Shown: positions 1 to 64,000 of the stretch, piece after piece | How positions within the stretch are numbered: position 1 is the stretch's first letter | How the letters are laid out: every line of letters starts with the position of its first letter | From: Polaribacter haliotis | GTDB lineage: Bacteria > Bacteroidota > Bacteroidia > Flavobacteriales > Flavobacteriaceae | Direction of reading: 5' to 3' | DNA length: 64,000 bases | Assembly (NCBI RefSeq): GCF_014784055.1 | Contig: NZ_CP061813.1 | Location: 211,501 to 275,500, forward strand | Position numbers and translations under genes: made by a program | The notes under the pieces: generated by a model | Told to the model about the DNA's origin: nothing | Database searches by the model: none | What the model saw: the letters and a program-made list of their open reading frames with translations, nothing else

Positions 1-38
1 GAGGATAATAATGTTAATAAAAGTAAAGTTTTTTTCAT
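1..38 (-). CDS. Partial 5' end of a secreted protein gene
   Basis: The minus strand has an ATG at 36-38 followed by an open frame to the window edge, starting MKKTLLLLTLLS. A lysine pair followed by a run of leucines is the start of a Sec signal peptide. Only twelve codons are visible, so the mature protein cannot be identified. A cluster of palindromes at 66-104 lies just upstream and probably belongs to this gene's promoter. Confidence 0.5.
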   Translation of the reverse strand, partial: MKKTLLLLTLLS

Positions 39-65
39 ATTAGAAAGAATTAAATTAATATAATA

Positions 66-104
66 ATTTGGTTTACCAAATTGGTTTGTCAAACTGGTTA
101 ACCA
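66..104. promoter_or_regulatory. Cluster of three adjacent palindromes (operator-like)
   Basis: Three inverted repeats are packed head to tail. They are ATTTGGT-tt-ACCAAAT (66-81), GTTTG-t-CAAAC (84-94) and the perfect palindrome TGGTTAACCA (95-104). The half-site TTGGTT or GGTT recurs in each. They lie 28-66 bp upstream of the minus-strand start at 38, where a repressor or activator would bind. The regulator is unknown. The remaining bases to 331 hold no gene I can support. Confidence 0.5.
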
Positions 105-278
105 AATATATTTTTCAAATATATTTTTTATTTAATTAAAATCAAAGCATTTAACTAATAAATGTATGTTATTTTACCTTTAATATGTTTTAATTTAACA
201 GCAGTAGTTGTTATTTATTAGTTTTAAAGTCGAAATGAAGAGAATAATGTAAAAATTGACTTGGTAGATTTTTTATGT

Positions 279-307
279 AAATGAATTTATAAGCGTAAAA
301 TTCATTT
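279..307 (-). terminator. Weak hairpin downstream of the YchJ-like gene
   Basis: The arms AAATGAATTT (279-288) and AAATTCATTT (298-307) can pair around a 9-nt loop, 24 bp beyond the stop codon of the minus-strand gene ending at 332. No clear U-run follows on either strand, so it is only a candidate terminator. Confidence 0.3.
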
Positions 308-331
308 TATTAAATCTGATAAAAAGGTAGT

Positions 332-697
332 TTATTTGGCATACAAATAAACCCAATGATTGTTTTCTTTACAAAAAAAAGAGTTTTCTTGAATACTTTC
401 TAAGTTACCTTTCTCAATAAAAAAAGCATTAAAACGAACAGTGTTTTCAGTGGAATTTAAGAATTCTAATTTAACCCAATCTACAGATTTTGTCCACTTT
501 TCTAATTCTTTATATTTATGTTTAGAAAGTCTAGTAGAACTATGATGACTTTTAGAGAGGTATTTTATATCAGCTAAAACAAAAGCACTGTACCTAGAAC
601 GCATTAATTGTTCTGCAGAAATAACATTTTTTATATTATTGTGGGCTATCTCACAACAATCTTTATATAGATTTTCTGGGTTACAAGGACAATTCAT
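332..697 (-). CDS. YchJ-like SEC-C metal-binding protein
   Basis: A 121-residue protein of the YchJ family. The N-terminus carries the cysteine cluster CPCNPENLYKDCC (about residues 3-15), as in the SEC-C zinc-binding motif. It is followed by AEQLMRSRYSAFVLADIKYL, the hallmark core of YchJ proteins, and by a small alpha/beta NTF2-like fold. It has no signal peptide, so it should be cytoplasmic. The second, C-terminal SEC-C motif of longer YchJ proteins is absent, which is common in Bacteroidota members. The biochemical role of the family is unknown. The gene lies 2 bp downstream of the gene at 700-1059, so the two probably share a transcript. The ATG start leaves the cysteine cluster intact at the N-terminus. 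Confidence 0.8.
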   Translation of the reverse strand: MNCPCNPENLYKDCCEIAHNNIKNVISAEQLMRSRYSAFVLADIKYLSKSHHSSTRLSKHKYKELEKWTKSVDWVKLEFLNSTENTVRFNAFFIEKGNLESIQENSFFCKENNHWVYLYAK

Positions 698-699
698 AA

Positions 700-1083
<384 letters not shown>

Positions 1084-1095
1084 TTATTGAAATTT

Positions 1096-1118
1096 CAGGT
1101 ATAAATACCTGTTTTTTT
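1096..1118 (+). promoter_or_regulatory. Palindrome CAGGTA-TAAA-TACCTG with T-run
   Basis: A perfect 6-bp inverted repeat with a 4-nt loop is followed by seven T residues on the plus strand. The shape is that of an intrinsic terminator, but it lies in the spacer between two divergent genes, just upstream of the plus-strand promoter. A terminator has no obvious purpose there. An operator, or protection of the surface operon from upstream read-through, is equally possible. Confidence 0.4.
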
Positions 1119-1133
1119 ATATAAAATAAAACT

Positions 1134-1141
1134 TAAATTTG
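1134..1141 (+). promoter_or_regulatory. Bacteroidota -7 box for the surface-protein operon
   Basis: TAAATTTG matches the Bacteroidota -7 consensus TAnnTTTG exactly and lies 44 bp before the ATG at 1185. The -33 region would fall at the base of the hairpin at 1096-1118. It should drive the operon 1185-5344. Confidence 0.5.
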
Positions 1142-1184
1142 TTTTAAATTAATTATTTTATAATTCATTTAAAAACAAAAGTTT

Positions 1185-1664
1185 ATGAATAAAAAAACTA
1201 CATTAATCTTCTTTTTTTTATTGACAAATACATTACTTGTTTTTTGTCAAAATTCAATAAACACTTCTAGTGGAAATGTAAAAACAAACAATGGCTCTTT
1301 CACTTATAGTGTTGGTCAGATATTTAACAATCAGTATTCTTCTACAAAAGGAAGTATTTCTTTTGGCGTACAAAATGCTTACGAAATATACACAACATTA
1401 GGTTTACTAAATACAGATATCAATTTAAAAATGGCTGTTTATCCTAATCCCATAGTTAATAATTTAAATCTTTCAATTAAAAATTATATAACTAAAGATT
1501 TAACTTTTGTTATATATGATATTCTTGGAAAAAAACAAATCGCAAATAAAATATTAGCCGAACAAACTATTATTAATGTAAAAAAACTACCAAACACAAT
1601 ATACTTCTTAAAAATAATAAAAAATAACAAACCTATAAAGATTTTTAAAATTATTAAAAAATAA
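1185..1664 (+). CDS. T9SS type A sorting-domain protein
   Basis: A 159-residue secreted protein. The N-terminal signal peptide (MNKKTTLIFFFLLTNTLLVFC) is followed by a short module with the pattern S-G-N-V-x-T-N-x-G-S-F-x-Y-S-V-G-Q. This pattern is seen in many short flavobacterial surface proteins. The last 75 or so residues are a type A sorting domain with the YPNP signature, a KDLTFVIYDILGKK strand, and the terminal LPNTIYFLKIIKNN. T9SS would carry it across the outer membrane and cleave off or anchor the domain. It lies 4 bp upstream of the collagen-like gene, so the two should be cotranscribed. The mature part is only about 65 residues, suggesting an accessory surface component rather than an enzyme. 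Identification of the export domain is secure, but the function is not known. Confidence 0.8.
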   Translation: MNKKTTLIFFFLLTNTLLVFCQNSINTSSGNVKTNNGSFTYSVGQIFNNQYSSTKGSISFGVQNAYEIYTTLGLLNTDINLKMAVYPNPIVNNLNLSIKNYITKDLTFVIYDILGKKQIANKILAEQTIINVKKLPNTIYFLKIIKNNKPIKIFKIIKK

Positions 1665-1668
1665 TATT

Positions 1669-3646
<1,978 letters not shown>

Positions 3647-3666
<20 letters not shown>

Positions 3667-5344
3667 AAAAATATTAAAATTATATTTTTGTTTTATAACA
3701 ATAATAGGTTCTAATTTAATATATTCTCAAAATTCCCATAAGTCAGATTTATGGGCTTTTGATATTTTAAATATTCCTGAAAACAAAACAAAAGGAAAAG
3801 ATCTAACCCAAATTACAATTGCTGTAATAGATGATGGTTTTATGTTATCTCATAAATCTATTGCTTCTTTCTTGTATAAAAATACTTCAGAAGTAGAAAA
3901 TAATTTTATAGATGATGATGGTAATGGTTATATAGATGATTTTATTGGTTGGGACATTGCAGATGATGACAGTAATGTAAATATTCCTGAAGGTAAAGAG
4001 GCTAATTATTATCATGGAACTTATGTAGCTAGTTTAATAACAAGAATAGCATCAATTCATTATGGTGCTTTAGCCAAAGATTATATTAAAATAATGCCCA
4101 TAAAAGTTTTAGAAGACAATGCAAATAATACATATTTAAAAAAGGGTTATGATGGTGTAAAATATGCAATAGATAATGGTGCAGATATTATTTGTCTATC
4201 ATGGAGTGGTGGTTTTCCTACAGAAAAACAAAAAACTCTTATGAAACAAGCGAAAGCGAAAGGTATTATTATAGTTTCTTCCGCGGGTAATTTTAATGAG
4301 CGCAAAGTTTTATATCCAGCAAACTTTAAAGAAGTAATTGCTGTTGCTGGAGTTGGTGTAGATTTAGAGAAGGGAAAATTTTCTAATTTTGGTGATAAAA
4401 TATCAATATCTGCACCATCAGAATATGTAAAAGGTGCATACCCTGTTCAGAAAAATGCTTATATACATGATAATGGAACTTCCGCTTCTGCAGGCCTTGT
4501 AGCAGGTGTTATTGCTTTGTTGAAAAGTAAGAATCCATCTTTAAATAAAGAAGAAGTAGAAGCAATTATTAACAATTCTTCAAACTCAAATAGTACAGAG
4601 AAAAATAAATATTTAGGGCTATTAGGAAGTGGAATTATTGATGTTGAAAAGGCAATTTTATCTTTAAATGAGCCAAACAAATTTTTTAGTAGTAATAAAA
4701 ACAGAGGAGCTATTTTGTATAATAAAAGAAACTCAGATAGTATTTATACTATAAAACCAGAAGGAGTTTTTAGTGGTTTCAATTTATCTTTAAGTTCAAA
4801 AGAAGTAAAAAAGAAGAAAAATAACTACTTTTCGATTTATTTAAAAGATACATTATGGAGAAATTTTAATTTAGAAAACATACCTAAGAAACTTTATATA
4901 CCAGCTAATAGTTTTACTGTAAAAACAAAGGCAAAATTTAAAAAGAAAGATATATTTAAAATGTCTTTTTACAGTAAGTCTATAGACTCTACAAAGCTAT
5001 ATTGTAAGGAAATAACAAACTTATCAAAAAATGGAGAGGTTGTAAATAATGGAAGTCTAGAAAATAATTATGTAAATAATACTTCTTGTAGATGGGTTAT
5101 TACTGCTCCAAAAAATAAAAGGATTAAATTTTTATTTAATAAAATGGATACAGAACCAAATGTAGATTTTGTTTACATTGCAGATGGAGAGTCTTTAGTG
5201 CAAGAGAATATATTTGCTAAATTTAGTGGCAACAATTTACCACCTGTAGTAAGTTCTAATTCTAATAAAGTGTTAGTTTGGTTTATTACAGACAAAAAAA
5301 ACACAAAAAAAGGCTGGGAATTTAAGTATGAATTTGTTGATTAA
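3647..5344 (+). CDS. Secreted subtilisin-family (S8) serine peptidase with CUB-like tail
   Basis: A 565-residue secreted protease. The signal peptide ends near SNLIYSQ (residue 28). The catalytic triad is visible as D62 in AVIDDG, H123 in YYHGTYVA and S279 in NGTSASAG. The usual GTSMAAP is altered to GTSASAG, but the serine and its flanking residues remain. The oxyanion region SSAGNF is also present. After the catalytic domain (about 55-335) comes a linker domain, then a roughly 110-residue C-terminal region. That region has paired cysteines and the pattern CRWVITAP and FVYIADGES, as in CUB domains. The start ATG lies inside the previous gene, a 20-bp overlap implying translational coupling, and the signal peptide supports it. 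Co-expression with the fibre gene suggests a role in processing or colonisation at the surface. Confidence 0.85.
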
Positions 5345-5379
5345 AAACAACAAATTTCTATTAATAAATAAATTATAAA

Positions 5380-5410
5380 AACTCAGAATTATACAAGTTC
5401 TGGGTTTTTA
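5380..5410 (+). terminator. Intrinsic terminator of the surface-protein operon
   Basis: The arms AACTCAGAA (5380-5388) and TTCTGGGTT (5398-5406) pair with one G-T wobble around a 9-nt loop, followed by a T-run. The hairpin lies 36 bp after the protease stop codon. Confidence 0.75.
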
Positions 5411-5472
5411 TTTAGCTATTTCCCGATACAATATGTAATTTTTATTTTAAACAAAGGGTTTAAGGCAGTTGA

Positions 5473-5522
5473 GGTGGAGTATAGGTGTAAGATTTTAACT
5501 TCTTTTAGTTGATTTTGGCAAA
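5473..5522. repeat. Left copy of a 50-bp perfect direct repeat flanking the PUL
   Basis: These 50 bases are identical, in the same orientation, to 36005-36054, about 30.5 kb away. Weaker similarity extends outward on both sides (about 5420-5640 against 35949-36170). It includes a decayed copy of the 3' end of the WYL gene. The core is noncoding in both places. The stretch 5345-5901 otherwise holds only the operon terminator, the gene remnant at 5533-5630 and the terminator at 5862. Confidence 0.85.
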
Positions 5523-5532
5523 TAAAAACAAA

Positions 5533-5630
5533 TCAATTATAATTTTTCAAACTTACTTTCAATATTCTAAAAATATTATCACTTAAAAGCTTTGGATTTA
5601 AAACTTCTATAAAAATTCCAACTATTCAAA
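5533..5630 (-). pseudogene. Remnant of a WYL-type regulator gene (3' end)
   Basis: Read on the minus strand, this stretch gives IEVLNPKLLSDNIF, then RILKVSLKNYN and a stop. It aligns by eye with the last residues of the intact WYL regulator at 36075-36983, which reads VEVLSPKHLRDEIIS, then MLKASLKNYN. Just upstream an in-frame stop and loss of similarity show the gene is dead. Together with the adjacent 50-bp repeat it marks a second, decayed copy of the WYL locus edge. Confidence 0.7.
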
Positions 5631-5861
5631 ACTTGAGCTTTAATTTTAAATAGATGTTTTATACTTGATCAATTCTTCAATCTTTATTGGTAGATTATTT
5701 AACGAATAAGTTAAGTTTAAATTTCTTTTTTTATCACAAGTTTGTAATCGTTTTAGGGACCATCATTTCCAAAACAAGCTAAAAGCATATTTACGTAGTT
5801 TAATTCTACTTGTGTATATTTATCTTGGGAATAAAATATTTTTTTAAATATTCAACAGAAT

Positions 5862-5888
5862 AAAGGATGAACAAAATGTTCACCCTTT
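5862..5888 (-). terminator. Hairpin at the 3' end of the PUL
   Basis: An inverted repeat of about 12 bp (aaaggatgaaca, loop aaa, tgttcaccctt with one wobble) lies 14 bp beyond the stop of the minus-strand gene ending at 5902. The stem is strong but the U-run on the minus strand is poor. It most likely ends the PUL transcript. Confidence 0.6.
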
Positions 5889-5901
5889 TAGATAATTATA
5901 A

Positions 5902-7485
5902 TTATTTCTTTACAAACTTTTTGATGTAAATTTTATCATCAACTTTAAGTTTTAAAAGGTAAACTCCTTTTGGTAAGTTTTTTACTTCTATTTTATTAGA
6001 GTTATTTAAATCTTTTTCAATAACTAATTTTCCTAAATAATTATAAACTTTCACAGACGTGTTTGATCTATTTTTAGGTAGTACCAAAGTTAAGTTTGCA
6101 GATACTGGATTAGGATATAAATTAAAATTACTGATTCCTATTTTAGTTTCAGTATTTAGAACATTTACCTTATTGGCTGTATTAGTAGCTGCTGGAAAAT
6201 CATAATTGTTATAGGTAGAGAAAAATGTGCTTCCAAATTTGTTGGCAGCCAAACCAAATAACATAGATGAATAATCTACTCCTTGAATTTCGTTAGGTTT
6301 CCAAGTTGTTTCGTCCAAACTATATCTCCATAAAAGAGTTTCACCTGTTGGTAAATTGTATAAACCTCTTGTGCCAGATAGCATTTGAATTAAATCATTT
6401 TTCACAGTTGCATCTGTTGGTAAAAAGCCTGCAATAATATGAGGAGAAACTACTCTTGCTGGGTGATTATTTATGTCATCTGCATGATAACCAATAGTTG
6501 TATAAAATGTATTACCAATTGTTGTAGGAGAACTTCCAGCGCCTAATCCCCATTCATAACTGCTAATGTGACCTGTAGGGTAAGAACTTTGAATGTTTGT
6601 ATAATATAGTTTATCTGCTGCCAAAGTATTAGACATGTAGGTTTTGTATAAAGTACTGTTATGTGCCCAAGGAACTAAATAAAAAGGAAACTGAATTACG
6701 AAATTTGAACGAAAACTATTTGTTGAGTTGTAATCTGATAATATTTGGTATCCCCAATAATTAGCATATGCAAAATTATTTAATTGAGTCCAAACATTCC
6801 AAGCAGTTGTTCCATTTCCTGGAGTGTTTCCTTCTGATTTTTTTGCTAAATAGGCTACAATCATATATTCATTAAATGGTTTAGCAGAAGAACCTTGCCC
6901 ATTTCCTAATGCATTTTGCTCTAACCAAATAGAACCAGTTGTAGGATTGTCTATAGCAGAAACCCAATCTACAGATAAAAAAAGTTCATCAGCATAAGCA
7001 GCAATTTGTGTATTATTACTAAAATACTTCTTTGCAAATAAAGTACCTGTTGTTAATAATGCAGTGTCAATTGTGCTATATTCAGAATTCCAAGCTTGTG
7101 CACCTGAACTTATATCTAAAAAATGCCTATAATAACCTTTATTGTTTCTATCTGGAGTAAAACCTGTGGTATATCCTAAAATTGTTTTTAATGTTTCTAT
7201 AACTTTTGTTTCTGCATCTGTAATATAACCTGCTTTGTCTGCAATACACAATGCAATAAGTCCAGTCCCTACATTTGCAGCAGAAATTGGATGGTAATCA
7301 GACCAGCCAGTTTTTATGATTTTTGCATCTCTATACATTCCATTTGATAACCTCATAGATTCGTATAGCGTATATGTGTTTTCTAATAATTGGTCAGTTG
7401 TAATTTGTGATTGTGAATTTTGATTTGATAATAAAAATTGTAGTATAACGATAATTAAAACTTTACTGTAGAATGATGTTTTCAT
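5902..7485 (-). CDS. T9SS-exported six-hairpin glycosidase, distant GH144/clan GH-S relative
   Basis: A 527-residue secreted protein with a signal peptide (to about residue 27), an alpha-helical catalytic-type domain (30-440) and a T9SS type A sorting domain (450-527, with LYPNPV and LPKGVYLLKLKV). The helical domain follows the layout of the two GH144-like proteins in this locus. YRHFLDISSG matches their FSHWYF region, STIDTALLTTGTLFAKKYF matches DIVETALLLQGLLINRQYF, and FNEYMIVAYLA (E206) matches WNEALIVYVLA. The GH144 acidic set D-D-E is replaced by N133, S137 and D140 in this by-eye alignment. It is therefore probably another family of the same clan, such as GH162-like or an undescribed one. 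Inferred role: surface endo-cleavage of the locus's glucan before SusCD uptake. It is the last gene of the cluster. Confidence 0.65.
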   Translation of the reverse strand: MKTSFYSKVLIIVILQFLLSNQNSQSQITTDQLLENTYTLYESMRLSNGMYRDAKIIKTGWSDYHPISAANVGTGLIALCIADKAGYITDAETKVIETLKTILGYTTGFTPDRNNKGYYRHFLDISSGAQAWNSEYSTIDTALLTTGTLFAKKYFSNNTQIAAYADELFLSVDWVSAIDNPTTGSIWLEQNALGNGQGSSAKPFNEYMIVAYLAKKSEGNTPGNGTTAWNVWTQLNNFAYANYWGYQILSDYNSTNSFRSNFVIQFPFYLVPWAHNSTLYKTYMSNTLAADKLYYTNIQSSYPTGHISSYEWGLGAGSSPTTIGNTFYTTIGYHADDINNHPARVVSPHIIAGFLPTDATVKNDLIQMLSGTRGLYNLPTGETLLWRYSLDETTWKPNEIQGVDYSSMLFGLAANKFGSTFFSTYNNYDFPAATNTANKVNVLNTETKIGISNFNLYPNPVSANLTLVLPKNRSNTSVKVYNYLGKLVIEKDLNNSNKIEVKNLPKGVYLLKLKVDDKIYIKKFVKK

Positions 7486-7563
7486 AATTTTAATATTTAA
7501 GTTTAGTTATTTTTTAAAAGTTACGATCTTACTTCAATACATTACTAAAGCAATAATTTTACA

Positions 7564-10500
7564 CTACCAAAAAGCTACAATTTTTTTAGTATTGGCTTTT
7601 AATAGAATACTGTCATTAGTGTATTTTTCAACTTTAACACCATCTATAAGTACGTTTTTAGGCATACTGTCAGTTGGCCAAAACAATTTTATTTCTTTTA
7701 GATCTTCAAATTTTCCATTAATTAATACTGATAATTTTTTATCTTGATACTTCATCTTAATAGTTGCATCCCCAAAATGTGTAGGAAAATCTGTTAAAGA
7801 AATACCACCATTTTTTAACCAATCTAAAGGTGCTCCATTCAATAATTCTATTCTTTTCTCGGCATCGTTTTCTAAAATTATTAAACCTCTAACTGAATTT
7901 ACATAACCAGAACCAACCCAAGTATGTGGCATATCGCCAATATAACTGCCTAAACGAGGTCTACTGTGTACTACTTCTCCCCAATGATTCCATTTTAAAG
8001 GTCTTTTATCATTAAACATCATTTCGTGTAATTCTTGTGCTTCTTTTCTCATTCCTAATTTAGCCAATGCCAAAATATTTCTATTTTCATAAGGAGTGTA
8101 ACTATAGGTTTTTCCGTTAGAAACTCTGTCTTTTACAGATGTTATATAAGATGTAAATGTGTTTTTTAATAATTTTTCTGGAAGTATAGAAGTAGATTCA
8201 CAAGGAAATAAAGCAATAGCAATTGATGTTGGGTCTGGGTCTCCTAAATCTGCAGAAGAAGGTAAATAGTCTATCTTAAAATGGTCAACAGTTAATTCTA
8301 TCGATTTTTTTAAACTCGAAGCAAATATTTTATGATTTTCATTTGCCCAATTTGCAATATCAACTTCATGAAGTTCATTAGAAGCATATTCGCCATCTAA
8401 CCAGCCTCTTAATGCCCAAAAATCATCCCAATAAGAATGTCTTGGAATATCATAACCTTCATGGCTAATAGATGCTGGAATTATTCCGCGAAAACGCTCG
8501 CTGTTATTTTCTTTACTCATATAACCATCTTCTAAAGTAACATTTCTTAATGTTATCATATAATCCATCGCTTTTTTGATGGTTTTAAAATGCTTTTTAA
8601 GAAATTTTTTGTCTTTTGTAAATCGATAATACTCCATCATTCCATAGATAAACTCACCTTGCGCATCATATTCTATATCAGCTCCATAACCTGTAAAATT
8701 TTCTCCTTTGTTAGATAAAATTGGTGGTACTTGTCCATTTTCTCTTACTCTTTCTGCATACCATTCCATATAATCTTTAGCTTCACTTAACAAGCCCATT
8801 CTCATTAAAGCAGAACACGTCATAGCGCCATCTCTAATCCAAGTTCTATTGTAGTTTCTTGAACCAGGTTGAATTACAATTCCATCTTGATTCAATAAAA
8901 TATAACCAATTTGAGATTTTACGGTGTTTTCTACTTCAACATTTCCAAGTGAAAATCCAACTTTATCAATTTTGTTTTTCCATAATTGAATTTGTTCATC
9001 CTTTAATTCTTTAAAACTTTTATTGAAGTTTACATCCGTGATATTTTCGTGTAAAGGCACACCAACTCTAATTTCTTGATTTTTATTTGGGGCAACAGAA
9101 AGTTGATATTCAATAGCTCCAGAAGCAAGACCATCTTCACTTTCAGAAGAAGAATTAGAAGGAAATCTATTTTTATATAATTGTTGAATAATTGTACCTT
9201 CATTTAATGTTGTAGCTCCTACTTTTACTCCCTTTTTATTAAGAATATACAAAGCTTTATCATTTACATATATTTTAGGTTGATGAGTATTGTCTATTTT
9301 TAATTTATGAATTAGAGACAAACCACCATGTTGCCATTTCGGATTAATTTGAACAGGATGTATCACAAAAAATAATGTAGCATCTAATTTTTTTGAAGTT
9401 TTATTTTCTAAACTGTAAGAAACTTCGCTTACCGATTTTTGAGTTTTTCCATAAGACAAACCGTTTATCGATACATCAAAATCTTTAAAAATCCATTTTA
9501 CAGAAGGTAAAGGCAGATAACCTTCAGCCAAATCGTTTTCTATTTTTATAGCATCTAAAGCTGTTAACAATTTGCCATTTATTTTTAAAACAGGCATTAA
9601 TGTTGGAGCTCCAGCATAAGGTTCTATATTTCCATATTCATCAAAAAGAGATTCTTCTGTGTCATTAGGTACACCTAAAAGCGTCCAGTAAACTTGCCTG
9701 TTTTTAAGTTGAGTTGGGTATAAACCCAAAGGCATTTTTTGAGCTAAAATTTCATACTTTACTAAATTAGAAAGTTGCTTATTAGGTCCGTAAAGTGTAA
9801 TATCTTTAATAGTAAAACCTATGTTTTTTGTGATAGGATTCTTTAAAACTAATTTTACGTATTGTAATTTCTTTTTTTGATGTTTTAATATCTCAAAACT
9901 TCCTAATCCTTCTTTTATTTCTGATGTTTTTGCCCAATCTTTACCATCTAAAGAAGTAAAATAGTCTAAATCTTGAGCATAATTAGCAGCCCAATCTAAA
10001 CGAATTCCACCAATTTCTATTGGTTTTAAAAAGTTTAAAACTAATTCAGATTCATTTTCAGAACTCGAACTCCATTCAGTATTACTATTGCCATCTAACA
10101 AATTAATAGCGTCCTTAACAACTACATCATTTTCTATTATTATAGGTACTTCTGATGTTCCTTTCAAACTGATATCAAGAATAGAAAAACCCCAACCAGT
10201 TGCTCTTGTATGCAGATTTATTTTAATATACTTTGCTTTTCTGGGAGTTGTAAAAATATCTTGTATGCCACCTTCACCTTGTTCTGTAGCATATCCTTTT
10301 TCCCATTTATCTCCATCAACAGAGGTTAAAATTTCAAAAGATTTTGCATACGCAGATTCCCAAATAATTTGTAATCCTGTAAAAATAAAATTCTCGTGTG
10401 TATTTATTTCTAACCATTGTTCATCACTCCAATTAGATCCCCAGCGTGAAGATTTGTCTTCATCGATTGCATTAGATGGCTTAAACCTTTCTTCTTGTGA

Positions 10501-10620
10501 AGAAGACGCTGTAACAGTCCATTGATCTTTTTGAGGTGGATTTTCTTTTGTTTTACAACCCCAAATAATACATAGTAACAATAATAGTCTAAAGTAGAAA
10601 TTGGTTTTTGTTGATGACAT
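7564..10620 (-). CDS. Lipoprotein with two discoidin domains and a six-hairpin glycosidase-like domain
   Basis: A 1018-residue protein. A lipobox (CIIWGC) follows a short signal peptide, so it should be a membrane lipoprotein. Two F5/8-type C (discoidin) carbohydrate-binding domains occupy about residues 32-153 and 160-277, each with the E-x-x-F-x-x-x-x-A-x-D motif of the fold or its weaker form. A beta-rich region follows, then an alpha/alpha-toroid (about 560-930). The toroid has RTWIRDGAM (acidic D597), DIEYDAQGEFIYGMMEY and HTWVGSGY, typical of six-hairpin glycosidases of the glucoamylase or phosphorylase superfamily. I cannot assign a GH family. Its place directly after the phosphorylase gene (gap 9 bp) suggests an exo-acting enzyme on the same glucan or on its side groups. 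The precise activity is unknown. Confidence 0.6.
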   Translation of the reverse strand: MSSTKTNFYFRLLLLLCIIWGCKTKENPPQKDQWTVTASSSQEERFKPSNAIDEDKSSRWGSNWSDEQWLEINTHENFIFTGLQIIWESAYAKSFEILTSVDGDKWEKGYATEQGEGGIQDIFTTPRKAKYIKINLHTRATGWGFSILDISLKGTSEVPIIIENDVVVKDAINLLDGNSNTEWSSSSENESELVLNFLKPIEIGGIRLDWAANYAQDLDYFTSLDGKDWAKTSEIKEGLGSFEILKHQKKKLQYVKLVLKNPITKNIGFTIKDITLYGPNKQLSNLVKYEILAQKMPLGLYPTQLKNRQVYWTLLGVPNDTEESLFDEYGNIEPYAGAPTLMPVLKINGKLLTALDAIKIENDLAEGYLPLPSVKWIFKDFDVSINGLSYGKTQKSVSEVSYSLENKTSKKLDATLFFVIHPVQINPKWQHGGLSLIHKLKIDNTHQPKIYVNDKALYILNKKGVKVGATTLNEGTIIQQLYKNRFPSNSSSESEDGLASGAIEYQLSVAPNKNQEIRVGVPLHENITDVNFNKSFKELKDEQIQLWKNKIDKVGFSLGNVEVENTVKSQIGYILLNQDGIVIQPGSRNYNRTWIRDGAMTCSALMRMGLLSEAKDYMEWYAERVRENGQVPPILSNKGENFTGYGADIEYDAQGEFIYGMMEYYRFTKDKKFLKKHFKTIKKAMDYMITLRNVTLEDGYMSKENNSERFRGIIPASISHEGYDIPRHSYWDDFWALRGWLDGEYASNELHEVDIANWANENHKIFASSLKKSIELTVDHFKIDYLPSSADLGDPDPTSIAIALFPCESTSILPEKLLKNTFTSYITSVKDRVSNGKTYSYTPYENRNILALAKLGMRKEAQELHEMMFNDKRPLKWNHWGEVVHSRPRLGSYIGDMPHTWVGSGYVNSVRGLIILENDAEKRIELLNGAPLDWLKNGGISLTDFPTHFGDATIKMKYQDKKLSVLINGKFEDLKEIKLFWPTDSMPKNVLIDGVKVEKYTNDSILLKANTKKIVAFW

Positions 10621-10629
10621 TTTTTAAGG

Positions 10630-13600
10630 TTAAAGCTGAATGTTTATATCGTTTTTATCTTGTTTTAGTAGTTCTATAAATTTAGAAGTATTAATTAATA
10701 CACCACCTTTTCTATATTGATTTTCTTGATAAATAATATCAATATTTTTACCATTTACTGTTATTTTCTTTGGATGATATTCCTCTTCTTTTACAGAAAA
10801 ATGAATAGTTAAAGGATATCCTTTGTACTGAATAGAGGCAGATAATCCGTCAAAGTTTTTAGGAATTACAGGGTCTATAATTGTTTTTCCATATTCAGTT
10901 CGAAGACCTAATAAATGCCAAACTAAAAGGCCCATATAAATTCCTGGTCCGCTCGAATAAATTCGCCAACCACCTTTTAAAGTTATTTTACCTTCTTTTA
11001 GTTCTTCATAACGCTCATCAGCTTCATACCTGTTTTTAAACGTAACATCCGAACTACTATAATAACAATTAGATTGTCTAAAATCTCCACAAGTAACAAT
11101 TTCATTATAAGCAATTGGGTTTGCTTGTCTTAAAGCTTTTACAAATGCTGTAGCATTACCAACTCTTGCTTGAGTTTCTGCATAACGTAAATGTGCGTGC
11201 ATGTACATAATACCTATTTCTCTACCAAAAAAGCTACTACTTTCTGCTCTTTGAAATATGGTTTGAATTCCTCCATTGTATTTCGGAGGACGATTCATTA
11301 AACGTGCGCCATCTGGTCCTTTTAAATGTTTTTCAATCAAATTCAAATGAAATTGAGCTTGTTCTTTTGTAAAAATACCACTGATAATTCCTCTAATCAT
11401 TGGTAACAAACGATATTGAATATTCGTTTTTGTGTCTGAAGGATGTAATAATAAACTAATGCTATTATCATCTTCTATTAAACCATGACCAGCAACAATA
11501 TTATCTTTAATTAAGTATTTATTAAAATCTGCTTTTATATTAGCGCAAATATTTTTTAAACGTGTTTCCTTTTTGTGGTCTCCAATTAATTGATATACTT
11601 CTGTAAAGTTTGAAAATGCTTGATAATTCAATTCAACTGTCCAACTAGAAATTAGTTTTTCTGCCAAATCTTTGCTTGCAGGTTGCATAGAATCATTCCA
11701 ATCTCCACCACCAAAAGGCACAAAAGAAGTATTAGGAATAAAGGAATCTACCAGCATATCTATAAGCCTTTCTATATGTTCTAAAAGTGATGTTTTTTCA
11801 ACAGTTTCTGTCCCTTTTTCATTATAATAAGGAAGTATTTCTGATAAAATTTCTGCATCTCCTGTTGCTTTAATATAGTTTCCTAAAGCAATAATACACC
11901 AATGATGAATATCTCCATGAGAAGAACCTGCTCTAATTTCAGAAAAACTATCAAACATCCACCATTGTGGCCAACCACCATCTGTATTTTGATTAGAGAA
12001 TATAATTTTTAATATTTCTTTTGCTTCATCGTATTTTTCTGTACATAAAAGCAATTCAAAAGGCCCTTGTGTTGTGTCTCTTGTTCCCCAAGCAGCACCG
12101 TCAAATTGCTCTAAACCATGTGGTGTTAATAAATGTGTAAGTGCATTAACTCCATACCAAGGTAAAATTTCTTGTAGTACAGAAATATCTTTGTCATTTC
12201 CTTTTAGAGAAAGGTTAGAAGATAAATGATTCCAATCTTCTTTAGCGTTTTTACAATCTAAAGCAAATTGTATATCTGTGTTTTTTATTGCAACAAAGTT
12301 AGAACCTTTAACAACTTCACCTAAAAAACTAATGCAAAAATTCGAAGTTTCTTTTACTGAAATATTAAAGAAAGAACCACCATGTTTTTTTCCATCATCA
12401 TACAGCGTTTCATTACCAGTAATTTTATAATTTACTTCGTTACTTTGTAGGCGAATTCTAAATTGAGAGCTTGGAAATTTATTAGCTATTTGGCTTTCTT
12501 TATTTGGTTTTGCTACAAATTCTTGTGGATTCAGTTCCTGAATTTTCCAATCTATAGCTTCGTCTAAATTGTTGGTAACTAATATATTTACTTTTGAACC
12601 ATTCAGAACTTTAAAGTCCATATTTACTTGTGGAGCATCTTTAGACGTCCAAGTTCTTATTTGAAAACAATGCTCTTTAAATTTATAAATCCATCTACAA
12701 TAATTTAAGCCCATTTCAAAGGCAGAAGGAATGCCTAAAAGATATTTTTTATCTTCAATTTCTATAAAAATCCTTTGTCCGGTTTCTACTTCTAAATTAA
12801 ATTGACTCGAAGAAAGAGATAAAAAACGATTAAAATTTGTGTTTCCTTGCGTTATATGAGAGTTGAAAACACCACATGCATAAGAAGTTGTAGAAACGAT
12901 ACTTTCATCTGGAGTATAACCAGCTTTTGCTTGCATTATATGTCCATGAGGTCGATCTACTAAAATTTCTTTTTCTTTTAATACAACATGATTATTTTCT
13001 TCATAGAAAAAAGACAGCAATTGATCACCTTTATATTCTAAATGACGTTTTTCTTTACTAAAATAGTGGTCTAATTCCTCTAAATCTAAATTATGAACAG
13101 GTAAAAAAGTAGCCGCATTAAAAATATTTTTGCTGGGTTTAAAAGAACCCTCTTTTTCTTGATGAATGGTATTCTCTTCAAACTCATTTATAACATCAGA
13201 TAAAAGATCTAAATCTTTTTCGGTTGTAGATTCTGGGTGATTTGAAACATATTTACCAACAAAAACACTATGGTGAGTTTCATCCTTTTTTAACAGAAAT
13301 GGTTTTTCTTGTAAAGCAACAATAGCTAATTCTCCAGAACATTCTCCGTCTAATTTTTCTTTCAATAAACTTTCAGGAATACCAGTTTCTCTGTAGCTTT
13401 TTCCGTAAAACTGAATACCATCTGTACTTGCAGATTCTGCAGTATTTTTACAGGTTAAGAGTAACCAAGGCGTTTCTGTGCTTGCTTTAAAGTTTTGTCG
13501 ACAACAAACAACAGTGCCATAATTAGTGTCTTCTAAAATACGTCTTTCTAAATATTGACTAACATAATATTCGTTTACCAAAGCATCAGATACTTCTTTT

Positions 13601-13989
13601 AAACCCACATCTTGAATGTAAATTACATCTAATTCTAAAACTGTGTTAGAAGTGTTTTTAGTTTCTAAAGACCACTGCCAGCTTAAGCTTTTAGAAGATA
13701 ATTGTAAAGTACATTTATAAGAAATAGTATCCCAAGTACCTTCCGCAATAAAAGTGTTCTCATTTATGGTAAAAGTACTATTGCTTTCTGGTCCTAAAAT
13801 TGCTTTATATGAATAACCGTTTGTTTTTTTTCTTAAATATAAATTTGCGCCAGCTTTAGAAAATAATGATGTTTCTTTCAAGCTAATTCTTATGGGAGCC
13901 GCTTTTACACTTTTAACTAAACCGTTCTCTAAAAACTGAAAAGAAAGACCTTTTGAGTTTTCTATATTTAAATAATTATTTAAAGCCAT
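10630..13989 (-). CDS. GH94-type oligoglucan phosphorylase (probable 1,2-beta-oligoglucan phosphorylase)
   Basis: A 1119-residue protein without signal peptide, so cytoplasmic. The N-terminal half is a beta-sandwich. The C-terminal half is an (alpha/alpha)6 barrel with QFDGAAWGTRDTTQGPFELL, GGWPQWWMFDSF and GGGDWNDSM, and a C-terminal jelly-roll with YPLTIHFSV. GDWND carries the general-acid Asp of GH94 (D766). The length of about 1100 residues is that of 1,2-beta-oligoglucan phosphorylases and of GH149 beta-1,3-glucan phosphorylases, which share this layout. I favour the beta-1,2 activity because of the GH144-like enzymes in the operon. The reaction would release glucose 1-phosphate from imported sophoro-oligosaccharides, saving ATP. 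It sits between the importer gene and the discoidin gene. Family assignment is good, and linkage specificity is inferred. Confidence 0.75.
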   Translation of the reverse strand: MALNNYLNIENSKGLSFQFLENGLVKSVKAAPIRISLKETSLFSKAGANLYLRKKTNGYSYKAILGPESNSTFTINENTFIAEGTWDTISYKCTLQLSSKSLSWQWSLETKNTSNTVLELDVIYIQDVGLKEVSDALVNEYYVSQYLERRILEDTNYGTVVCCRQNFKASTETPWLLLTCKNTAESASTDGIQFYGKSYRETGIPESLLKEKLDGECSGELAIVALQEKPFLLKKDETHHSVFVGKYVSNHPESTTEKDLDLLSDVINEFEENTIHQEKEGSFKPSKNIFNAATFLPVHNLDLEELDHYFSKEKRHLEYKGDQLLSFFYEENNHVVLKEKEILVDRPHGHIMQAKAGYTPDESIVSTTSYACGVFNSHITQGNTNFNRFLSLSSSQFNLEVETGQRIFIEIEDKKYLLGIPSAFEMGLNYCRWIYKFKEHCFQIRTWTSKDAPQVNMDFKVLNGSKVNILVTNNLDEAIDWKIQELNPQEFVAKPNKESQIANKFPSSQFRIRLQSNEVNYKITGNETLYDDGKKHGGSFFNISVKETSNFCISFLGEVVKGSNFVAIKNTDIQFALDCKNAKEDWNHLSSNLSLKGNDKDISVLQEILPWYGVNALTHLLTPHGLEQFDGAAWGTRDTTQGPFELLLCTEKYDEAKEILKIIFSNQNTDGGWPQWWMFDSFSEIRAGSSHGDIHHWCIIALGNYIKATGDAEILSEILPYYNEKGTETVEKTSLLEHIERLIDMLVDSFIPNTSFVPFGGGDWNDSMQPASKDLAEKLISSWTVELNYQAFSNFTEVYQLIGDHKKETRLKNICANIKADFNKYLIKDNIVAGHGLIEDDNSISLLLHPSDTKTNIQYRLLPMIRGIISGIFTKEQAQFHLNLIEKHLKGPDGARLMNRPPKYNGGIQTIFQRAESSSFFGREIGIMYMHAHLRYAETQARVGNATAFVKALRQANPIAYNEIVTCGDFRQSNCYYSSSDVTFKNRYEADERYEELKEGKITLKGGWRIYSSGPGIYMGLLVWHLLGLRTEYGKTIIDPVIPKNFDGLSASIQYKGYPLTIHFSVKEEEYHPKKITVNGKNIDIIYQENQYRKGGVLINTSKFIELLKQDKNDINIQL

Positions 13990-14032
13990 AACCTGTATTG
14001 TTGTGTATTTTTTTTTAAAGTTAGATGTTCAT

Positions 14033-16117
14033 TTATTCTTGTTCGAGCTCTCTTTTCTCTATTGCAGCTTTAATTTCAAAAGACTTTTCTTCTGTTAATG
14101 GGTACTTTAAAGTGAATAAGAATGAAATAATACAAAGAATTAAAGGCAACCCAATTTCTACAGCTCTCATCATTAAAAGTGTGTAAGGAGATTGTTGGTT
14201 TAGAGGCATTACTTGCAGTTTTATATCTTTAATTGCTGCGTAAAACTCATCTAAATTGGTTGTTTGTAAATTTTTAAGTTGATGATTAATTTCTGATAAA
14301 TTAGTAACCAGATTTTTATAGTGTTCTGTACTATTTTTATTTGTTGTAGCTTCTTTCTCTAAATGGTCTAATAATAATGCACCATTTAATTTGGCTTTGG
14401 TAAGCTCAATTTTTGAAAAAGATGAAATATTTTGATTAGCAACCCTTTTAAATTCTGAATTTACTTCTTTATAATCTAAAATAGAATGCTGGTTTTCTAA
14501 AGTAGTTTTTATTTTTACTATATCTTTTGAAGCATTTACATAAAGGTCTTTTTTGAAGTTCTTTTCGCTTTTACTTGCTTCTGGATTTTCTGCTATTTTA
14601 TTTTCTAAATTATTTAGAGTTATTAGATAATCATCAACATCAGTTAAATTTTCATTGTAAAGTGTATTTAAGTTTTTCTGATATTCTAAAAAAGTTAAAT
14701 CTTGAGATTCTTTAACGAATGCGATATTTTTTTCAATCTTATTAATGGAACCTTTAAAATCATCTACTTTTATCACTTGTGTTTCATCAAATTGAGTAAA
14801 AACAATTAATAAACCTGCCACAAAACTTGCTAATGCAGTTCCCATTTTTATAAACCACCAAAAAATGGAATAATAACTACCTTCAGATTTTCTATTTGTT
14901 TTCAAATAATCTTCGTCACAAATATCACCTACCATAGAAGAACCTAAAGTAAAAAAGAACAACATTCCAATAGATAATAAAATGGTTGGAATTACTATTA
15001 AATAAGGAAATTCGTGGTTGTAGCACACAATTTTAGACAATTGAGCCAAAAACATTAAACCAATTGCAATCAGTAATGTTTTTCTTTTACCTACTTTAGG
15101 ACTTAACCAATTTAAAGGAAAAACTGCAAGTAAACCTGTAATTGCCCATACAGTTCCATTGATTCCTAATAGGGTAGCAGCTACTTCTTTGTTTCCATCA
15201 AAAATGTAATAAATAGGAATATAATAGCCGAGTAAATTCACAAAATTAAAACCCATTGCCAAGGTAAAAACAATAGCTACTAATCTAATAAATGTTTTAT
15301 TTTTAAAGGTATGCTTAATATCTCCCCAAAATGGCGTCTTTTTTTGTTTTTCAACTTTTTTAAATCCAGGTTCTTTTACAGTAAAAAACCACCAAAAAGA
15401 AAGCGGAATTAAGATAACAGCTACTAACATAGAAACATATTTCATTCCATCTGCTTCATTTCCATCAGCACCTTTAAAATACTCCATATTTGCTAATGCA
15501 AAAAGCCAAGGAGTACTCATTGCAAAAAGGTTTCCTAAAAAACTTTTTGCGCTAAATAACCGTGTTCTTTCATGGTAATCATTAGACATTTCCATACCTA
15601 AAGCACCATGAGGAATTTCAAAAATTGTACAAGCTGTAAAAAATATTAAAAGCCAAAAAAGGATATAACCTAATTGAAACCATTTAAAACTCTCATCTGT
15701 AGGAAACCATTCATGAACCAATTCACCATCAGGAATCCACCACATTAATACAAAACTAATGGCAACTGCAATTCCACCGACTAATAAAAAAGGTCTTCTT
15801 CTTCCCCAGCGTGTTCTAATATTATCTGAAAAATGCCCAACAATTGGGTCTGAAATAGCATCCCATAAACGAGGTATAATTAGAATAACTCCAAGCCAAA
15901 GAGCACTTAAACCCATGCTAATGTTTCCAATAAGCCCCATTAACTGCCCTGCAATGTTAAATAATGCTATGGGTATAATTCCGCCAAAACCATAAGCTGC
16001 TAATTGTAAAAAAGGAATTTTGCTATCTTTTTTTACAGGTTGATGATTTTGTGGAGAACTACTCATTTTTATGTTTTTTGTATCTAAACTTGTTTTCTTT
16101 TGGGTATAATAAACCAT
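14033..16117 (-). CDS. GPH/MFS sugar importer with long coiled-coil insertion
   Basis: A 694-residue inner-membrane transporter of the MFS_2/GPH type, related to SLC45. The signature RLWDAISDPIVGHFSDN, followed by RTRWGRRRPFLL, lies between TM2 and TM3. About eleven transmembrane helices precede residue 450, and a last pair of hydrophobic segments lies near 650. Between them is a soluble, lysine- and glutamate-rich insertion of roughly 190 residues with coiled-coil character, absent from ordinary family members. A second Met at residue 18 (MSSSPQNHQPVKK) is a more usual start, because the first 17 residues look like leader sequence. It should import oligosaccharides from periplasm to cytoplasm for the phosphorylase and GH3 enzyme. 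The phosphorylase gene follows after 43 bp. Confidence 0.8.
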   Translation of the reverse strand: MVYYTQKKTSLDTKNIKMSSSPQNHQPVKKDSKIPFLQLAAYGFGGIIPIALFNIAGQLMGLIGNISMGLSALWLGVILIIPRLWDAISDPIVGHFSDNIRTRWGRRRPFLLVGGIAVAISFVLMWWIPDGELVHEWFPTDESFKWFQLGYILFWLLIFFTACTIFEIPHGALGMEMSNDYHERTRLFSAKSFLGNLFAMSTPWLFALANMEYFKGADGNEADGMKYVSMLVAVILIPLSFWWFFTVKEPGFKKVEKQKKTPFWGDIKHTFKNKTFIRLVAIVFTLAMGFNFVNLLGYYIPIYYIFDGNKEVAATLLGINGTVWAITGLLAVFPLNWLSPKVGKRKTLLIAIGLMFLAQLSKIVCYNHEFPYLIVIPTILLSIGMLFFFTLGSSMVGDICDEDYLKTNRKSEGSYYSIFWWFIKMGTALASFVAGLLIVFTQFDETQVIKVDDFKGSINKIEKNIAFVKESQDLTFLEYQKNLNTLYNENLTDVDDYLITLNNLENKIAENPEASKSEKNFKKDLYVNASKDIVKIKTTLENQHSILDYKEVNSEFKRVANQNISSFSKIELTKAKLNGALLLDHLEKEATTNKNSTEHYKNLVTNLSEINHQLKNLQTTNLDEFYAAIKDIKLQVMPLNQQSPYTLLMMRAVEIGLPLILCIISFLFTLKYPLTEEKSFEIKAAIEKRELEQE

Positions 16118-16201
16118 TACATCGCTTTATCTTATTGTAGATAAGTAAAAACTTGTTTTAATTAAAAGTTATGTAATGGTTGTATTATAAGGGCAATGGT
16201 T

Positions 16202-18172
16202 TTACTCCCATCTGATATCGTCTACATAATAAATATCTGGGTTGGCTCCATTTGCTTCTCCTCCATTGAAAAAGAAAACTATTTTTTGATGATCTTTTGA
16301 TGCTTGTGAACTAAAATCGAAAGTATATTCTGTCCAAACTCCTGTTGTATTTATTGCACCCCAAATTTCGTTTACATCAGAAGTACCACCTTCTAATTTT
16401 GCCAAAAGAGGCACGTTTTTGGTTGATAAGACTTTAATTTTTAAAATGTTCTTTGTAGATAAATCTATAGATTTACCGAAGTTAAATAATAAATGATCCC
16501 AAGCATTTGTACCATCATCTCTTACTTCTAAAACGGCTGCGCTGTTATTAATTCCAGATTTGTTTGGGTTATCTACAGCTATAGTTGCAGCGTTACCTTC
16601 AATAGAATAATTTTGCTGGCATTCTGCGTCGCTTACAATTGTTTCATCTGCAACAACACCAGTACAAGATATTGTATTTGCTTCTACAAATTTTACATCA
16701 TCTATAAAATAAATATCTTCTGTTGTTCCATCATTTTGTCCTCCATTAAAAAAGAAAACTACTTTGTTATGTTTCTTGTTTGCTTGGCTACTAAAATCGA
16801 AGCTATATTCTTTCCAATCTCCAACAACATCTATTGTTCCCCAAATTTCGCTTGCTGCAGAAGTTCCTCCTTCTAATTTAGCTAATAATGGGACAGCTTT
16901 AGATGAATGAACTTTAATTTTCAAGATATTTTTTGATGTTAAGTCTATTGCTTCTGTATTATCAAAAATTAAAAAATCGAAAGGAGCTGTTCCATCATCT
17001 ATTACTTTAAGAACGTTTAAACTCTTGTTATTGGCGTTGTTATTTGGGTTTTCTACAACTTTTGTTGTTACATTACCTTCAGGGTTTCTATTAATTTGAC
17101 AATCAAAATCATTTAAAATTGATGCATCTGAAATTGTATTCGCACAAGGATCTTCTGTAAACCTTAAATCGTCTATAAAGTATTCATCTGTACCATTTGT
17201 ATCTACACCAGCATTAAAAAACAGTACTATTTTAGTATGATTTTCTGTTGCTTGATCTAAAAAGTTAAATGTATATTCTTTCCATTCTCCAGCAACAACT
17301 TGTTGGTCTTTTTCAACTGCGCCAGATGTTCCTCCCTCTAATTTTACTTTTAAGGTTCCAGCAAGAGGTGCATATACTTTTATGCTAAAGATGTTGTTTG
17401 TAGATAAATCAATCGCTTCTTCGTAATCTATTATTACTGCATCCCAAGCACCAAGTTCATCTACATATTTCCCACTAAAATCACTTTCATTTACTGTAGA
17501 TTTGTTAGGTGTTAATATCTTTTCTACTTCTGGAATAGCTACATTTTTTTGGCAATCGAAATCGTTAACAATACTTTTATCTTTATCTACACCTTCACAA
17601 ATATTTTTTGAGGTGTCTAAAAATAAATCATCTAAATAGTAAACTGCAGCATTATTGGTTGCGTTAAAACTTAAAGTTAATTTATTATGTTCTTCTTTAG
17701 AAAAAGCACTAAAATCGAATGTATATTCATGCCAGCCGTTATCTGCATTGATATTTTGTTCTAGGCTAGTTGCGCCTGTTTTACCACCTTCTAATCTTAC
17801 ATTAATTTTACTTTCTTCTTTTGTTCTAATTTTAATTTTAAAAATAGCAAAATTTGCAAAATCTATTGCTGTACCTAAATCTATAGAAATATCTTCACCT
17901 ACAACATCAGAATCTACATACTTACCTACAAAAAGACTTTTGTTTATTTGAATTTCAGCAGGGTTTCTAACAACTTCTACGTTTGCTAACACAATATTAG
18001 ACTGACACTCGAAGTCATTAATAATATTAGGGTTTACAACAACATTAGTATCTTCACATGGTGTAAAGGTAATTGTTGGAAATTTCTCTAATTCATTTTC
18101 ACAAGAAGAGTAACTAAATACTATTAACAATAAAACAGTATATTTTTTAAGGTGCAACAGTACGTTTTTCAT
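16202..18172 (-). CDS. Surface lipoprotein with four putative glycan-binding modules
   Basis: A 656-residue lipoprotein with lipobox FSYSSC near residue 24. After a short linker come four related modules of about 140 residues, starting near 50, 200, 345 and 505. Each opens with a (N/S)DF(D/E)CQ motif. Each contains KYVD or an equivalent, A-I-D-L-S-T-N-N, KLEGGTS, EYTFDFSSQA, K-I-V-F-F-F-N-G-G and DIYYLDDIRW. The last ends exactly at the stop codon. This is a jelly-roll-like, CBM-type pattern, and no catalytic domain is present. It starts 6 bp after the stop of the 265-residue T9SS module protein. It fits the role of a surface glycan-binding protein (SGBP) working beside SusD, catching the polymer with several sites. 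Ligand specificity is inferred from the locus only. Confidence 0.7.
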   Translation of the reverse strand: MKNVLLHLKKYTVLLLIVFSYSSCENELEKFPTITFTPCEDTNVVVNPNIINDFECQSNIVLANVEVVRNPAEIQINKSLFVGKYVDSDVVGEDISIDLGTAIDFANFAIFKIKIRTKEESKINVRLEGGKTGATSLEQNINADNGWHEYTFDFSAFSKEEHNKLTLSFNATNNAAVYYLDDLFLDTSKNICEGVDKDKSIVNDFDCQKNVAIPEVEKILTPNKSTVNESDFSGKYVDELGAWDAVIIDYEEAIDLSTNNIFSIKVYAPLAGTLKVKLEGGTSGAVEKDQQVVAGEWKEYTFNFLDQATENHTKIVLFFNAGVDTNGTDEYFIDDLRFTEDPCANTISDASILNDFDCQINRNPEGNVTTKVVENPNNNANNKSLNVLKVIDDGTAPFDFLIFDNTEAIDLTSKNILKIKVHSSKAVPLLAKLEGGTSAASEIWGTIDVVGDWKEYSFDFSSQANKKHNKVVFFFNGGQNDGTTEDIYFIDDVKFVEANTISCTGVVADETIVSDAECQQNYSIEGNAATIAVDNPNKSGINNSAAVLEVRDDGTNAWDHLLFNFGKSIDLSTKNILKIKVLSTKNVPLLAKLEGGTSDVNEIWGAINTTGVWTEYTFDFSSQASKDHQKIVFFFNGGEANGANPDIYYVDDIRWE

Positions 18173-18178
18173 AAATTG

Positions 18179-18976
18179 TTATTGTTTAATTATTTTAATG
18201 TCTTTAACATTGTTATTAGATTTTACTTTAACAAAGTAGATACCTTTACTTAATTTAGAAACATCTAATAAATATTCTTGTTTGTTAATGTTTTTATTTT
18301 GAATTACTTTTTGACCACTGATATTATATACATTAACATTTTGAATGTTATTACCAGTTGTTTTAATGTTCACTAGATCTTTTGTAATTGTTGGAAATGC
18401 TACTATTTCTTTTTCTAAAGCAATATCGTTAATGCCAGCTGTTGCAGATGAAGTCCATTGTATATCATCTAAAAAATAAATATCTGAAGTTGTTCCGTCA
18501 GATTTTCCAGCATTTATAAATAATACTAATTTTGTGTTAGCATCTCCTCCAGTAGAATTATCTGAAAAACCACTAAAATCGAAAGTAAATTCTATCCAAG
18601 AATTTAATGGACCTTCATCTATACTAAATGGAGACCAAACTTCTCTTGCAGATGTGCCACCTTCTAATTTTGCCAAAATTTGAATAGATTTAGGAGTATG
18701 AAGTTTTATTTTTAAAAAGTTATTTGTAGATAAATCTATAGCAGTTCCATAATCGAAAACTAAAGCGTCAAAACCTTCTGTTCCATTATCTACATATCTA
18801 CCAACATTTGCACTAGTATTAATTCCTGTTGCAGATGGGTTTGCTACCTTGGTTAAAGTTGTTGGGTAGGCTCCATGAGATGGGCCAGAACATTCAAAAT
18901 CTGTAAGAGTAGGGTCTACACATTGTGCAAAAGTATTATAAGAAATGAATAGAACTATAAGTAAAATTTTTTTCAT
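18179..18976 (-). CDS. T9SS-secreted single-module glycan-binding protein
   Basis: A 265-residue protein. A signal peptide (MKKILLIVLFISYNTFAQC) is followed by one copy of the module repeated in the neighbouring lipoprotein (about 22-178, with KLEGGTSAREVWSPF and DIYFLDDIQW). A type A sorting domain ends the protein (about 190-265, SKLSKGIYFVKVKS). It is a free or surface-attached binding protein with no catalytic part. It is the first gene of the second PUL transcript. A shared operator at 19109-19140 lies 133 bp upstream, and the regulator's terminator hairpin lies in the leader. Its module is closest by eye to the second module of the 842-residue protein, with which it shares GPLNSWIEFTFDFS-type wording. 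Confidence 0.75.
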   Translation of the reverse strand: MKKILLIVLFISYNTFAQCVDPTLTDFECSGPSHGAYPTTLTKVANPSATGINTSANVGRYVDNGTEGFDALVFDYGTAIDLSTNNFLKIKLHTPKSIQILAKLEGGTSAREVWSPFSIDEGPLNSWIEFTFDFSGFSDNSTGGDANTKLVLFINAGKSDGTTSDIYFLDDIQWTSSATAGINDIALEKEIVAFPTITKDLVNIKTTGNNIQNVNVYNISGQKVIQNKNINKQEYLLDVSKLSKGIYFVKVKSNNNVKDIKIIKQ

Positions 18977-19064
18977 GAGATGAGTTTTTAAATTATCTCG
19001 TAAATTTATAGTAAGTGTTTTAAAATTAAACTGTAGTACTTGGTTGTAAATAAAAATAGTATCT

Positions 19065-19087
19065 AAAACACTGTTTCACAGTGTTTT
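19065..19087 (-). terminator. Terminator of the regulator gene, inside the next leader
   Basis: Perfect 10-bp arms AAAACACTGT and ACAGTGTTTT enclose the loop TTC. On the minus strand a T-rich tract follows. It ends the transcript of the regulator at 19163. Because the second PUL promoter probably lies just upstream (19088-19140), the hairpin may also fall in the 5' leader of the gene at 18976. Confidence 0.7.
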
Positions 19088-19108
19088 AAAAATAGTAATT
19101 ATTTTATT

Positions 19109-19140
19109 TTTAACATAATGATGTATTGTTGATGTGTTGT
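19109..19140 (-). promoter_or_regulatory. PUL operator, copy 2 (upstream of the 18976 operon)
   Basis: On the plus strand it reads TTTAACA, 3 nt, TGATGT, 5 nt, TGATGTGT. The same three blocks with the same spacings occur upstream of susC at 34369-34399. The two TGATGT blocks are 11 bp apart, one helical turn. The TGTTAAA edge lies about 19 bp before a minus-strand TATTTTTA resembling a -7 box. The site therefore abuts the -33 region, where an activator such as the locus's LuxR-type regulator would bind. Confidence 0.65.
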
Positions 19141-19162
19141 AAATACGTTGTTTTTTTAGCTT

Positions 19163-21931
19163 TTAGATGGTAATTAGAAAATCAAAAATGCTTTTACTTT
19201 TTGTAAGGTTAATTTTTTTTCGCAATCGATATCTATGCAATTCTACACCTCTTAAACTAATTCCCATTAAAGGAGCAATTTCTTTAGAAGTATGCCCAGT
19301 TTTAATGTATGCACAAAGTTTTAAATCTTTACTTGTTAGTTTAGGGTATTCTGAAACTAATTTTTTAAAGAAATCTTCATGTAATTCATTAAAACTGTCT
19401 TCAAACATTTTCCAATCTCTGTTGTTGCTGATAGATTCATTTGCTACTTTTAATAACTTTTTTGATATATATTGATCTGGGAATGTTTTCGATAATCTAT
19501 TTAGTTCATTTCTTAAAATAATAATAATTTCGTTCTTTTTTATAATTGAAGCTGTTATTGCTGCCAATACTCTTTTTTTACTATTTACTTCTTTTTTAAG
19601 ATTCTCTTTTTCAATTTTATGAATCTTCTTTTGTGTATCTCTTACAAGTTCTTTTTGAATTTTAATTTGTTTTTTTCTAAATTTTAAATTATTTACTTTT
19701 CTAAAAATAAAGTAAGAAGCTATTAATAATGAAAAGTATAAAAGTTTCATCCAAATAGACAAATACCAAGGAGGTAAAACTTCTAAAAATATTTTTCTTG
19801 ATTTCTGATTGTCATTAGTACTATCACTATTTTCATTTATTATATTGATGGTATAATTACCATATTTTAAATTTTGAAGCTTAATTTGCCCATTATCTAC
19901 AGTTCCATTAGAATTAATTCTCCCAGTAACAGAAAAAGAGTTCTTATTCTCATAAGAATTAGGTGTAAAAAAATCTAAAGAAATAATTTTTGCTTCTTTG
20001 TAAGGAATTTTTAAAATACTATCTTGAGTGGAAAAACTATTTTTTTGAGTATATATTCTCTCTATTTCTGGTATCTCTATTTCCTCTTTTTTGGTACTGT
20101 AATTTTTTAAATTGAATTGCGTAAAACCATCATTCAAATTAATTAATCTTAAAGAATCGTTTCTTATAATTATTTTTTCATAATTAATAAGTAGTCTTTC
20201 CTTTATTTGAGAAGAATTAATATAAGAAACTCTTTTATTGTCTTTATTTATGTATAAAACATCTTTGTTTTGGTCTATAAACCATAAACCATTTTTGTCA
20301 TTGCCAATAAAGTTTTTACCATTGAATTGTTGTAGTTCTTTAAACTCTTCTATACTATTATTTTCTTTAGAGTAAGTAAACCACTTCTTATTATTATAGA
20401 AGGCAATAGTATTATGAATTGTAAAAATTTTTGTTTTATAATCTTTAAAATTTTCATTTTCCCCAAACGATTCAATATTAGTAACAGCACTATAATCGTT
20501 ATTTAATTTAATTCTGAAAATTCCTTTATATGGGTGTGTTGCCCAGATTATCGAATCGGATTCAAATTCGATATTTTCAACAGGGAATGATATGTCTTTA
20601 ACAATTTGAGAACTCCAAATATTATTTTCTTTTTTTAAGAGATTTAGCCCAATATATGTGCCTTGAAGAAATGCATTTTTAATTTTTTTTGCCTTTTTGG
20701 AAGTATAAATACCTCCATTGTTAGAATTTCTGAAAACTAATTTTTCATCTTTAAATATAAATGTTCCAAAGTTATGTGAGCAAATTAAGTAATCATCAAC
20801 AATAAATAAATCCCATATATGCCCCTCTGTTTTTTTTACCAATTCTAACTTATTATCAACAAAAGTATAGAGACCAGTATTACTTGCTATATATAATTTA
20901 CTTTTAAGGTATGCCATATCATAAACAGTACCTATTGTGCCTGAAAAATCTTTATAGAATTTATTAGAATTTTTCACTTTAATTTTGGCAATACCATTAT
21001 CTAATGCCAACCAGATATTATTTTTTCTTACTTTTTGATTTAGAATTGTATTGTTTTGTAAGCCAGATTTTACATTTATTACCTCAATATTTTGGTCATT
21101 AATAGAGTAGAGTAGTGCTCCATTTTTTATAGTACCCAATAAAAGTTGATTACTATTTATAAAAGAAACTTTATTTAAAACAGATGTTTCTAATAGGTTA
21201 TTCAACTCTTTAGAGATGTTTGTTTTTTTATTAGAAGCATATATTACAGCTCCTTTATCTTCATCATATAAAAACAACTTATCGTTAATTGTAGCTAACT
21301 GATTTATTTTTTTATAATCATCAGATAATTTATGTGGTATTAGCTTATTTCCTTTTAATTCTCTTAATCCTTTTTGCAAGCTCGTAACAATTAGTTTGCC
21401 TTTGTATACAACAGAGTTTAAAATGTTTTCACTATCATTAATTGTAATTATTTTTTCTCCATCATAAATGTACAAACCACTAAATGACCAAAAAATAATA
21501 TTGTTTTTATAATTTATAATTTGCCAAAATTCATCATTTGCAAATTGATGATTTTTATCAAAAAGAGGAATTAAAGAAGTGTACTTGTAATCGCCAAATT
21601 CATCTTTTTTCCAAAATCCAAATTCTTCATAAGAACCAGTATATATTCTATCATTAGAACATAGAACAGATCTAATAATAGTTTTATTGGGCAGTTGATA
21701 AAGTTTCCAGATTTGCCCATTGTATTTTAAAAGACCTTTGTTATTTGCTGCAAAAATTACACCTTTATCGTTTATGTCTATTCCCCAATTTTGATTCTCT
21801 GCATTGTATTGGTTAATAGAATAATTAGTTACATCTGAATGTAACGTTTGTGCTACTGTACAAAAGCTTAAAAAAAGAAGTAAAATAAAAAAAATATTTT
21901 TCTGGGAGATTAATAGAAGGTATCTATGCAT
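19163..21931 (-). CDS. Membrane-anchored sensor-regulator (beta-propeller, Y_Y_Y, LuxR HTH)
   Basis: A 922-residue regulator. A signal-anchor (about 9-27) is followed by a long periplasmic region of two-component-type propeller repeats such as GLLKYNGQIWKLY and GLYTFVDNKLELV. A triple-tyrosine (Y_Y_Y) domain follows at about 665-735. Next come one transmembrane helix (about 740-760), a lysine-rich coiled coil, and a C-terminal LuxR-type helix-turn-helix (LTSKDLKLCAYIKTGHTSKE, about 860-915). No histidine kinase or receiver domain is present, unlike hybrid two-component PUL regulators. This is a one-component form that senses periplasmic oligosaccharide and binds DNA from the membrane. It lies between the two PUL transcripts, insulated by terminators on both sides. 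It is the obvious candidate to bind the TGATGT operators at 19109 and 34369. Regulation of its own gene is not visible. Confidence 0.8.
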   Translation of the reverse strand: MHRYLLLISQKNIFFILLLFLSFCTVAQTLHSDVTNYSINQYNAENQNWGIDINDKGVIFAANNKGLLKYNGQIWKLYQLPNKTIIRSVLCSNDRIYTGSYEEFGFWKKDEFGDYKYTSLIPLFDKNHQFANDEFWQIINYKNNIIFWSFSGLYIYDGEKIITINDSENILNSVVYKGKLIVTSLQKGLRELKGNKLIPHKLSDDYKKINQLATINDKLFLYDEDKGAVIYASNKKTNISKELNNLLETSVLNKVSFINSNQLLLGTIKNGALLYSINDQNIEVINVKSGLQNNTILNQKVRKNNIWLALDNGIAKIKVKNSNKFYKDFSGTIGTVYDMAYLKSKLYIASNTGLYTFVDNKLELVKKTEGHIWDLFIVDDYLICSHNFGTFIFKDEKLVFRNSNNGGIYTSKKAKKIKNAFLQGTYIGLNLLKKENNIWSSQIVKDISFPVENIEFESDSIIWATHPYKGIFRIKLNNDYSAVTNIESFGENENFKDYKTKIFTIHNTIAFYNNKKWFTYSKENNSIEEFKELQQFNGKNFIGNDKNGLWFIDQNKDVLYINKDNKRVSYINSSQIKERLLINYEKIIIRNDSLRLINLNDGFTQFNLKNYSTKKEEIEIPEIERIYTQKNSFSTQDSILKIPYKEAKIISLDFFTPNSYENKNSFSVTGRINSNGTVDNGQIKLQNLKYGNYTINIINENSDSTNDNQKSRKIFLEVLPPWYLSIWMKLLYFSLLIASYFIFRKVNNLKFRKKQIKIQKELVRDTQKKIHKIEKENLKKEVNSKKRVLAAITASIIKKNEIIIILRNELNRLSKTFPDQYISKKLLKVANESISNNRDWKMFEDSFNELHEDFFKKLVSEYPKLTSKDLKLCAYIKTGHTSKEIAPLMGISLRGVELHRYRLRKKINLTKSKSIFDFLITI

Positions 21932-21989
21932 ATAAAAATTAAGAAATTTATTGTTGAAAGTTATAAATATATAGTTTTTTTTAAAATAA

Positions 21990-22014
21990 AACGCCTCGAT
22001 AAAATCGAGGCGTT
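21990..22014 (-). terminator. Strong intrinsic terminator of the susC operon
   Basis: Perfect 10-bp arms aacgcctcga and tcgaggcgtt around taaaa are unusually GC-rich for this genome. On the minus strand TTTTATTTT follows. It lies 22 bp after the stop of the 59-codon gene and separates the susC-to-small-protein operon from the regulator. Confidence 0.9.
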
Positions 22015-22036
22015 CAAGTAATTAAATATTATTTTA

Positions 22037-22216
22037 TTAAAACCCTGTGCCAGGAGCTTCGGGGCTTGCAGCTTGTGCTTTTTGTGGGTTTAAAATTAGA
22101 TACGTTCCTAAAGCTGTTAAAGCAGCATATTTACCATAATTTCCTATTTTTTTAATAGCATCTTTACGAGTAATTTCTTGAGCTGTATCTTGTGTAAGTT
22201 CTGTTTGTTTTTTCAT
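22037..22216 (-). CDS. 59-residue twin-part small protein of the PUL
   Basis: A short open frame on the minus strand: ATG at 22214-22216, TAA at 22037-22039. The product starts MKKQTELTQDTAQEITRKDA, continues IKKIGNYGKYAALTALGTYL, and ends ILNPQKAQAASPEAPGTGF. It has a charged N-terminus with an RKDAIKK segment, a hydrophobic helix, an AQA-type signal-peptidase site, and then a 13-residue mature tail (SPEAPGTGF end). It lies 27 bp after the 842-residue gene and 22 bp before a strong terminator, so it is the last gene of the susC operon. Short proteins of this make-up occur in other flavobacteria as I recall, but no function is established. It could be a secreted peptide or a membrane-inserted helper. 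Confidence 0.75.
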   Translation of the reverse strand: MKKQTELTQDTAQEITRKDAIKKIGNYGKYAALTALGTYLILNPQKAQAASPEAPGTGF

Positions 22217-22243
22217 GATATATTGTCTTTTAATTCTCGTTAA

Positions 22244-24772
22244 TTATTCTAAAATAATTTTTTTGTTTAACTGACCAGCTTCTGTAAATAACTGAACAAT
22301 ATAAATTCCATTTGCTGTTTTTGGTAAAGTAATGTCTTTTACTCCATTAGATTCAAATGAAGAATTCATTATTTGTTTCCCAAGAATATTAAACAGTTTA
22401 ATACTTGTATTTCCTTTTGGTAAACCAACGATTCTTAAATTACTTGCATCAGATTTATAGATGCTTATACTTTCTAAAGTTACATTAGCAACACTTAACG
22501 CACTTTGAGTTGTATGAACATAAAACCTACCAATTCCGTTTAAATTATTAGATAAAGTAACTTTGTAATTGCTATTATCTTCATCTAAACGTGTAAATGT
22601 ATTAGTAATTCTGTCTTCTAAAAACACTTTAATATTAGAAGGTAAGCTTAATGCTTTAACGGAAAAAGTAATTTCTTTTCCAGCTTCTGCTTTAATTCCT
22701 ACAGGAATTATATTAGATTCTAAATTAGTATTAGGTAAAGCTTGAATTTGATAATTTTTGCCTAGATTATTTTCTAATAATTGTGTAAATACATCAAATT
22801 TATTTTTAGCACCCCCAAAAGTTTCGCCATCAAAACCATTATCAAAACCTTTAGTAGCTAAAGCATTGTAGTATATTTTTGCATACCTGTTAAGAGTTCC
22901 ATCTGTAATATTCAATTCAACTTTTGGTTTAGGTTCAGATCTTAAAAATATACCTGTACTTTCATGACTTTGTATACTTTTTTCAAAAGTTACATCTCCA
23001 GTAGCAGAGCTGCTTACAAAAAATCCTTGCCCTGGAGCTAATTTAAAAGCATCACCAGAAACTTTAGCATCATAATTTTTTGTTGAAGAATTCCAAACCC
23101 AAATTGTTTTGCTTGTAAGTTTATCTGAATTTGCAGTTAAATTCAAAAAAGAACCACTATTTATATAAGAAGTAAAAGGGTTGCTCAATAAATTGAAGGG
23201 CGTACCAGCGCCAACAGTAATTCCTTTATCGACTCCAACAGTATTAACTGTTCCTGTAAATGATACATCTGAAGACATAGTAGTTTTCATTGTATAACCA
23301 GTTGCTGTTGCAAAAGTTCCACTATTACTATCATTATTTTCTAAATAAGACCAATTACCTGATGCTAGAGCATTATTATACGTTGCAATACCTCTTTTTG
23401 TTCCAGAAGTTGCAATAATATTTGTATTTGCGTACGAGTTATTATAGGCTTGTCCGTTTACTGGAGAACCTACCAAATGCCAACCTGCTAATTTATCTGC
23501 AGCAGCATCACCAGTTAATGCAGGCGTTATAAGATTTCTTTTATAAGTTACTTCTCCTGTAGCAATACCGTTTACAATTAAAGAACTTCCACTAGCAATT
23601 GTTAGTACATTGTTAGTTGTTATGTTACCTGTTACTGCTCCAGTAGAAGTAAATTCACCAATAATTGGGTCGTTTGCTACATCGGGAATTACTACTTCAG
23701 ATGTTGCTGATGGTACACCTCCATTCCAGTTTCCTGGAGAAGACCAATCTGTACTCGCAGTTCCTGTCCAAGTGGTTTTGTTAGTCCAAATAATATCATC
23801 TAAATAATAAATGTCTGAAGGTGTTCCGCTAGTTACAGCTGCGTTTACAAATAAAACTATTTTTGTATTTCCATCGCCTCCACTTGCGTTGTTTGCATAT
23901 GCACTAAAATCAAAAGTAAATTCTATCCAAGAATTAACAGGCCCATTATCTATACTGAAAGGAGAAAATATTTCTCTTGCAGTTGATCCACCTTCTAATT
24001 TTGCCAAAATTTGAATAGATGTAGGAGTATATAATTTAATTTTTAAAATATTATTTGTAGCTAAATTTATAGCAGAACCATAGTCGAAAATTAAACCATC
24101 AAAACCATTAGTACCATCATCTTTATATTTACCAATAGAAGCAGTAGTATTAATACCAGATGAAACATGGTTAGATACTATGGTTAACTTGTTGTTAGGG
24201 AAACCTCCTTGAGAAGGCTTCGTACTTTCAAAATCTGTTACAATTGGGTCTGTACTTGTAGTAGCTGCTTCCCATCTAATATCATCTAAATAATAAATGT
24301 CAGTAGCAGTTCCATCAGTTTTATTAAAGTTAAAAAAGAAAACTATTTTTTGATGATCTTCTGCACTTTGACTGCTTAAATCTACGGTATATTCTACCCA
24401 AGAACCAGTTACATCAATTGTTATAGGTGTTTCTAAAGGTGTTGAAGTTGCTCCACCTTCTAATTTTACTACTAATGGAACTAATTTTGTAGAATATATT
24501 TTAAATTTTAAGATATTATTTGTTGAAAAATCGATGGCAGCTCCTTTATCAAAAGTTAAATTATCAAAAGCTGCTGTACCATCATCTGTGTATTGACCAA
24601 CATTTGCACTGGTATTAATATCTTCAGAAAATGGGTTTATTACAGAAGTTAATGCTCCAAAAGATGTGTAAGAAGGAGGTGAGCATTCAAAATTTGTAAT
24701 AACTGGGTCTGCACATTGTGCGTTAAAAGCACTGTAAGAAATAAGTGCTAATAGAAGTACTATTTTTTTCAT
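22244..24772 (-). CDS. T9SS-secreted protein with two glycan-binding modules
   Basis: An 842-residue secreted protein with a signal peptide ending at AFNAQC (residue 20). It carries two of the shared modules (about 22-170 and 178-328), each with KLEGG and DIYYLDDI motifs. A region opening WTGTASTDWSSPGNWNGGVP follows (about 332-520), a pattern common in large T9SS cargo. A beta-rich stretch and a type A sorting domain end the protein (about 765-842, LPKTANGIYIVQLFTEAGQ). No catalytic motif was found. It sits between the GH3 and small-protein genes in the susC operon. The likely role is capture of glucan at the cell surface or in released form. Assignment of modules rests on internal similarity to the proteins at 16202-18172 and 18179-18976. 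Confidence 0.75.
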   Translation of the reverse strand: MKKIVLLLALISYSAFNAQCADPVITNFECSPPSYTSFGALTSVINPFSEDINTSANVGQYTDDGTAAFDNLTFDKGAAIDFSTNNILKFKIYSTKLVPLVVKLEGGATSTPLETPITIDVTGSWVEYTVDLSSQSAEDHQKIVFFFNFNKTDGTATDIYYLDDIRWEAATTSTDPIVTDFESTKPSQGGFPNNKLTIVSNHVSSGINTTASIGKYKDDGTNGFDGLIFDYGSAINLATNNILKIKLYTPTSIQILAKLEGGSTAREIFSPFSIDNGPVNSWIEFTFDFSAYANNASGGDGNTKIVLFVNAAVTSGTPSDIYYLDDIIWTNKTTWTGTASTDWSSPGNWNGGVPSATSEVVIPDVANDPIIGEFTSTGAVTGNITTNNVLTIASGSSLIVNGIATGEVTYKRNLITPALTGDAAADKLAGWHLVGSPVNGQAYNNSYANTNIIATSGTKRGIATYNNALASGNWSYLENNDSNSGTFATATGYTMKTTMSSDVSFTGTVNTVGVDKGITVGAGTPFNLLSNPFTSYINSGSFLNLTANSDKLTSKTIWVWNSSTKNYDAKVSGDAFKLAPGQGFFVSSSATGDVTFEKSIQSHESTGIFLRSEPKPKVELNITDGTLNRYAKIYYNALATKGFDNGFDGETFGGAKNKFDVFTQLLENNLGKNYQIQALPNTNLESNIIPVGIKAEAGKEITFSVKALSLPSNIKVFLEDRITNTFTRLDEDNSNYKVTLSNNLNGIGRFYVHTTQSALSVANVTLESISIYKSDASNLRIVGLPKGNTSIKLFNILGKQIMNSSFESNGVKDITLPKTANGIYIVQLFTEAGQLNKKIILE

Positions 24773-24807
24773 AAGTATCTAATTTAATGGTTAATATTCG
24801 AGTTTAA

Positions 24808-27000
24808 TTATTTAAAAAAAAATGTATTTGTAAATTGATGATCAGAATTTCCTGCAATAAAAAGTTGAAATTCACCCTCTTCACAAACAAAAGCTTGTTC
24901 TTGATTGTAAAATTTTAGAAGCTCTGCTGTTATTTCAAATTGAACCGTTTTTGCTTCCCCCTTTTTTAAAGTTATTTTTTTAAAACCCTTCAGTTCTTTT
25001 ATAGGTCTTGTAATACTACCAATTACATCTTTTATATAAAGTTGCACTATTTCTTCTCCATCATAATCACCAGTGTTAGTAATTGTTACAGATGCTTTTA
25101 TAGATGAATTAGAAAAAAGAGTATTGGAGTCTAATGTTACTTTGCTATATGTGAATTCTGTGTAACTTAATCCATAGCCAAAAGGGTATAAGGGGCTGTT
25201 TGCTACATCTAAATATTTAGAGGTATATCTTGGGTCTGCATTTGGAACATTGGTGGGTCTACCAGTATTTTTTTGATTGTAAAAAAGAGGAACTTGACCA
25301 ACATTTCTTGGAAAAGTAACGGTTAATTTTCCTGAAGGATTGTAAGCACCATAAAGTACTTCTGTTATTGCAGTAGCGCAGTTTGTACCTAAAAACCAAG
25401 TTTCTAAAATGGCGTCTACAGTTTTATCTTCCCAAGAAAGATCTAATGGTCTTCCATTCATTAGAACTAATATTATAGGTTTTCTTGTTTTTTTTATTTC
25501 AGCAATTAATTCTTGCTGTAAGCCTGGTAGTTTTATGTTGGTTCTACAAGCAGCTTCTCCGCTCATATTTTCAGTTTCTCCCATAACCATTACTACCACA
25601 TCAGATTTTTCTGCGATAGTAATTGCATTTTGAAAACCTTCTCTGTTTTCCTCTAAAACCTCACATCCTTTTGCATATTTAAAGTCGATGTTTTTATTTT
25701 CGAGCTCTTCTTTTATACTGATGATGTTTTTATTTTCTCGACCAAATGCTGCCCAGGTACCTAAAATATGATGTGTGTCATTTGCAAGAGGGCCAATAAG
25801 TGCTATTTTAGAAGTTTTTTTTAATGGTAAAACCCTGTCCTTATTTTTTAATAATACAACAGATTTTTTTGCAGCTTCAGTAGCCGATTTTAGATGTTCT
25901 TCACATAAAATGAGTTGTTTTTCTTTGTTTTCGTCACAAAATCTATATGGATCATCAAATAAACCCAATTTAAATTTCATTCTTAAAATACTCTTAACAG
26001 CTTCATTTAATCGCTCTTCATCTAACTTTTCTTCGTTTAAATATTCTTTTAGATGATTTTTATAAGCGCCACTTTGCATGTCCATATCTGAACCTGCATT
26101 TATTGCTATTTCTCCAGCATGCTTTAAGTTTTCTGCATAACCATGAGCAATCATTTCTGTAATAGAGGTGTAATCTGTTACTACAAAACCTTTAAAGTTC
26201 CATTCTTTTCTTAAAATTGTATCTAACAAATATTTATTTCCTGTTGCTGGTACTCCATTTAATTCGTTAAAAGCTGTCATAAAAGTTGCAACACCTTCAT
26301 CTAATGCAGCTTTAAAAGGGGGTAAATGTGTGTTTCTTAATTCAATATCAGACATATCTACAGTATGATAGTCTCTACCAGCTTGTGCTGCACCATAACC
26401 AGCAAAATGTTTTGCGCACGCTAAAATATTATTGGTTGACTCTAAATCTCCTTGAAAACCTCTAACTCTTGCTTTTGCTATAAGGCTTCCTAAATAGACA
26501 TCTTCTCCAGCTCCTTCTGCAATTCTGCCCCATCTTGCATCTCTAGATATATCAACCATAGGAGCAAAAGTCCAATGTAGACCTGCTGCTGAAGATTCTG
26601 TAGCTGCTATTTGTGCAGTTTCTTCCATTAAATCTAAATCCCAACTACAAGATTCTGCTAACGGAATTGGAAAGATAGTTTTGTAACCATGAATTACATC
26701 AAAACCAAAAAGTAATGGAATTTGTAATCTAGAGTTTTCTACGGCTAATTTTTGAATCTTTCTAACGTAATAAACTCCTGAAGCATTTAGTACAGCTCCA
26801 ACTTCTCCTTTTTTAATATATTCTAAATAATTTGCATCTAAAACAGGTCCTGTAACATCCATTTCACTAGCATACATAACTGTTTGCCCTATTTTTTCAT
26901 CTAAAGTCATTTCAGACATTAGTTGTTTTACTTTTTCTTCTATGTTAGAATTGATAAAAGTAGGAGAGGTGGATTCTGTTTTTTTGCTGATTTTAGTCAT
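24808..27000 (-). CDS. GH3 beta-glucosidase, probably cytoplasmic
   Basis: A 730-residue GH3 enzyme of three domains: TIM barrel, alpha/beta sandwich and C-terminal fibronectin III-like domain. The barrel shows AKHFAGYG (about 196-203) and the nucleophile D276 in GFVVTDYTS. The second domain carries MGETENMSGEAA, where the acid/base glutamate of the family lies. No signal peptide precedes MTKISKK, and the upstream stop is too close for a longer start. It should therefore act in the cytoplasm, unlike most PUL GH3 enzymes. This matches the cytoplasmic phosphorylase and the importer: the pair would finish off sophorose and short oligosaccharides. A GH3 beside a GH144 gene is a known pairing in Bacteroidota beta-1,2-glucan loci. 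The gene lies 15 bp after the second GH144-like gene. Confidence 0.85.
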   Translation of the reverse strand: MTKISKKTESTSPTFINSNIEEKVKQLMSEMTLDEKIGQTVMYASEMDVTGPVLDANYLEYIKKGEVGAVLNASGVYYVRKIQKLAVENSRLQIPLLFGFDVIHGYKTIFPIPLAESCSWDLDLMEETAQIAATESSAAGLHWTFAPMVDISRDARWGRIAEGAGEDVYLGSLIAKARVRGFQGDLESTNNILACAKHFAGYGAAQAGRDYHTVDMSDIELRNTHLPPFKAALDEGVATFMTAFNELNGVPATGNKYLLDTILRKEWNFKGFVVTDYTSITEMIAHGYAENLKHAGEIAINAGSDMDMQSGAYKNHLKEYLNEEKLDEERLNEAVKSILRMKFKLGLFDDPYRFCDENKEKQLILCEEHLKSATEAAKKSVVLLKNKDRVLPLKKTSKIALIGPLANDTHHILGTWAAFGRENKNIISIKEELENKNIDFKYAKGCEVLEENREGFQNAITIAEKSDVVVMVMGETENMSGEAACRTNIKLPGLQQELIAEIKKTRKPIILVLMNGRPLDLSWEDKTVDAILETWFLGTNCATAITEVLYGAYNPSGKLTVTFPRNVGQVPLFYNQKNTGRPTNVPNADPRYTSKYLDVANSPLYPFGYGLSYTEFTYSKVTLDSNTLFSNSSIKASVTITNTGDYDGEEIVQLYIKDVIGSITRPIKELKGFKKITLKKGEAKTVQFEITAELLKFYNQEQAFVCEEGEFQLFIAGNSDHQFTNTFFFK

Positions 27001-27015
27001 TAGAATAAAATGATT

Positions 27016-28371
27016 TTAAATTTTCGGGCTTGAAAAACCTAACTTTTTTAATCCAGATTTTACATCTGTGTCACTCATAAATAAATTCCAAAGTTGTTGT
27101 GTTCTGTAATTTTCTATCATTGCCACAATTGGTCCTTGATCAATGGCCAAATATCCTTTAGAAAACCAATTTTGTTGTTCTGAAAAAGCATCATAAAAAC
27201 CATATTTACCCCAAATTTTATCATTTAAATTGTAATAAAAATGTTCTAAAGCCTTTCTTGATTCGTTTGGTGTGTATGGAAAAGAAGATAAAGCTGCAGT
27301 TGGTGTAATTACGCCTAAATCATTTGTTGGGCTATGTGCAGAATATCCATTGTAATTATCACTGGCTGTTAACCCCCAAGAGTTTTCACTATATCCCTTA
27401 AAGTTTTTAGGATTCTCTTTACAATATTCATAATTGATTAATGAATGAGTTTTATTTTGCTCGAAATAATTATCACAGAAATCATCTTTTAAATTTCTCG
27501 GGTCTAAACCTAAAAAAGAATATTGAGATAGAAATAGTGGGCCTCCAAAATCTTCTCCTAAAGGCAAATTATAGTCATAAAAAGATTTTCCGTTTTTCAT
27601 GTTTCCGTTTCTTGCCCAACCATTTGTATAGGTTTCTTTGTCTATGGAATGAGTTGGGGATGCAGCTGCTAACACGTAGACAATTAATGCTTCATTCCAT
27701 CCACTCACAGGTAGGTTCGCTTTAAAGCCATTTTTTACAGACCAATGCCAAGAAATACTTTTTTTACCTTGTGTATACCAGTTCCATTCTACAGCTTCCC
27801 AAATAGCAGTAATTCTATTTCTAATTTGGTTTTCAGTTGTATTTTCTTCTGAAAAATATTGTCTGTTAATAAGAAGCCCTTGCAATAAAAGTGCGGTTTC
27901 CACAATGTCTCCACCATCATCTAAATCACTAAAAGGACGTGTTTTATTAGAGTCTGCAAAATACCAGTGAGAAAATGCGCCATGATATTTTTCTGACTTT
28001 TCTAAAAATGTTAAGATTTTCTCTAATCTATTTATAGCTTCTTTTCTTGTTATCCAACCTCTTGTAACTGCAGTAGGAAAAGAAGCAATACCTAAACCAG
28101 TACCACCAGTTGTAACTATGTTTTTAGACTCTCCATCAAAAGCATCTTCATGAGATCTTTCTCTTGCAAGACCACTTTTTTCTTCTGCAAAATCCCAGAA
28201 ATAATTAAACGTTTTCTTTTGAACAGTATCTAATAAGTTTTCAAAAGAAATTTTTTGACTAACAGCACTTTTTTTCTCGTTTTGTTTGCAACTACTTACA
28301 GATAATATTATTCCGATAAATACGATTATAATATTCAATTTTGAAAAAAAGAAAGTCTTACTTAAAATCAT
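27016..28371 (-). CDS. GH144-like beta-1,2-glucanase lipoprotein (copy B)
   Basis: A 451-residue lipoprotein (lipobox LSVSSC, Cys28) with the glucoamylase-like domain PF10091 that defines GH144. The acidic residues expected from the Chitinophaga pinensis endo-beta-1,2-glucanase appear at the same spacing. They are D151, D155 and E158 in DDGGDIVE, and E227 in GWNEALIVYVLA, 69 residues later. Other family motifs are FNYFWDFAEEKSGLARERS, YHGAFSHWYF and GVITPTAALSSFPYTP. It is a tandem paralogue of the preceding gene at 28406-29770. The enzyme should be periplasmic or surface-anchored. It would cut beta-1,2-glucan or release sophorose from oligosaccharides, since both endo- and exo-acting members are known. 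Family assignment is firm, and endo versus exo mode cannot be read from sequence. Confidence 0.85.
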   Translation of the reverse strand: MILSKTFFFSKLNIIIVFIGIILSVSSCKQNEKKSAVSQKISFENLLDTVQKKTFNYFWDFAEEKSGLARERSHEDAFDGESKNIVTTGGTGLGIASFPTAVTRGWITRKEAINRLEKILTFLEKSEKYHGAFSHWYFADSNKTRPFSDLDDGGDIVETALLLQGLLINRQYFSEENTTENQIRNRITAIWEAVEWNWYTQGKKSISWHWSVKNGFKANLPVSGWNEALIVYVLAAASPTHSIDKETYTNGWARNGNMKNGKSFYDYNLPLGEDFGGPLFLSQYSFLGLDPRNLKDDFCDNYFEQNKTHSLINYEYCKENPKNFKGYSENSWGLTASDNYNGYSAHSPTNDLGVITPTAALSSFPYTPNESRKALEHFYYNLNDKIWGKYGFYDAFSEQQNWFSKGYLAIDQGPIVAMIENYRTQQLWNLFMSDTDVKSGLKKLGFSSPKI

Positions 28372-28405
28372 ATTTTACGTTTTAAAATTTAAATGATGAT
28401 TAATA

Positions 28406-29770
28406 TTAATATGTAAAACCTAATTTTGTTAAACCATCTTTAATTTCTTGATTTTGCATAAAAAGATTCCAAAGTAATTGAGTTCTGTAGTTTTCTATCA
28501 TACAAACAATTGGTCCTTGGTCAATAGCTAAATAACCATCTGAATACCATGAGTTGGTTTCTGAAAAAGCATCATAAAAACCATAATCTCCCCAAAGTTT
28601 TGCATTTTGTTTATAATAGAAGTATTCTATCGCTTTTTTAGATTCTACAGGAGTGTATGGAAAAGCAGATAATGCTGCTGTTGGTGTTATAACGCCAATG
28701 TCATTTTCTGGTTCATGCACTGCGTAACCATTAAAATCATCACTTGCAGTTAATCCCCAACTATCTCCTCCATAACCTTTGTAGCCATTTGGATTTTCTT
28801 TGCAGTGATTGTAATTAATTAATGAATGTGCCCTGTTTTGTTCAAAATAATTAGCAAACTGATCTGTTAAATTTGTTGGATTTAGACCAATAAAAGAATA
28901 TTGAGAGAAAAATAAAGGCCCTCCTTTTTGTGGTCCTAAAGGAAGTTTTATATCGAAATAAGTATTTCCATTTTTCATAGCTCCATTAGAAGCCCAGCCA
29001 TTTATATATGTTTCTTTATCAATTGAATGTGTAGGTGAAGAGGCTGCTAAAACATAAACTATTAATCCTTCGTTCCAACCTCTTACTTTTAAATTAATTG
29101 CAAATTCGTGAGTTTTAGACCAATGCCATGTTATTATTTTTTCATTTCTTGCATACCAATCCCATTCTACTCCTTCCCAAATAGCGGTAATTCTATCTCT
29201 AATATCTTTTTCATCGTCATTATTTCCAGAGAAATATTCTCTATTAATTAATAAACCTTGTATTAAAAATGCAGTTTCTACAAGATCTCCTCCATCATCT
29301 TGTGCGCTAAATGGACGAGTAATACCAGTATCACCAAAATACCAGTGAGAAAATGCACCATGGTATTTTTCTGCTCCTTCTAAAAAGGTAAGCACTTTTT
29401 GTAAACGTTCGATTACTTTAGTTTTTGTTTGCCAACCTCTTTCTACTGCAATTGGAAATGCAGAAAGACCAAAACCAGAGCCTCCCATTGTAATAACTCT
29501 TTTAGATTCCCCATCTAAAGCTTCTTCTTGTGAGCGTTCTCTTGCTAAACCACTAATTGGTTCTGCAAAATCCCAAAAATAATTGAATGTACGTTGTTGT
29601 ACTTCATCTAATAACTCCTCAAAAGGAATTTCTTTTACAGGACGCTCAAATATGGCTTCTACATCTGGTGGTGGTGGATCAATAGCAGTTTCTGTACAGC
29701 CTAAAGCTACTGCTAAAAATAAAAAACAGCTTATTATATATTGTACTTTTATGTTTTCTGTAAATTTCAT
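28406..29770 (-). CDS. GH144-like beta-1,2-glucanase lipoprotein (copy A)
   Basis: A 454-residue lipoprotein (lipobox AVALGC, Cys25), with a proline-rich linker DPPPPD. The GH144 residues are D158, D162 and E165 in DDGGDLVE, and E234 in GWNEGLIVYVLA, again 69 residues apart. It shares long identical stretches with copy B, such as SHSIDKETY and GVITPTAALS, so the pair arose by tandem duplication. Keeping both suggests division of labour, for example endo cleavage by one and disaccharide release by the other, or different locations. It follows susD by 20 bp and is the first enzyme of the operon. No T9SS sorting domain is present, which fits periplasmic trimming after SusCD uptake. Confidence 0.85.
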   Translation of the reverse strand: MKFTENIKVQYIISCFLFLAVALGCTETAIDPPPPDVEAIFERPVKEIPFEELLDEVQQRTFNYFWDFAEPISGLARERSQEEALDGESKRVITMGGSGFGLSAFPIAVERGWQTKTKVIERLQKVLTFLEGAEKYHGAFSHWYFGDTGITRPFSAQDDGGDLVETAFLIQGLLINREYFSGNNDDEKDIRDRITAIWEGVEWDWYARNEKIITWHWSKTHEFAINLKVRGWNEGLIVYVLAASSPTHSIDKETYINGWASNGAMKNGNTYFDIKLPLGPQKGGPLFFSQYSFIGLNPTNLTDQFANYFEQNRAHSLINYNHCKENPNGYKGYGGDSWGLTASDDFNGYAVHEPENDIGVITPTAALSAFPYTPVESKKAIEYFYYKQNAKLWGDYGFYDAFSETNSWYSDGYLAIDQGPIVCMIENYRTQLLWNLFMQNQEIKDGLTKLGFTY

Positions 29771-29790
29771 GATTTTATCAGTTTTAATTT

Positions 29791-31221
29791 TTAATACATT
29801 GGGTTTTGAGTTAGAATTCCTCCACTTTTATCTATTTGTTCTTGTGGTATTGGGAAAACCTCATGTTTCCCATCAATAAAATTCTTTCCGTGAGCTCTTA
29901 AAATTACTCCTGCGCGACCTTGTCTAACTAAATCGAAATAACGATCGTGTTCAAAAGCTAATTCATGTCTTCTTTCTTTCCAAACTGTCATTTTATCAAC
30001 AACAGTAGCGTCATCTAAACCAGCTCTTTTTCTTACTCTGTTTAAAGGTGTTGCAGCATCTCCACCAACTTCTAAAGCGGCTTCAGCATTCATTAATAAA
30101 ACTTCTGCAAAACGTAAAATTCTTATGTTTTTTCCTGTTTCCCAAGCATCTGAATTTGCGCTTGAATATGCTTTTTGATTATACATTGCATTTGTAACAG
30201 TATTAGGTACTAACCTGCCATCAAATAAAGTTTCTCCTCTAAAAATAATAGTGGCATCTCTTCTGGCATCATTTGGTTCATAAGAGTTGGCTAAATCTTC
30301 TGTAGGTGTATTAAAGCCCCAGCCCCAGCCACCATCGCCTCTGGCTCCTTGAGTTACACTATATCCTTGAACTCCTGCAGTAGGAGCATCTCCTCCTTTA
30401 GCTTGAATTTCGAAAATAGATTCTGTATTATTTTCTCCAATTTCTTTCCAAATATCTTCGTAGTTGGTTGTTAAATCGTATTGTTTTGATGTAATAACTT
30501 CATTTGTTAATGTAAGTACCTCTTGCCATTTATTTTGATACATGCTTACTTTAGCTAATAATGCTTTTGCTGCGCCTTTTGTTGCTCTACCGAGATCTGC
30601 AGCCGCGTATTCATTTTTTTCTGGTAATGAGTTTATAGCATCTTGTAAGTCATTTTCTATAAAAAGATAAGTATCTTCTTTAGATGCTCTTTTTAAAATA
30701 TCTGGGCTGGAAAAATCTGATTTATCAGAAATTAAAGGTACTCCGCCAAATGTTTTTACTAATCTAAAATATATTAATGCTCTTAAAAATTTAGCTTCAC
30801 CAATTAATCTTGTTTTTAGTTTTTCATCGATATCAAATTCTGGGATACGAGTTATAGCTTGTGTAATACGCTGGTTTGCATTGTAATGTTCACTCCAAAC
30901 TTCTCCAATAGAAATTGTTGTTGGATCGAAAGCAATTGCATCTAAAATGTCTTTATCAGTTCCAGTGTCTCCAGTGCTACTTCCTTTATCTGCATCATCT
31001 GTAGTAATGCTTGTTAAACCATTCCAGGAAAAAGAACTCATTTGCCATTGCAGAAATCTATTGTAAACTGCATTAACAAGCTCAACAGATTTTTCTGCTG
31101 TTAGTGCCTCTTCAGTTTCTGCTGTTGCTTCAACATCTAAAAAATCTTCACTACAAGAAAATGATAGTAATAAGATTGCAAAAGCAACGTATTTTAAATT
31201 TTTATTTATTTTATTGTTCAT
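29791..31221 (-). CDS. susD: SusD-like glycan-binding lipoprotein
   Basis: A 476-residue SusD/RagB family lipoprotein. A lipobox (SFSC, about residue 23) is followed by SEDFLDVEATAETEEALTAE. The N-terminal TPR-like helices come next (LVNAVYNRFLQ, FLRALIYFRLVKTFGGVPLI, a family hallmark). The C-terminal RagB region contains VLLMNAEAALEVGG, LNRVRKRAGLDD and WKERRHELAFEHDRYFDLVR. It caps the SusC channel and delivers oligosaccharides. The gene starts 12 bp after the susC stop. Length is slightly below the usual 500-600 residues. The substrate is inferred as beta-1,2-glucan from the downstream GH144-like genes. Confidence 0.9.
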   Translation of the reverse strand: MNNKINKNLKYVAFAILLLSFSCSEDFLDVEATAETEEALTAEKSVELVNAVYNRFLQWQMSSFSWNGLTSITTDDADKGSSTGDTGTDKDILDAIAFDPTTISIGEVWSEHYNANQRITQAITRIPEFDIDEKLKTRLIGEAKFLRALIYFRLVKTFGGVPLISDKSDFSSPDILKRASKEDTYLFIENDLQDAINSLPEKNEYAAADLGRATKGAAKALLAKVSMYQNKWQEVLTLTNEVITSKQYDLTTNYEDIWKEIGENNTESIFEIQAKGGDAPTAGVQGYSVTQGARGDGGWGWGFNTPTEDLANSYEPNDARRDATIIFRGETLFDGRLVPNTVTNAMYNQKAYSSANSDAWETGKNIRILRFAEVLLMNAEAALEVGGDAATPLNRVRKRAGLDDATVVDKMTVWKERRHELAFEHDRYFDLVRQGRAGVILRAHGKNFIDGKHEVFPIPQEQIDKSGGILTQNPMY

Positions 31222-31233
31222 TTTTTTTAATTT

Positions 31234-34227
31234 TTAAAATGATGTGTTAATTCCTATAAAAAATGATCTTAATGTAGGGTATGCACCTAATTCTATACCA
31301 GCGTTTCCTAATGCTCCTCCAGGTAATTCTGGTGTAAATCCAGAAAATTTCTTAATAATTAAGGGGTTTTTTGCAGTAGCGTAAATTCTTACTCTGTTAA
31401 AGAAATTAGTAGTATTTTCTTTTAATGTATATCCTAAAGTTATATTATTGATTCTAAAAAAATCTGCTGATTCTAAATAGTAATTAGAAGATAAAGGCAC
31501 TTCATTAAAAGCTCTAGATCCAGTATTACTTGGTCTACCAGAAGTCCAGCGATTATTAAATACAGATTGCTCTATGTTTTCGTTTCCAAAACGTTGTGCT
31601 TTTTTACCATTATATACTTTAGCTCCTAAACTTGTGTATGTATCCACTGCCAAGTCAAAATTTCTATAGTTTAAACCAAAATTAAAACCGATATTGTATT
31701 TAGGAATAAAAGATCCCATAAACTTTCTGTCTCCTTCATCTGTAATTCCGTTATTATTAACATCATCATATACAAATTCTCCCTTATCATCTATTCCTAT
31801 TACATCGTATAAGAAAAAACTACCTATTGGTTGGTCTACTCTAACTCTTTTTGTGTATTGCCCGTTTCCTAAATCTCCTCCAATAGACTCATTAAAATAT
31901 GGGTTGGTAACCTTTGTTAATTTGTTTTTATTCAAAGCAAAATTTAAGCCTACATTATATTTTAAGTTTTCATTAATTTCGTCTTGCCAATTAAGAGTAG
32001 TTTCTATTCCTTTGTTTTCTATTTCACCTATATGATCTAAATATGGGTCTATTCCAAAAACGTCTGGTAATTTTATTTGAAGTATAGCGTTTGAAGTTTT
32101 TTTGATGTAAAAATCTACTTCTCCACTTAACTTGTAGTCAAATAAAGTGAATTCAGCACCAAAATTCAATTCTTTTGTAGTTTCCCAACTTAAATTTTCT
32201 GCTAAAGTAGAAGATATAGTTGTACCTTGATTAAGGTTTTGATTAGCCCCAAAAGGATAGAAACCTCCAGCACCTGTAGATAAAGTTACAATTTGTAAAG
32301 GCACATTTTGGTTTCCTAATTCTCCATAACCAGCTCTTAATTTTAACTTATTGAAAGAAGAGTTTTTCATAAAAGCTTCATTTGTTAACACCCAACCTGC
32401 ACTTACAGCATAGAAGTTACCAAACTTAAAACCTTTTTTAAATTGACTTGAACCATCTCTTCTGTAAGAAGCACTTAAGAGATATTTATTATCATAATCG
32501 TAATTTACTCTTGCAAAGTAGGAGCTTAATCGTTTATGTGGACTAAAACCACCAGAAGATGATCTTGTTTCATTATCATCACCAGTGCTTAAATTATACC
32601 TTAAACTATTGTTTGTTGGCACATTAACAGCGCTACCAGATAAAAATTCAGATCTATCTTCTTCTGAACTCATTCCTAAAGTTGCATTTACATTATGCAC
32701 TTCATTAAATGTTTTAGTGTAGGTTAAGTAATTGTCTATAAACCAATGATAGAAGTTAGTATGTGTTACAGATAAAAATGTTTTTTCTCTATCTGCATTT
32801 CCGTTAAAATAAAGTTGTTCTGAATTTGATGGGTTATTTGCTAAAAAAGAACCCAGTCTATCTTGAAAATTATGAAAACGTGCATATTCTGTTTCTATTG
32901 AGAAAGCAGAAGTATAAGATAAGGATTCTAATATTTTATAGTCGACTTTAAAAGAACCTTGTACTTTAAAATAACGTTGCTTTTCATCTTGAAAATCTAA
33001 ATCTTTTACAGGATTACCAACATTATTAATTCCAATAGAAGAACCATAAGCCCCATTTTCATCTCTAATAGGTACAATTGGAGATTGTTTATAAGCCGTT
33101 GTAAAAGCTCCAAAACTTTTAGGAACTGAATTCGCTAACTGTACATTTATACTATTAGAAAACTTTAACTTACTATTAAGATCATAATCTATATTACTAC
33201 GAAGCGTTAGTCTACTAAAATCATTACCTTTTAAAATACCTTCTTCTTTATTAAAACCGGCACTAAAAAAACCTCTAATTTTTTCAGACCCACCAGAAGC
33301 AGATATATTATAATTAGATACTCTACCAACTCTTGTTATTGCATCTAGCCAGTTTGTATTATATGGTTGGCCAGATAAAATAAAATCACTTTTATCGTTA
33401 TCATTGGTAGGGTCACCATCTCTTTGTAAATCTCTTAAAATAGCTTCGTTACTATAAGTAATAAACTCATTTGAGTTCGCTAACTTCACGTTACTTAATA
33501 TAGTTCTTGCACCAGTAAAAGTGTCAAACGTTAGTTTAATTTTCCCTTTCTTTCCCTTTTTAGTTGTAATTATTAAAACTCCGTTTGAAGCTCTATTTCC
33601 ATAAATAGCCAAGGCAGATGCATCTTTTAATACATTCATTGTAGCAATGTCAGATGTATTAATATTGTTAATATTATCTGTTAAAATACCATCGACAACA
33701 TATAATGGGTTTTCATTTCCTAAAACAGTTCCTAATCCTCTAATGATTACTTTAGAAGCTTGGCCAGGAGCATCAGAAGCAATAATTTGCACACCAGCCG
33801 CTTTGCCTTGTAATGCTTGTGTAGCATTTAATACCGGTTCATTTGCTAATTCTTCTCCTTTAATGCTTACAACAGAACTAGTAAGAACTGCTTTTTTACG
33901 AGTACCATAACCAACTACAACAATTTCACTTAAACTATTCTGTTCTTCTTGAAGTATAATTTTATACTTTGTTTCTGTAGTAATTAGAACTTCTCTTGTG
34001 GCGTAACCTAGATATTGTACAACTATTACTTCTCCATTTTTAGCTTTTAAAGAAAAATTACCATCAAAATCGGTTTGTACTCCTGTTGTTGTACCTTTTA
34101 CAATAATACTAGCACCAGGTAAAGGGATGCTATTCTTATCGGTAACAACTCCTTCTATTTTTTTTTGAGCTAAAGCAACTTGTCCTATAGTTAAACAAAA
34201 AAACAAGCAAAAAATCTTTATTTTCAT
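31234..34227 (-). CDS. susC: SusC-like TonB-dependent outer-membrane transporter
   Basis: A 997-residue SusC/RagA transporter. A signal peptide ends near VALAQ (residue 20). Then come a carboxypeptidase-D regulatory-like domain (KKIEGVVTDKNSIPLPGASI, about 22-95), the TonB-box region around LSEIVVVGYGT, a plug (about 110-225, including NPLYVVDGI and ASNGVLIITTKKGKKGKI), and a 22-strand barrel to the C-terminus. No signal-transduction (STN) domain is present, so it transports without controlling an anti-sigma factor. It is the first gene of the operon and carries the shared TGATGT operator 142-172 bp upstream of its start. It would bring sophoro-oligosaccharides into the periplasm with SusD. 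Confidence 0.92.
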   Translation of the reverse strand: MKIKIFCLFFCLTIGQVALAQKKIEGVVTDKNSIPLPGASIIVKGTTTGVQTDFDGNFSLKAKNGEVIVVQYLGYATREVLITTETKYKIILQEEQNSLSEIVVVGYGTRKKAVLTSSVVSIKGEELANEPVLNATQALQGKAAGVQIIASDAPGQASKVIIRGLGTVLGNENPLYVVDGILTDNINNINTSDIATMNVLKDASALAIYGNRASNGVLIITTKKGKKGKIKLTFDTFTGARTILSNVKLANSNEFITYSNEAILRDLQRDGDPTNDNDKSDFILSGQPYNTNWLDAITRVGRVSNYNISASGGSEKIRGFFSAGFNKEEGILKGNDFSRLTLRSNIDYDLNSKLKFSNSINVQLANSVPKSFGAFTTAYKQSPIVPIRDENGAYGSSIGINNVGNPVKDLDFQDEKQRYFKVQGSFKVDYKILESLSYTSAFSIETEYARFHNFQDRLGSFLANNPSNSEQLYFNGNADREKTFLSVTHTNFYHWFIDNYLTYTKTFNEVHNVNATLGMSSEEDRSEFLSGSAVNVPTNNSLRYNLSTGDDNETRSSSGGFSPHKRLSSYFARVNYDYDNKYLLSASYRRDGSSQFKKGFKFGNFYAVSAGWVLTNEAFMKNSSFNKLKLRAGYGELGNQNVPLQIVTLSTGAGGFYPFGANQNLNQGTTISSTLAENLSWETTKELNFGAEFTLFDYKLSGEVDFYIKKTSNAILQIKLPDVFGIDPYLDHIGEIENKGIETTLNWQDEINENLKYNVGLNFALNKNKLTKVTNPYFNESIGGDLGNGQYTKRVRVDQPIGSFFLYDVIGIDDKGEFVYDDVNNNGITDEGDRKFMGSFIPKYNIGFNFGLNYRNFDLAVDTYTSLGAKVYNGKKAQRFGNENIEQSVFNNRWTSGRPSNTGSRAFNEVPLSSNYYLESADFFRINNITLGYTLKENTTNFFNRVRIYATAKNPLIIKKFSGFTPELPGGALGNAGIELGAYPTLRSFFIGINTSF

Positions 34228-34644
34228 ATTGAAATATAATTTGATATTATTTGTGTTTGTAAATATAGTCTGTTATGTTAAAAATAAGAGTGTAGTAGTT
34301 TGTGGAAAGTATTTTTTTAATTTAATAATTTGATTTTTAGATATTTAACTAAATATTTTATATTCGTATTTAACAAATTGATGTATAATTGATGTGTGTA
34401 TTTTTATTATGTTTTTGATAAATATGAGGCTAAAAAAGGATTACTACTATTATAAATATGTAAAAATTATATTTTGCACTCAAAGTTAATTCATTCAATT
34501 AAGCATATTATATTAAAGTCTTATAGATTTATTTACAGTCAATAAATTTAATATTGAATTGGTAGGACTTTTGACTTTTTTAAATATTGAGCAGTAAATA
34601 TTAAAATTCTTTGTTTTAAAGTTTTATTGATACTTTTTAGCTTT
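34228..34644. other. Intergenic region between susC and the dnaJ remnant
   Basis: This 417-bp AT-rich stretch holds the susC leader, the PUL operator at 34369-34399 and, just downstream of the operator, a plausible minus-strand -33/-7 pair (TTG, 18 nt, TATTTAG). From about 34430 to 34640 I see no gene, hairpin or repeat. The lost 5' part of the dnaJ gene should have lain here but is not recognisable. Confidence 0.6.
34369..34399 (-). promoter_or_regulatory. PUL operator, copy 1 (upstream of susC)
   Basis: On the plus strand: TTTAACA, 3 nt, TGATGT, 5 nt, TGATGTGT, identical in blocks and spacing to 19109-19140. The direct repeat ATTGATGT (34377-34384 and 34388-34395) has an 11-bp period, so two regulator subunits would bind the same helix face. 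It precedes the predicted -33 box, as for a class II activator. Confidence 0.65.
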
Positions 34645-35475
34645 TTTAATTTGTATCCTGATGACAAAAGTGCTGAAGAAAAATCTAAAGAAATTAATGA
34701 AGCAATTAGTGTTTTAAGTGTTGCGAAATAAAGAGAAAAGTACGATGCTTTAGGTTCAGATTGGAAAGCATATCAGCATACAGGAGATGATTGGAAGGAA
34801 TATGCAAAACAGAAAAATCAGTAAAAACGTTACAATCAAAACGAACCCAACTTTTATGGTCAACAAGGTTCTGAAGAAGATTTTTCAAGCTTTTTTGAAA
34901 ATATGTTTGGTGGTGGGCAATCAGCAAGAGGTCAACAAAGAACTCAATCTGGAGGAGATATTCAGGCAGAAATGCCAATTACACTTTTAGAAGCCTACGA
35001 AGGAAGTAAACGCACGTTTAAAATTAATACTGATAATTTAAGAATCACTATAAAACCTGGTTCTTATGATGGACAACAATTAAAAATAAAAGGAAAAGGA
35101 CAACCAGGTTTTAAAGGCGGAAACAGAGGTGATTTGCATATCATTTTAAAAGTGGAACCAGATAATCGATTTGAAAGAAAAAACGACAATCTATTATACA
35201 CAACTTCTATAGGTTTATACACAGCTATTCTTGGTGGCAAAATTGAGATTCCAACACTTACAGGAATTGTGAAAATTACAGTCCCTAAAGAAAGTGAAAC
35301 AGGTAAAACTTTAAAACTGAAAGGTAAAGGAATGCCAATTTATGGAAAGGCTTTACAATATGGAGATTTGTTAGTAAAACTAACCATAAATCTTCCAAAA
35401 AATATTACAAAGGAAGAAGAAGATTTATTCAAAAAATTACAATTTTTAAGGGAAAAGCAAACTGTAAATAAATAA
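34645..35475 (+). pseudogene. Decayed dnaJ/cbpA co-chaperone gene
   Basis: One reading frame contains a broken J-domain (LYPDDKSAEEKSKEINEAIS, where the family has KYHPD and KFKEINEA). A TAA follows at 34729-34731. Then come REKYDALGSDWKAY and another TAA at 34822-34824, and after that an intact C-terminal substrate-binding region (GGDIQAEMPITLLEAYEG to the end). It lacks the zinc-finger domain, as in type II DnaJ/CbpA. The start of the J-domain is unrecognisable and two in-frame stops split the rest. A 190-codon frame from ATG 34903 could still be translated but lacks the J-domain needed to stimulate DnaK. It is probably a relic next to the island boundary. Confidence 0.85.
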
Positions 35476-35485
35476 AACAATTATT

Positions 35486-35836
35486 ATGGAACTAATTCTA
35501 TACACCAAAGAATATGATACAGCTAATAGCATACGTAATTTTATGGATTTTTACTACAATTTACAAATGAATCATTTAGCAAGTGATTTTTTACAAAAAG
35601 GATTGACACCAACACAAATTTCCGAAGCAGTTACATTAGCAATTAAAATAGCAAAATCATCAGGAATTGAGATTCGAAAGCATTTTAAACTTGTGTACAG
35701 TGCCATACAACAAGAAATTATTCAAGATTGTAAATTATCGCATTTAGGCTATGGATTGGTATTGATGAATGCAAGTTCTAATTTAAAAGTAGTTGGAGAT
35801 TTTCAAGTGAAACTATTGAGTGAGTTTTTCAAATAG
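35486..35836 (+). CDS. Hypothetical protein following the dnaJ remnant
   Basis: A 116-residue protein starting 10 bp after the dnaJ stop. I do not recognise it. It is mostly helical (NSIRNFMDFYYNLQMNHLAS, PTQISEAVTLAIKIAKSSG, IRKHFKLVYSAI) and ends LGYGLVLMNASSNLKVVGDF and a short tail. In its position a CbpM-type chaperone modulator would be expected, but the MerR-like opening of CbpM is not visible, so I do not call it that. It has no signal peptide or membrane segment. With its partner gene dead it may be losing function. Confidence 0.5.
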   Translation: MELILYTKEYDTANSIRNFMDFYYNLQMNHLASDFLQKGLTPTQISEAVTLAIKIAKSSGIEIRKHFKLVYSAIQQEIIQDCKLSHLGYGLVLMNASSNLKVVGDFQVKLLSEFFK

Positions 35837-35877
35837 ACAAATTTATACGACAATACTAAAATAGACTATACTTTTTT

Positions 35878-35930
35878 TTCCTTAAGTAGTAGTTTATTTT
35901 CTAAAAGAAAAGAAAGTACTACTTAAGGAA
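35878..35930. repeat. Long inverted repeat in a convergent spacer
   Basis: Fourteen-base arms TTCCTTAAGTAGTA (35878-35891) and TACTACTTAAGGAA (35917-35930) flank a 25-nt centre. That centre contains a further short stem, TTTTCT/AGAAAA. The structure lies between convergent genes. Neither strand has a U-run after the stem (A-runs are found instead), so it is not a standard terminator. It could be a structured RNA or a relic of a small mobile repeat. Confidence 0.6.
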
Positions 35931-36004
35931 ACTAAAGGAAAACAAATCTATTTGCCAATACAATATGTATTATTCCTTTTAAATAAAGGTATTAGTGACG
36001 TTGG

Positions 36005-36054
36005 GGTGGAGTATAGGTGTAAGATTTTAACTTCTTTTAGTTGATTTTGGCAAA
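36005..36054. repeat. Right copy of the 50-bp perfect direct repeat
   Basis: Identical over 50 bases and in the same orientation to 5473-5522. It lies 21 bp from the stop codon of the intact WYL gene. Similarity continues weakly on the outer side from about 35949 and, after a 10-base insertion, into the end of the WYL gene. Confidence 0.85.
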
Positions 36055-36074
36055 GAAAAGCAAATAAAAACAAA

Positions 36075-36983
36075 CTAATTATAATTTTTCAAACTTGCTT
36101 TTAACATACTAATAATTTCATCTCTCAAATGTTTTGGGCTTAAAACTTCTACTTCTGCTCCAATTTTTAAAATTTGAGTCATAAATTCGTAATTCGGATA
36201 AATATAAAAATTTACTTGGTGTTTATTATCTTTATTTTTAGGTAAGATTACTTGCGATTGGTGCAAAGGAAGACTTCGCATATATTTTACATGCAGTTCA
36301 TCTACTAACAAACTTACATTTACAGGATCTCCTTCCCAGTAAGTTAACCCAACAGTGTGTTTAAATTTCTCTAATTTTTCTGTGTAATTTTCTCTTTTTT
36401 TGGTTGATAAATTGGTTATTTCTATTTTTGATATTCTATCGATACCAAAAGTTCTAATTTCATTACCTTCATTAATAGCGCCAACAACATACCATCTATT
36501 CAAATATTCTTTTAAGATTAATGGGGTAATTGTGTACTTCTTTTTTGAGTTTTTTTCGTAGTTTTCGTGAATAAAATCTATTTCTTTCTCTTGCTTAATT
36601 GCTAATAAAATATCTTTTAAATTTTCTATTCCTTTAAAGTTTGTAGAATCATCGAAACTTACGTATTCTAAAATTTTATTACTGTCCTTTAAGCTATTAG
36701 AAAAAATATCCGCCACTTGTATAATCTCTAAAAACTTAAAGAAAGACGCTACTTTTACACTTTTTTCTTCATCAATAAAATACCCTTTCTTCAGAGAATT
36801 ATAAGAAATTTCAATTCCAAAATCTGCCCTAATTCTTGCAAAATATCTGTCTAATGTTCTCGAAGAAACCTCTAAATCTTTATCAGCCAAATAATCTATA
36901 ATTTGTTCTTTGGGTGGAAAGTTATAATCGTAAACATATTGTATTAGTAATTGAATTTTTAAGGAAATAAAATAGTTAGCCAT
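36075..36983 (-). CDS. WYL-domain transcriptional regulator
   Basis: A 302-residue DNA-binding protein. A winged helix-turn-helix (about 8-70, with SSRTLDRYFARIRADFGIEI) precedes a WYL domain (about 130-200, with RWYVVGA at 163-169 and TFGIDRISKIEI) and a C-terminal WCX domain (about 215-300). This is the layout of the BrxR/CapW-type regulators that control phage-defence islands in other bacteria. Transcribed divergently from the HIRAN gene, the 97-bp spacer holds an operator CGTCA-N5-TGACG, which recurs upstream of three more units in the window. The protein therefore probably represses its island and itself, and a ligand, perhaps nucleic acid, relieves repression. A good -7 box, TATATTTG, on the minus strand lies about 20 bp before its ATG. 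A decayed relative lies at 5533-5630. Confidence 0.88.
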   Translation of the reverse strand: MANYFISLKIQLLIQYVYDYNFPPKEQIIDYLADKDLEVSSRTLDRYFARIRADFGIEISYNSLKKGYFIDEEKSVKVASFFKFLEIIQVADIFSNSLKDSNKILEYVSFDDSTNFKGIENLKDILLAIKQEKEIDFIHENYEKNSKKKYTITPLILKEYLNRWYVVGAINEGNEIRTFGIDRISKIEITNLSTKKRENYTEKLEKFKHTVGLTYWEGDPVNVSLLVDELHVKYMRSLPLHQSQVILPKNKDNKHQVNFYIYPNYEFMTQILKIGAEVEVLSPKHLRDEIISMLKASLKNYN

Positions 36984-37019
36984 CTTTTTTTATCAAATAT
37001 AAAAATTAAAAACCAACTA

Positions 37020-37053
37020 CGTCATGTTTTGACGAACCCACATTAGACCTTTG
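37020..37053 (+). promoter_or_regulatory. WYL operator A and -7 region
   Basis: CGTCA-tgttt-TGACG-AACC (37020-37038) is a perfect 5-bp inverted repeat with a 5-nt spacer plus a conserved AACC. TTTG of the -7 box follows 11 nt later (37050-37053). It sits between the divergent WYL and HIRAN genes and could control both. Confidence 0.75.
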
Positions 37054-37080
37054 TAAAAGAATCTTAAAAACAAAAATAAA

Positions 37081-37407
37081 ATGAAAAGAGATTATTTTTT
37101 ACGATTTGCTATTGCTGGCTTTTCTTATTACGAAGGTGCAATTGCATTCAACAAATTAAAAATTGGTAAAAAGCTAAAACTGAAAAGAGAGCCTAGAAAT
37201 AAATATGATAAGCACGCTGTTGCATTGTACAGAAAAGGCTTAAAATTAGGTTACATTCCAAGAGATAAAAACAGACATCTTTCTTTACTTCTTAAAAACG
37301 GAGGTGTAAAATTTGATGCAAGAGTTCAAAAAGTAAATGAAAACGAACATCCAGAAATTCAAGTTGAAGTAATTTTGTATTTACTTACTCCTAAAAAAGA
37401 AAGTTAA
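37081..37407 (+). CDS. HIRAN-domain protein
   Basis: A 108-residue protein made almost entirely of a HIRAN domain. It has FAIAGFSYYEGAIAFNKLKI, then LKLKREPRNKYDKHAVALY and LGYIPRDKNRHLSLLL, the latter two being the family signatures. HIRAN domains bind DNA ends or damaged and stalled DNA and usually sit in helicases; stand-alone ones occur in prokaryotic accessory loci. It is first in the WYL-controlled plus-strand cluster, under operator A, and its stop lies 3 bp before the next start. A role as the DNA-sensing part of the cassette is an inference. Confidence 0.85.
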   Translation: MKRDYFLRFAIAGFSYYEGAIAFNKLKIGKKLKLKREPRNKYDKHAVALYRKGLKLGYIPRDKNRHLSLLLKNGGVKFDARVQKVNENEHPEIQVEVILYLLTPKKES

Positions 37408-37410
37408 AAC

Positions 37411-37623
37411 ATGACAGTAATCATATTTCTATTACTACTTTTTCTAATTCCTAAAACTATTGTTTTAGGAATTAGAGTTTTTTTGTATTTGGGAGTATTA
37501 GCCATTTTAGGATTATTAGGAATTCTTTTAATAACACTTATTATTTTAGGATTCTATTTTCCTGCAATCTTTTTAATTTTTCTTATTTGTTTTGTTGTCT
37601 ATTATGAGAAAAGAAAAGTCTAA
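37411..37623 (+). CDS. Small hydrophobic membrane protein
   Basis: A 70-residue protein that is nearly all hydrophobic. Two or three helices span MTVIIFLLLLFLIPKTIVLG, VFLYLGVLAILGLLGILLIT and FPAIFLIFLICFVVYYE, and a short basic tail (KRKV) faces the cytoplasm. It has no recognised family. It is translationally linked to the HIRAN gene (3-bp gap) and stands before the AAA-M41 gene, which has its own operator. In defence cassettes such small membrane proteins are often effectors that damage the membrane or anchors. Here it could also tether the protease, which unlike FtsH lacks its own membrane helix. Confidence 0.65.
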   Translation: MTVIIFLLLLFLIPKTIVLGIRVFLYLGVLAILGLLGILLITLIILGFYFPAIFLIFLICFVVYYEKRKV

Positions 37624-37661
37624 TCTCTAATTTTTAGATAAAATTATAAATTTATTTAATA

Positions 37662-37695
37662 CGTCACTAAATGGCGAACCTGTTTTAGTTCTTTG
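37662..37695 (+). promoter_or_regulatory. WYL operator B and -7 region
   Basis: CGTCA-ctaaa-TGGCG-AACC (37662-37680) matches operator A with one change in the right arm. TTTG follows 11 nt later (37692-37695). It lies 25 bp before the ATG of the AAA-M41 gene. Confidence 0.75.
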
Positions 37696-37719
37696 TATCA
37701 ACTTAAAAATAGATAAAAG

Positions 37720-39750
37720 ATGGAAACGAATTTAGCACAACTTAAAAATGAATTTAAAACTAAAACAGCAGTTTTAGAAAACGCAAGAATTACTTTAAAA
37801 CAAGAGTTTATTGGCATAGATGAACCTATAAATGCCATTATAGATAATATGAATTCTTGGTTTACACTTTCTAAAATTCAAGAAAGACCTTTGGTTATTA
37901 ATTTATGGGGATTAACAGGAGTAGGAAAAACTTCTCTTATTAAAAGGTTGATAAAATTAATTGATTTAGAAAATATTTTTTATCGATTAGATTTAGGACA
38001 AACTGAAGGAAAAAACTCAATAACACGTTCTTTAAGTGATCTTTGTGAAAACTCAAGTTCAGCGCCAGTTATTATTGCTTTAGACGAATTCCAGCACACA
38101 AGAACTTTAGAAGGGCCTTTTAGAAAAGAGAAAGAGGATAAAAATCGAGTTATTTGGGAATTATTAGATTCTGGAATTATTCAACATGATATGTTTCGAT
38201 TTGGTGTTTGGAGGTTACAAGAAACTGCACAAAAATTACAGCATCTTTTAGCCGCAGGAATTACAGTGAAAAATGGAAAAGTAACAAATGGCAAGGACTT
38301 ATTTTTTGACGAAACAGATACTAAAGAAAGTAAATCTAATTTATTTTTAGACGTAAGCAATTACGAGTTTATTATAGAATTAGCAGGAAATGTTATGGGG
38401 TTTCATCTAAAATCGGATGTAGAAAAGGTAGTATTAAAGATGAATGGAGAAGAAACAATTCAGTTTTTGAAAAAAGTGGTTTCTAATGCGCAAAAACCTG
38501 TGAAAAAAGATTTTTCTAAAGCATTAATATTTGTTTTAGGAAATTTAGATGAAGCATTTACAATGAGTGGAGATTATGCGATGGATATTGATGCAGATGA
38601 TTTCTATAAAAGCTCTAAAAAGATTACAATATTTAAGATAAAGAAAGCTTTAAAAGCAAGATTTAGGGATGAACAAATTGCACGATTAGGTAATATTCAT
38701 GTTATTTATCCTTCACTTCATAAAAAGGCATATCAAAAAATCATAGAAAATGAGCTTGTAAAAGTTAGCGATAACATTCTAAAAATGACAGATATCAAAT
38801 TAGAGTTTGGTACTTCAATTATTCAACTAATATATAATGAAGGTGTGTATCCAACAATGGGAGTTAGACCTGTTTTAACCACAATTAATCATCTAATTAA
38901 AAGTAAAATTTCGGTTATTATTTCTGAAATATTTAATCAGAACAAAGATGTAAATAGGATTCAAATAAATTATGAAGAAGCCGATTCTTTAAAATGTGAT
39001 TACAAGTATGAAAAAACAGTTCTATTTCATCAAGAGTTTCCCATCGAATTAAATATCCAGAAAAATAAGTCGAACAAAAAAGATGATATGCAAAGCATTG
39101 TTGCAGTGCACGAAAGCGGACATGCAATTTTAGCTGCTTTGCTTATGAAAACTGTTCCGAAATATGTGTATTCAAATTCTGTAGACGATAATTTTAATGG
39201 CTTTGTATTAACCCAATTTAAATGGAAGTATTTTTCTAAAAAAGAATTAATACCACGTGTTGCAATGATTCTTGGAGGAATTGCTGCTGAAGAACTCATT
39301 TTTGGAGAGGAAAATAAAACTGCAGGTTCAGAAAATGATATTGAAAAAGCAACAGAGATGATACTAACAATGTTGAAAAAAAGCGGATTTGGAAGCACAA
39401 ATTTATCTTATGAAATTCCTTCTCCAAATACCAACTTACATATACACAGTAAAAGAATTATAGAAAAGGAAGCAAATACCTTGATGGAGAAAGCCTTTAA
39501 ACTGGCAAAATCAACATTAGAAAAAGAACAAAAACTATTAATAGAGTTAGCAAATTATTTAAGTGATAATAGAGTTATTTATAAAAACAAATTAGAACTT
39601 TTAATTCAAGATTTTGCAACAGAAAAAACTGTTTTTATAGAGAATGGAGATCATCTTTATTACAGAAGTCATTTAAAACAACTACATAAGCAAATTTCAG
39701 CAACAAATAGCCAAGAAAACGAGGTACAAATTTGTTTAAATAAAGAGTAA
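37720..39750 (+). CDS. Clp-type AAA+ ATPase fused to an M41 (FtsH-type) metalloprotease
   Basis: A 676-residue cytoplasmic protein. The N-terminal AAA+ domain has Walker A GLTGVGKT (64-71) and Walker B VIIALDEFQ (117-125). A Clp/Hsp100-like portion follows: FRDEQIARLGNIHVIYP corresponds to ClpB FRPEFLNRIDEIVVF, and YPTMGVRPVLTTINHLI to the ClpB small-domain GARPLKRAIQ motif. The C-terminal third is a peptidase M41 domain with HESGH (464-468) and the third zinc ligand D540 in SENDIEKATEM, as in FtsH. In FtsH the ATPase is of another AAA branch and the protein is membrane-bound. Here no membrane helix exists. It should unfold and degrade particular proteins on a signal. It has its own WYL operator, and the PcfJ-like gene follows after 25 bp. 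Confidence 0.85.
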   Translation: METNLAQLKNEFKTKTAVLENARITLKQEFIGIDEPINAIIDNMNSWFTLSKIQERPLVINLWGLTGVGKTSLIKRLIKLIDLENIFYRLDLGQTEGKNSITRSLSDLCENSSSAPVIIALDEFQHTRTLEGPFRKEKEDKNRVIWELLDSGIIQHDMFRFGVWRLQETAQKLQHLLAAGITVKNGKVTNGKDLFFDETDTKESKSNLFLDVSNYEFIIELAGNVMGFHLKSDVEKVVLKMNGEETIQFLKKVVSNAQKPVKKDFSKALIFVLGNLDEAFTMSGDYAMDIDADDFYKSSKKITIFKIKKALKARFRDEQIARLGNIHVIYPSLHKKAYQKIIENELVKVSDNILKMTDIKLEFGTSIIQLIYNEGVYPTMGVRPVLTTINHLIKSKISVIISEIFNQNKDVNRIQINYEEADSLKCDYKYEKTVLFHQEFPIELNIQKNKSNKKDDMQSIVAVHESGHAILAALLMKTVPKYVYSNSVDDNFNGFVLTQFKWKYFSKKELIPRVAMILGGIAAEELIFGEENKTAGSENDIEKATEMILTMLKKSGFGSTNLSYEIPSPNTNLHIHSKRIIEKEANTLMEKAFKLAKSTLEKEQKLLIELANYLSDNRVIYKNKLELLIQDFATEKTVFIENGDHLYYRSHLKQLHKQISATNSQENEVQICLNKE

Positions 39751-39775
39751 TTTATTTTTTAATTTATTAGAACTA

Positions 39776-41161
39776 ATGACTCAAACAAAAAATAATGATG
39801 CTATTTTAGAAATATTTATAGTGAATAAATGTGATCCATGTTTAATAGAATGGTGGATAGAAATAAAGGATTTGTTTAATGAAAATTATAAAAAAAGAAT
39901 CTATGAGTGGATATTATTTTTTGATAATATTGATGATTCAAAAACAGAATATAATGATTATCAAACTCGTAGCCTTTTTAATGATACTGTAAACGCAATT
40001 TTTCAACTGTCTTTGGATGAAGAGTGGTTTTCACAGACGAATCACGAATTTAATATTAGCAAAAAATTTTATCATTTAGTTTTTACTTCAGGAAATTTAA
40101 CTCATTTTCAAGATGAGAATGATGTGTTTTATTTCTTAAAAACAAGCATTGTTTACAGCTATTTCTATGGATTAATTAAAGTTCCTATTATTGAAGCTTC
40201 TAAAGTGTTACTTCCTTATCCTAATATTGAGAATCAATCTATATTTTTTAGAACTCTTTTTAGTTCTTATTCAAACTCGTGTGATTTAATATTATATAAG
40301 AATTTTCTATATATGAACTTTAACGACATGAAAATATTTATAAAAATTATAAATGGTAAAAGCATTCGAAAAATAAAAGAAATGCCTTTACAATATTCTA
40401 AAAAGCAGGCAGATATTATGTTGCATAGAATTCCTCGCTTTTTAAAGATGAAGTGTGGTGTTTTTAAAGAAGGGTGGTACTTGTCTAAATTGCTTTCGAT
40501 TAATAGTGATGAGCAATTTTTTTTAGATTTTTATCACGGTTTGCGTTTAGATCACAAAATTAATATTTTTTTTATTCGAGATTTTGTCTATTGGAAAGAA
40601 GTATATCTATTTTTAACTCAAAATGAACCTCAAATAAATACATATAATAGATATGGATTAGGTCATATTTCAATTCGAGATATTTTAGATTATCTTACTT
40701 ATAAAAAATACACTGAACTTAAGGTTGTTCACATTAAAAAACGTTCTCTCTTAAAACTTTGTGGAATCGTACAGGACTGGGATTTTTTCTCACATAAGAA
40801 TATCTCTAAACCTAATAAAACCATTTCTTGGCAAAATGAAAGCATTGAAGTATGGGTTTTTGATTTAGCAAATATAAAGTATCAAATTAATGAAATTTCG
40901 GATTCAGATATGCTCTATCACGAAGCTGTTACTTTAAAACATTGTGTTTATTTATATTTAAATGATTGTATTTCTAAAAGAATTAGAATTTTTAGCTTAA
41001 AAACATTTTGTAAATCTAACTATAAGCATAGTATTACAATAGAACTAAAAGACAAACAAATTATACAGGCAAGAGGAAAATATAATAGAATTGCGATAAA
41101 AGAAGAATTAATAATTCTAAATGAATGGGCTACAAATTTTGGTTATAAAATGTTAGCATAA
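39776..41161 (+). CDS. PcfJ-like protein
   Basis: A 461-residue protein. The C-terminal part (about 375-461) has the PcfJ pattern. LYHEAVTLKHCVYLYLND is followed by RIFSLKTF, a strand ITIELKDKQIIQARGKYNR and a final EWATNFGY helix. The H-C in LKHCV and the R-G near the end are the family's most constant residues. The first 370 residues are helical and match nothing I know. PcfJ was named from a conjugative plasmid, but chromosomal relatives occur in many mobile and defence loci, with function unknown. It follows the AAA-M41 gene by 25 bp and should be cotranscribed, making it the likely adaptor or substrate of that protease. Confidence 0.75.
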   Translation: MTQTKNNDAILEIFIVNKCDPCLIEWWIEIKDLFNENYKKRIYEWILFFDNIDDSKTEYNDYQTRSLFNDTVNAIFQLSLDEEWFSQTNHEFNISKKFYHLVFTSGNLTHFQDENDVFYFLKTSIVYSYFYGLIKVPIIEASKVLLPYPNIENQSIFFRTLFSSYSNSCDLILYKNFLYMNFNDMKIFIKIINGKSIRKIKEMPLQYSKKQADIMLHRIPRFLKMKCGVFKEGWYLSKLLSINSDEQFFLDFYHGLRLDHKINIFFIRDFVYWKEVYLFLTQNEPQINTYNRYGLGHISIRDILDYLTYKKYTELKVVHIKKRSLLKLCGIVQDWDFFSHKNISKPNKTISWQNESIEVWVFDLANIKYQINEISDSDMLYHEAVTLKHCVYLYLNDCISKRIRIFSLKTFCKSNYKHSITIELKDKQIIQARGKYNRIAIKEELIILNEWATNFGYKMLA

Positions 41162-41183
41162 ATAAAAGTAAGTATTTGTACAC

Positions 41184-41206
41184 AAATTAACTTTGGTAGT
41201 TAATTT
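41184..41206 (+). terminator. Hairpin after the PcfJ-like gene
   Basis: Perfect 9-bp arms AAATTAACT and AGTTAATTT enclose TTGGT, 22 bp after the stop. The trailing T-run is short, so termination is likely only partial. A second AT-rich stem follows at about 41218-41240. Confidence 0.4.
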
Positions 41207-41252
41207 GCAATATTGCTTTAAGTTTTATAAAAAAACTTAATTATCAAAGAGG

Positions 41253-41286
41253 CGTCACAATTTGGCGTACCCAGATTTTACTTTTG
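41253..41286 (+). promoter_or_regulatory. WYL operator C and -7 box
   Basis: CGTCA-caatt-TGGCG-TACC (41253-41271) is followed 11 nt later by TTTG, within a perfect TACTTTTG -7 box (41279-41286). It lies 26 bp upstream of the zinc-binding miniprotein gene. Confidence 0.75.
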
Positions 41287-41311
41287 CATGATAATCAATT
41301 AAAAATAAAAA

Positions 41312-41497
41312 ATGAGTAAACTAACATGTAAGCATTGTGGAAAAGATTTTAGAGCAGGAAACCACTGCCTGCATAGTCCAACAAAAAAACATCAAGCATT
41401 AACAGATGGTGTAAATTGTGTTTGTTGCGGAAAACCATTTCACGTAGGAAGACATTGCACTCATAGTCCTACTAAAAAACACTTATTAGATGTTTAA
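41312..41497 (+). CDS. Miniprotein of two identical-pattern zinc-binding repeats
   Basis: A 61-residue protein that is an internal duplication. Both halves follow C-x2-C-G-K-x-F-x2-G-x-H-C-x-H-S-P-T-K-K-H: CKHCGKDFRAGNHC, then HSPTKKH; CVCCGKPFHVGRHC, then HSPTKKH. Each repeat offers three Cys and two or three His residues, enough to bind one zinc ion. The repeated HSPTKKH tail is basic and could contact nucleic acid. I know no named family. It has its own WYL operator and a perfect -7 box, so it belongs to the regulon. The following DUF2779 gene starts 48 bp later and may be on the same transcript. Confidence 0.8.
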   Translation: MSKLTCKHCGKDFRAGNHCLHSPTKKHQALTDGVNCVCCGKPFHVGRHCTHSPTKKHLLDV

Positions 41498-41545
41498 AAT
41501 TGGTTAACTTTAGTTACTTAATGTAAATTGTGAAAAAGAAAAAGT

Positions 41546-42886
41546 ATGTTATCAAAATCAAGATATTTAAAAGGATTAAAATGCACAAAAGCATTGTGGT
41601 TAAACAAGTTTAAAAAAGAAGAAGTTTTTTATTCTGACAGCACAAAAAGAGTATTTAGTCAAGGAAATACTGCTGGCGATTTAGCACAGCAATATTTCCC
41701 AAATGGACAACTGGCTTTGGTTTCTAATTATCCAGATTCCAAAGCTATTGCAAAAACTAAAGAATTAATTGCTTCAGGAGAAACCACAATTTACGAAGCT
41801 ACATTTGCAGCTAAAAATACTTTAGTTGCTTTAGATATTTTGCATAAAATTGATGGAAAATGGCATGCTTTTGAAGTGAAAAGCACTAATTCAACAAAAA
41901 ATGAACATATTAGAGATGCAGCTATTCAATATTATGTAATGACGAATTCTGGAATTGAAATTGAAGATATTTCTATAATGCATTTTGATAGAACCTATGT
42001 TAGAAATGGGGAATTAAACTCAAAGGAATTATTTACTTATGAAAGTGTAATCAATAGAATTCAACCTTTTTTAGCAGATATTCCTGCAAATATTGATCGT
42101 TTTTTAGCCGTTTATAAAAATGCAGAACCTACTGTTTTAATTGGTGCGCATTGTAAAGAACCTTATGAATGTGAGTTTGCTAATTATTGCCATCAATTAC
42201 AAGAAAATAAAGATTTAATTAATGTTGAGCAAACACCAAAATCAACGGACGTAAATTATAAAGATGATACAGAAATTCAGCATTTTCTAAATCAACATTC
42301 ATACCCAATTTATTCTTTCGATTTTGAAACCATTATGTATGGTATTCCTGAATTCAATCAATCTCGCCCTTATCAACAAATTCCTTTTCAATACAGTTTA
42401 CATTTCCAAAAAGATGCTAATACTGAACCAGAACACTTTGAGTTTTTGGGGAACGGAGTTGATGATCCAAGAGAAGAGTTAATTAAGAGTATGATTAAAA
42501 ATTTCGGCAAGAAAGGTTCTATTTTAGTCTATTCGATAACATTTGAGAGAACTCGAATTTATGAACTCATAAGAGATTTTCCTGAATATGAGAATGAATT
42601 AACAGCTATTGCCAATAGATTAGTAGATTTAGCACCTATTTATAGAAAACATATTAAAACAGAACAGACCCAGAAAAAATGGTCTTTAAAAGTAGTTTTG
42701 CCTACGTTTTTACCTCAATTTTCTTATGAAAATTTAGATATTCAAGACGGAATGGCAACAATGGATGTTTATAGAAACCTTTCGGATTTATCGAAATTAG
42801 ATCTAATAGAAGCTCGAAGGAATATGTTAGAGTATTGCAAGTTGGATACTTTGGCAGTTTTAGAACTTTATAGAATCTTAAATTAG
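41546..42886 (+). CDS. DUF2779 protein: Cas4-like nuclease fused to DEDD exonuclease-like domain
   Basis: A 446-residue protein. The N-terminal half is a PD-(D/E)XK nuclease of the Cas4/RecB type. C13 in GLKCTKALW, D97 in LVALDILHK, E110 and K112 in AFEVKST, and C203, C209 and C215 in HCKEPYECEFANYC form the nuclease core and a four-cysteine iron-sulfur site. The C-terminal half (about 245-446) opens with FDFETIMYG (D259, E261) and ends with EYCKLDTLAVLELY, the acidic motifs of an RNase H-like DEDD exonuclease, the region known as DUF2779. Both active sites look intact. The family is widespread and uncharacterised, with DNA processing as the natural inference. It lies in the plus-strand part of the island, 48 bp after the zinc miniprotein. 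Confidence 0.85.
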   Translation: MLSKSRYLKGLKCTKALWLNKFKKEEVFYSDSTKRVFSQGNTAGDLAQQYFPNGQLALVSNYPDSKAIAKTKELIASGETTIYEATFAAKNTLVALDILHKIDGKWHAFEVKSTNSTKNEHIRDAAIQYYVMTNSGIEIEDISIMHFDRTYVRNGELNSKELFTYESVINRIQPFLADIPANIDRFLAVYKNAEPTVLIGAHCKEPYECEFANYCHQLQENKDLINVEQTPKSTDVNYKDDTEIQHFLNQHSYPIYSFDFETIMYGIPEFNQSRPYQQIPFQYSLHFQKDANTEPEHFEFLGNGVDDPREELIKSMIKNFGKKGSILVYSITFERTRIYELIRDFPEYENELTAIANRLVDLAPIYRKHIKTEQTQKKWSLKVVLPTFLPQFSYENLDIQDGMATMDVYRNLSDLSKLDLIEARRNMLEYCKLDTLAVLELYRILN

Positions 42887-42908
42887 ACTTAAGAATTTAA
42901 AAAAAAAT

Positions 42909-43466
42909 ATGAAAAAACTGATAAAATTTGCAGACGATTTTAAAAACCTATGGGAAGAGTTTGATAAAACTATTTTTTCTGACTTCGAAATAGAGAAAAT
43001 TATAAATGAATTGAAGTTAAAATCAGAAAGAAATGAGGATTATACAACAATTGAAAATGATTTTGGAGTATATGTTTTCTTCATTAAACCTCATGAAAAT
43101 TTCACAAATGATTCTTTATTAGCAGCTTGGAGAGAACCAAGTTACAGTAACTACCCAAAAGTTGCTAAAACAAGATTTAACAGCTACAAAAACATAAATA
43201 TTAATGAGGTCTATCCTTTTTATATTGGTAAATCTGAAAAATTAGGTAGTAGAATTACAGAACACTTTACACATAAAGGGACAACTTCGACATATAGTTT
43301 AAAGTTAAAAGATAGAACTCTTTTTGATAAGAATGAAATCACTTTTGCTTATTGGAAATTACCTAAAGAATTAGAAAATCATCCAAAAACTCTCAAGCAA
43401 TTTATTATTACAGAGCTGGAAAAGAAATTAAGAAACAAATTAATGCCTTGGATTGGAAAGCAGTAG
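42909..43466 (+). CDS. GIY-YIG nuclease-like protein
   Basis: A 185-residue protein. GVY (53-55) in DFGVYVFFI and YIG (105-107) in FYIGKSEKLGSRITEHF form the two halves of the GIY-YIG motif, separated by an insert of about 45 residues, longer than usual. R115 follows the second strand, as the catalytic arginine does in the family. A glutamate in FIITELEKKLRN (about 170) could be the metal ligand. It ends close to the convergent PLD-type gene (10-bp spacer). It should be a small DNA endonuclease, perhaps an accessory of the DUF2779 protein 22 bp upstream. Confidence 0.7.
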   Translation: MKKLIKFADDFKNLWEEFDKTIFSDFEIEKIINELKLKSERNEDYTTIENDFGVYVFFIKPHENFTNDSLLAAWREPSYSNYPKVAKTRFNSYKNININEVYPFYIGKSEKLGSRITEHFTHKGTTSTYSLKLKDRTLFDKNEITFAYWKLPKELENHPKTLKQFIITELEKKLRNKLMPWIGKQ

Positions 43467-43476
43467 TAATAAAAAA

Positions 43477-46173
43477 TTAACCAAATATTTTTACGTTTTC
43501 TCCAACATACACTTTAAAACTGCCTAAATAATCTCCATGTTTAATATATTCACCTAAAGGATTTTCAATATCTATATAGAAATTTTTTCTAACCATTTTT
43601 AGCCTACAAAAACCATATCGAGTGCTATAAATTATCGAATTGGTTAAGTATGATTCTAATTTTTTCGAAATAATTTGTTTTAATTTTAATTGCTCTTTGA
43701 AAGCTTTATAATAAATAAATAATTCACTATTTAAAACTTCTTTCATGTCCTCTGAAGCATTATTCAACTCGAATGTTTCTAAATTAAATAAATCAAACAT
43801 ATTTAGTAGTATAAGTTTCCTAAAATTGACAAAGTGTTTACTTCCTTTAATTTCAGATAAATATTTATTTGTTAAGATTATTAGTTTAACAGTTTCCTCT
43901 TTATTAATCTTTAATTCTTCAGTTTTAATCGACCATAAAATAGTGAGTAACCCTTTATTCAGAAAAGAAGCGATTAAAGAAGTGTCTAAATATGAATTTA
44001 TAAATTTATCATTGATAAAAGAATTAAAATTAGAAATAGGTTCAGTAGGAGTGGAAGTTATATTAACGTGTTTCTGATTTTTAACAAAATCTTCAAACAA
44101 GTGTAATTTTAAATATTCTATGTTATACAAAACCTCATTTCTAATCGCAGTAATTTGAGATTCCAATCGCACCAAACTAAATTTCTTTTCTAAAACACTT
44201 AATTCTTCAATATTTCTATATTTAATTTTTATCACAGAAATATCTTCAGAATAGCCTTCTTTCCAAAAATGCAATAGAATGTGGAATCCAATAAAAAGTG
44301 CTTTTATAGACCTTTCATCTTGCTGAATGTTCTTTTGAAACCTTTCATCAATTAAACAGGTTACAGATTTTACGGTATTTGCTATTTTATTTTGTATTCT
44401 TTGACCTTCTTTGGTGTTTATGCTTCTACGCTGGTTATCTAAATTAATTTGACTGTTTAGTCCATCATCTCCAGCTTCTATAGCTAATTCTTCATTATTG
44501 TTAGATAATTCATCTATTTGGGTATCTCTAATCTTTAAAACATCTAAAAACTCTTCTATCATAGATGTAATGTTATCTTTAGTAACAAATTCATCTATGC
44601 CTAACATAGCATTTGTGTTATATTCAGATTCAGTTATAACTTCTCCATCATCATCTTCATCATTATCACTTAAAGGAAGAATTGACATCGTTTTACTTTG
44701 GTTCTGAAACACTTTTTCAGAATCTAAAAAATCTAAAACGAGTTCATAGTTTAGAGTATTAAAAATATCTAAAAATTCAAAACTTTGTAATTTTGCTAAC
44801 CGCTCATCTGGATTTGATTTTTTGAGAATGGATGTTCTTTGAATTAAGGAAAAATTAGAAACTCTTTTTAGTGAATTTATTTCATAAAAGGCAAATTTGA
44901 AAACTGTTTCAACTTTTTTAAGTTTACATTTTAAAACTGACTTATCTATTAGAATATTTATTTGCTCTAGTATGTTTTCATTATTATCGAAGGTTTGTAA
45001 TAAAAATTTTTCTGATTTTATTTCCTTTAAGTTGATAATTAAGTTATCCTCTTCTAATTCGGAGTGTTTTATTTTTATTGAATTTGACTGCTTTACGTTA
45101 TCCTCTAAAGTTCTTTTAATAAATTGTGTTGGTTTTAAAAATCCAATTTTCGGAAAATTAATACCCAAATCTTTAAAAAAATCTGTTCTTTTTTTCGATT
45201 TTAAAATTATAATAGCTTCTTGATTTACAACAGCTCTTTTACTTATTCCAAACGCTTCTAAAGTAGCGTTTGCGCTTCCTAAAATAAAAATGGTTTCTTC
45301 GTCATATTCTATTTGTATAGCTTTTGCGTGTAATCTTTGAATACTATTTTTATTGTTTTTTTCGAGTACATCAGACCAATCAGAAAATTGTACAAAATTA
45401 TTTTTGAAATTATAGGGAAGTAATCCGTTTTCGGAATCCACAACGCAATGAATATTATTGGTTTTATATTCTTCTATTAACTTATCTATAAAAGCGCCAT
45501 CTGAATTATAGTAGGGAGCAATGATTTTTATAGATTGTGGGTTTTTGGGGAAATTTACAAACGTTCTATTATATAGAGATTCATCTTTGTTTGTATATGA
45601 AAAAAAATAAGAAATATCTTTAATAAAGAAATCTTTTGAAGTGTCTTCTTTTAGGTCTAATATCCAAGGTGCGTGTTGTACTACCCAAGAAATTTTTAAT
45701 TTATTAATTCCATGAGTGTAGTTTTTTAAATTTTCAATGAAACTCCACGCAGATTTAAAAATTGATTTCGTATCATTTTTATCTTTAGTATAATAGAATG
45801 ATGACCAAATTTCATCATTGTAAAGCATACCACTTGAAGTAATATTTCCACTTCCAACTGCTAAATAACCTTTTTCTTTTCCCGCTAAAAAAAGTGTTTT
45901 TGGGTGGAAAGCTCCAGATGTTTTTATGGGAGTTATACTGTAATTAGCTTTAAATTTTTTGTGAGAAGTGCCCAAATGAGAGGACAAATATTGCTCTAAC
46001 ATAGTTGCGTCTACAAATAGATTAATATTTGTTACACCTGCACTTCTTAATTTAGGTAGTATTAGATGCTCGAAAAAAACTAAATCTATACTATAGCTTG
46101 TAATTACACAGCTATGATATTTGTTTTTCCCTGTACCTATTAATTCTAAAATATTAGCTCTTTCAATTCTCAT
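43477..46173 (-). CDS. PLD-superfamily nuclease-like protein
   Basis: An 898-residue protein with two phospholipase D motifs. The first is H90-x-K92 in FHPKTLF with GSGN at 107-110. The second is H282-x-K284 in LHAKAIQ with GSAN at 299-302. Two HKD motifs form one active site, as in PLD-type nucleases of restriction and defence systems. The remaining 590 residues are helical, with a strongly acidic stretch near 505-520, and match nothing I recognise. It is the last gene of the restriction operon and overlaps the previous gene by 11 bp, so translation is coupled. It may be the effector nuclease of a two-gene module with that protein. Confidence 0.7.
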   Translation of the reverse strand: MRIERANILELIGTGKNKYHSCVITSYSIDLVFFEHLILPKLRSAGVTNINLFVDATMLEQYLSSHLGTSHKKFKANYSITPIKTSGAFHPKTLFLAGKEKGYLAVGSGNITSSGMLYNDEIWSSFYYTKDKNDTKSIFKSAWSFIENLKNYTHGINKLKISWVVQHAPWILDLKEDTSKDFFIKDISYFFSYTNKDESLYNRTFVNFPKNPQSIKIIAPYYNSDGAFIDKLIEEYKTNNIHCVVDSENGLLPYNFKNNFVQFSDWSDVLEKNNKNSIQRLHAKAIQIEYDEETIFILGSANATLEAFGISKRAVVNQEAIIILKSKKRTDFFKDLGINFPKIGFLKPTQFIKRTLEDNVKQSNSIKIKHSELEEDNLIINLKEIKSEKFLLQTFDNNENILEQINILIDKSVLKCKLKKVETVFKFAFYEINSLKRVSNFSLIQRTSILKKSNPDERLAKLQSFEFLDIFNTLNYELVLDFLDSEKVFQNQSKTMSILPLSDNDEDDDGEVITESEYNTNAMLGIDEFVTKDNITSMIEEFLDVLKIRDTQIDELSNNNEELAIEAGDDGLNSQINLDNQRRSINTKEGQRIQNKIANTVKSVTCLIDERFQKNIQQDERSIKALFIGFHILLHFWKEGYSEDISVIKIKYRNIEELSVLEKKFSLVRLESQITAIRNEVLYNIEYLKLHLFEDFVKNQKHVNITSTPTEPISNFNSFINDKFINSYLDTSLIASFLNKGLLTILWSIKTEELKINKEETVKLIILTNKYLSEIKGSKHFVNFRKLILLNMFDLFNLETFELNNASEDMKEVLNSELFIYYKAFKEQLKLKQIISKKLESYLTNSIIYSTRYGFCRLKMVRKNFYIDIENPLGEYIKHGDYLGSFKVYVGENVKIFG

Positions 46174-47746
46174 AAGTCAAAGAATTTAATTTTTCTTTCC
46201 CCAATACTGTTAACTCAATTTTTTCCTTTTCAATTATATTAAGATCTTGCATAAAACCATACAAAGTATGAATTCTTGGAGATGAATAATCATAAATAAA
46301 TGAATCTACAAAGCGAATTAAACCTTCATCTCTGTAGAATTTTGCGCTATTTTGGGTGTCATTAAGTTTCTTTAAAGCAACAAAATAGTGTCTGTTGATT
46401 ATTTTATTGGTAAGGAAATAGGTAATGAATTTTTTAATTGAAATATTTTCTTTGTCTTTAAACTCTGTCATTGTTTGAAGAAAACTGCCAGACGTATGGA
46501 TATTAAAAGAATTTGAAATTTTTAAAAGTTCATCTTGAATACTATTATTTTCAACAAATAGTTTTTGAATAGCCAATAATGCGTAGATAATTTTTTGATA
46601 AGCATCTTTTTCTTTTTTTGACAACTCTACTAAATGCTGAATGGTTAAGTCTGATAATTCAGTTTTAAAGAATAGATCTTTTTCTATATCGATATTTTCT
46701 TTTTCAAAATAATTCTCTATTTCTTGAATTAAATTTTCTGTAAATGTTACTTCACTTATCCAACTATTGTTAGATTTATCATTTAAAATCTCCAAAAAAG
46801 CATCTAAACAACCAGTATTTGCAACACTCCAGAATTGTTCCATTATAAAGAAATACCATAATTTTTCAGCGAGTATTTTATCCTCATTCCAACCTTTGCT
46901 ATAAATGGTTAATGGAACATCTAATTGATTAAATTTTTCAGTAGGTTCTTGTAAGTTACTGCTTTCTAATAATAGTTGTATTGTAGCCTTTCTAAAAAAA
47001 ACATCCTTTTTTTCTTTAGGTCTATCTGTACCAGAAAATAATTTCCATAAAAGTTCTTGCTCATCACTATTAAATGGCACAATAACCATATTAAAGTCGT
47101 TTGATAATTTTTCTAAATCATTTTTAGATACACTATTGCTTTCTATCGCTTCTATAAAAATAGGCAACGTATTTTTGGTGTTTTTTTTAAAGGAGTCTGC
47201 TAATAATTTACCTGAAATTTTGCTTTCGTGTTTAAAATCTGTTCGGATATATAACCCTTCAATATTTCCTTGATCTCTTAAAATACCCAGTTCTTTAATC
47301 GAGCTAATATAATACTGACCAAGCACGCCTCTTGGATTCTTCCAATAAGAACCTTCACTACTTTTTCCCTCTTGTGTGCCTTCAATTAGATTTATCACAT
47401 CATTATTTAACTCATAAATAGTTAATGCTTTAGATATTCCTGGAACACCACTTTGCTTTTTATGGGCACTAATTAATGCCAATAAAAATTCGGCTCTTCT
47501 TAAAAATTTATTTTGATTTTTCTTTGATGTATTTCTTATGGAAGTTGCGTACCAATCAAAAAACCAGCAGTAAAAAGAATAGTATCTTATTCTTTGTGTA
47601 ACGTTATTTAAACCTGGTAATAGTAAATCAAAAACACGTTCGCTTGTTAAGTTTAAACCTAACTGATCTAACCCAGAAATAGGGTAGTGAGGTTTGCCCA
47701 AAAAAGGTGCTTTTACAAGTTCTTTTTCAAATTCTCTTATACTCAT
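46163..47746 (-). CDS. Hypothetical protein coupled to the PLD-type gene
   Basis: A 527-residue soluble protein I cannot assign. The first 110 residues contain FLGKPHYPISGLDQLGLNLT, IRYYSFYCWFFDWY and LRRAEFLLALISAHKKQSG. The last part (AKFYRDEGLIRFVDSFIYDY) and the short C-terminal LNIIEKEKIELTVLGKEKL look like a winged-helix ending. No catalytic motif is visible. It starts 31 bp after hsdR and overlaps the PLD-type gene by 11 bp. It could be the recognition or regulatory partner of that nuclease. Real coding status is supported by length, codon use like its neighbours and coupling. Confidence 0.6.
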   Translation of the reverse strand: MSIREFEKELVKAPFLGKPHYPISGLDQLGLNLTSERVFDLLLPGLNNVTQRIRYYSFYCWFFDWYATSIRNTSKKNQNKFLRRAEFLLALISAHKKQSGVPGISKALTIYELNNDVINLIEGTQEGKSSEGSYWKNPRGVLGQYYISSIKELGILRDQGNIEGLYIRTDFKHESKISGKLLADSFKKNTKNTLPIFIEAIESNSVSKNDLEKLSNDFNMVIVPFNSDEQELLWKLFSGTDRPKEKKDVFFRKATIQLLLESSNLQEPTEKFNQLDVPLTIYSKGWNEDKILAEKLWYFFIMEQFWSVANTGCLDAFLEILNDKSNNSWISEVTFTENLIQEIENYFEKENIDIEKDLFFKTELSDLTIQHLVELSKKEKDAYQKIIYALLAIQKLFVENNSIQDELLKISNSFNIHTSGSFLQTMTEFKDKENISIKKFITYFLTNKIINRHYFVALKKLNDTQNSAKFYRDEGLIRFVDSFIYDYSSPRIHTLYGFMQDLNIIEKEKIELTVLGKEKLNSLTYEN

Positions 47747-47777
47747 TATAAATCGCTGTTTTTTTTTTAGAAAAAAC

Positions 47778-50700
47778 TTATATCTGTGACATTCGTTTCA
47801 TGGTATCAAAAAAGGCTTTATAAAAAGCATCATCTTTAGCATACAATCTGTACAAATCTAACTCTTGTTTACGTTGTTTAGACATTACTTCGTCTAATAT
47901 TTTTTTGAATGCTAAATTTTTATTTTGTTCATCTCCATTTTCAAGTACTTTAGATTGAAAATCTTCATGCGCTTGAATCGATTTTGTTAACGTAATAAAT
48001 TTTACCCTTTGGTCTTCTGGAGTAACTTCCCAATTTTGAAACCAACGTTCATTAAAGCTACTTACAATTAAATCTAATGGATCATGTTCCTCTCCATTTC
48101 CATGAGCTCCTCTTGGGTTTGGGTTTTGTGGATCTACTTCGGTTTCATCTGCATCTAATTCTATCGCTTCATTTAAGCGAACTCTTTCTAATCCATAAGT
48201 AGATAAATCAACTGAATTTAATAGTTCATCTAAAGCATCTATTTCTGTATCGTTTATTGGAAGTTTCGGAATTAAAAACTTTAAAAACCAAAATAGTTTT
48301 TCCCAGTTTAAAACTTCAAAATCAATAATTGAAGCCATTTGTCCGTAAATTTTTACAAACTGTTTTGCTTTAATTTTAAAATCAGCTTTTTCATCATCTT
48401 CTAATTCCAATTCGTGTTTAAAGCGTTCGGCTGCTCTTTCAATAATTTTACCAATAACTTCCGCTTTTTCTTTGTTGAAGAATTTTATATTAAAATCTTC
48501 TACTTCTATCCATTCATAAACACCTCTATCGTCCAAAACCTCTTTTAACTCATGGAGTACATTTACGTCTGTTGCTTCATTTAAAGAAGTTGCTGTATAA
48601 AATGGATCAAAAGAAGCCTTTATTTCTGCAGAAGAATTAAAAAAGTCTAATACAAAAACATCTTCTGTTTTCTTGCCTAATTTAGTTGCAGCTCTGTTTA
48701 ATCTTGATAGTGTTTGGACAGCTAAAACGCCTTGTAGTTTTTTATCAACATACATTGCTGTTAATTTTGGTTGATCGAAACCTGTTAAGTATTTATTAGC
48801 AACAACCAAAATTCTGTAGGCATCTTCATCAAATTTATGGCGGGTATCTTTTTCAGGAAAACCATTCATTTCAGCTTCAGAATATTCAATTCCGTTGATT
48901 TCTTTTGTTCCAGAAAAAGCAATAGCAATTTTAAAAGGACTTCCTTTCTCTTTTAATATTTTCTGCAAAGCTTTGTAATACTTAATGGCAGAAGCGATAC
49001 TTTGGGTAATTACCATCGCTTTTACCTTTCCTTTTAGCTTTTTCTTATTGACAATATTCGGAATAAAATGATCTAAAATTATTTCTGCTTTGGTATGGAT
49101 GGTTTGCTGATGTTGCTCTACATAAGCTCGTAATTTTTTCTGTGCTTTTGCACCGTCAAAAAACGGATTGTTATCAACTGATTTTTCTATCTCGTAATAA
49201 CTTTTTAAGGTGGTGTAATTTGCTAATACATCTAAAATAAAACCTTCTTCTATGGCTTGTTTCATAGAATATAAGTGAAAAGGTTTAAAAGTACCATCTT
49301 CTTGTTTTGTACCAAACTTCTCTAAAGTAATTGGTTTTGGAGTTGCTGTAAATGCCAAATAACTTGCATTATCTCTTATTTTTCGAGACTGCATCGCATT
49401 TATTATTTTGTCCTGGGCATCTAATTCTTCATCTTCATTTACTTTTGTACCCATAGCTCTGTTCATATTATCATGAGCTGTTCCACTTTGGCTACTGTGT
49501 GCTTCGTCTATAATTACTGCAAAACGTTTTTCGCTTAAATCGGCAATTCCATCAATGATAAAAGGAAATTTCTGAATCGTAGTAATAATGATTTTTTTCC
49601 CTTGCTCTAAACTTTCTCTTAATTCTTTGGATGAATATGCTGGTGAAACAATATTTTTTACTTCAGAAAAATCTGCAATATTATCTCTTATTTGTTTGTC
49701 TAATAAACGTCTGTCTGTTACAACAATTACAGAATCGAATAATGGTTGCGTACTTCCTTTATTTCCTGCTGCTTTTTCGTTTGCTGGGTAGGTTTCTATT
49801 AATTGATAAGCAGCCCAAGTAATAGAATTCGATTTTCCTGAACCTGCAGAATGTTGAATCAAATAGGTTTCTCCAACTCCTTTTATACTTGCGTCTTTAA
49901 TAATTTTTCGTACCACATCCATTTGATGATAACGTGGAAAAAACAAGGTTTTACTTTGTAAAGCGTCTTTCTTTTTACCATCTAAACGCACAAAATGCTG
50001 AATGATATTCGCAATACTTTCCCTCGTAAAAACTTCATTCCACAAATAATTGGTTCTGTGACCAATTTCGTCTTTTGCAACTTCTGGATTTCCTTTTCCG
50101 TGTTTATTTCCTTTGTTAAATGGAAGAAAAAAAGTTTTATTTCCATCTAATTTAGTGGTCATATACGCTTCATCTGTATCAACTGCAAAATGAACAATAC
50201 AGCGTGCAAATTGTAATAAAGGTTGTTTGTTATCTCTTTGTGTTTTGTATTGTTGTTGCCCATGCACTCTTGCATTTTGCCCTGTCCAATGGTTTTTTAA
50301 CTCCATAGAAACTATTGGCAAACCATTTAAAAAGAACACCAAATCTATTTCTTCTCTTGGGTTATCTACTGAATAACATAATTGTCTTGTTACGCTAAAT
50401 TTGTTCTGCTCAAAATTATCTTTTACAGTTTTACTACTACTTGCTAATGGCAATTGGTAAAATAATGTAAAATGAGCATCATCTACTTGCAAACCTTTTT
50501 TCAGTAAATAGAGAATGCCATATTTCTTTACCAATCGATCAAACCGATTTAGAATTTTCAACTTCCAATCGCTTTGTTTTTGTAGTTTTTCTAATTCTTC
50601 TTTCTGCGTATTTTCTAAAAAAGACCAAAAGAATTGTTCGTCTATCGCAAACTGTGCATTAAAATTAGCAGATTGCCCAATATAATATCCTTTGCCAGTT

Positions 50701-50831
50701 CTGTAGATTTCTGCATTTTCATTTACTGCATCTATAGAAATATTTTGGGCTTTTAATTCTTCTAAATTAGTACCTGTTAATATTTTTTCTATATATGCTT
50801 CTAATGCTTGTTCGTTTGTTTGGCTATGCAT
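47778..50831 (-). CDS. hsdR: Type I restriction endonuclease subunit R
   Basis: A 1017-residue HsdR. The N-terminal nuclease domain has D163 in EEIDLVFF and E177/K179 in MELKN, the D...ExK motif. The SF2 translocase follows, with Walker A AGSGKSN (329-335), DEAH at 442-445 in VIIDEAHSSQSG, and AFTATP as motif III. Later motifs include LTGFDQPKL and QTLSRLNRA. A helical C-terminal domain ends the protein. It translocates DNA and cuts unmethylated targets as part of the HsdR2M2S1 complex. It lies in the same operon as hsdM and hsdS but is separated from them by two extra genes (55563-56441 and 50835-55388), an unusual spread. Confidence 0.93.
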   Translation of the reverse strand: MHSQTNEQALEAYIEKILTGTNLEELKAQNISIDAVNENAEIYRTGKGYYIGQSANFNAQFAIDEQFFWSFLENTQKEELEKLQKQSDWKLKILNRFDRLVKKYGILYLLKKGLQVDDAHFTLFYQLPLASSSKTVKDNFEQNKFSVTRQLCYSVDNPREEIDLVFFLNGLPIVSMELKNHWTGQNARVHGQQQYKTQRDNKQPLLQFARCIVHFAVDTDEAYMTTKLDGNKTFFLPFNKGNKHGKGNPEVAKDEIGHRTNYLWNEVFTRESIANIIQHFVRLDGKKKDALQSKTLFFPRYHQMDVVRKIIKDASIKGVGETYLIQHSAGSGKSNSITWAAYQLIETYPANEKAAGNKGSTQPLFDSVIVVTDRRLLDKQIRDNIADFSEVKNIVSPAYSSKELRESLEQGKKIIITTIQKFPFIIDGIADLSEKRFAVIIDEAHSSQSGTAHDNMNRAMGTKVNEDEELDAQDKIINAMQSRKIRDNASYLAFTATPKPITLEKFGTKQEDGTFKPFHLYSMKQAIEEGFILDVLANYTTLKSYYEIEKSVDNNPFFDGAKAQKKLRAYVEQHQQTIHTKAEIILDHFIPNIVNKKKLKGKVKAMVITQSIASAIKYYKALQKILKEKGSPFKIAIAFSGTKEINGIEYSEAEMNGFPEKDTRHKFDEDAYRILVVANKYLTGFDQPKLTAMYVDKKLQGVLAVQTLSRLNRAATKLGKKTEDVFVLDFFNSSAEIKASFDPFYTATSLNEATDVNVLHELKEVLDDRGVYEWIEVEDFNIKFFNKEKAEVIGKIIERAAERFKHELELEDDEKADFKIKAKQFVKIYGQMASIIDFEVLNWEKLFWFLKFLIPKLPINDTEIDALDELLNSVDLSTYGLERVRLNEAIELDADETEVDPQNPNPRGAHGNGEEHDPLDLIVSSFNERWFQNWEVTPEDQRVKFITLTKSIQAHEDFQSKVLENGDEQNKNLAFKKILDEVMSKQRKQELDLYRLYAKDDAFYKAFFDTMKRMSQI

Positions 50832-50834
50832 AGT

Positions 50835-53800
50835 TTATTTATTATTAACGATTTCTAAATGAACTAAATATTCATTTACAGTTGTTTTATATTTTGGATT
50901 TGAAAAGAAGTCATAAATTGGAATAATGATATTTTTATCTTTTACTAACCATATTTCATAATTTTCTTTTTTGCTTAAGCCAAAATCGTATTCTGATTTT
51001 GATAAATGAAAACTACCAAAGTCAAAAGATTTTACTTCAACATACTTTACATCTCCATTTTCATTTGTATACTGAATATCATAATGATAATATGGATCAA
51101 ATATAGCTACAGGGTCAATATCCTTGTAATTGTTATTTATAAAATAATCTAACACAACTTTTTCTGCCACATCACCTTTCTTTTTTTTCTTTTTATCATC
51201 ATCAAAAGAAGGTATGTAAACACCTCTACCACCTTTATTCTTTGACTCAGAAACCTCTCTTGATTTTAAGGTATTACTATTTAAAATTGTAGGTTGAATA
51301 TTTTCTTCTAAAGAATTTGATTCAAGTATTTTATCCTCTTCACTCTTCTGAACCCGTAGATTTTCTTTTAATTCTACTTTGATGTTTTCTATTGCAGATT
51401 CAAAAAATATTAAACTCATTAGCTTTAAATTAGTTTCAATTAACCTAACTTCTTCTGAATTAAAATGCTTTAGATTTAAAATTCTTTTTTTGTCTAAATT
51501 TAAAATTTCAACTAATTCTAAATTGGTATACTTTTCTTCGATATATTCCTTAACAATTTCATCCAAACTAAAATCAAATTGAAATTTCAACTGATTTGCT
51601 TTTTCTGAAGTGAATTTATCTTTGTTTTTATATTTACCTATTAAGCTTAAATACTTCGATTGTTCATTGATACTTAAATTTTCTAAAGATTTCCATAAAG
51701 AAGATTTAATTAAACTAGATTTTTTTTCAATTGCTTGCTCAATTTTTTTATAGTTTAAATTATATAAATCAATTTTATCAAAAGCCTTCTTATTGTAGGT
51801 TGTTATATCAATATTAATAGTGTCAAATAATTTTTCAATAATCTTATAATTCTCAATAGTATTTATAAAAGAATAACCAATATTCGGCAATAACTCTAGG
51901 TTCAAAACTTCTAAAATCCGAGAATAATCGTTCTTATCTATGTCTGAAGAATTCCAGTCTCTTATTTCGTAGATATTTTTCCAAAAACTAGTCTTTTCAT
52001 TAGCTTGTCCTAATAGAATTTTAGCTTCATCTAGTATACTTAACCCAAACTTTTGCTCAATTAAATGAGTATTGTAATTTTCGGTATTTCTTATTAAATA
52101 TCTAAAATCATCTTTCTCGTTATTAGTATCAAAGGTGTTGGCTAATATCTCTGCAAAAACATCTGCTAATTTAGGTTCTGAAATTATTTTATCAATATCT
52201 GTCCCGTTGACAGCTATTAAATAGTGATTATTACCTTTGTAATAAAACTCAAAATTATCGATTACAAATAAATTGTTCTCAATTGAACACTCTATTTTAT
52301 CGCATAATTCTATGATGATATTTTTTAGTTTTGAAGCATCAGCTTCTTTGCTTTTCTGTGTATTTAAACTATCTAATCTAAAAGAAAGCACAAAAGGTTT
52401 AAGGTTTTTAAAAATCTCATTAAAATCAGCCGATAAGTTTTTATTTATAATAGCCTCTTCCAATTGTGAATCTAAATCTTTAATATCATTTATATTAAAT
52501 AACTTTATTGCAGTTGCACCACCAGATCTAGGCGGGTAATTTAAAATAGGGTATTTATTCGTAAGGTTTTCTGGTAACTTTATATTATCACTAAAGTAAA
52601 CTTCTTCTTGCTTATATAAACTATAAACTCCGTTACTTTTTGCAAATAGACTTACTGGTTTAGTTAATTCTTTATTATTTTTTCTGTAATGTTTATATAC
52701 TTTTTGATAAAAATCCTGACTTCCTTTACCTTCTTTTTCTTTGGCAAATTTGTTTAATTTTTCAAAGAGATTTGTAACGTATTCAATAGACAAATCATTA
52801 AAATCTTCTTTTGCATTTAATAAAAGTAAACTACTGTTAATCTTAGTTTTACTTATTTCATTTTCTGTAAATAAAGAATGTGTGTAGTTTACTCTTATAT
52901 CGTTTAGCCACTCAGTTTTATCCTCAATTAGTTGATTATGAAACTGAAATTTACTATTTGATAATATTTTATATTTAATATAAGAAGGCTTACTTGGTAT
53001 GCTATAAAAATGTCGATAGTTAACTTCTCTTATTTTATACGTATTCTCGTTTTCTTCATCGTTAAGTTGTTTCTTGAGCTTAGCATCTACATTAATCCAC
53101 AGTAATAATTTTTCTATAGAAATTTGATTTAATATTTTTTCAAAATCTACTATTTCCTTATAAGAAATAATATAAGCTCTATAATCTATATTTGAGTTAT
53201 TATAGAATTGGACATACTGCATAAAGCTATCCAAACCACTTGAAATTGAAACTTGTGAGTTATATTTTGCATAAATATTAGTTTGTAACCATACCAAAAA
53301 CTCTTCAAATTTGTTTATATCAAAATCTTCTGCATTAGTAGCTATACCTAATTTTTCTGGTGAGGCAATATACTCTGGTTGGTCGTATATGCTTTCAAAG
53401 ATTTCTTCGGTTAATTTCCCTTTTGGGTAATATGCTGACAAATACAAGTCTTTACAAATTGCTATATCTCCAGTTTTATTAATTGTCCGAACAGAAACTT
53501 CTTGACTAAATTCACTTACGTCATCGGTTTGTAAAAAATTATGGTACAAACACCTATTCATTTCCTGAATTAATGAAAAACTATTTGCTCCAGTAAGTTT
53601 TAACTTTTTATTAGTTTCAGATATAATTTTTAAAGCTAACCTATTAGGTTCATATTCATTTATATTGCAATTATCATTAAGTTGTTGCATTACAAAACGA
53701 CTTCTACCTAAACTTTTCTTGCCGTCGTAACCAAATAAATTTGAAAGTTTGTGATACAATTTTTCATTCAAAAATTGAATTTTGGTGTCGTCAGGTCTTA

Positions 53801-55388
53801 TTAAATTTTTGTCTGTCGTTTTAGGTGTAAAAATATATTCGTCTGCTTTAATTGGATTTTCAGCTTCATCTACTAAAAAATCAAATTGTAATGAAGGAAA
53901 AGCTTTTACTATTTCATAAATAAAAAGCGCTCTATTTTCAATACTTAATCTTGTCTTTGAAATCGTATTAACAATAGTTATAATATTTGTAATAGAACCG
54001 TTGAGATTATAACTTAATAAATTCACCCTTTCTTCAACAGAGATAAGATGGTTAGGGAAGAAACGCTCTAAAGACAGTCTTTGAATCATTTTACTAAATG
54101 AATCACTAATGTATATAGCATCACTTTTTTTATAGTAGTTATTGTCGACGCAAGGAAATAATTTTTCTGATAAAATTTTACTTTCTAAAATTTCAAAAAA
54201 AGCATTTAACGACGTATTGGTTTTATTATGTTTTAAAAACAATAAAGGTTTCCAACTTGCTTTAATTGTTTCTTTAGAAAAATGCTTAGCTGTATTTATT
54301 ATTAATGTTGCTAATCTTTTTAGAATAAATTCATTTCTACTGATACCATTCTCATTTTTATCGTTTGAGATTCTTTTCCTGTTCTGGTCTAATTCAAAGG
54401 TACCGTGTATTAAAAAAGGAAACGCTAATGGCTCTTCTGTTAAAAAATAAGAAAACAATCTATTTACATTATCAGAGAAATCATTTTGGAAAGCTAATTT
54501 AAGTTGATAAAAATCTTTGTTAGTGGATTGTTTATTTTGGTATTTATCATCTAACGGATTTGATTCTTCTACAATATTCCAAGTTTTATTATTTATGGTA
54601 ATTACAGAGGTTGGTGCTACAGTAGCAGGAATAATTTCTAATTCCTGTTTTTGATTAATTAAAATATCTTTTTGATTCTTGAAACCTTCAAACTTTACGT
54701 GTTCTATTGTATTTAAAAACAATAAAGTTTCTTCTGTAATACTTTCTACTTGCTCCACAATATTATCATAAAAACCATCTTTATAAGATATTTCTATGGT
54801 AGTTGTGTAACCGTTATCCAACTGTTTTTCAGTTATATCAGGATACGACAGTAAGGGTAATGGTACAACATTTTCTACTAAACCTCTTTCTTGCAACAAC
54901 GCCAAACGATTTTCTTTAGAAGGGTGTAAAGTGTGAAACGCTTTTTCAATAAAATGAGGCGCATATTTTAAACATATACCATTACTATAAATATTAATTT
55001 CATTTGCCCAATTTATTATAGAACGAAAACCAAGTCCTTTATTACCAATAAATTTACCTGAAACTTTAGAAGATAAACTGGCGTAAAATAATGAGTTATA
55101 CCCTTTTTCTGAAAAGGGTGTTCCAATATTAGAAATACTAAAAGTATTACGCTCTTTATTAATTTTAATTAGAACTTCTGGTGAATTTTCATCATCACAG
55201 TTTTGAAATAATTCTAATACTTGTCTACCATTATACCCTTTGTTAGTGTCGCTTTCTGTTTTGAAAGCACTAAACATTAATTGAGGATCTTTGTAATTAG
55301 AAAGAACTTTAGTTCGGAGCTTAATTAACTTATCCTTTAGAATGCTTGTTTCATAATTTAAAGTTGTAGTATTTTCCATACTTAACAA
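50835..55388 (-). CDS. Giant HATPase (sacsin-like) protein with C-terminal DUF3883 domain
   Basis: A 1517-residue protein. The N-terminus is a GHKL/Hsp90-type ATPase of the sacsin kind: E59-x-x-x-N63 in LELFQNCDD, N87-x-G in ISNIGTPF and GNKGLGFRS (115-123). A long helical middle follows. The last 120 residues form a DUF3883 domain. Its region GDVAEKVVLDYF, YYHYDIQY and KYVEVKSFD resembles a PD-(D/E)XK nuclease core (D in YDIQY, E-V-K). HATPase-DUF3883 proteins are recurrent in defence islands and resemble a conformational switch coupled to a nuclease. Its stop lies 3 bp before hsdR, so it is part of the restriction operon rather than an independent system. A 174-bp spacer precedes it, in which I see no clear promoter. 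Confidence 0.75.
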   Translation of the reverse strand: MLSMENTTTLNYETSILKDKLIKLRTKVLSNYKDPQLMFSAFKTESDTNKGYNGRQVLELFQNCDDENSPEVLIKINKERNTFSISNIGTPFSEKGYNSLFYASLSSKVSGKFIGNKGLGFRSIINWANEINIYSNGICLKYAPHFIEKAFHTLHPSKENRLALLQERGLVENVVPLPLLSYPDITEKQLDNGYTTTIEISYKDGFYDNIVEQVESITEETLLFLNTIEHVKFEGFKNQKDILINQKQELEIIPATVAPTSVITINNKTWNIVEESNPLDDKYQNKQSTNKDFYQLKLAFQNDFSDNVNRLFSYFLTEEPLAFPFLIHGTFELDQNRKRISNDKNENGISRNEFILKRLATLIINTAKHFSKETIKASWKPLLFLKHNKTNTSLNAFFEILESKILSEKLFPCVDNNYYKKSDAIYISDSFSKMIQRLSLERFFPNHLISVEERVNLLSYNLNGSITNIITIVNTISKTRLSIENRALFIYEIVKAFPSLQFDFLVDEAENPIKADEYIFTPKTTDKNLIRPDDTKIQFLNEKLYHKLSNLFGYDGKKSLGRSRFVMQQLNDNCNINEYEPNRLALKIISETNKKLKLTGANSFSLIQEMNRCLYHNFLQTDDVSEFSQEVSVRTINKTGDIAICKDLYLSAYYPKGKLTEEIFESIYDQPEYIASPEKLGIATNAEDFDINKFEEFLVWLQTNIYAKYNSQVSISSGLDSFMQYVQFYNNSNIDYRAYIISYKEIVDFEKILNQISIEKLLLWINVDAKLKKQLNDEENENTYKIREVNYRHFYSIPSKPSYIKYKILSNSKFQFHNQLIEDKTEWLNDIRVNYTHSLFTENEISKTKINSSLLLLNAKEDFNDLSIEYVTNLFEKLNKFAKEKEGKGSQDFYQKVYKHYRKNNKELTKPVSLFAKSNGVYSLYKQEEVYFSDNIKLPENLTNKYPILNYPPRSGGATAIKLFNINDIKDLDSQLEEAIINKNLSADFNEIFKNLKPFVLSFRLDSLNTQKSKEADASKLKNIIIELCDKIECSIENNLFVIDNFEFYYKGNNHYLIAVNGTDIDKIISEPKLADVFAEILANTFDTNNEKDDFRYLIRNTENYNTHLIEQKFGLSILDEAKILLGQANEKTSFWKNIYEIRDWNSSDIDKNDYSRILEVLNLELLPNIGYSFINTIENYKIIEKLFDTINIDITTYNKKAFDKIDLYNLNYKKIEQAIEKKSSLIKSSLWKSLENLSINEQSKYLSLIGKYKNKDKFTSEKANQLKFQFDFSLDEIVKEYIEEKYTNLELVEILNLDKKRILNLKHFNSEEVRLIETNLKLMSLIFFESAIENIKVELKENLRVQKSEEDKILESNSLEENIQPTILNSNTLKSREVSESKNKGGRGVYIPSFDDDKKKKKKGDVAEKVVLDYFINNNYKDIDPVAIFDPYYHYDIQYTNENGDVKYVEVKSFDFGSFHLSKSEYDFGLSKKENYEIWLVKDKNIIIPIYDFFSNPKYKTTVNEYLVHLEIVNNK

Positions 55389-55562
55389 GACTTTACATTA
55401 ATAACTAACTTTCCATTTTTCATTCTTTTTTTATATTTTTTTAACATTTCAATTTTCTGCTTTTTCTTTTCTAATAACTTTACTTTTTACTATAGCTGTA
55501 GTCAATACCCAATTCTAAACAAATTATTTTATTGCGACTTATGAGTATCAGTTTATAATTTT

Positions 55563-56441
55563 TTAATCAATATTATCAGATCTATTTATAATAATTTTAA
55601 ATGTCGGATTCCATCCAGCCTTTTGAGAAGCCAGTGCTATTTTATTGTCATTATTAATTTCTATATCTTTATTTGAATCTTTGTCCTTTTCAATATCTAG
55701 AGAATCGTCTTCTAAAGAAACTTCTGAAATAGGTAAGAATTTAGAATTGTAATTATCTATTTCTGCTTTAGCATATAGTGTGCCATCTGCTTTATCCAAC
55801 ATACAACAAACTAAAGTTCTCCATGGTTCACTATTATGTGGATGTATATCTTCATAAGTAGGATTTACAAATCTTGTTCCTCTTGCATTACGTGTTAACC
55901 CTAATTTCTCAATAATTGGAACAGAAACCAATGAACAACCTAATTGATCTTCTGTGTAAGGTCTATTACAAGAATCGTTTTTTTTAAAGTTATAATCTTC
56001 TGATCTGTATTTACCATTATAAAGAAGGTAGAAGGCTGTGCAACCGCTGGCAGCTTCTAAAAGTTTTAATTTATCCCATTGGTATGTTGGATTAGTTTGA
56101 CTATAACCGTCTCTTAATGTATTATATCTATTATTTGCTTTTAATATTTTTGCTTGCAATGCAAACCATCGATATTGGTTTTTAGTAGTTTCTACAAATA
56201 CATCAATATCACTTCCATACTTATTCTCGTCATAACCAGGTTTAGCAGAGACATCAAAATTGCCATTTCGATATTTACTAAATCTTAAAATATCTACTAA
56301 AATATCATAAGTAATTCCTTCTTCTCTTAAATTTACATTTACATCATGCGCATCAGTTATTCTTTTCCAAACTTTACTTGCGATTTCTTCGAATAACTCA
56401 CATCTACCTGAATCTATTAAATTTTTTTCTGCTTCTGTCAT
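55563..56441 (-). CDS. Putative nuclease-like protein between hsdS and the HATPase gene
   Basis: A 292-residue protein. The central part, GSDIDVFVETTK then RWFALQAKILK, has the D-x-x-x-E...QxK spacing of PD-(D/E)XK-fold proteins with the less common Q-x-K ending. Upstream, EEGITYDILVDILRF resembles the lead-in helix of such folds. It recalls an uncharacterised family I know as DUF6615, but I cannot confirm that. The C-terminal 70 residues are acidic and low in structure. It starts 1 bp after the hsdS stop, so it is translated from the hsd mRNA. It may be an additional cleavage subunit. Confidence 0.55.
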   Translation of the reverse strand: MTEAEKNLIDSGRCELFEEIASKVWKRITDAHDVNVNLREEGITYDILVDILRFSKYRNGNFDVSAKPGYDENKYGSDIDVFVETTKNQYRWFALQAKILKANNRYNTLRDGYSQTNPTYQWDKLKLLEAASGCTAFYLLYNGKYRSEDYNFKKNDSCNRPYTEDQLGCSLVSVPIIEKLGLTRNARGTRFVNPTYEDIHPHNSEPWRTLVCCMLDKADGTLYAKAEIDNYNSKFLPISEVSLEDDSLDIEKDKDSNKDIEINNDNKIALASQKAGWNPTFKIIINRSDNID

Positions 56442-56442
56442 A

Positions 56443-57711
56443 TTAACAAACCTTTACCTTACCAGTTACAACCCCATTTATTAAACTACTTTTATATTCT
56501 TTTAACTTGGCAATCTCTTCTTGTTTTAAACCAATAGCAGTTTCTATTTTTTGTGATGCGTTTTCTATATATGCCGAAATTTCTTTTTGTTCTGAAATAG
56601 TTGGTAGTAAAACAGATAAATTATTTAAAAATTTTCCGTTTACGTGAGGTATTCCCATTCCAATAGTATTACCTCTAATTTCCCTTTCTAAAACCGTTGA
56701 ATAATACCATGCAAAGTTTTCATTAATTCCTTTGAAAATTATATGTGCAACAGTAGATGATATTACTCCTTTTCTACTTTTTATAAACTCACCAGAATTT
56801 GAGCCATCCCACAATAAAAGAGTTTCACCAGAATTTATTACAATAGCATCTTTATCGGAAACCCATTGATTTTCTATTCCGCCACGCAAATATTCCATAC
56901 TCATATATGGAGGTAAGTTATTATAAGGATTTGATACAATTTTATTAGGTAATTTCCCTTTATTCGCTTTAGCTATAAACTTAAATCGTTTTAATTCCCA
57001 ATGCGTTGGAATATTACCAATCCAAACTACACCAGAATCTTTAAAAGCAACATTTTTATCTAAACCTTTAGTAACAGCCTTGTGTATTAAAATTTGTTTA
57101 CGTTCTTTTAATAATTGTATTTGTTGTTCTTTTATGGCAATTGCATCTTCTATTTTAGTTGTTTTATCATCAAGAAAGCTTACAATGATTTTCTGTTCAT
57201 CAAAACTTGGGTAAGGAATTACAACATCTCCAAATTTATCAAAGTATAATCGAAGCCTCATATCCATAATTCCCCGAGAGTGTTTTTTGAGTTCTGAAAT
57301 ACAAGCTGAATTTCTAAATAAATAATGATAAAAATTACTTTCGATATCAACTTTAGCTCTTAAAATATCATATGCTGGACTTGTGACACCATTATAATTT
57401 GATACACCAATTGCTCCCATCCAAGCAAGTAATTTGTTTACAATAATATCTCCTTTTTTAACTAACCAATAACCATCAGTAGTAGATGCTTTATTTCCCT
57501 TTTCTTTTAATTCCTTTCGAGGTTTTACACCAATTTCTGTGTAAACTGATAATAGTTCAAAATCATTATTATTTGGTGCAGGTTCAACAACTAATCGAAA
57601 TATATTCTTTACACGAGTAGCTTCCCAGTGTTCAGGGATTTCTCCCAACCATTCTACACCAGAATCCTTGTAGCCTTTATAACGTTGTGTTTTGTTTTTT
57701 ACTTTAAACAT
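56443..57711 (-). CDS. hsdS: Type I restriction-modification specificity subunit S
   Basis: A 422-residue HsdS with two half-site modules. Each starts with the same signature (SGVEWLGEIPEHWEATRVKN at about 17-36, SGVVWIGNIPTHWELKRFKF at about 218-237). Each then has a target-recognition domain and a central coiled coil (IVSFLDDKTTKIEDAI and KEISAYIENASQKIETAI). The two TRDs differ in sequence, so the recognition site should be bipartite and asymmetric. Its start overlaps the hsdM stop by one base. No second hsdS or inverted repeat is nearby, so shuffling of specificity is not indicated in this window. Confidence 0.92.
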   Translation of the reverse strand: MFKVKNKTQRYKGYKDSGVEWLGEIPEHWEATRVKNIFRLVVEPAPNNNDFELLSVYTEIGVKPRKELKEKGNKASTTDGYWLVKKGDIIVNKLLAWMGAIGVSNYNGVTSPAYDILRAKVDIESNFYHYLFRNSACISELKKHSRGIMDMRLRLYFDKFGDVVIPYPSFDEQKIIVSFLDDKTTKIEDAIAIKEQQIQLLKERKQILIHKAVTKGLDKNVAFKDSGVVWIGNIPTHWELKRFKFIAKANKGKLPNKIVSNPYNNLPPYMSMEYLRGGIENQWVSDKDAIVINSGETLLLWDGSNSGEFIKSRKGVISSTVAHIIFKGINENFAWYYSTVLEREIRGNTIGMGIPHVNGKFLNNLSVLLPTISEQKEISAYIENASQKIETAIGLKQEEIAKLKEYKSSLINGVVTGKVKVC

Positions 57712-60095
57712 TATACAATATTTAAAATTTCTGCAATTAAACCATCACTTTTTGTTTCTAAATCTATAATATCTTTAGTTACTTCTTCTATATTTCGCAA
57801 AGGTTTGTGTTTGTAGAAGTATTTATTAAAGCTAATTTCGTATCCAATTTTGGTGGCATTTAAATTTATCCAAGCTTCATTTACGTGTGGTTTTACCTCC
57901 CTTAAAAAGTAACTATGAATGTTATCTTTTAGTGGCACATTTTCGGTGTCTCTTATATCGCTTTCTGTTTCGTAAACAATGTATTCGTCTTTTTTTAGAG
58001 ACCTTTCGACTGCGCTCAAGGTGACATTTTGAATTTTACCGAAATAGCCAAAGTCGGCTAAATCTTCTTTTTTGCAATCTAAATGTTTTAAGAGTTTTGA
58101 TAATTTATCTCCTGAAAGTTTTTCTATTTTTTTAATTACTTTTTCTGCATCTGCACAGTACCAGCTAACTGCATTTAAAATGGCTTTTTTATCGCTTGCA
58201 GAAATGTTTAATTTTTGTGCTTTAATTTCATCGTCAACTTCTTTTCTAAATTCATTAAAATTGTCGTACAATTTATCTCCAAATACATTTTGTAATGCCT
58301 TTGCACTATTTACCAAACGTAAATGTTTCTGCCAAGTATCTATTTTAATCAGTTTCTTTTTATTGGTAGAAGATAAATTCAATTCGTTTTTTTCACACCA
58401 TTCTATAATTTCTTTTTGGTGTTTATTGATACCTGTGTAAACGTCTTCTCCAAAAGTTTCAAATGCATATTGCATCGGTTCTTGTAAAACTCTATCAAAA
58501 CGTAAGGTTTCTATTCGTTCTGCTGTAAATTGTGCTTTTAATCTTTTGGGTCTTTCTATGGTTGCTTTGTAATAGCCAAAATCGGTATTGTCAAAAACTT
58601 TAGCTGCGATTTCGTGATTGCCTTCTTTTTCGGCTACACTCATTTTTGTGTAGGTTTCTACAATTTTAGTAATGTGTTTTGGAGTGAATTCGCAGTTTTT
58701 ATTTCCTAAATTTTTACGTAATCTTCTGTACAATTGTCCTGCATCTATCAATTGTACTTTTCCTTTTCTATGTGTTGGTTTATTATTACTTAATAACCAG
58801 ATATAGGTTGTAATGCCAGTGTTGTAAAATAAATTATTTGGTAATTGTACAACGGCTTCTAACCAATCGTTTTCTATAATATATCTTCTAATATTACTTT
58901 CGCCACTACCAGCATCTCCAGTAAATAAGCTACTTCCATTGTGTACACTTGCAATTCTTGTTCCTGCAGCACTTTGTTGTAAAGATTTCATTTTAGAAAC
59001 CATTTCCATTAAGAATAACAATTGTCCATCTGAAGAACGTGGAATTGCATCTGCATCTTCTTCTACATTCCAATAATTATTCAGTTTTATTTGAAAACGA
59101 GGGTCTATAACATCTTTACCATCTTTAATATATTTTTGTTCGCTACTCCAAGATTTTCCATAAGGCGGATTTGAGAGCATAAAGTCAAACGTTTGTCCTG
59201 CAAATTGATCTGTAGATAGGGTAGAACCCACTTTAATGTTTTCGGGATTATTTCCCTTAATCATCATGTCACTTTTACAAATGGCGTACGTTTCGTCGTT
59301 TATTTCTTTCCCAAAAAGATAAACATCGCCCATTGCTTTTATCAAGCCTTTTTCATCTTTTATAAAATTCTGACTTTCTGTTAACATTCCACCAGAACCA
59401 CAAGCAGGATCATAAATAGTCATAACTGGTGGTAAATTATCTTTTATTGGATCGAAAATAATGTGTGTCATTAAATCGATTACTTCACGAGGCGTAAAGT
59501 GTTCTCCAGCTTCTTCATTATTTTCTTCGTTGAATTTCCGAATTAATTCTTCAAAAACATACCCCATTCCTAAATTAGAAAGCGCTGGCAATTTTCTTCC
59601 TTCTGGATCTAATTTCTCAAAAGGGGTTAAGTTGATATTTGAGGATGTAAACTTTTCTAAAACATCTAACAAAACATCTTTATTCGCCATATGACGAATT
59701 TGATTTCTTAATTTAAACTTCTCTATTATTTCTTTAACGTTCGGGCTAAAACCGTTTAAATAATCTTCAAAATTTGCTTGTAATATTTGTTGACTATTGG
59801 TTGCAGTATCTTTTAATTTTTGAAGTGTCCAGGTACTTGTGTTATAAAAAACGTAGCCAGATGCTTCTCGCAAACCAGATTCGTCCCATTCTGTAAAACC
59901 TGCTTCATCTCTTTGAAAAGCTAATTCTTTTAAAACAGCTTCTTTTGTAGGTTCTAAAAGTGCATCTAATCTACGTAATACAATCATTGGCAAAATAACA
60001 TCTCTGTATTTACCTCGAACATAAACGTCTCGTAAACAATCGTCTGCAATAGACCAAATAAAGGATACTAATTTATTGTGGGATGATTTATTCAT
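57711..60095 (-). CDS. hsdM: Type I restriction-modification methyltransferase subunit M
   Basis: A 794-residue N6-adenine methyltransferase. It contains the N-terminal helical HsdM_N domain, then FTPREVIDLM (200-209), the SAM-binding DPACGSGGML (229-238) and the catalytic NPPYG (309-313). The C-terminal 250 residues extend beyond the usual 500-540-residue HsdM. They include a segment, EISFNKYFYKHKPLRNIEE, that recurs in long HsdM forms of Bacteroidota. It modifies the target adenines set by HsdS. The acidic 120-residue gene precedes it by 58 bp. Confidence 0.93.
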   Translation of the reverse strand: MNKSSHNKLVSFIWSIADDCLRDVYVRGKYRDVILPMIVLRRLDALLEPTKEAVLKELAFQRDEAGFTEWDESGLREASGYVFYNTSTWTLQKLKDTATNSQQILQANFEDYLNGFSPNVKEIIEKFKLRNQIRHMANKDVLLDVLEKFTSSNINLTPFEKLDPEGRKLPALSNLGMGYVFEELIRKFNEENNEEAGEHFTPREVIDLMTHIIFDPIKDNLPPVMTIYDPACGSGGMLTESQNFIKDEKGLIKAMGDVYLFGKEINDETYAICKSDMMIKGNNPENIKVGSTLSTDQFAGQTFDFMLSNPPYGKSWSSEQKYIKDGKDVIDPRFQIKLNNYWNVEEDADAIPRSSDGQLLFLMEMVSKMKSLQQSAAGTRIASVHNGSSLFTGDAGSGESNIRRYIIENDWLEAVVQLPNNLFYNTGITTYIWLLSNNKPTHRKGKVQLIDAGQLYRRLRKNLGNKNCEFTPKHITKIVETYTKMSVAEKEGNHEIAAKVFDNTDFGYYKATIERPKRLKAQFTAERIETLRFDRVLQEPMQYAFETFGEDVYTGINKHQKEIIEWCEKNELNLSSTNKKKLIKIDTWQKHLRLVNSAKALQNVFGDKLYDNFNEFRKEVDDEIKAQKLNISASDKKAILNAVSWYCADAEKVIKKIEKLSGDKLSKLLKHLDCKKEDLADFGYFGKIQNVTLSAVERSLKKDEYIVYETESDIRDTENVPLKDNIHSYFLREVKPHVNEAWINLNATKIGYEISFNKYFYKHKPLRNIEEVTKDIIDLETKSDGLIAEILNIV

Positions 60096-60153
60096 GTATT
60101 TTTATCTTAATTGGGTAGTGTGTAATATATAACTCTGTTGTTGAACAGAATAT

Positions 60154-60516
60154 TTAATCTTTTCCAAATACGCTATCGTAATTCATGGAATCTTCATCGA
60201 AATCGTCATCATGTCTATTAGGAAACATATAATCTAAAATTTCTTCCTTATCAAAAGGCTGTGTTTTCTTTATAAACCTTTTAATTTCAATTACTAATTT
60301 CTCTAAAGCATCAAGTGTTATGGATTCAGGAACTTCTGTAGTTGGAATTAAATTATATTTTGGATGATCAAAAACCCTTTCAGAAACATCACTTATTTCT
60401 TGTTCAATTTCTTCAATAAGATAGTGGAATTCTGTATCGTCAAAATTAGTATCATCTTCTTTTACTTTTTCTTTAAGTTCTTTGAAAGATTGTAAGTGGT
60501 ACTCAATGGTAGTCAT
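60154..60516 (-). CDS. Acidic leader protein of the restriction operon
   Basis: A 120-residue protein with 33 acidic and 14 basic residues by my count, ending in a D-rich tail (HDDDFDEDSMNYDS). No family is recognised. It is mostly helical, with FHYLIEEIEQEISDVSERVF and LDALEKLVIEIKRFIKK. It is the first gene of the hsd operon, with a WYL operator (60558-60576) and -7 box just upstream. A charge pattern like this is found in DNA-mimic anti-restriction proteins. If so it could hold the restriction complex in check until needed, but no structure supports this beyond composition and place. Confidence 0.6.
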   Translation of the reverse strand: MTTIEYHLQSFKELKEKVKEDDTNFDDTEFHYLIEEIEQEISDVSERVFDHPKYNLIPTTEVPESITLDALEKLVIEIKRFIKKTQPFDKEEILDYMFPNRHDDDFDEDSMNYDSVFGKD

Positions 60517-60541
60517 ATAATTATATATTTATACATTTCTA

Positions 60542-60576
60542 CAAAAATATAAGCATAGGTTCGACAAATAGTGACG
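60542..60576 (-). promoter_or_regulatory. WYL operator D and -7 box of the restriction operon
   Basis: On the minus strand: CGTCA-ctatt-TGTCG-AACC (60576 down to 60558), then 12 nt and TTTG, inside TATTTTTG (60549-60542), a perfect TAnnTTTG. It lies 26 bp upstream of the acidic leader gene and has the layout of operators A-C, linking the restriction operon to the WYL regulon. Confidence 0.75.
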
Positions 60577-60717
60577 TAGAAATATATTTAATGCAATTTT
60601 TTTTGAGCTTTAAAAATAAGTAAACCATTTGATATATAATTATGGATTTCCATAATTATATAAATCTATAATTATAGAATTATATAAAGTTTTAAATATA
60701 AGTACTTTGTGTAAATT

Positions 60718-61017
60718 TTAATTTCTTGGATCAACAGCAATCCCCATCTTTTTAGATTGAATTATATTCATGCTACAAAACCCATATCTATTCGTGATTT
60801 TACCATAACAACCATAAATTCCCATTCCGTTTATTGGGTATTGATGCACTACATCTGTAAAATGTACAGCATCAAAATAATATCCATCTTCGTCAATAAA
60901 AGTAATCAATTTCACTAATTTATTTTTTGAGATGTTGTATTGTAGCCAGTATTTATGAGTTTTCCATAAATAAATAAATAAATAAATAAATAAATTTATA
61001 TTTTTAAAAGCACTCAT
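60718..61017 (-). CDS. Small gene with tetranucleotide repeat near its start
   Basis: A 99-residue frame from ATG 61017 (MSAFKNINLF start), with longer in-frame alternatives at 61089 and 61131 that overlap the STAND gene. The N-terminal codons are made of a (TAAA)7 repeat on the plus strand, encoding the periodic NLFIYLFIYLW. The rest, about 80 residues, contains DEDGYYFDAVHFTDVVHQYP and GMGIYGCYGKITNRYGFCS, which looks like a real folded domain but is not one I recognise. Seven 4-bp units mean that loss or gain of one unit would shift the frame, so expression may be phase-variable. The start is uncertain, and spacing cannot decide it. Confidence 0.5.
   Translation of the reverse strand: MSAFKNINLFIYLFIYLWKTHKYWLQYNISKNKLVKLITFIDEDGYYFDAVHFTDVVHQYPINGMGIYGCYGKITNRYGFCSMNIIQSKKMGIAVDPRN
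60967..60995. repeat. Tetranucleotide microsatellite (TAAA)7
   Basis: Seven exact TAAA units (60967-60994) plus one base lie at the 5' end of the small gene at 60718-61017. The unit length is not a multiple of three, so slippage changes the reading frame. Confidence 0.9.
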
Positions 61018-61057
61018 TTTTATGGATTTATAACGGGTGATAAAAGGTTGAATAATT

Positions 61058-64000
61058 TTAATTACGTAAAAATTTTCTTCTTTTTTCATGCTCGGCATAC
61101 AAGAGTTCACTATCTCTTCTCGATTTAACATAATTTCGAATCGCTCGTGTTTTAGTACCCAATTTCATATCAATAACTAATTTTAATATTTTTTCCCATT
61201 TAGTAGCTCGAATAGCTCCAACGATTGCATCTCCTGGAAATGTTATTTGATTATCTGTCCATTTGATACTTTTGAAACAGTTTAATTCTTGATTACTATG
61301 AATATAAATCTCAAATGCCTTATTAAATAACTCCTTTTTATTACAGTGAATTATATCAAATGCAATCAGAATCATTTTTGGTTGCTTATTGTATTTTTCA
61401 ATAAATCTTAATAAATAATTATTTGCTCTTTCTGTGTTGGCATTAGGGCTCTGAAAGAAAGCATTGGCAAAATGCTCTGAAATAAAAAAAATATCTAAAT
61501 TATCAGCCATATATTCGATTACTTCATCCAAAATATTTTCCACTCTTGGCAATTTCCAAATTACCGATAATTCTTTGTGATCTTTTGCTCTTTCTCTTGT
61601 GTTTTTTTCAAAAATAACTTTTGTGTATTGTAACAAAAAGCTATTATCCTTTTCAAGTATGTTTAATAAACCTTTACCTGAATAATCGAAACTATTAGTA
61701 AGTTGATCTTGCTGAATATAGGCTTTCTTTATTAGGTTTATATTATCAAATGAATTTACTGCTGAAATTAAAAATTCATTCCACAACCAAATTTTTATAT
61801 TTTCAGTTTCAAGTCTTTTTACAACGATTTGAAGAGTTTTAAAAAGAATTTCAGGTTCAATAGTTTCATATTTTTCTACTCGTTCGATTCTAATTCCAAA
61901 ATTCACTTTAATAGTATTTAATACGATAAAAAGTCTGTTAATATGCTTTTTAGTTATGGCTTGGGGAGGAAGGCTAAAAAGTAATTCTAATTTCCATATT
62001 TCGTTTAATTTTTTCAACCTAATTGCTTTCCAGAATTTTTCTCTTAATTCTGGATAACTTGTTAAGTTATCTATTGATTTACGTGATATATAAAAATCAG
62101 AGTTAGACTTATTTATATCTTGCAATTTTGCGAGTTCTATAAATGTTAACAATCCAATTTCACTATTTGCTTTAAGATTAGCTTCTATTACTTTATCGCA
62201 AACGTTATACTGCGAATACATATTAACCTCTTTCCATTCCAATATTTTATAATATTGTTTTATGAATAAATTAAGTTCTTTTTTTGATTTGAAGGTTAAT
62301 TTTTTAGCAATATCAGAAGTTTTTAACTTTTCAAACTCATCGTAATCTTCAAAATCGTATTCTTCTTTTCCTCTACGTCTGTCCCAATTAACAAGCTCAA
62401 ATAAATTGTAAGTAGGATGTTTAAAAGTTGTTTTGAGTCTTTTAAAATCAGGGTTACTATATTTTATTTCTCTTGAAGAGCGTATCATTTCTTGAATATA
62501 ATAACAATGGCGAAAGGATTTAGCTTTCATATTTTTATCTATCCATGGAATTAGATAAACTAAATCAAAAGCAAACGTATATTTGTTATTGTTATCACCT
62601 GCCATTGAAAAGTTTAGTACAACAGAAAATGTTTCTTCAGGATAATTCTTATAAAGAGTAAAAAGAGTTTCTAAAATTTTTATACGAGATTTTTTAACAG
62701 AAGCTATATTCAAATCATCTTTTTTAGCTTCCTTCTTATTCTCGTAGCTCCAACGCAAAGATTTTAATAATTTTCTTGATATGGCAAAAAAGGCAAGAGC
62801 TTCTAATTTTCCATTTTTAGCTTCGTCAATTAAAAAATCTACAAGCTGTGAGTGTCTTTTAAAATGATCTATGTAGTCTTCTTCTGTAAATATTATGTTA
62901 CTATCTATATTATATATTAATTGTGAAAGGTGCTGATTATTCTGTTTGACAAACAGAAATGATAATTCAAGAGCATCTAAAAAGAATGTTGGTTTTTTTA
63001 GAAAATTTGAAAGTAAGTTTAAATGTTTTTCACGACTGGAATTACTGGTAAAATCATTCGTTTCATATGTTGTTGTTAATTCTTTATTTTCTGAAGTATT
63101 AATAGAGCTAATTTGCTCTTCTAAATAAATTAAAGTTTCGTCTGGCAAAAACTCCCAAGCAAACTTCAAAAAACGAAAAGCTTTTTCATTGTCAGATTTA
63201 ATAGTGGACCAATAAGAAATAAGCGCAGGTTTTATTTCTTTAGAGATGAATTCTTTTCCAAAATTTTGATGCATTGGGTAAACAGTATCCTTAAAACGAT
63301 ATTCTTGTTGTTCAAAGTAATTGTGGCAAAGAGCTTCAAACGATAATAGTTTATCTTTAACAAACACTTTATAAAAAAGATAGGTAGAAAGATTCTGTTC
63401 TCCAATTCTTACATGCTCATAGTTCAGTTCTATTAAATCTAAATTATGTAACCTATCAAAAGTTTCTCTTAACTTGTCAGCAGGAATTGAAAACGCATTG
63501 GCAACTGAATCTAATACTTGGTTATTATAAGGTAGCGTGTAAAAAAAGGATAAAATTCCTAACGCTTTTAGTACTATTTTATCTTTAAATGCGCCTTGGT
63601 CACTTACAAAAGTTTCAAAATATTGCTCAAATAAATCGGCTACATTATTTAAAGAATCAAGATTATTTGTTTTTCTTGCTATCATCGCCATCATAACTGC
63701 AAGACGAGCATTTCCTTTTGCTAAATCATAAATTTTATATTGATATGTTCCATTTAAAATACCAAAAGGCTCTTTTTCTATAATGGTTTTAATTTCTTCA
63801 AAATTAAAACCATTAATTTTTACAATAGAATTTTTATACAAGTATAACCATTCACTAACATTATCTAAAGCATAATCACGTACTGTCAAAATAAGTTTTA
63901 AATTGTTATGATTTAAGCTTTTATAGAACCCTAAAATTTGATCAAATTTATCAACACGATTAACATCATCTACCAATAAAATACTATTATCATCTCCATT
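61058..64000 (-). CDS. STAND-type NTPase, 5' end outside the window
   Basis: The frame is open from 64000 to a stop at 61058, about 980 codons, and continues beyond the window. The only start-like codon near the edge, TTG at 63976, is a leucine inside the Walker B strand SILLVDDVNRVDKF and not a real start. KLILTVRDYALDNVSEW is the sensor-1 region of a STAND ATPase. A winged-helix (DKLRETFDRLHNLDLIELNY) and a long helical repeat region of about 750 residues follow, as in Avs-type defence proteins. Walker A must lie off the edge. The effector domain is not visible. It ends inside, or just before, the small repeat-bearing gene and belongs to the island. It would sense a phage protein through its C-terminal part. 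Confidence 0.7.
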   Translation of the reverse strand, partial: NGDDNSILLVDDVNRVDKFDQILGFYKSLNHNNLKLILTVRDYALDNVSEWLYLYKNSIVKINGFNFEEIKTIIEKEPFGILNGTYQYKIYDLAKGNARLAVMMAMIARKTNNLDSLNNVADLFEQYFETFVSDQGAFKDKIVLKALGILSFFYTLPYNNQVLDSVANAFSIPADKLRETFDRLHNLDLIELNYEHVRIGEQNLSTYLFYKVFVKDKLLSFEALCHNYFEQQEYRFKDTVYPMHQNFGKEFISKEIKPALISYWSTIKSDNEKAFRFLKFAWEFLPDETLIYLEEQISSINTSENKELTTTYETNDFTSNSSREKHLNLLSNFLKKPTFFLDALELSFLFVKQNNQHLSQLIYNIDSNIIFTEEDYIDHFKRHSQLVDFLIDEAKNGKLEALAFFAISRKLLKSLRWSYENKKEAKKDDLNIASVKKSRIKILETLFTLYKNYPEETFSVVLNFSMAGDNNNKYTFAFDLVYLIPWIDKNMKAKSFRHCYYIQEMIRSSREIKYSNPDFKRLKTTFKHPTYNLFELVNWDRRRGKEEYDFEDYDEFEKLKTSDIAKKLTFKSKKELNLFIKQYYKILEWKEVNMYSQYNVCDKVIEANLKANSEIGLLTFIELAKLQDINKSNSDFYISRKSIDNLTSYPELREKFWKAIRLKKLNEIWKLELLFSLPPQAITKKHINRLFIVLNTIKVNFGIRIERVEKYETIEPEILFKTLQIVVKRLETENIKIWLWNEFLISAVNSFDNINLIKKAYIQQDQLTNSFDYSGKGLLNILEKDNSFLLQYTKVIFEKNTRERAKDHKELSVIWKLPRVENILDEVIEYMADNLDIFFISEHFANAFFQSPNANTERANNYLLRFIEKYNKQPKMILIAFDIIHCNKKELFNKAFEIYIHSNQELNCFKSIKWTDNQITFPGDAIVGAIRATKWEKILKLVIDMKLGTKTRAIRNYVKSRRDSELLYAEHEKRRKFLRN

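Follow-up and report, generated by a model that had tools for sequence, protein, structure and literature searches.

The question raised by this locus is whether a single WYL-domain regulator governs, through one shared operator, several transcription units that include a complete type I restriction-modification (RM) operon. The window, i.e., the whole stretch of 64,000 nucleotides of Polaribacter haliotis DNA that was analysed, was said in a preliminary description to carry the motif CGTCA-N5-TGNCG-WACC before four units, at a promoter spacing that random matches would not show. Exact matches were indeed found at 37020, 37662 and 41253 on the forward strand and at 60558-60576 on the reverse strand, and none of 100 shuffles reached four sites (shuffle mean 0.00). 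The distances from the motif end to the TTTG of a -7 box, 11, 11, 11 and 12 nt, were borne out as well. A scan of the genome, a single contig of 3,800,626 bases, gave exactly four matches to the full motif, all within the island, and no further site even with one mismatch. Allowing two mismatches yields 15 forward and 18 reverse matches, the four sites included, as against 12 and 15 for the reversed control; the two-mismatch matches are thus at control level. The -7 boxes of the four promoters read TAgaccTTTG, TAgttcTTTG, TActTTTG and TAtattTTTG, and the operators span the -33 region.

Table 1. Features of the island (positions in the window)
Feature	Position	Strand	Remarks
WYL regulator, 302 aa	36075..36983	-	N-terminal winged HTH, WYL (120-189), WCX (220-296); Pfam WYL and WCX
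Operator 1 CGTCATGTTTTGACG	37020..37034	+	separates the divergently transcribed WYL and HIRAN genes; same sequence in sister species G397
-7 box TAGACCTTTG of HIRAN promoter	37044..37053	+	TTTG begins 15 nt past operator 1
HIRAN-domain protein, 108 aa	37081..37407	+	Pfam HIRAN 1.8e-21
Hydrophobic small protein, 70 aa	37411..37623	+	same direction as HIRAN; kept in G397
Operator 2 CGTCACTAAATGGCG	37662..37676	+	counterpart in G397 is CGCCACTAAATGGCG
TTTG of -7 box	37692..37695	+	15 nt past operator 2
AAA+ (Clp-like) and M41 zinc peptidase fusion (HESGH), 676 aa	37720..39750	+	Pfam Peptidase_M41, ClpB_D2-small, AAA
PcfJ-like protein, 461 aa	39776..41161	+	Pfam PcfJ 2.3e-10; same direction as AAA-M41
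Operator 3 CGTCACAATTTGGCG	41253..41267	+	motif scan
TTTG of -7 box	41283..41286	+	15 nt past operator 3
61-aa protein, two Cys/His-rich repeats	41312..41497	+	zinc miniprotein by eye; no Pfam match above cut-off
DUF2779 protein, weak Cas4-like similarity	41546..42886	+	Pfam DUF2779 1.3e-36; recurs beside AAA-M41
GIY-YIG-like protein, 185 aa	42909..43466	+	Pfam GIY-YIG 0.0043, below cut-off
PLD-like protein	43477..46173	-	partly similar to PADLOC ZacB
Protein weakly similar to PADLOC ZacA	46163..47746	-	
HsdR, type I restriction subunit	47778..50831	-	
NOV_C protein, 1517 aa	50835..55388	-	PADLOC name TmtA
DUF6615-like protein inside RM operon	55563..56441	-	below cut-off
HsdS, type I specificity subunit	56443..57711	-	
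HsdM, type I modification subunit	57711..60095	-	
p120, small acidic leader protein, 120 aa	60154..60516	-	conserved tail LDxMFPNRHDDDFDEDSMxYDSVFGxD
TTTG of -7 box	60542..60545	-	16 nt past operator 4
Operator 4 CGTCACTATTTGTCG	60562..60576	-	motif scan

Four units can be proposed behind these operators. The first would comprise the HIRAN gene and the small hydrophobic protein, and the second AAA-M41 and PcfJ. The third starts with the zinc miniprotein, as had been claimed, and on the basis of spacing and strand it probably extends into the DUF2779 and GIY-YIG genes. In a similar manner, the fourth does include the RM operon, in which HsdM, HsdS and HsdR together identify a type I system, but it probably starts with p120 rather than with hsdM. 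All five AAA-M41 proteins compared, that of the window and four relatives, keep the Walker A and HExxH motifs unchanged; the AAA-M41 fold was not used, the model being too poor (pLDDT 53). A fixed cassette was rejected, since PcfJ and the zinc miniprotein have no match in the 40 kb around the island of the sister species and phmmer found a HIRAN homologue, among the compared loci, only in the near-identical L049. The GIY-YIG-like protein, with homologues in G255, G308, G397 and G443, is a recurrent cassette member.

Comparison of the promoters in relatives showed that only a part of the motif is conserved, namely the 15-bp core CGHCA-N5-TGDCG, whereas the WACC that follows it is a local feature. 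Six copies of the core are present in the P. haliotis genome (control 3). Neither of the two matches outside the island has a TTTG at island spacing, and one of them lies inside a 796-codon open frame. In 397 family genomes, the full WACC motif was matched 27 times, in 22 genomes, and the reversed control 30 times (the figure 30 being our own count of columns); therefore, outside P. haliotis it is mostly chance, and it was rejected as a family-wide marker. The clear exception is L029, where the site lies between a WYL gene and an AAA-M41 gene. Across loci, the operator takes the form CGHC-N7-GDCG, with an exact CGAC-N7-GTCG in G255, G014, L055/G308, L161, L162 and L193; in L051 it precedes a DUF2779 homologue.

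The operator was then related to the regulator. WYL genes were assigned to one clade at a profile score of at least 200, a threshold set after the scores were seen. An operator stands beside the AAA-M41 start in 19 of 22 loci with a clade WYL gene and in 3 of 69 without, and in two of these three the contig ends a few kb upstream. Likewise, 29 of 35 clade WYL genes have an operator no more than 1.5 kb away, compared with 2 of 14 lower-scoring ones, and L172-L174 are clade members with no recognisable operator. AAA-M41 was rejected as the bringer of the operator because, in family genomes that gave no AAA-M41, 10 of 13 clade WYL genes still have one nearby. At the level of sequence, the distribution of the operator core in Bacteroidota follows that of one WYL clade.

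CG-rich palindromes are recognised by other proteins too, and the operators might belong to such a protein encoded elsewhere, the WYL gene being a mere neighbour. This is highly improbable, as the operator follows the WYL clade with and without AAA-M41 in the genome and is altered beside both WYL proteins that lack the recognition arginine. This residue, Arg42 in the recognition helix, is replaced by Ala only in L082 and L084 among 49 aligned WYL proteins. Both genes adjoin TATCA-N5-TGATA placed 15 nt ahead of TTTG, directly before AAA-M41 in L082 and, in L084/G174, before a gene between WYL and AAA-M41. In BrxR, Arg38 is reported to read half-site positions 6 and 7. The SRQQ DNA-contact motif of the BrxR_Acin group is absent here, SRTL standing at 41-44 with the Arg kept; the BrxR of E. 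fergusonii is said to have diverged at this motif too. It is likely that the WYL protein binds the four operators directly, Arg42 being the residue that recognises the outer CG in both half-sites. Control of the four units by one WYL regulator, as originally suggested, agrees with the confinement of the full motif to the island, the linkage to the WYL clade and the promoter register.

That register is nearly fixed. TTTG lies exactly 15 nt downstream of the operator at 45 of 61 sites (36 loci, leaving out L172-L174), where about 1.1 would be expected by chance. The remaining 16 lack this spacing; 48 of the 61 fall at 14-16 nt and 13 at none of these distances. The register is seen before unrelated genes, and 18 of the 45 sites stand before AAA-M41; the operator and register counts are not independent, because many sites are orthologous promoters. 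The half-sites are asymmetric as well: at the register sites, the third base of the promoter-side half is G 28 times, and the matching C occurs in the far half four times. Such a fixed register could alternatively come from promoters travelling between genes as ready-made pieces. In G308, the operator on the WYL side directly follows a -7-like box belonging to the WYL gene, an arrangement that would suit autorepression.

How the bound protein would act is a separate matter. The locus had first been read in terms of BrxR/CapW-type repression. In such a scheme, a repressor covering the -33 region of the four promoters would keep the same regulon silent, and the defence genes would be turned on once a ligand, conceivably ssDNA, displaced it. 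The geometry alone is compatible with such a mode, because BrxR_Acin half-sites are also 5 nt apart over the -35. The wHTH-WYL-WCX fold and a palindrome overlapping promoter elements, both typical of these repressors, are found here too. Single-base register and orientation are unnecessary for repression, yet 45 of 61 sites share one spacing and the half-sites are oriented; moreover, BrxR and CapW operators occupy differing promoter positions between systems, and the WYL profile lies nearer to DriD/PafB. Repression is, therefore, considered doubtful. The link between WYL protein and operator stands, and DriD-type activation is favoured because of the fixed register, the oriented half-sites and the somewhat closer profile and structural match.

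DriD of Caulobacter crescentus is described as an ssDNA-triggered WYL activator of an SOS-independent DNA damage response. It binds asymmetrically and has a divergent target, and its consensus ATACGAC-N7-GTCGTAT stands at a single distance from the -10, with the DNA-binding domains flanking the -35. The present regulator resembles it in the N-terminal HTH joined to WYL-WCX, the CGAC-N7-GTCG core, the fixed -10/-7 distance, the oriented operator over the -35/-33 and the divergent first target. The two differ in their targets, restriction, defence and protease genes here and didA, bapE, recJ and dnaG in DriD; the promoters here are of the Bacteroidota kind, and activation and ssDNA binding, known for DriD, are for the present protein a supposition. 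The AlphaFold model (pLDDT 81) matched DriD, BrxR, CapW and PafBC and has the HTH-WYL-WCX order and overall fold of DriD-type activators. Its profile and fold are somewhat closer to DriD/PafB than to BrxR/CapW, with full-length matches at a large rmsd of 7-12 Å and 14-18% identity to DriD in structural alignments. Helices are predicted at 78-104 and 119-130, and the poorest part (pLDDT below 50 at 92-102) covers the position of the three-helix bundle, the RNA polymerase contact of DriD. By our own mapping, two of the four PafB residues mutated for an ssDNA-binding test have a counterpart (Y165, R177) and two have none.

Other systems were compared similarly. BrxR and CapW, of BREX and CBASS, share the domain plan, the palindromic operator (BrxR half-sites 5 nt apart) and the control of phage defence, and one CapW structure contains bound ssDNA. 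However, BrxR_Efer and CapW repress, both families are more distant by profile and fold, and their operators share no promoter register, whereas here one operator is common to four separate units. PafBC of mycobacteria is likewise an ssDNA-switched WYL activator, its promoter site being fixed at -26 (a second paper gives -24); unlike the probable homodimer here, it is a heterodimer, described as binding no promoter DNA without polymerase. RptR, also a small regulator with a conserved site, controls a type I RM island whose operon has an accessory system embedded in it; its site, however, is TAGCTA, and it is a repressor, found in Gammaproteobacteria, that the available text does not describe as a WYL protein.

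The restriction cargo varies: type I RM here, GmrSD in the sister species, and McrBC and Mrr elsewhere, with several of these loci beginning with p120. The search with p120 gave 29 hits including itself, 12 of which were aligned, and the tail was found in other loci. Present in 6 of 97 genomes of the genus and in 2 of 207 of the class, p120 is a rare protein, and few loci tie it to restriction. An operator lies directly before it in five of nine loci (the window, G397, G487, L050, G658), and is missing there in G423, where a different type I RM set follows, G443 (a match without the tail), G308/L055 and L058. As an independent test, the class-wide search by p120 alone added one genome, in which the operator and its 15-nt spacing were again present, together with a WYL gene of a more distant kind (score 138, below the clade line).

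Twelve hsdM relatives in the family, eight of them 72-85% identical, have no operator within 600 nt upstream and no p120 within 1.5 kb; hsdM relatives as such were rejected as natural targets, and the RM operon was probably recruited to the regulon. The hsdM genes near AAA-M41 in L054 and L058 were set aside as evidence because the pattern scans showed no operator near them. It could even be argued that only the AAA-M41, HIRAN and zinc units form the regulon, the RM site being a recent or weakly functional capture and RM effectively constitutive. The twelve relatives fit this, as does G308, whose hsdM lacks the operator even though a separate contig carries a clade WYL gene, and so does the 16-nt spacing of operator 4. 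Yet operator 4 retains all invariant bases, a near-register -7 box and the p120 leader, the operator-then-p120 order recurs in four other loci, and the AAA-M41 genes of L056 and L069 are likewise preceded by an operator at 16 nt. Such a capture is thus very unlikely. The WYL/operator pair is the constant part, and the restriction cargo is exchangeable between species.

Taken together, the comparisons make it somewhat probable that a DriD-type WYL factor, acting on CGWC-N7-GWCG operators laid over the -33 region of Bacteroidota promoters, switches the four units together, with exchangeable restriction cargo. It is moderately likely that the WYL domain would bind ssDNA, arising from DNA damage or phage replication, and that the activated protein would hold RNA polymerase at promoters without a good -33 element. 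A wider and unlikely proposal is that of a LexA-independent DNA-damage regulon of Bacteroidota. Here, the activator would induce any captured restriction enzyme (type I, GmrSD, McrBC, Mrr) along with a dedicated AAA+/M41 protease and p120, whose tail would serve in docking or mark proteins for degradation; the protease could in this way adjust restriction upon self-DNA damage, as a built-in restriction alleviation. No LexA above the curated cut-off was found in the P. haliotis genome.

AAA-M41 itself is like FtsH/Yme1 and ClpB-type AAA+ proteins in its M41 peptidase and, by profile, its ClpB-type small domain; it differs in joining a Clp-type AAA to M41, and it has no PADLOC 2.0 match. The literature covered (bioRxiv preprints and most subscription journals being outside its scope) yielded nothing on the regulon, its operator, the WYL clade or AAA-M41 with PcfJ, nor did the accessible parts of PMC10924106 and PMC12839542.

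There are few systems in which the timing of restriction genes and of defence genes in general is understood. Here, an operator readable from sequence goes with a single regulator clade across many Bacteroidota and predicts co-regulated defence operons and their promoter geometry. The change of Arg42 to Ala along with CG to TA, in two cases, offers a natural specificity change for WYL-DNA recognition, and p120, as a restriction-leader family, and AAA-M41, as a protease family, are both worth study. Operator and regulator reappear in relatives equipped with other restriction enzymes, a pattern that indicates a shared switch, which may respond to DNA damage. Should ssDNA be the signal of the regulator, as it is for DriD and PafBC and as the CapW structure suggests, the DNA damage response would be joined to restriction.

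The pattern CGTCA-N5-TGNCG-WACC was said in the preliminary description to occur at four places ahead of accessory genes, and exact matching confirms these four, along with the gaps of 11-12 nt to TTTG when the letters of the window are checked. In the complete genome of Polaribacter haliotis (3.8 Mb, single contig), they are the only exact matches, and a one-mismatch copy of the full motif is not found anywhere by pattern scan. The 15-bp core CGHCA-N5-TGDCG has two additional sites outside the island, one of them inside a long open reading frame, and neither is followed by TTTG at the island spacing. Since the exact copies are confined to the island and the extra core sites lack this register, the regulon would, as far as this search can tell, be the island itself. 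Each run of genes in the proposed target units is predicted, from spacing and strand, to form a single transcript. The last two genes of the p120/hsdM unit, p120 being a small acidic leader protein, are partially similar to PADLOC ZacA and ZacB.

Features of the island and of one related locus (positions in the window unless a locus is named)
Feature	Position	Strand	Description
WYL protein	36075-36983	-	WYL and WCX domains
Proposed target unit 1			HIRAN gene, gene for a 70-aa hydrophobic protein
Proposed target unit 2			AAA-M41 (Clp-like AAA+ fused to M41 zinc peptidase), PcfJ-like protein
Proposed target unit 3			61-aa protein (paired Cys/His clusters), closely followed by DUF2779 and GIY-YIG-like genes
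Proposed target unit 4		opposite	p120, hsdM, hsdS, DUF6615-like, 1517-aa gene (PADLOC TmtA), hsdR, two more genes
190-aa protein	34903-35475		Near the WYL gene; DnaJ C-terminal domain as the single Pfam hit
137-aa gene	60718-61131		Upstream of p120; relatives beside p120 in genome G423, second copy in G473
UmuD-like peptidase, Xanthomarina (G038, L066)	L032 7085-7534	same as AAA-M41	After AAA-M41

By name, the nearest record is that of Polaribacter sp. MSW5 (L049). Among 97 genus genomes, AAA-M41 is present in three: P. haliotis, G397 and G473. Over 30 kb, the corresponding G473 sequence matches the window at 99.96% identity and has all four operators, with AAA-M41 frame-shifted. Besides AAA-M41, the 1517-aa and PLD genes there (L155/L156) apparently also have frame breaks; all of these are perhaps assembly errors. 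In the sister species G397, the WYL, HIRAN, 70-aa and AAA-M41 genes are kept together with their two operators (DNA identity 95.6%); PcfJ and the zinc miniprotein were not found in 40 kb around its island. Its DUF2779 and GIY-YIG-like genes are 71% and 51% identical to those of the window, respectively.

In 36 chosen loci (0.53 Mb), 61 operator sites were counted against 2 for a reversed control pattern, while 50 block shuffles gave a mean of 1.3 sites and at most 5. TTTG begins exactly 15 nt past the site in 45 of the 61 (14-16 nt in 48), where chance would give about one site per offset. Assuming a centre of -7 for TAnnTTTG puts the predicted operator at roughly -37 to -22. Eighteen of the 45 register sites precede AAA-M41 (both L076 sites included), and the others precede HIRAN, zinc miniprotein, DUF2779, PDDEXK_4 nuclease, DnaB-like helicase, p120 and WYL genes, among others. 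The operator is also oriented: its third base is G in the promoter-side half at 28 of 45 sites and the matching C occurs in the far half at 4 of 45, with discordant sites divided 25 to 1. Two full-motif copies in genome G053 (L020, L031) have TTTG at 15 nt and identical following sequence, possibly as repeated sequence; its clade WYL gene is on a different contig.

Conservation was followed in the best 80 of 125 named AAA-M41 loci, 8 viral loci and the matches in 397 family genomes, six of which have AAA-M41. Duplicates were left out of the counts (L049, nearly the window; G038 = L066; G308 = L055; G174 = L084), and clade membership of WYL proteins was drawn at a profile score of at least 200, a line set after the scores were seen. 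The core adjoins the AAA-M41 start in 19 of 22 loci with a clade WYL gene; the other three (L061, L070, L079) have one-mismatch versions, judged by eye. Without a clade WYL gene, the operator occurs in 3 of 69 AAA-M41 loci (L053, L068, L081), and the contigs of L053 and L068 stop 2.5-5 kb upstream of AAA-M41. No operator accompanies AAA-M41 in L062, L064 and L065, which have a WYL protein of another clade, or in L071-L075, where no WYL gene was found. The search of the 397 genomes found 19 clade WYL genes, 13 without AAA-M41 at the threshold used, and 10 of these 13 have an operator within 1.5 kb. The clade WYL genes of L172-L174, outside the 36-locus set, have none within that distance. Among the WYL genes covered, an operator lies within 1.5 kb in 29 of 35 clade members versus 2 of 14 others. 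AAA-M41 relatives are also encoded on eight viral contigs (L129-L136; 70-413 kb, five above 300 kb), with 30-35% identity over the best segment; the stretches fetched show no clade WYL gene, and these AAA-M41 genes have no adjoining operator.

A second operator type, TATCA-N5-TGATA, is found beside two more distant WYL proteins, likewise 15 nt from TTTG: directly before AAA-M41 in L082 and, in L084/G174, before the gene that separates WYL from AAA-M41. Among 49 aligned WYL proteins, it is in these two only that alanine stands where the recognition helix of the window protein has Arg42, and every clade member covering that part has arginine. In the BrxR-DNA structure (PMC9122589), the SRQQ-motif arginine reads positions 6 and 7 of each half-site, and the CG to TA change falls at these bases. 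The pairing comprises two cases and was not looked for beforehand. TATCA-N5-TGATA also occurs in L080, where its distance to the -7 box is greater and the contig yielded no WYL gene.

The preliminary description likened the WYL protein to those of the BrxR/CapW kind, which repress defence islands. The linkage of its clade to the operator holds by sequence; repression is placed second to activation of the DriD type. The DriD study (PMC12340889) describes the consensus ATACGAC-N7-GTCGTAT, a single distance to the -10 element, DNA-binding domains flanking -35 on both sides, an asymmetric binding mode that sets DriD on the polymerase, and a target operon divergent from driD. Each of these described features has its counterpart here, namely CGWC-N7-GWCG, one distance, a position across -33, orientation and divergence. 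PafBC (PMC11804915) works from a position near -26 and is turned on by ssDNA. BrxR and CapW operators vary by system, overlapping -35 or -10 or lying downstream of -10, with no single promoter position. In profile comparison, the window protein is closer to PafB and DriD than to BrxR and CapW, and the predicted fold gives DriD a modest lead with large rmsd values, probably owing to turned domains. The site counterparts, nearer profile and fold together favour activation, which the protein may well exert. At its own promoter, the WYL gene has the operator with 15-nt spacing in L165 and L167, and just after a -7-like box in G308, a placement that would fit negative autoregulation or none.

A LexA search of the P. 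haliotis genome gave no match above the curated cut-off and one partial match lacking the N-terminal region; we read this match as resembling UmuD. As LexA is missing at this cut-off, a damage response independent of SOS would be plausible in this one genome. In Xanthomarina, the peptidase behind AAA-M41, judged UmuD-like from its sequence, may hint at a damage-response context.

The genes behind the operator are variable. It is followed by p120, a 214-aa gene and a GmrSD_N gene in G487; by a p120-like protein, an AAA_5 gene and a McrBC-component gene in L050; and by a PDDEXK_4 gene in L055. It precedes an Mrr_cat gene in L053 and GmrSD genes in L052, both sites being without TTTG at 15 nt. 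In G397, two GmrSD genes follow a p120 relative that has an operator of its own, 15 nt from TTTG, and the type I restriction-modification genes are of a different kind and located apart. Neither an operator nor p120 lies near any of twelve hsdM relatives from other genomes of the family. A conserved acidic tail is common to the p120 relatives, and searching the class with an alignment of p120 matched 2 of 207 genomes, P. haliotis included. In the other, CGACATATTGTGTCG precedes the p120-like gene, with the 15-nt spacing to TTTG, and a WYL gene follows; this scores 138 against the clade profile (line 200) and is therefore a more distant member. Because AAA-M41 neighbours restriction enzymes and p120, proteolytic control of restriction is suggested, as a more novel possibility than the favoured reading. 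On the most economical view, the promoter-operator, frequently accompanied by p120, would be the constant piece, and restriction enzymes would be swapped behind it.
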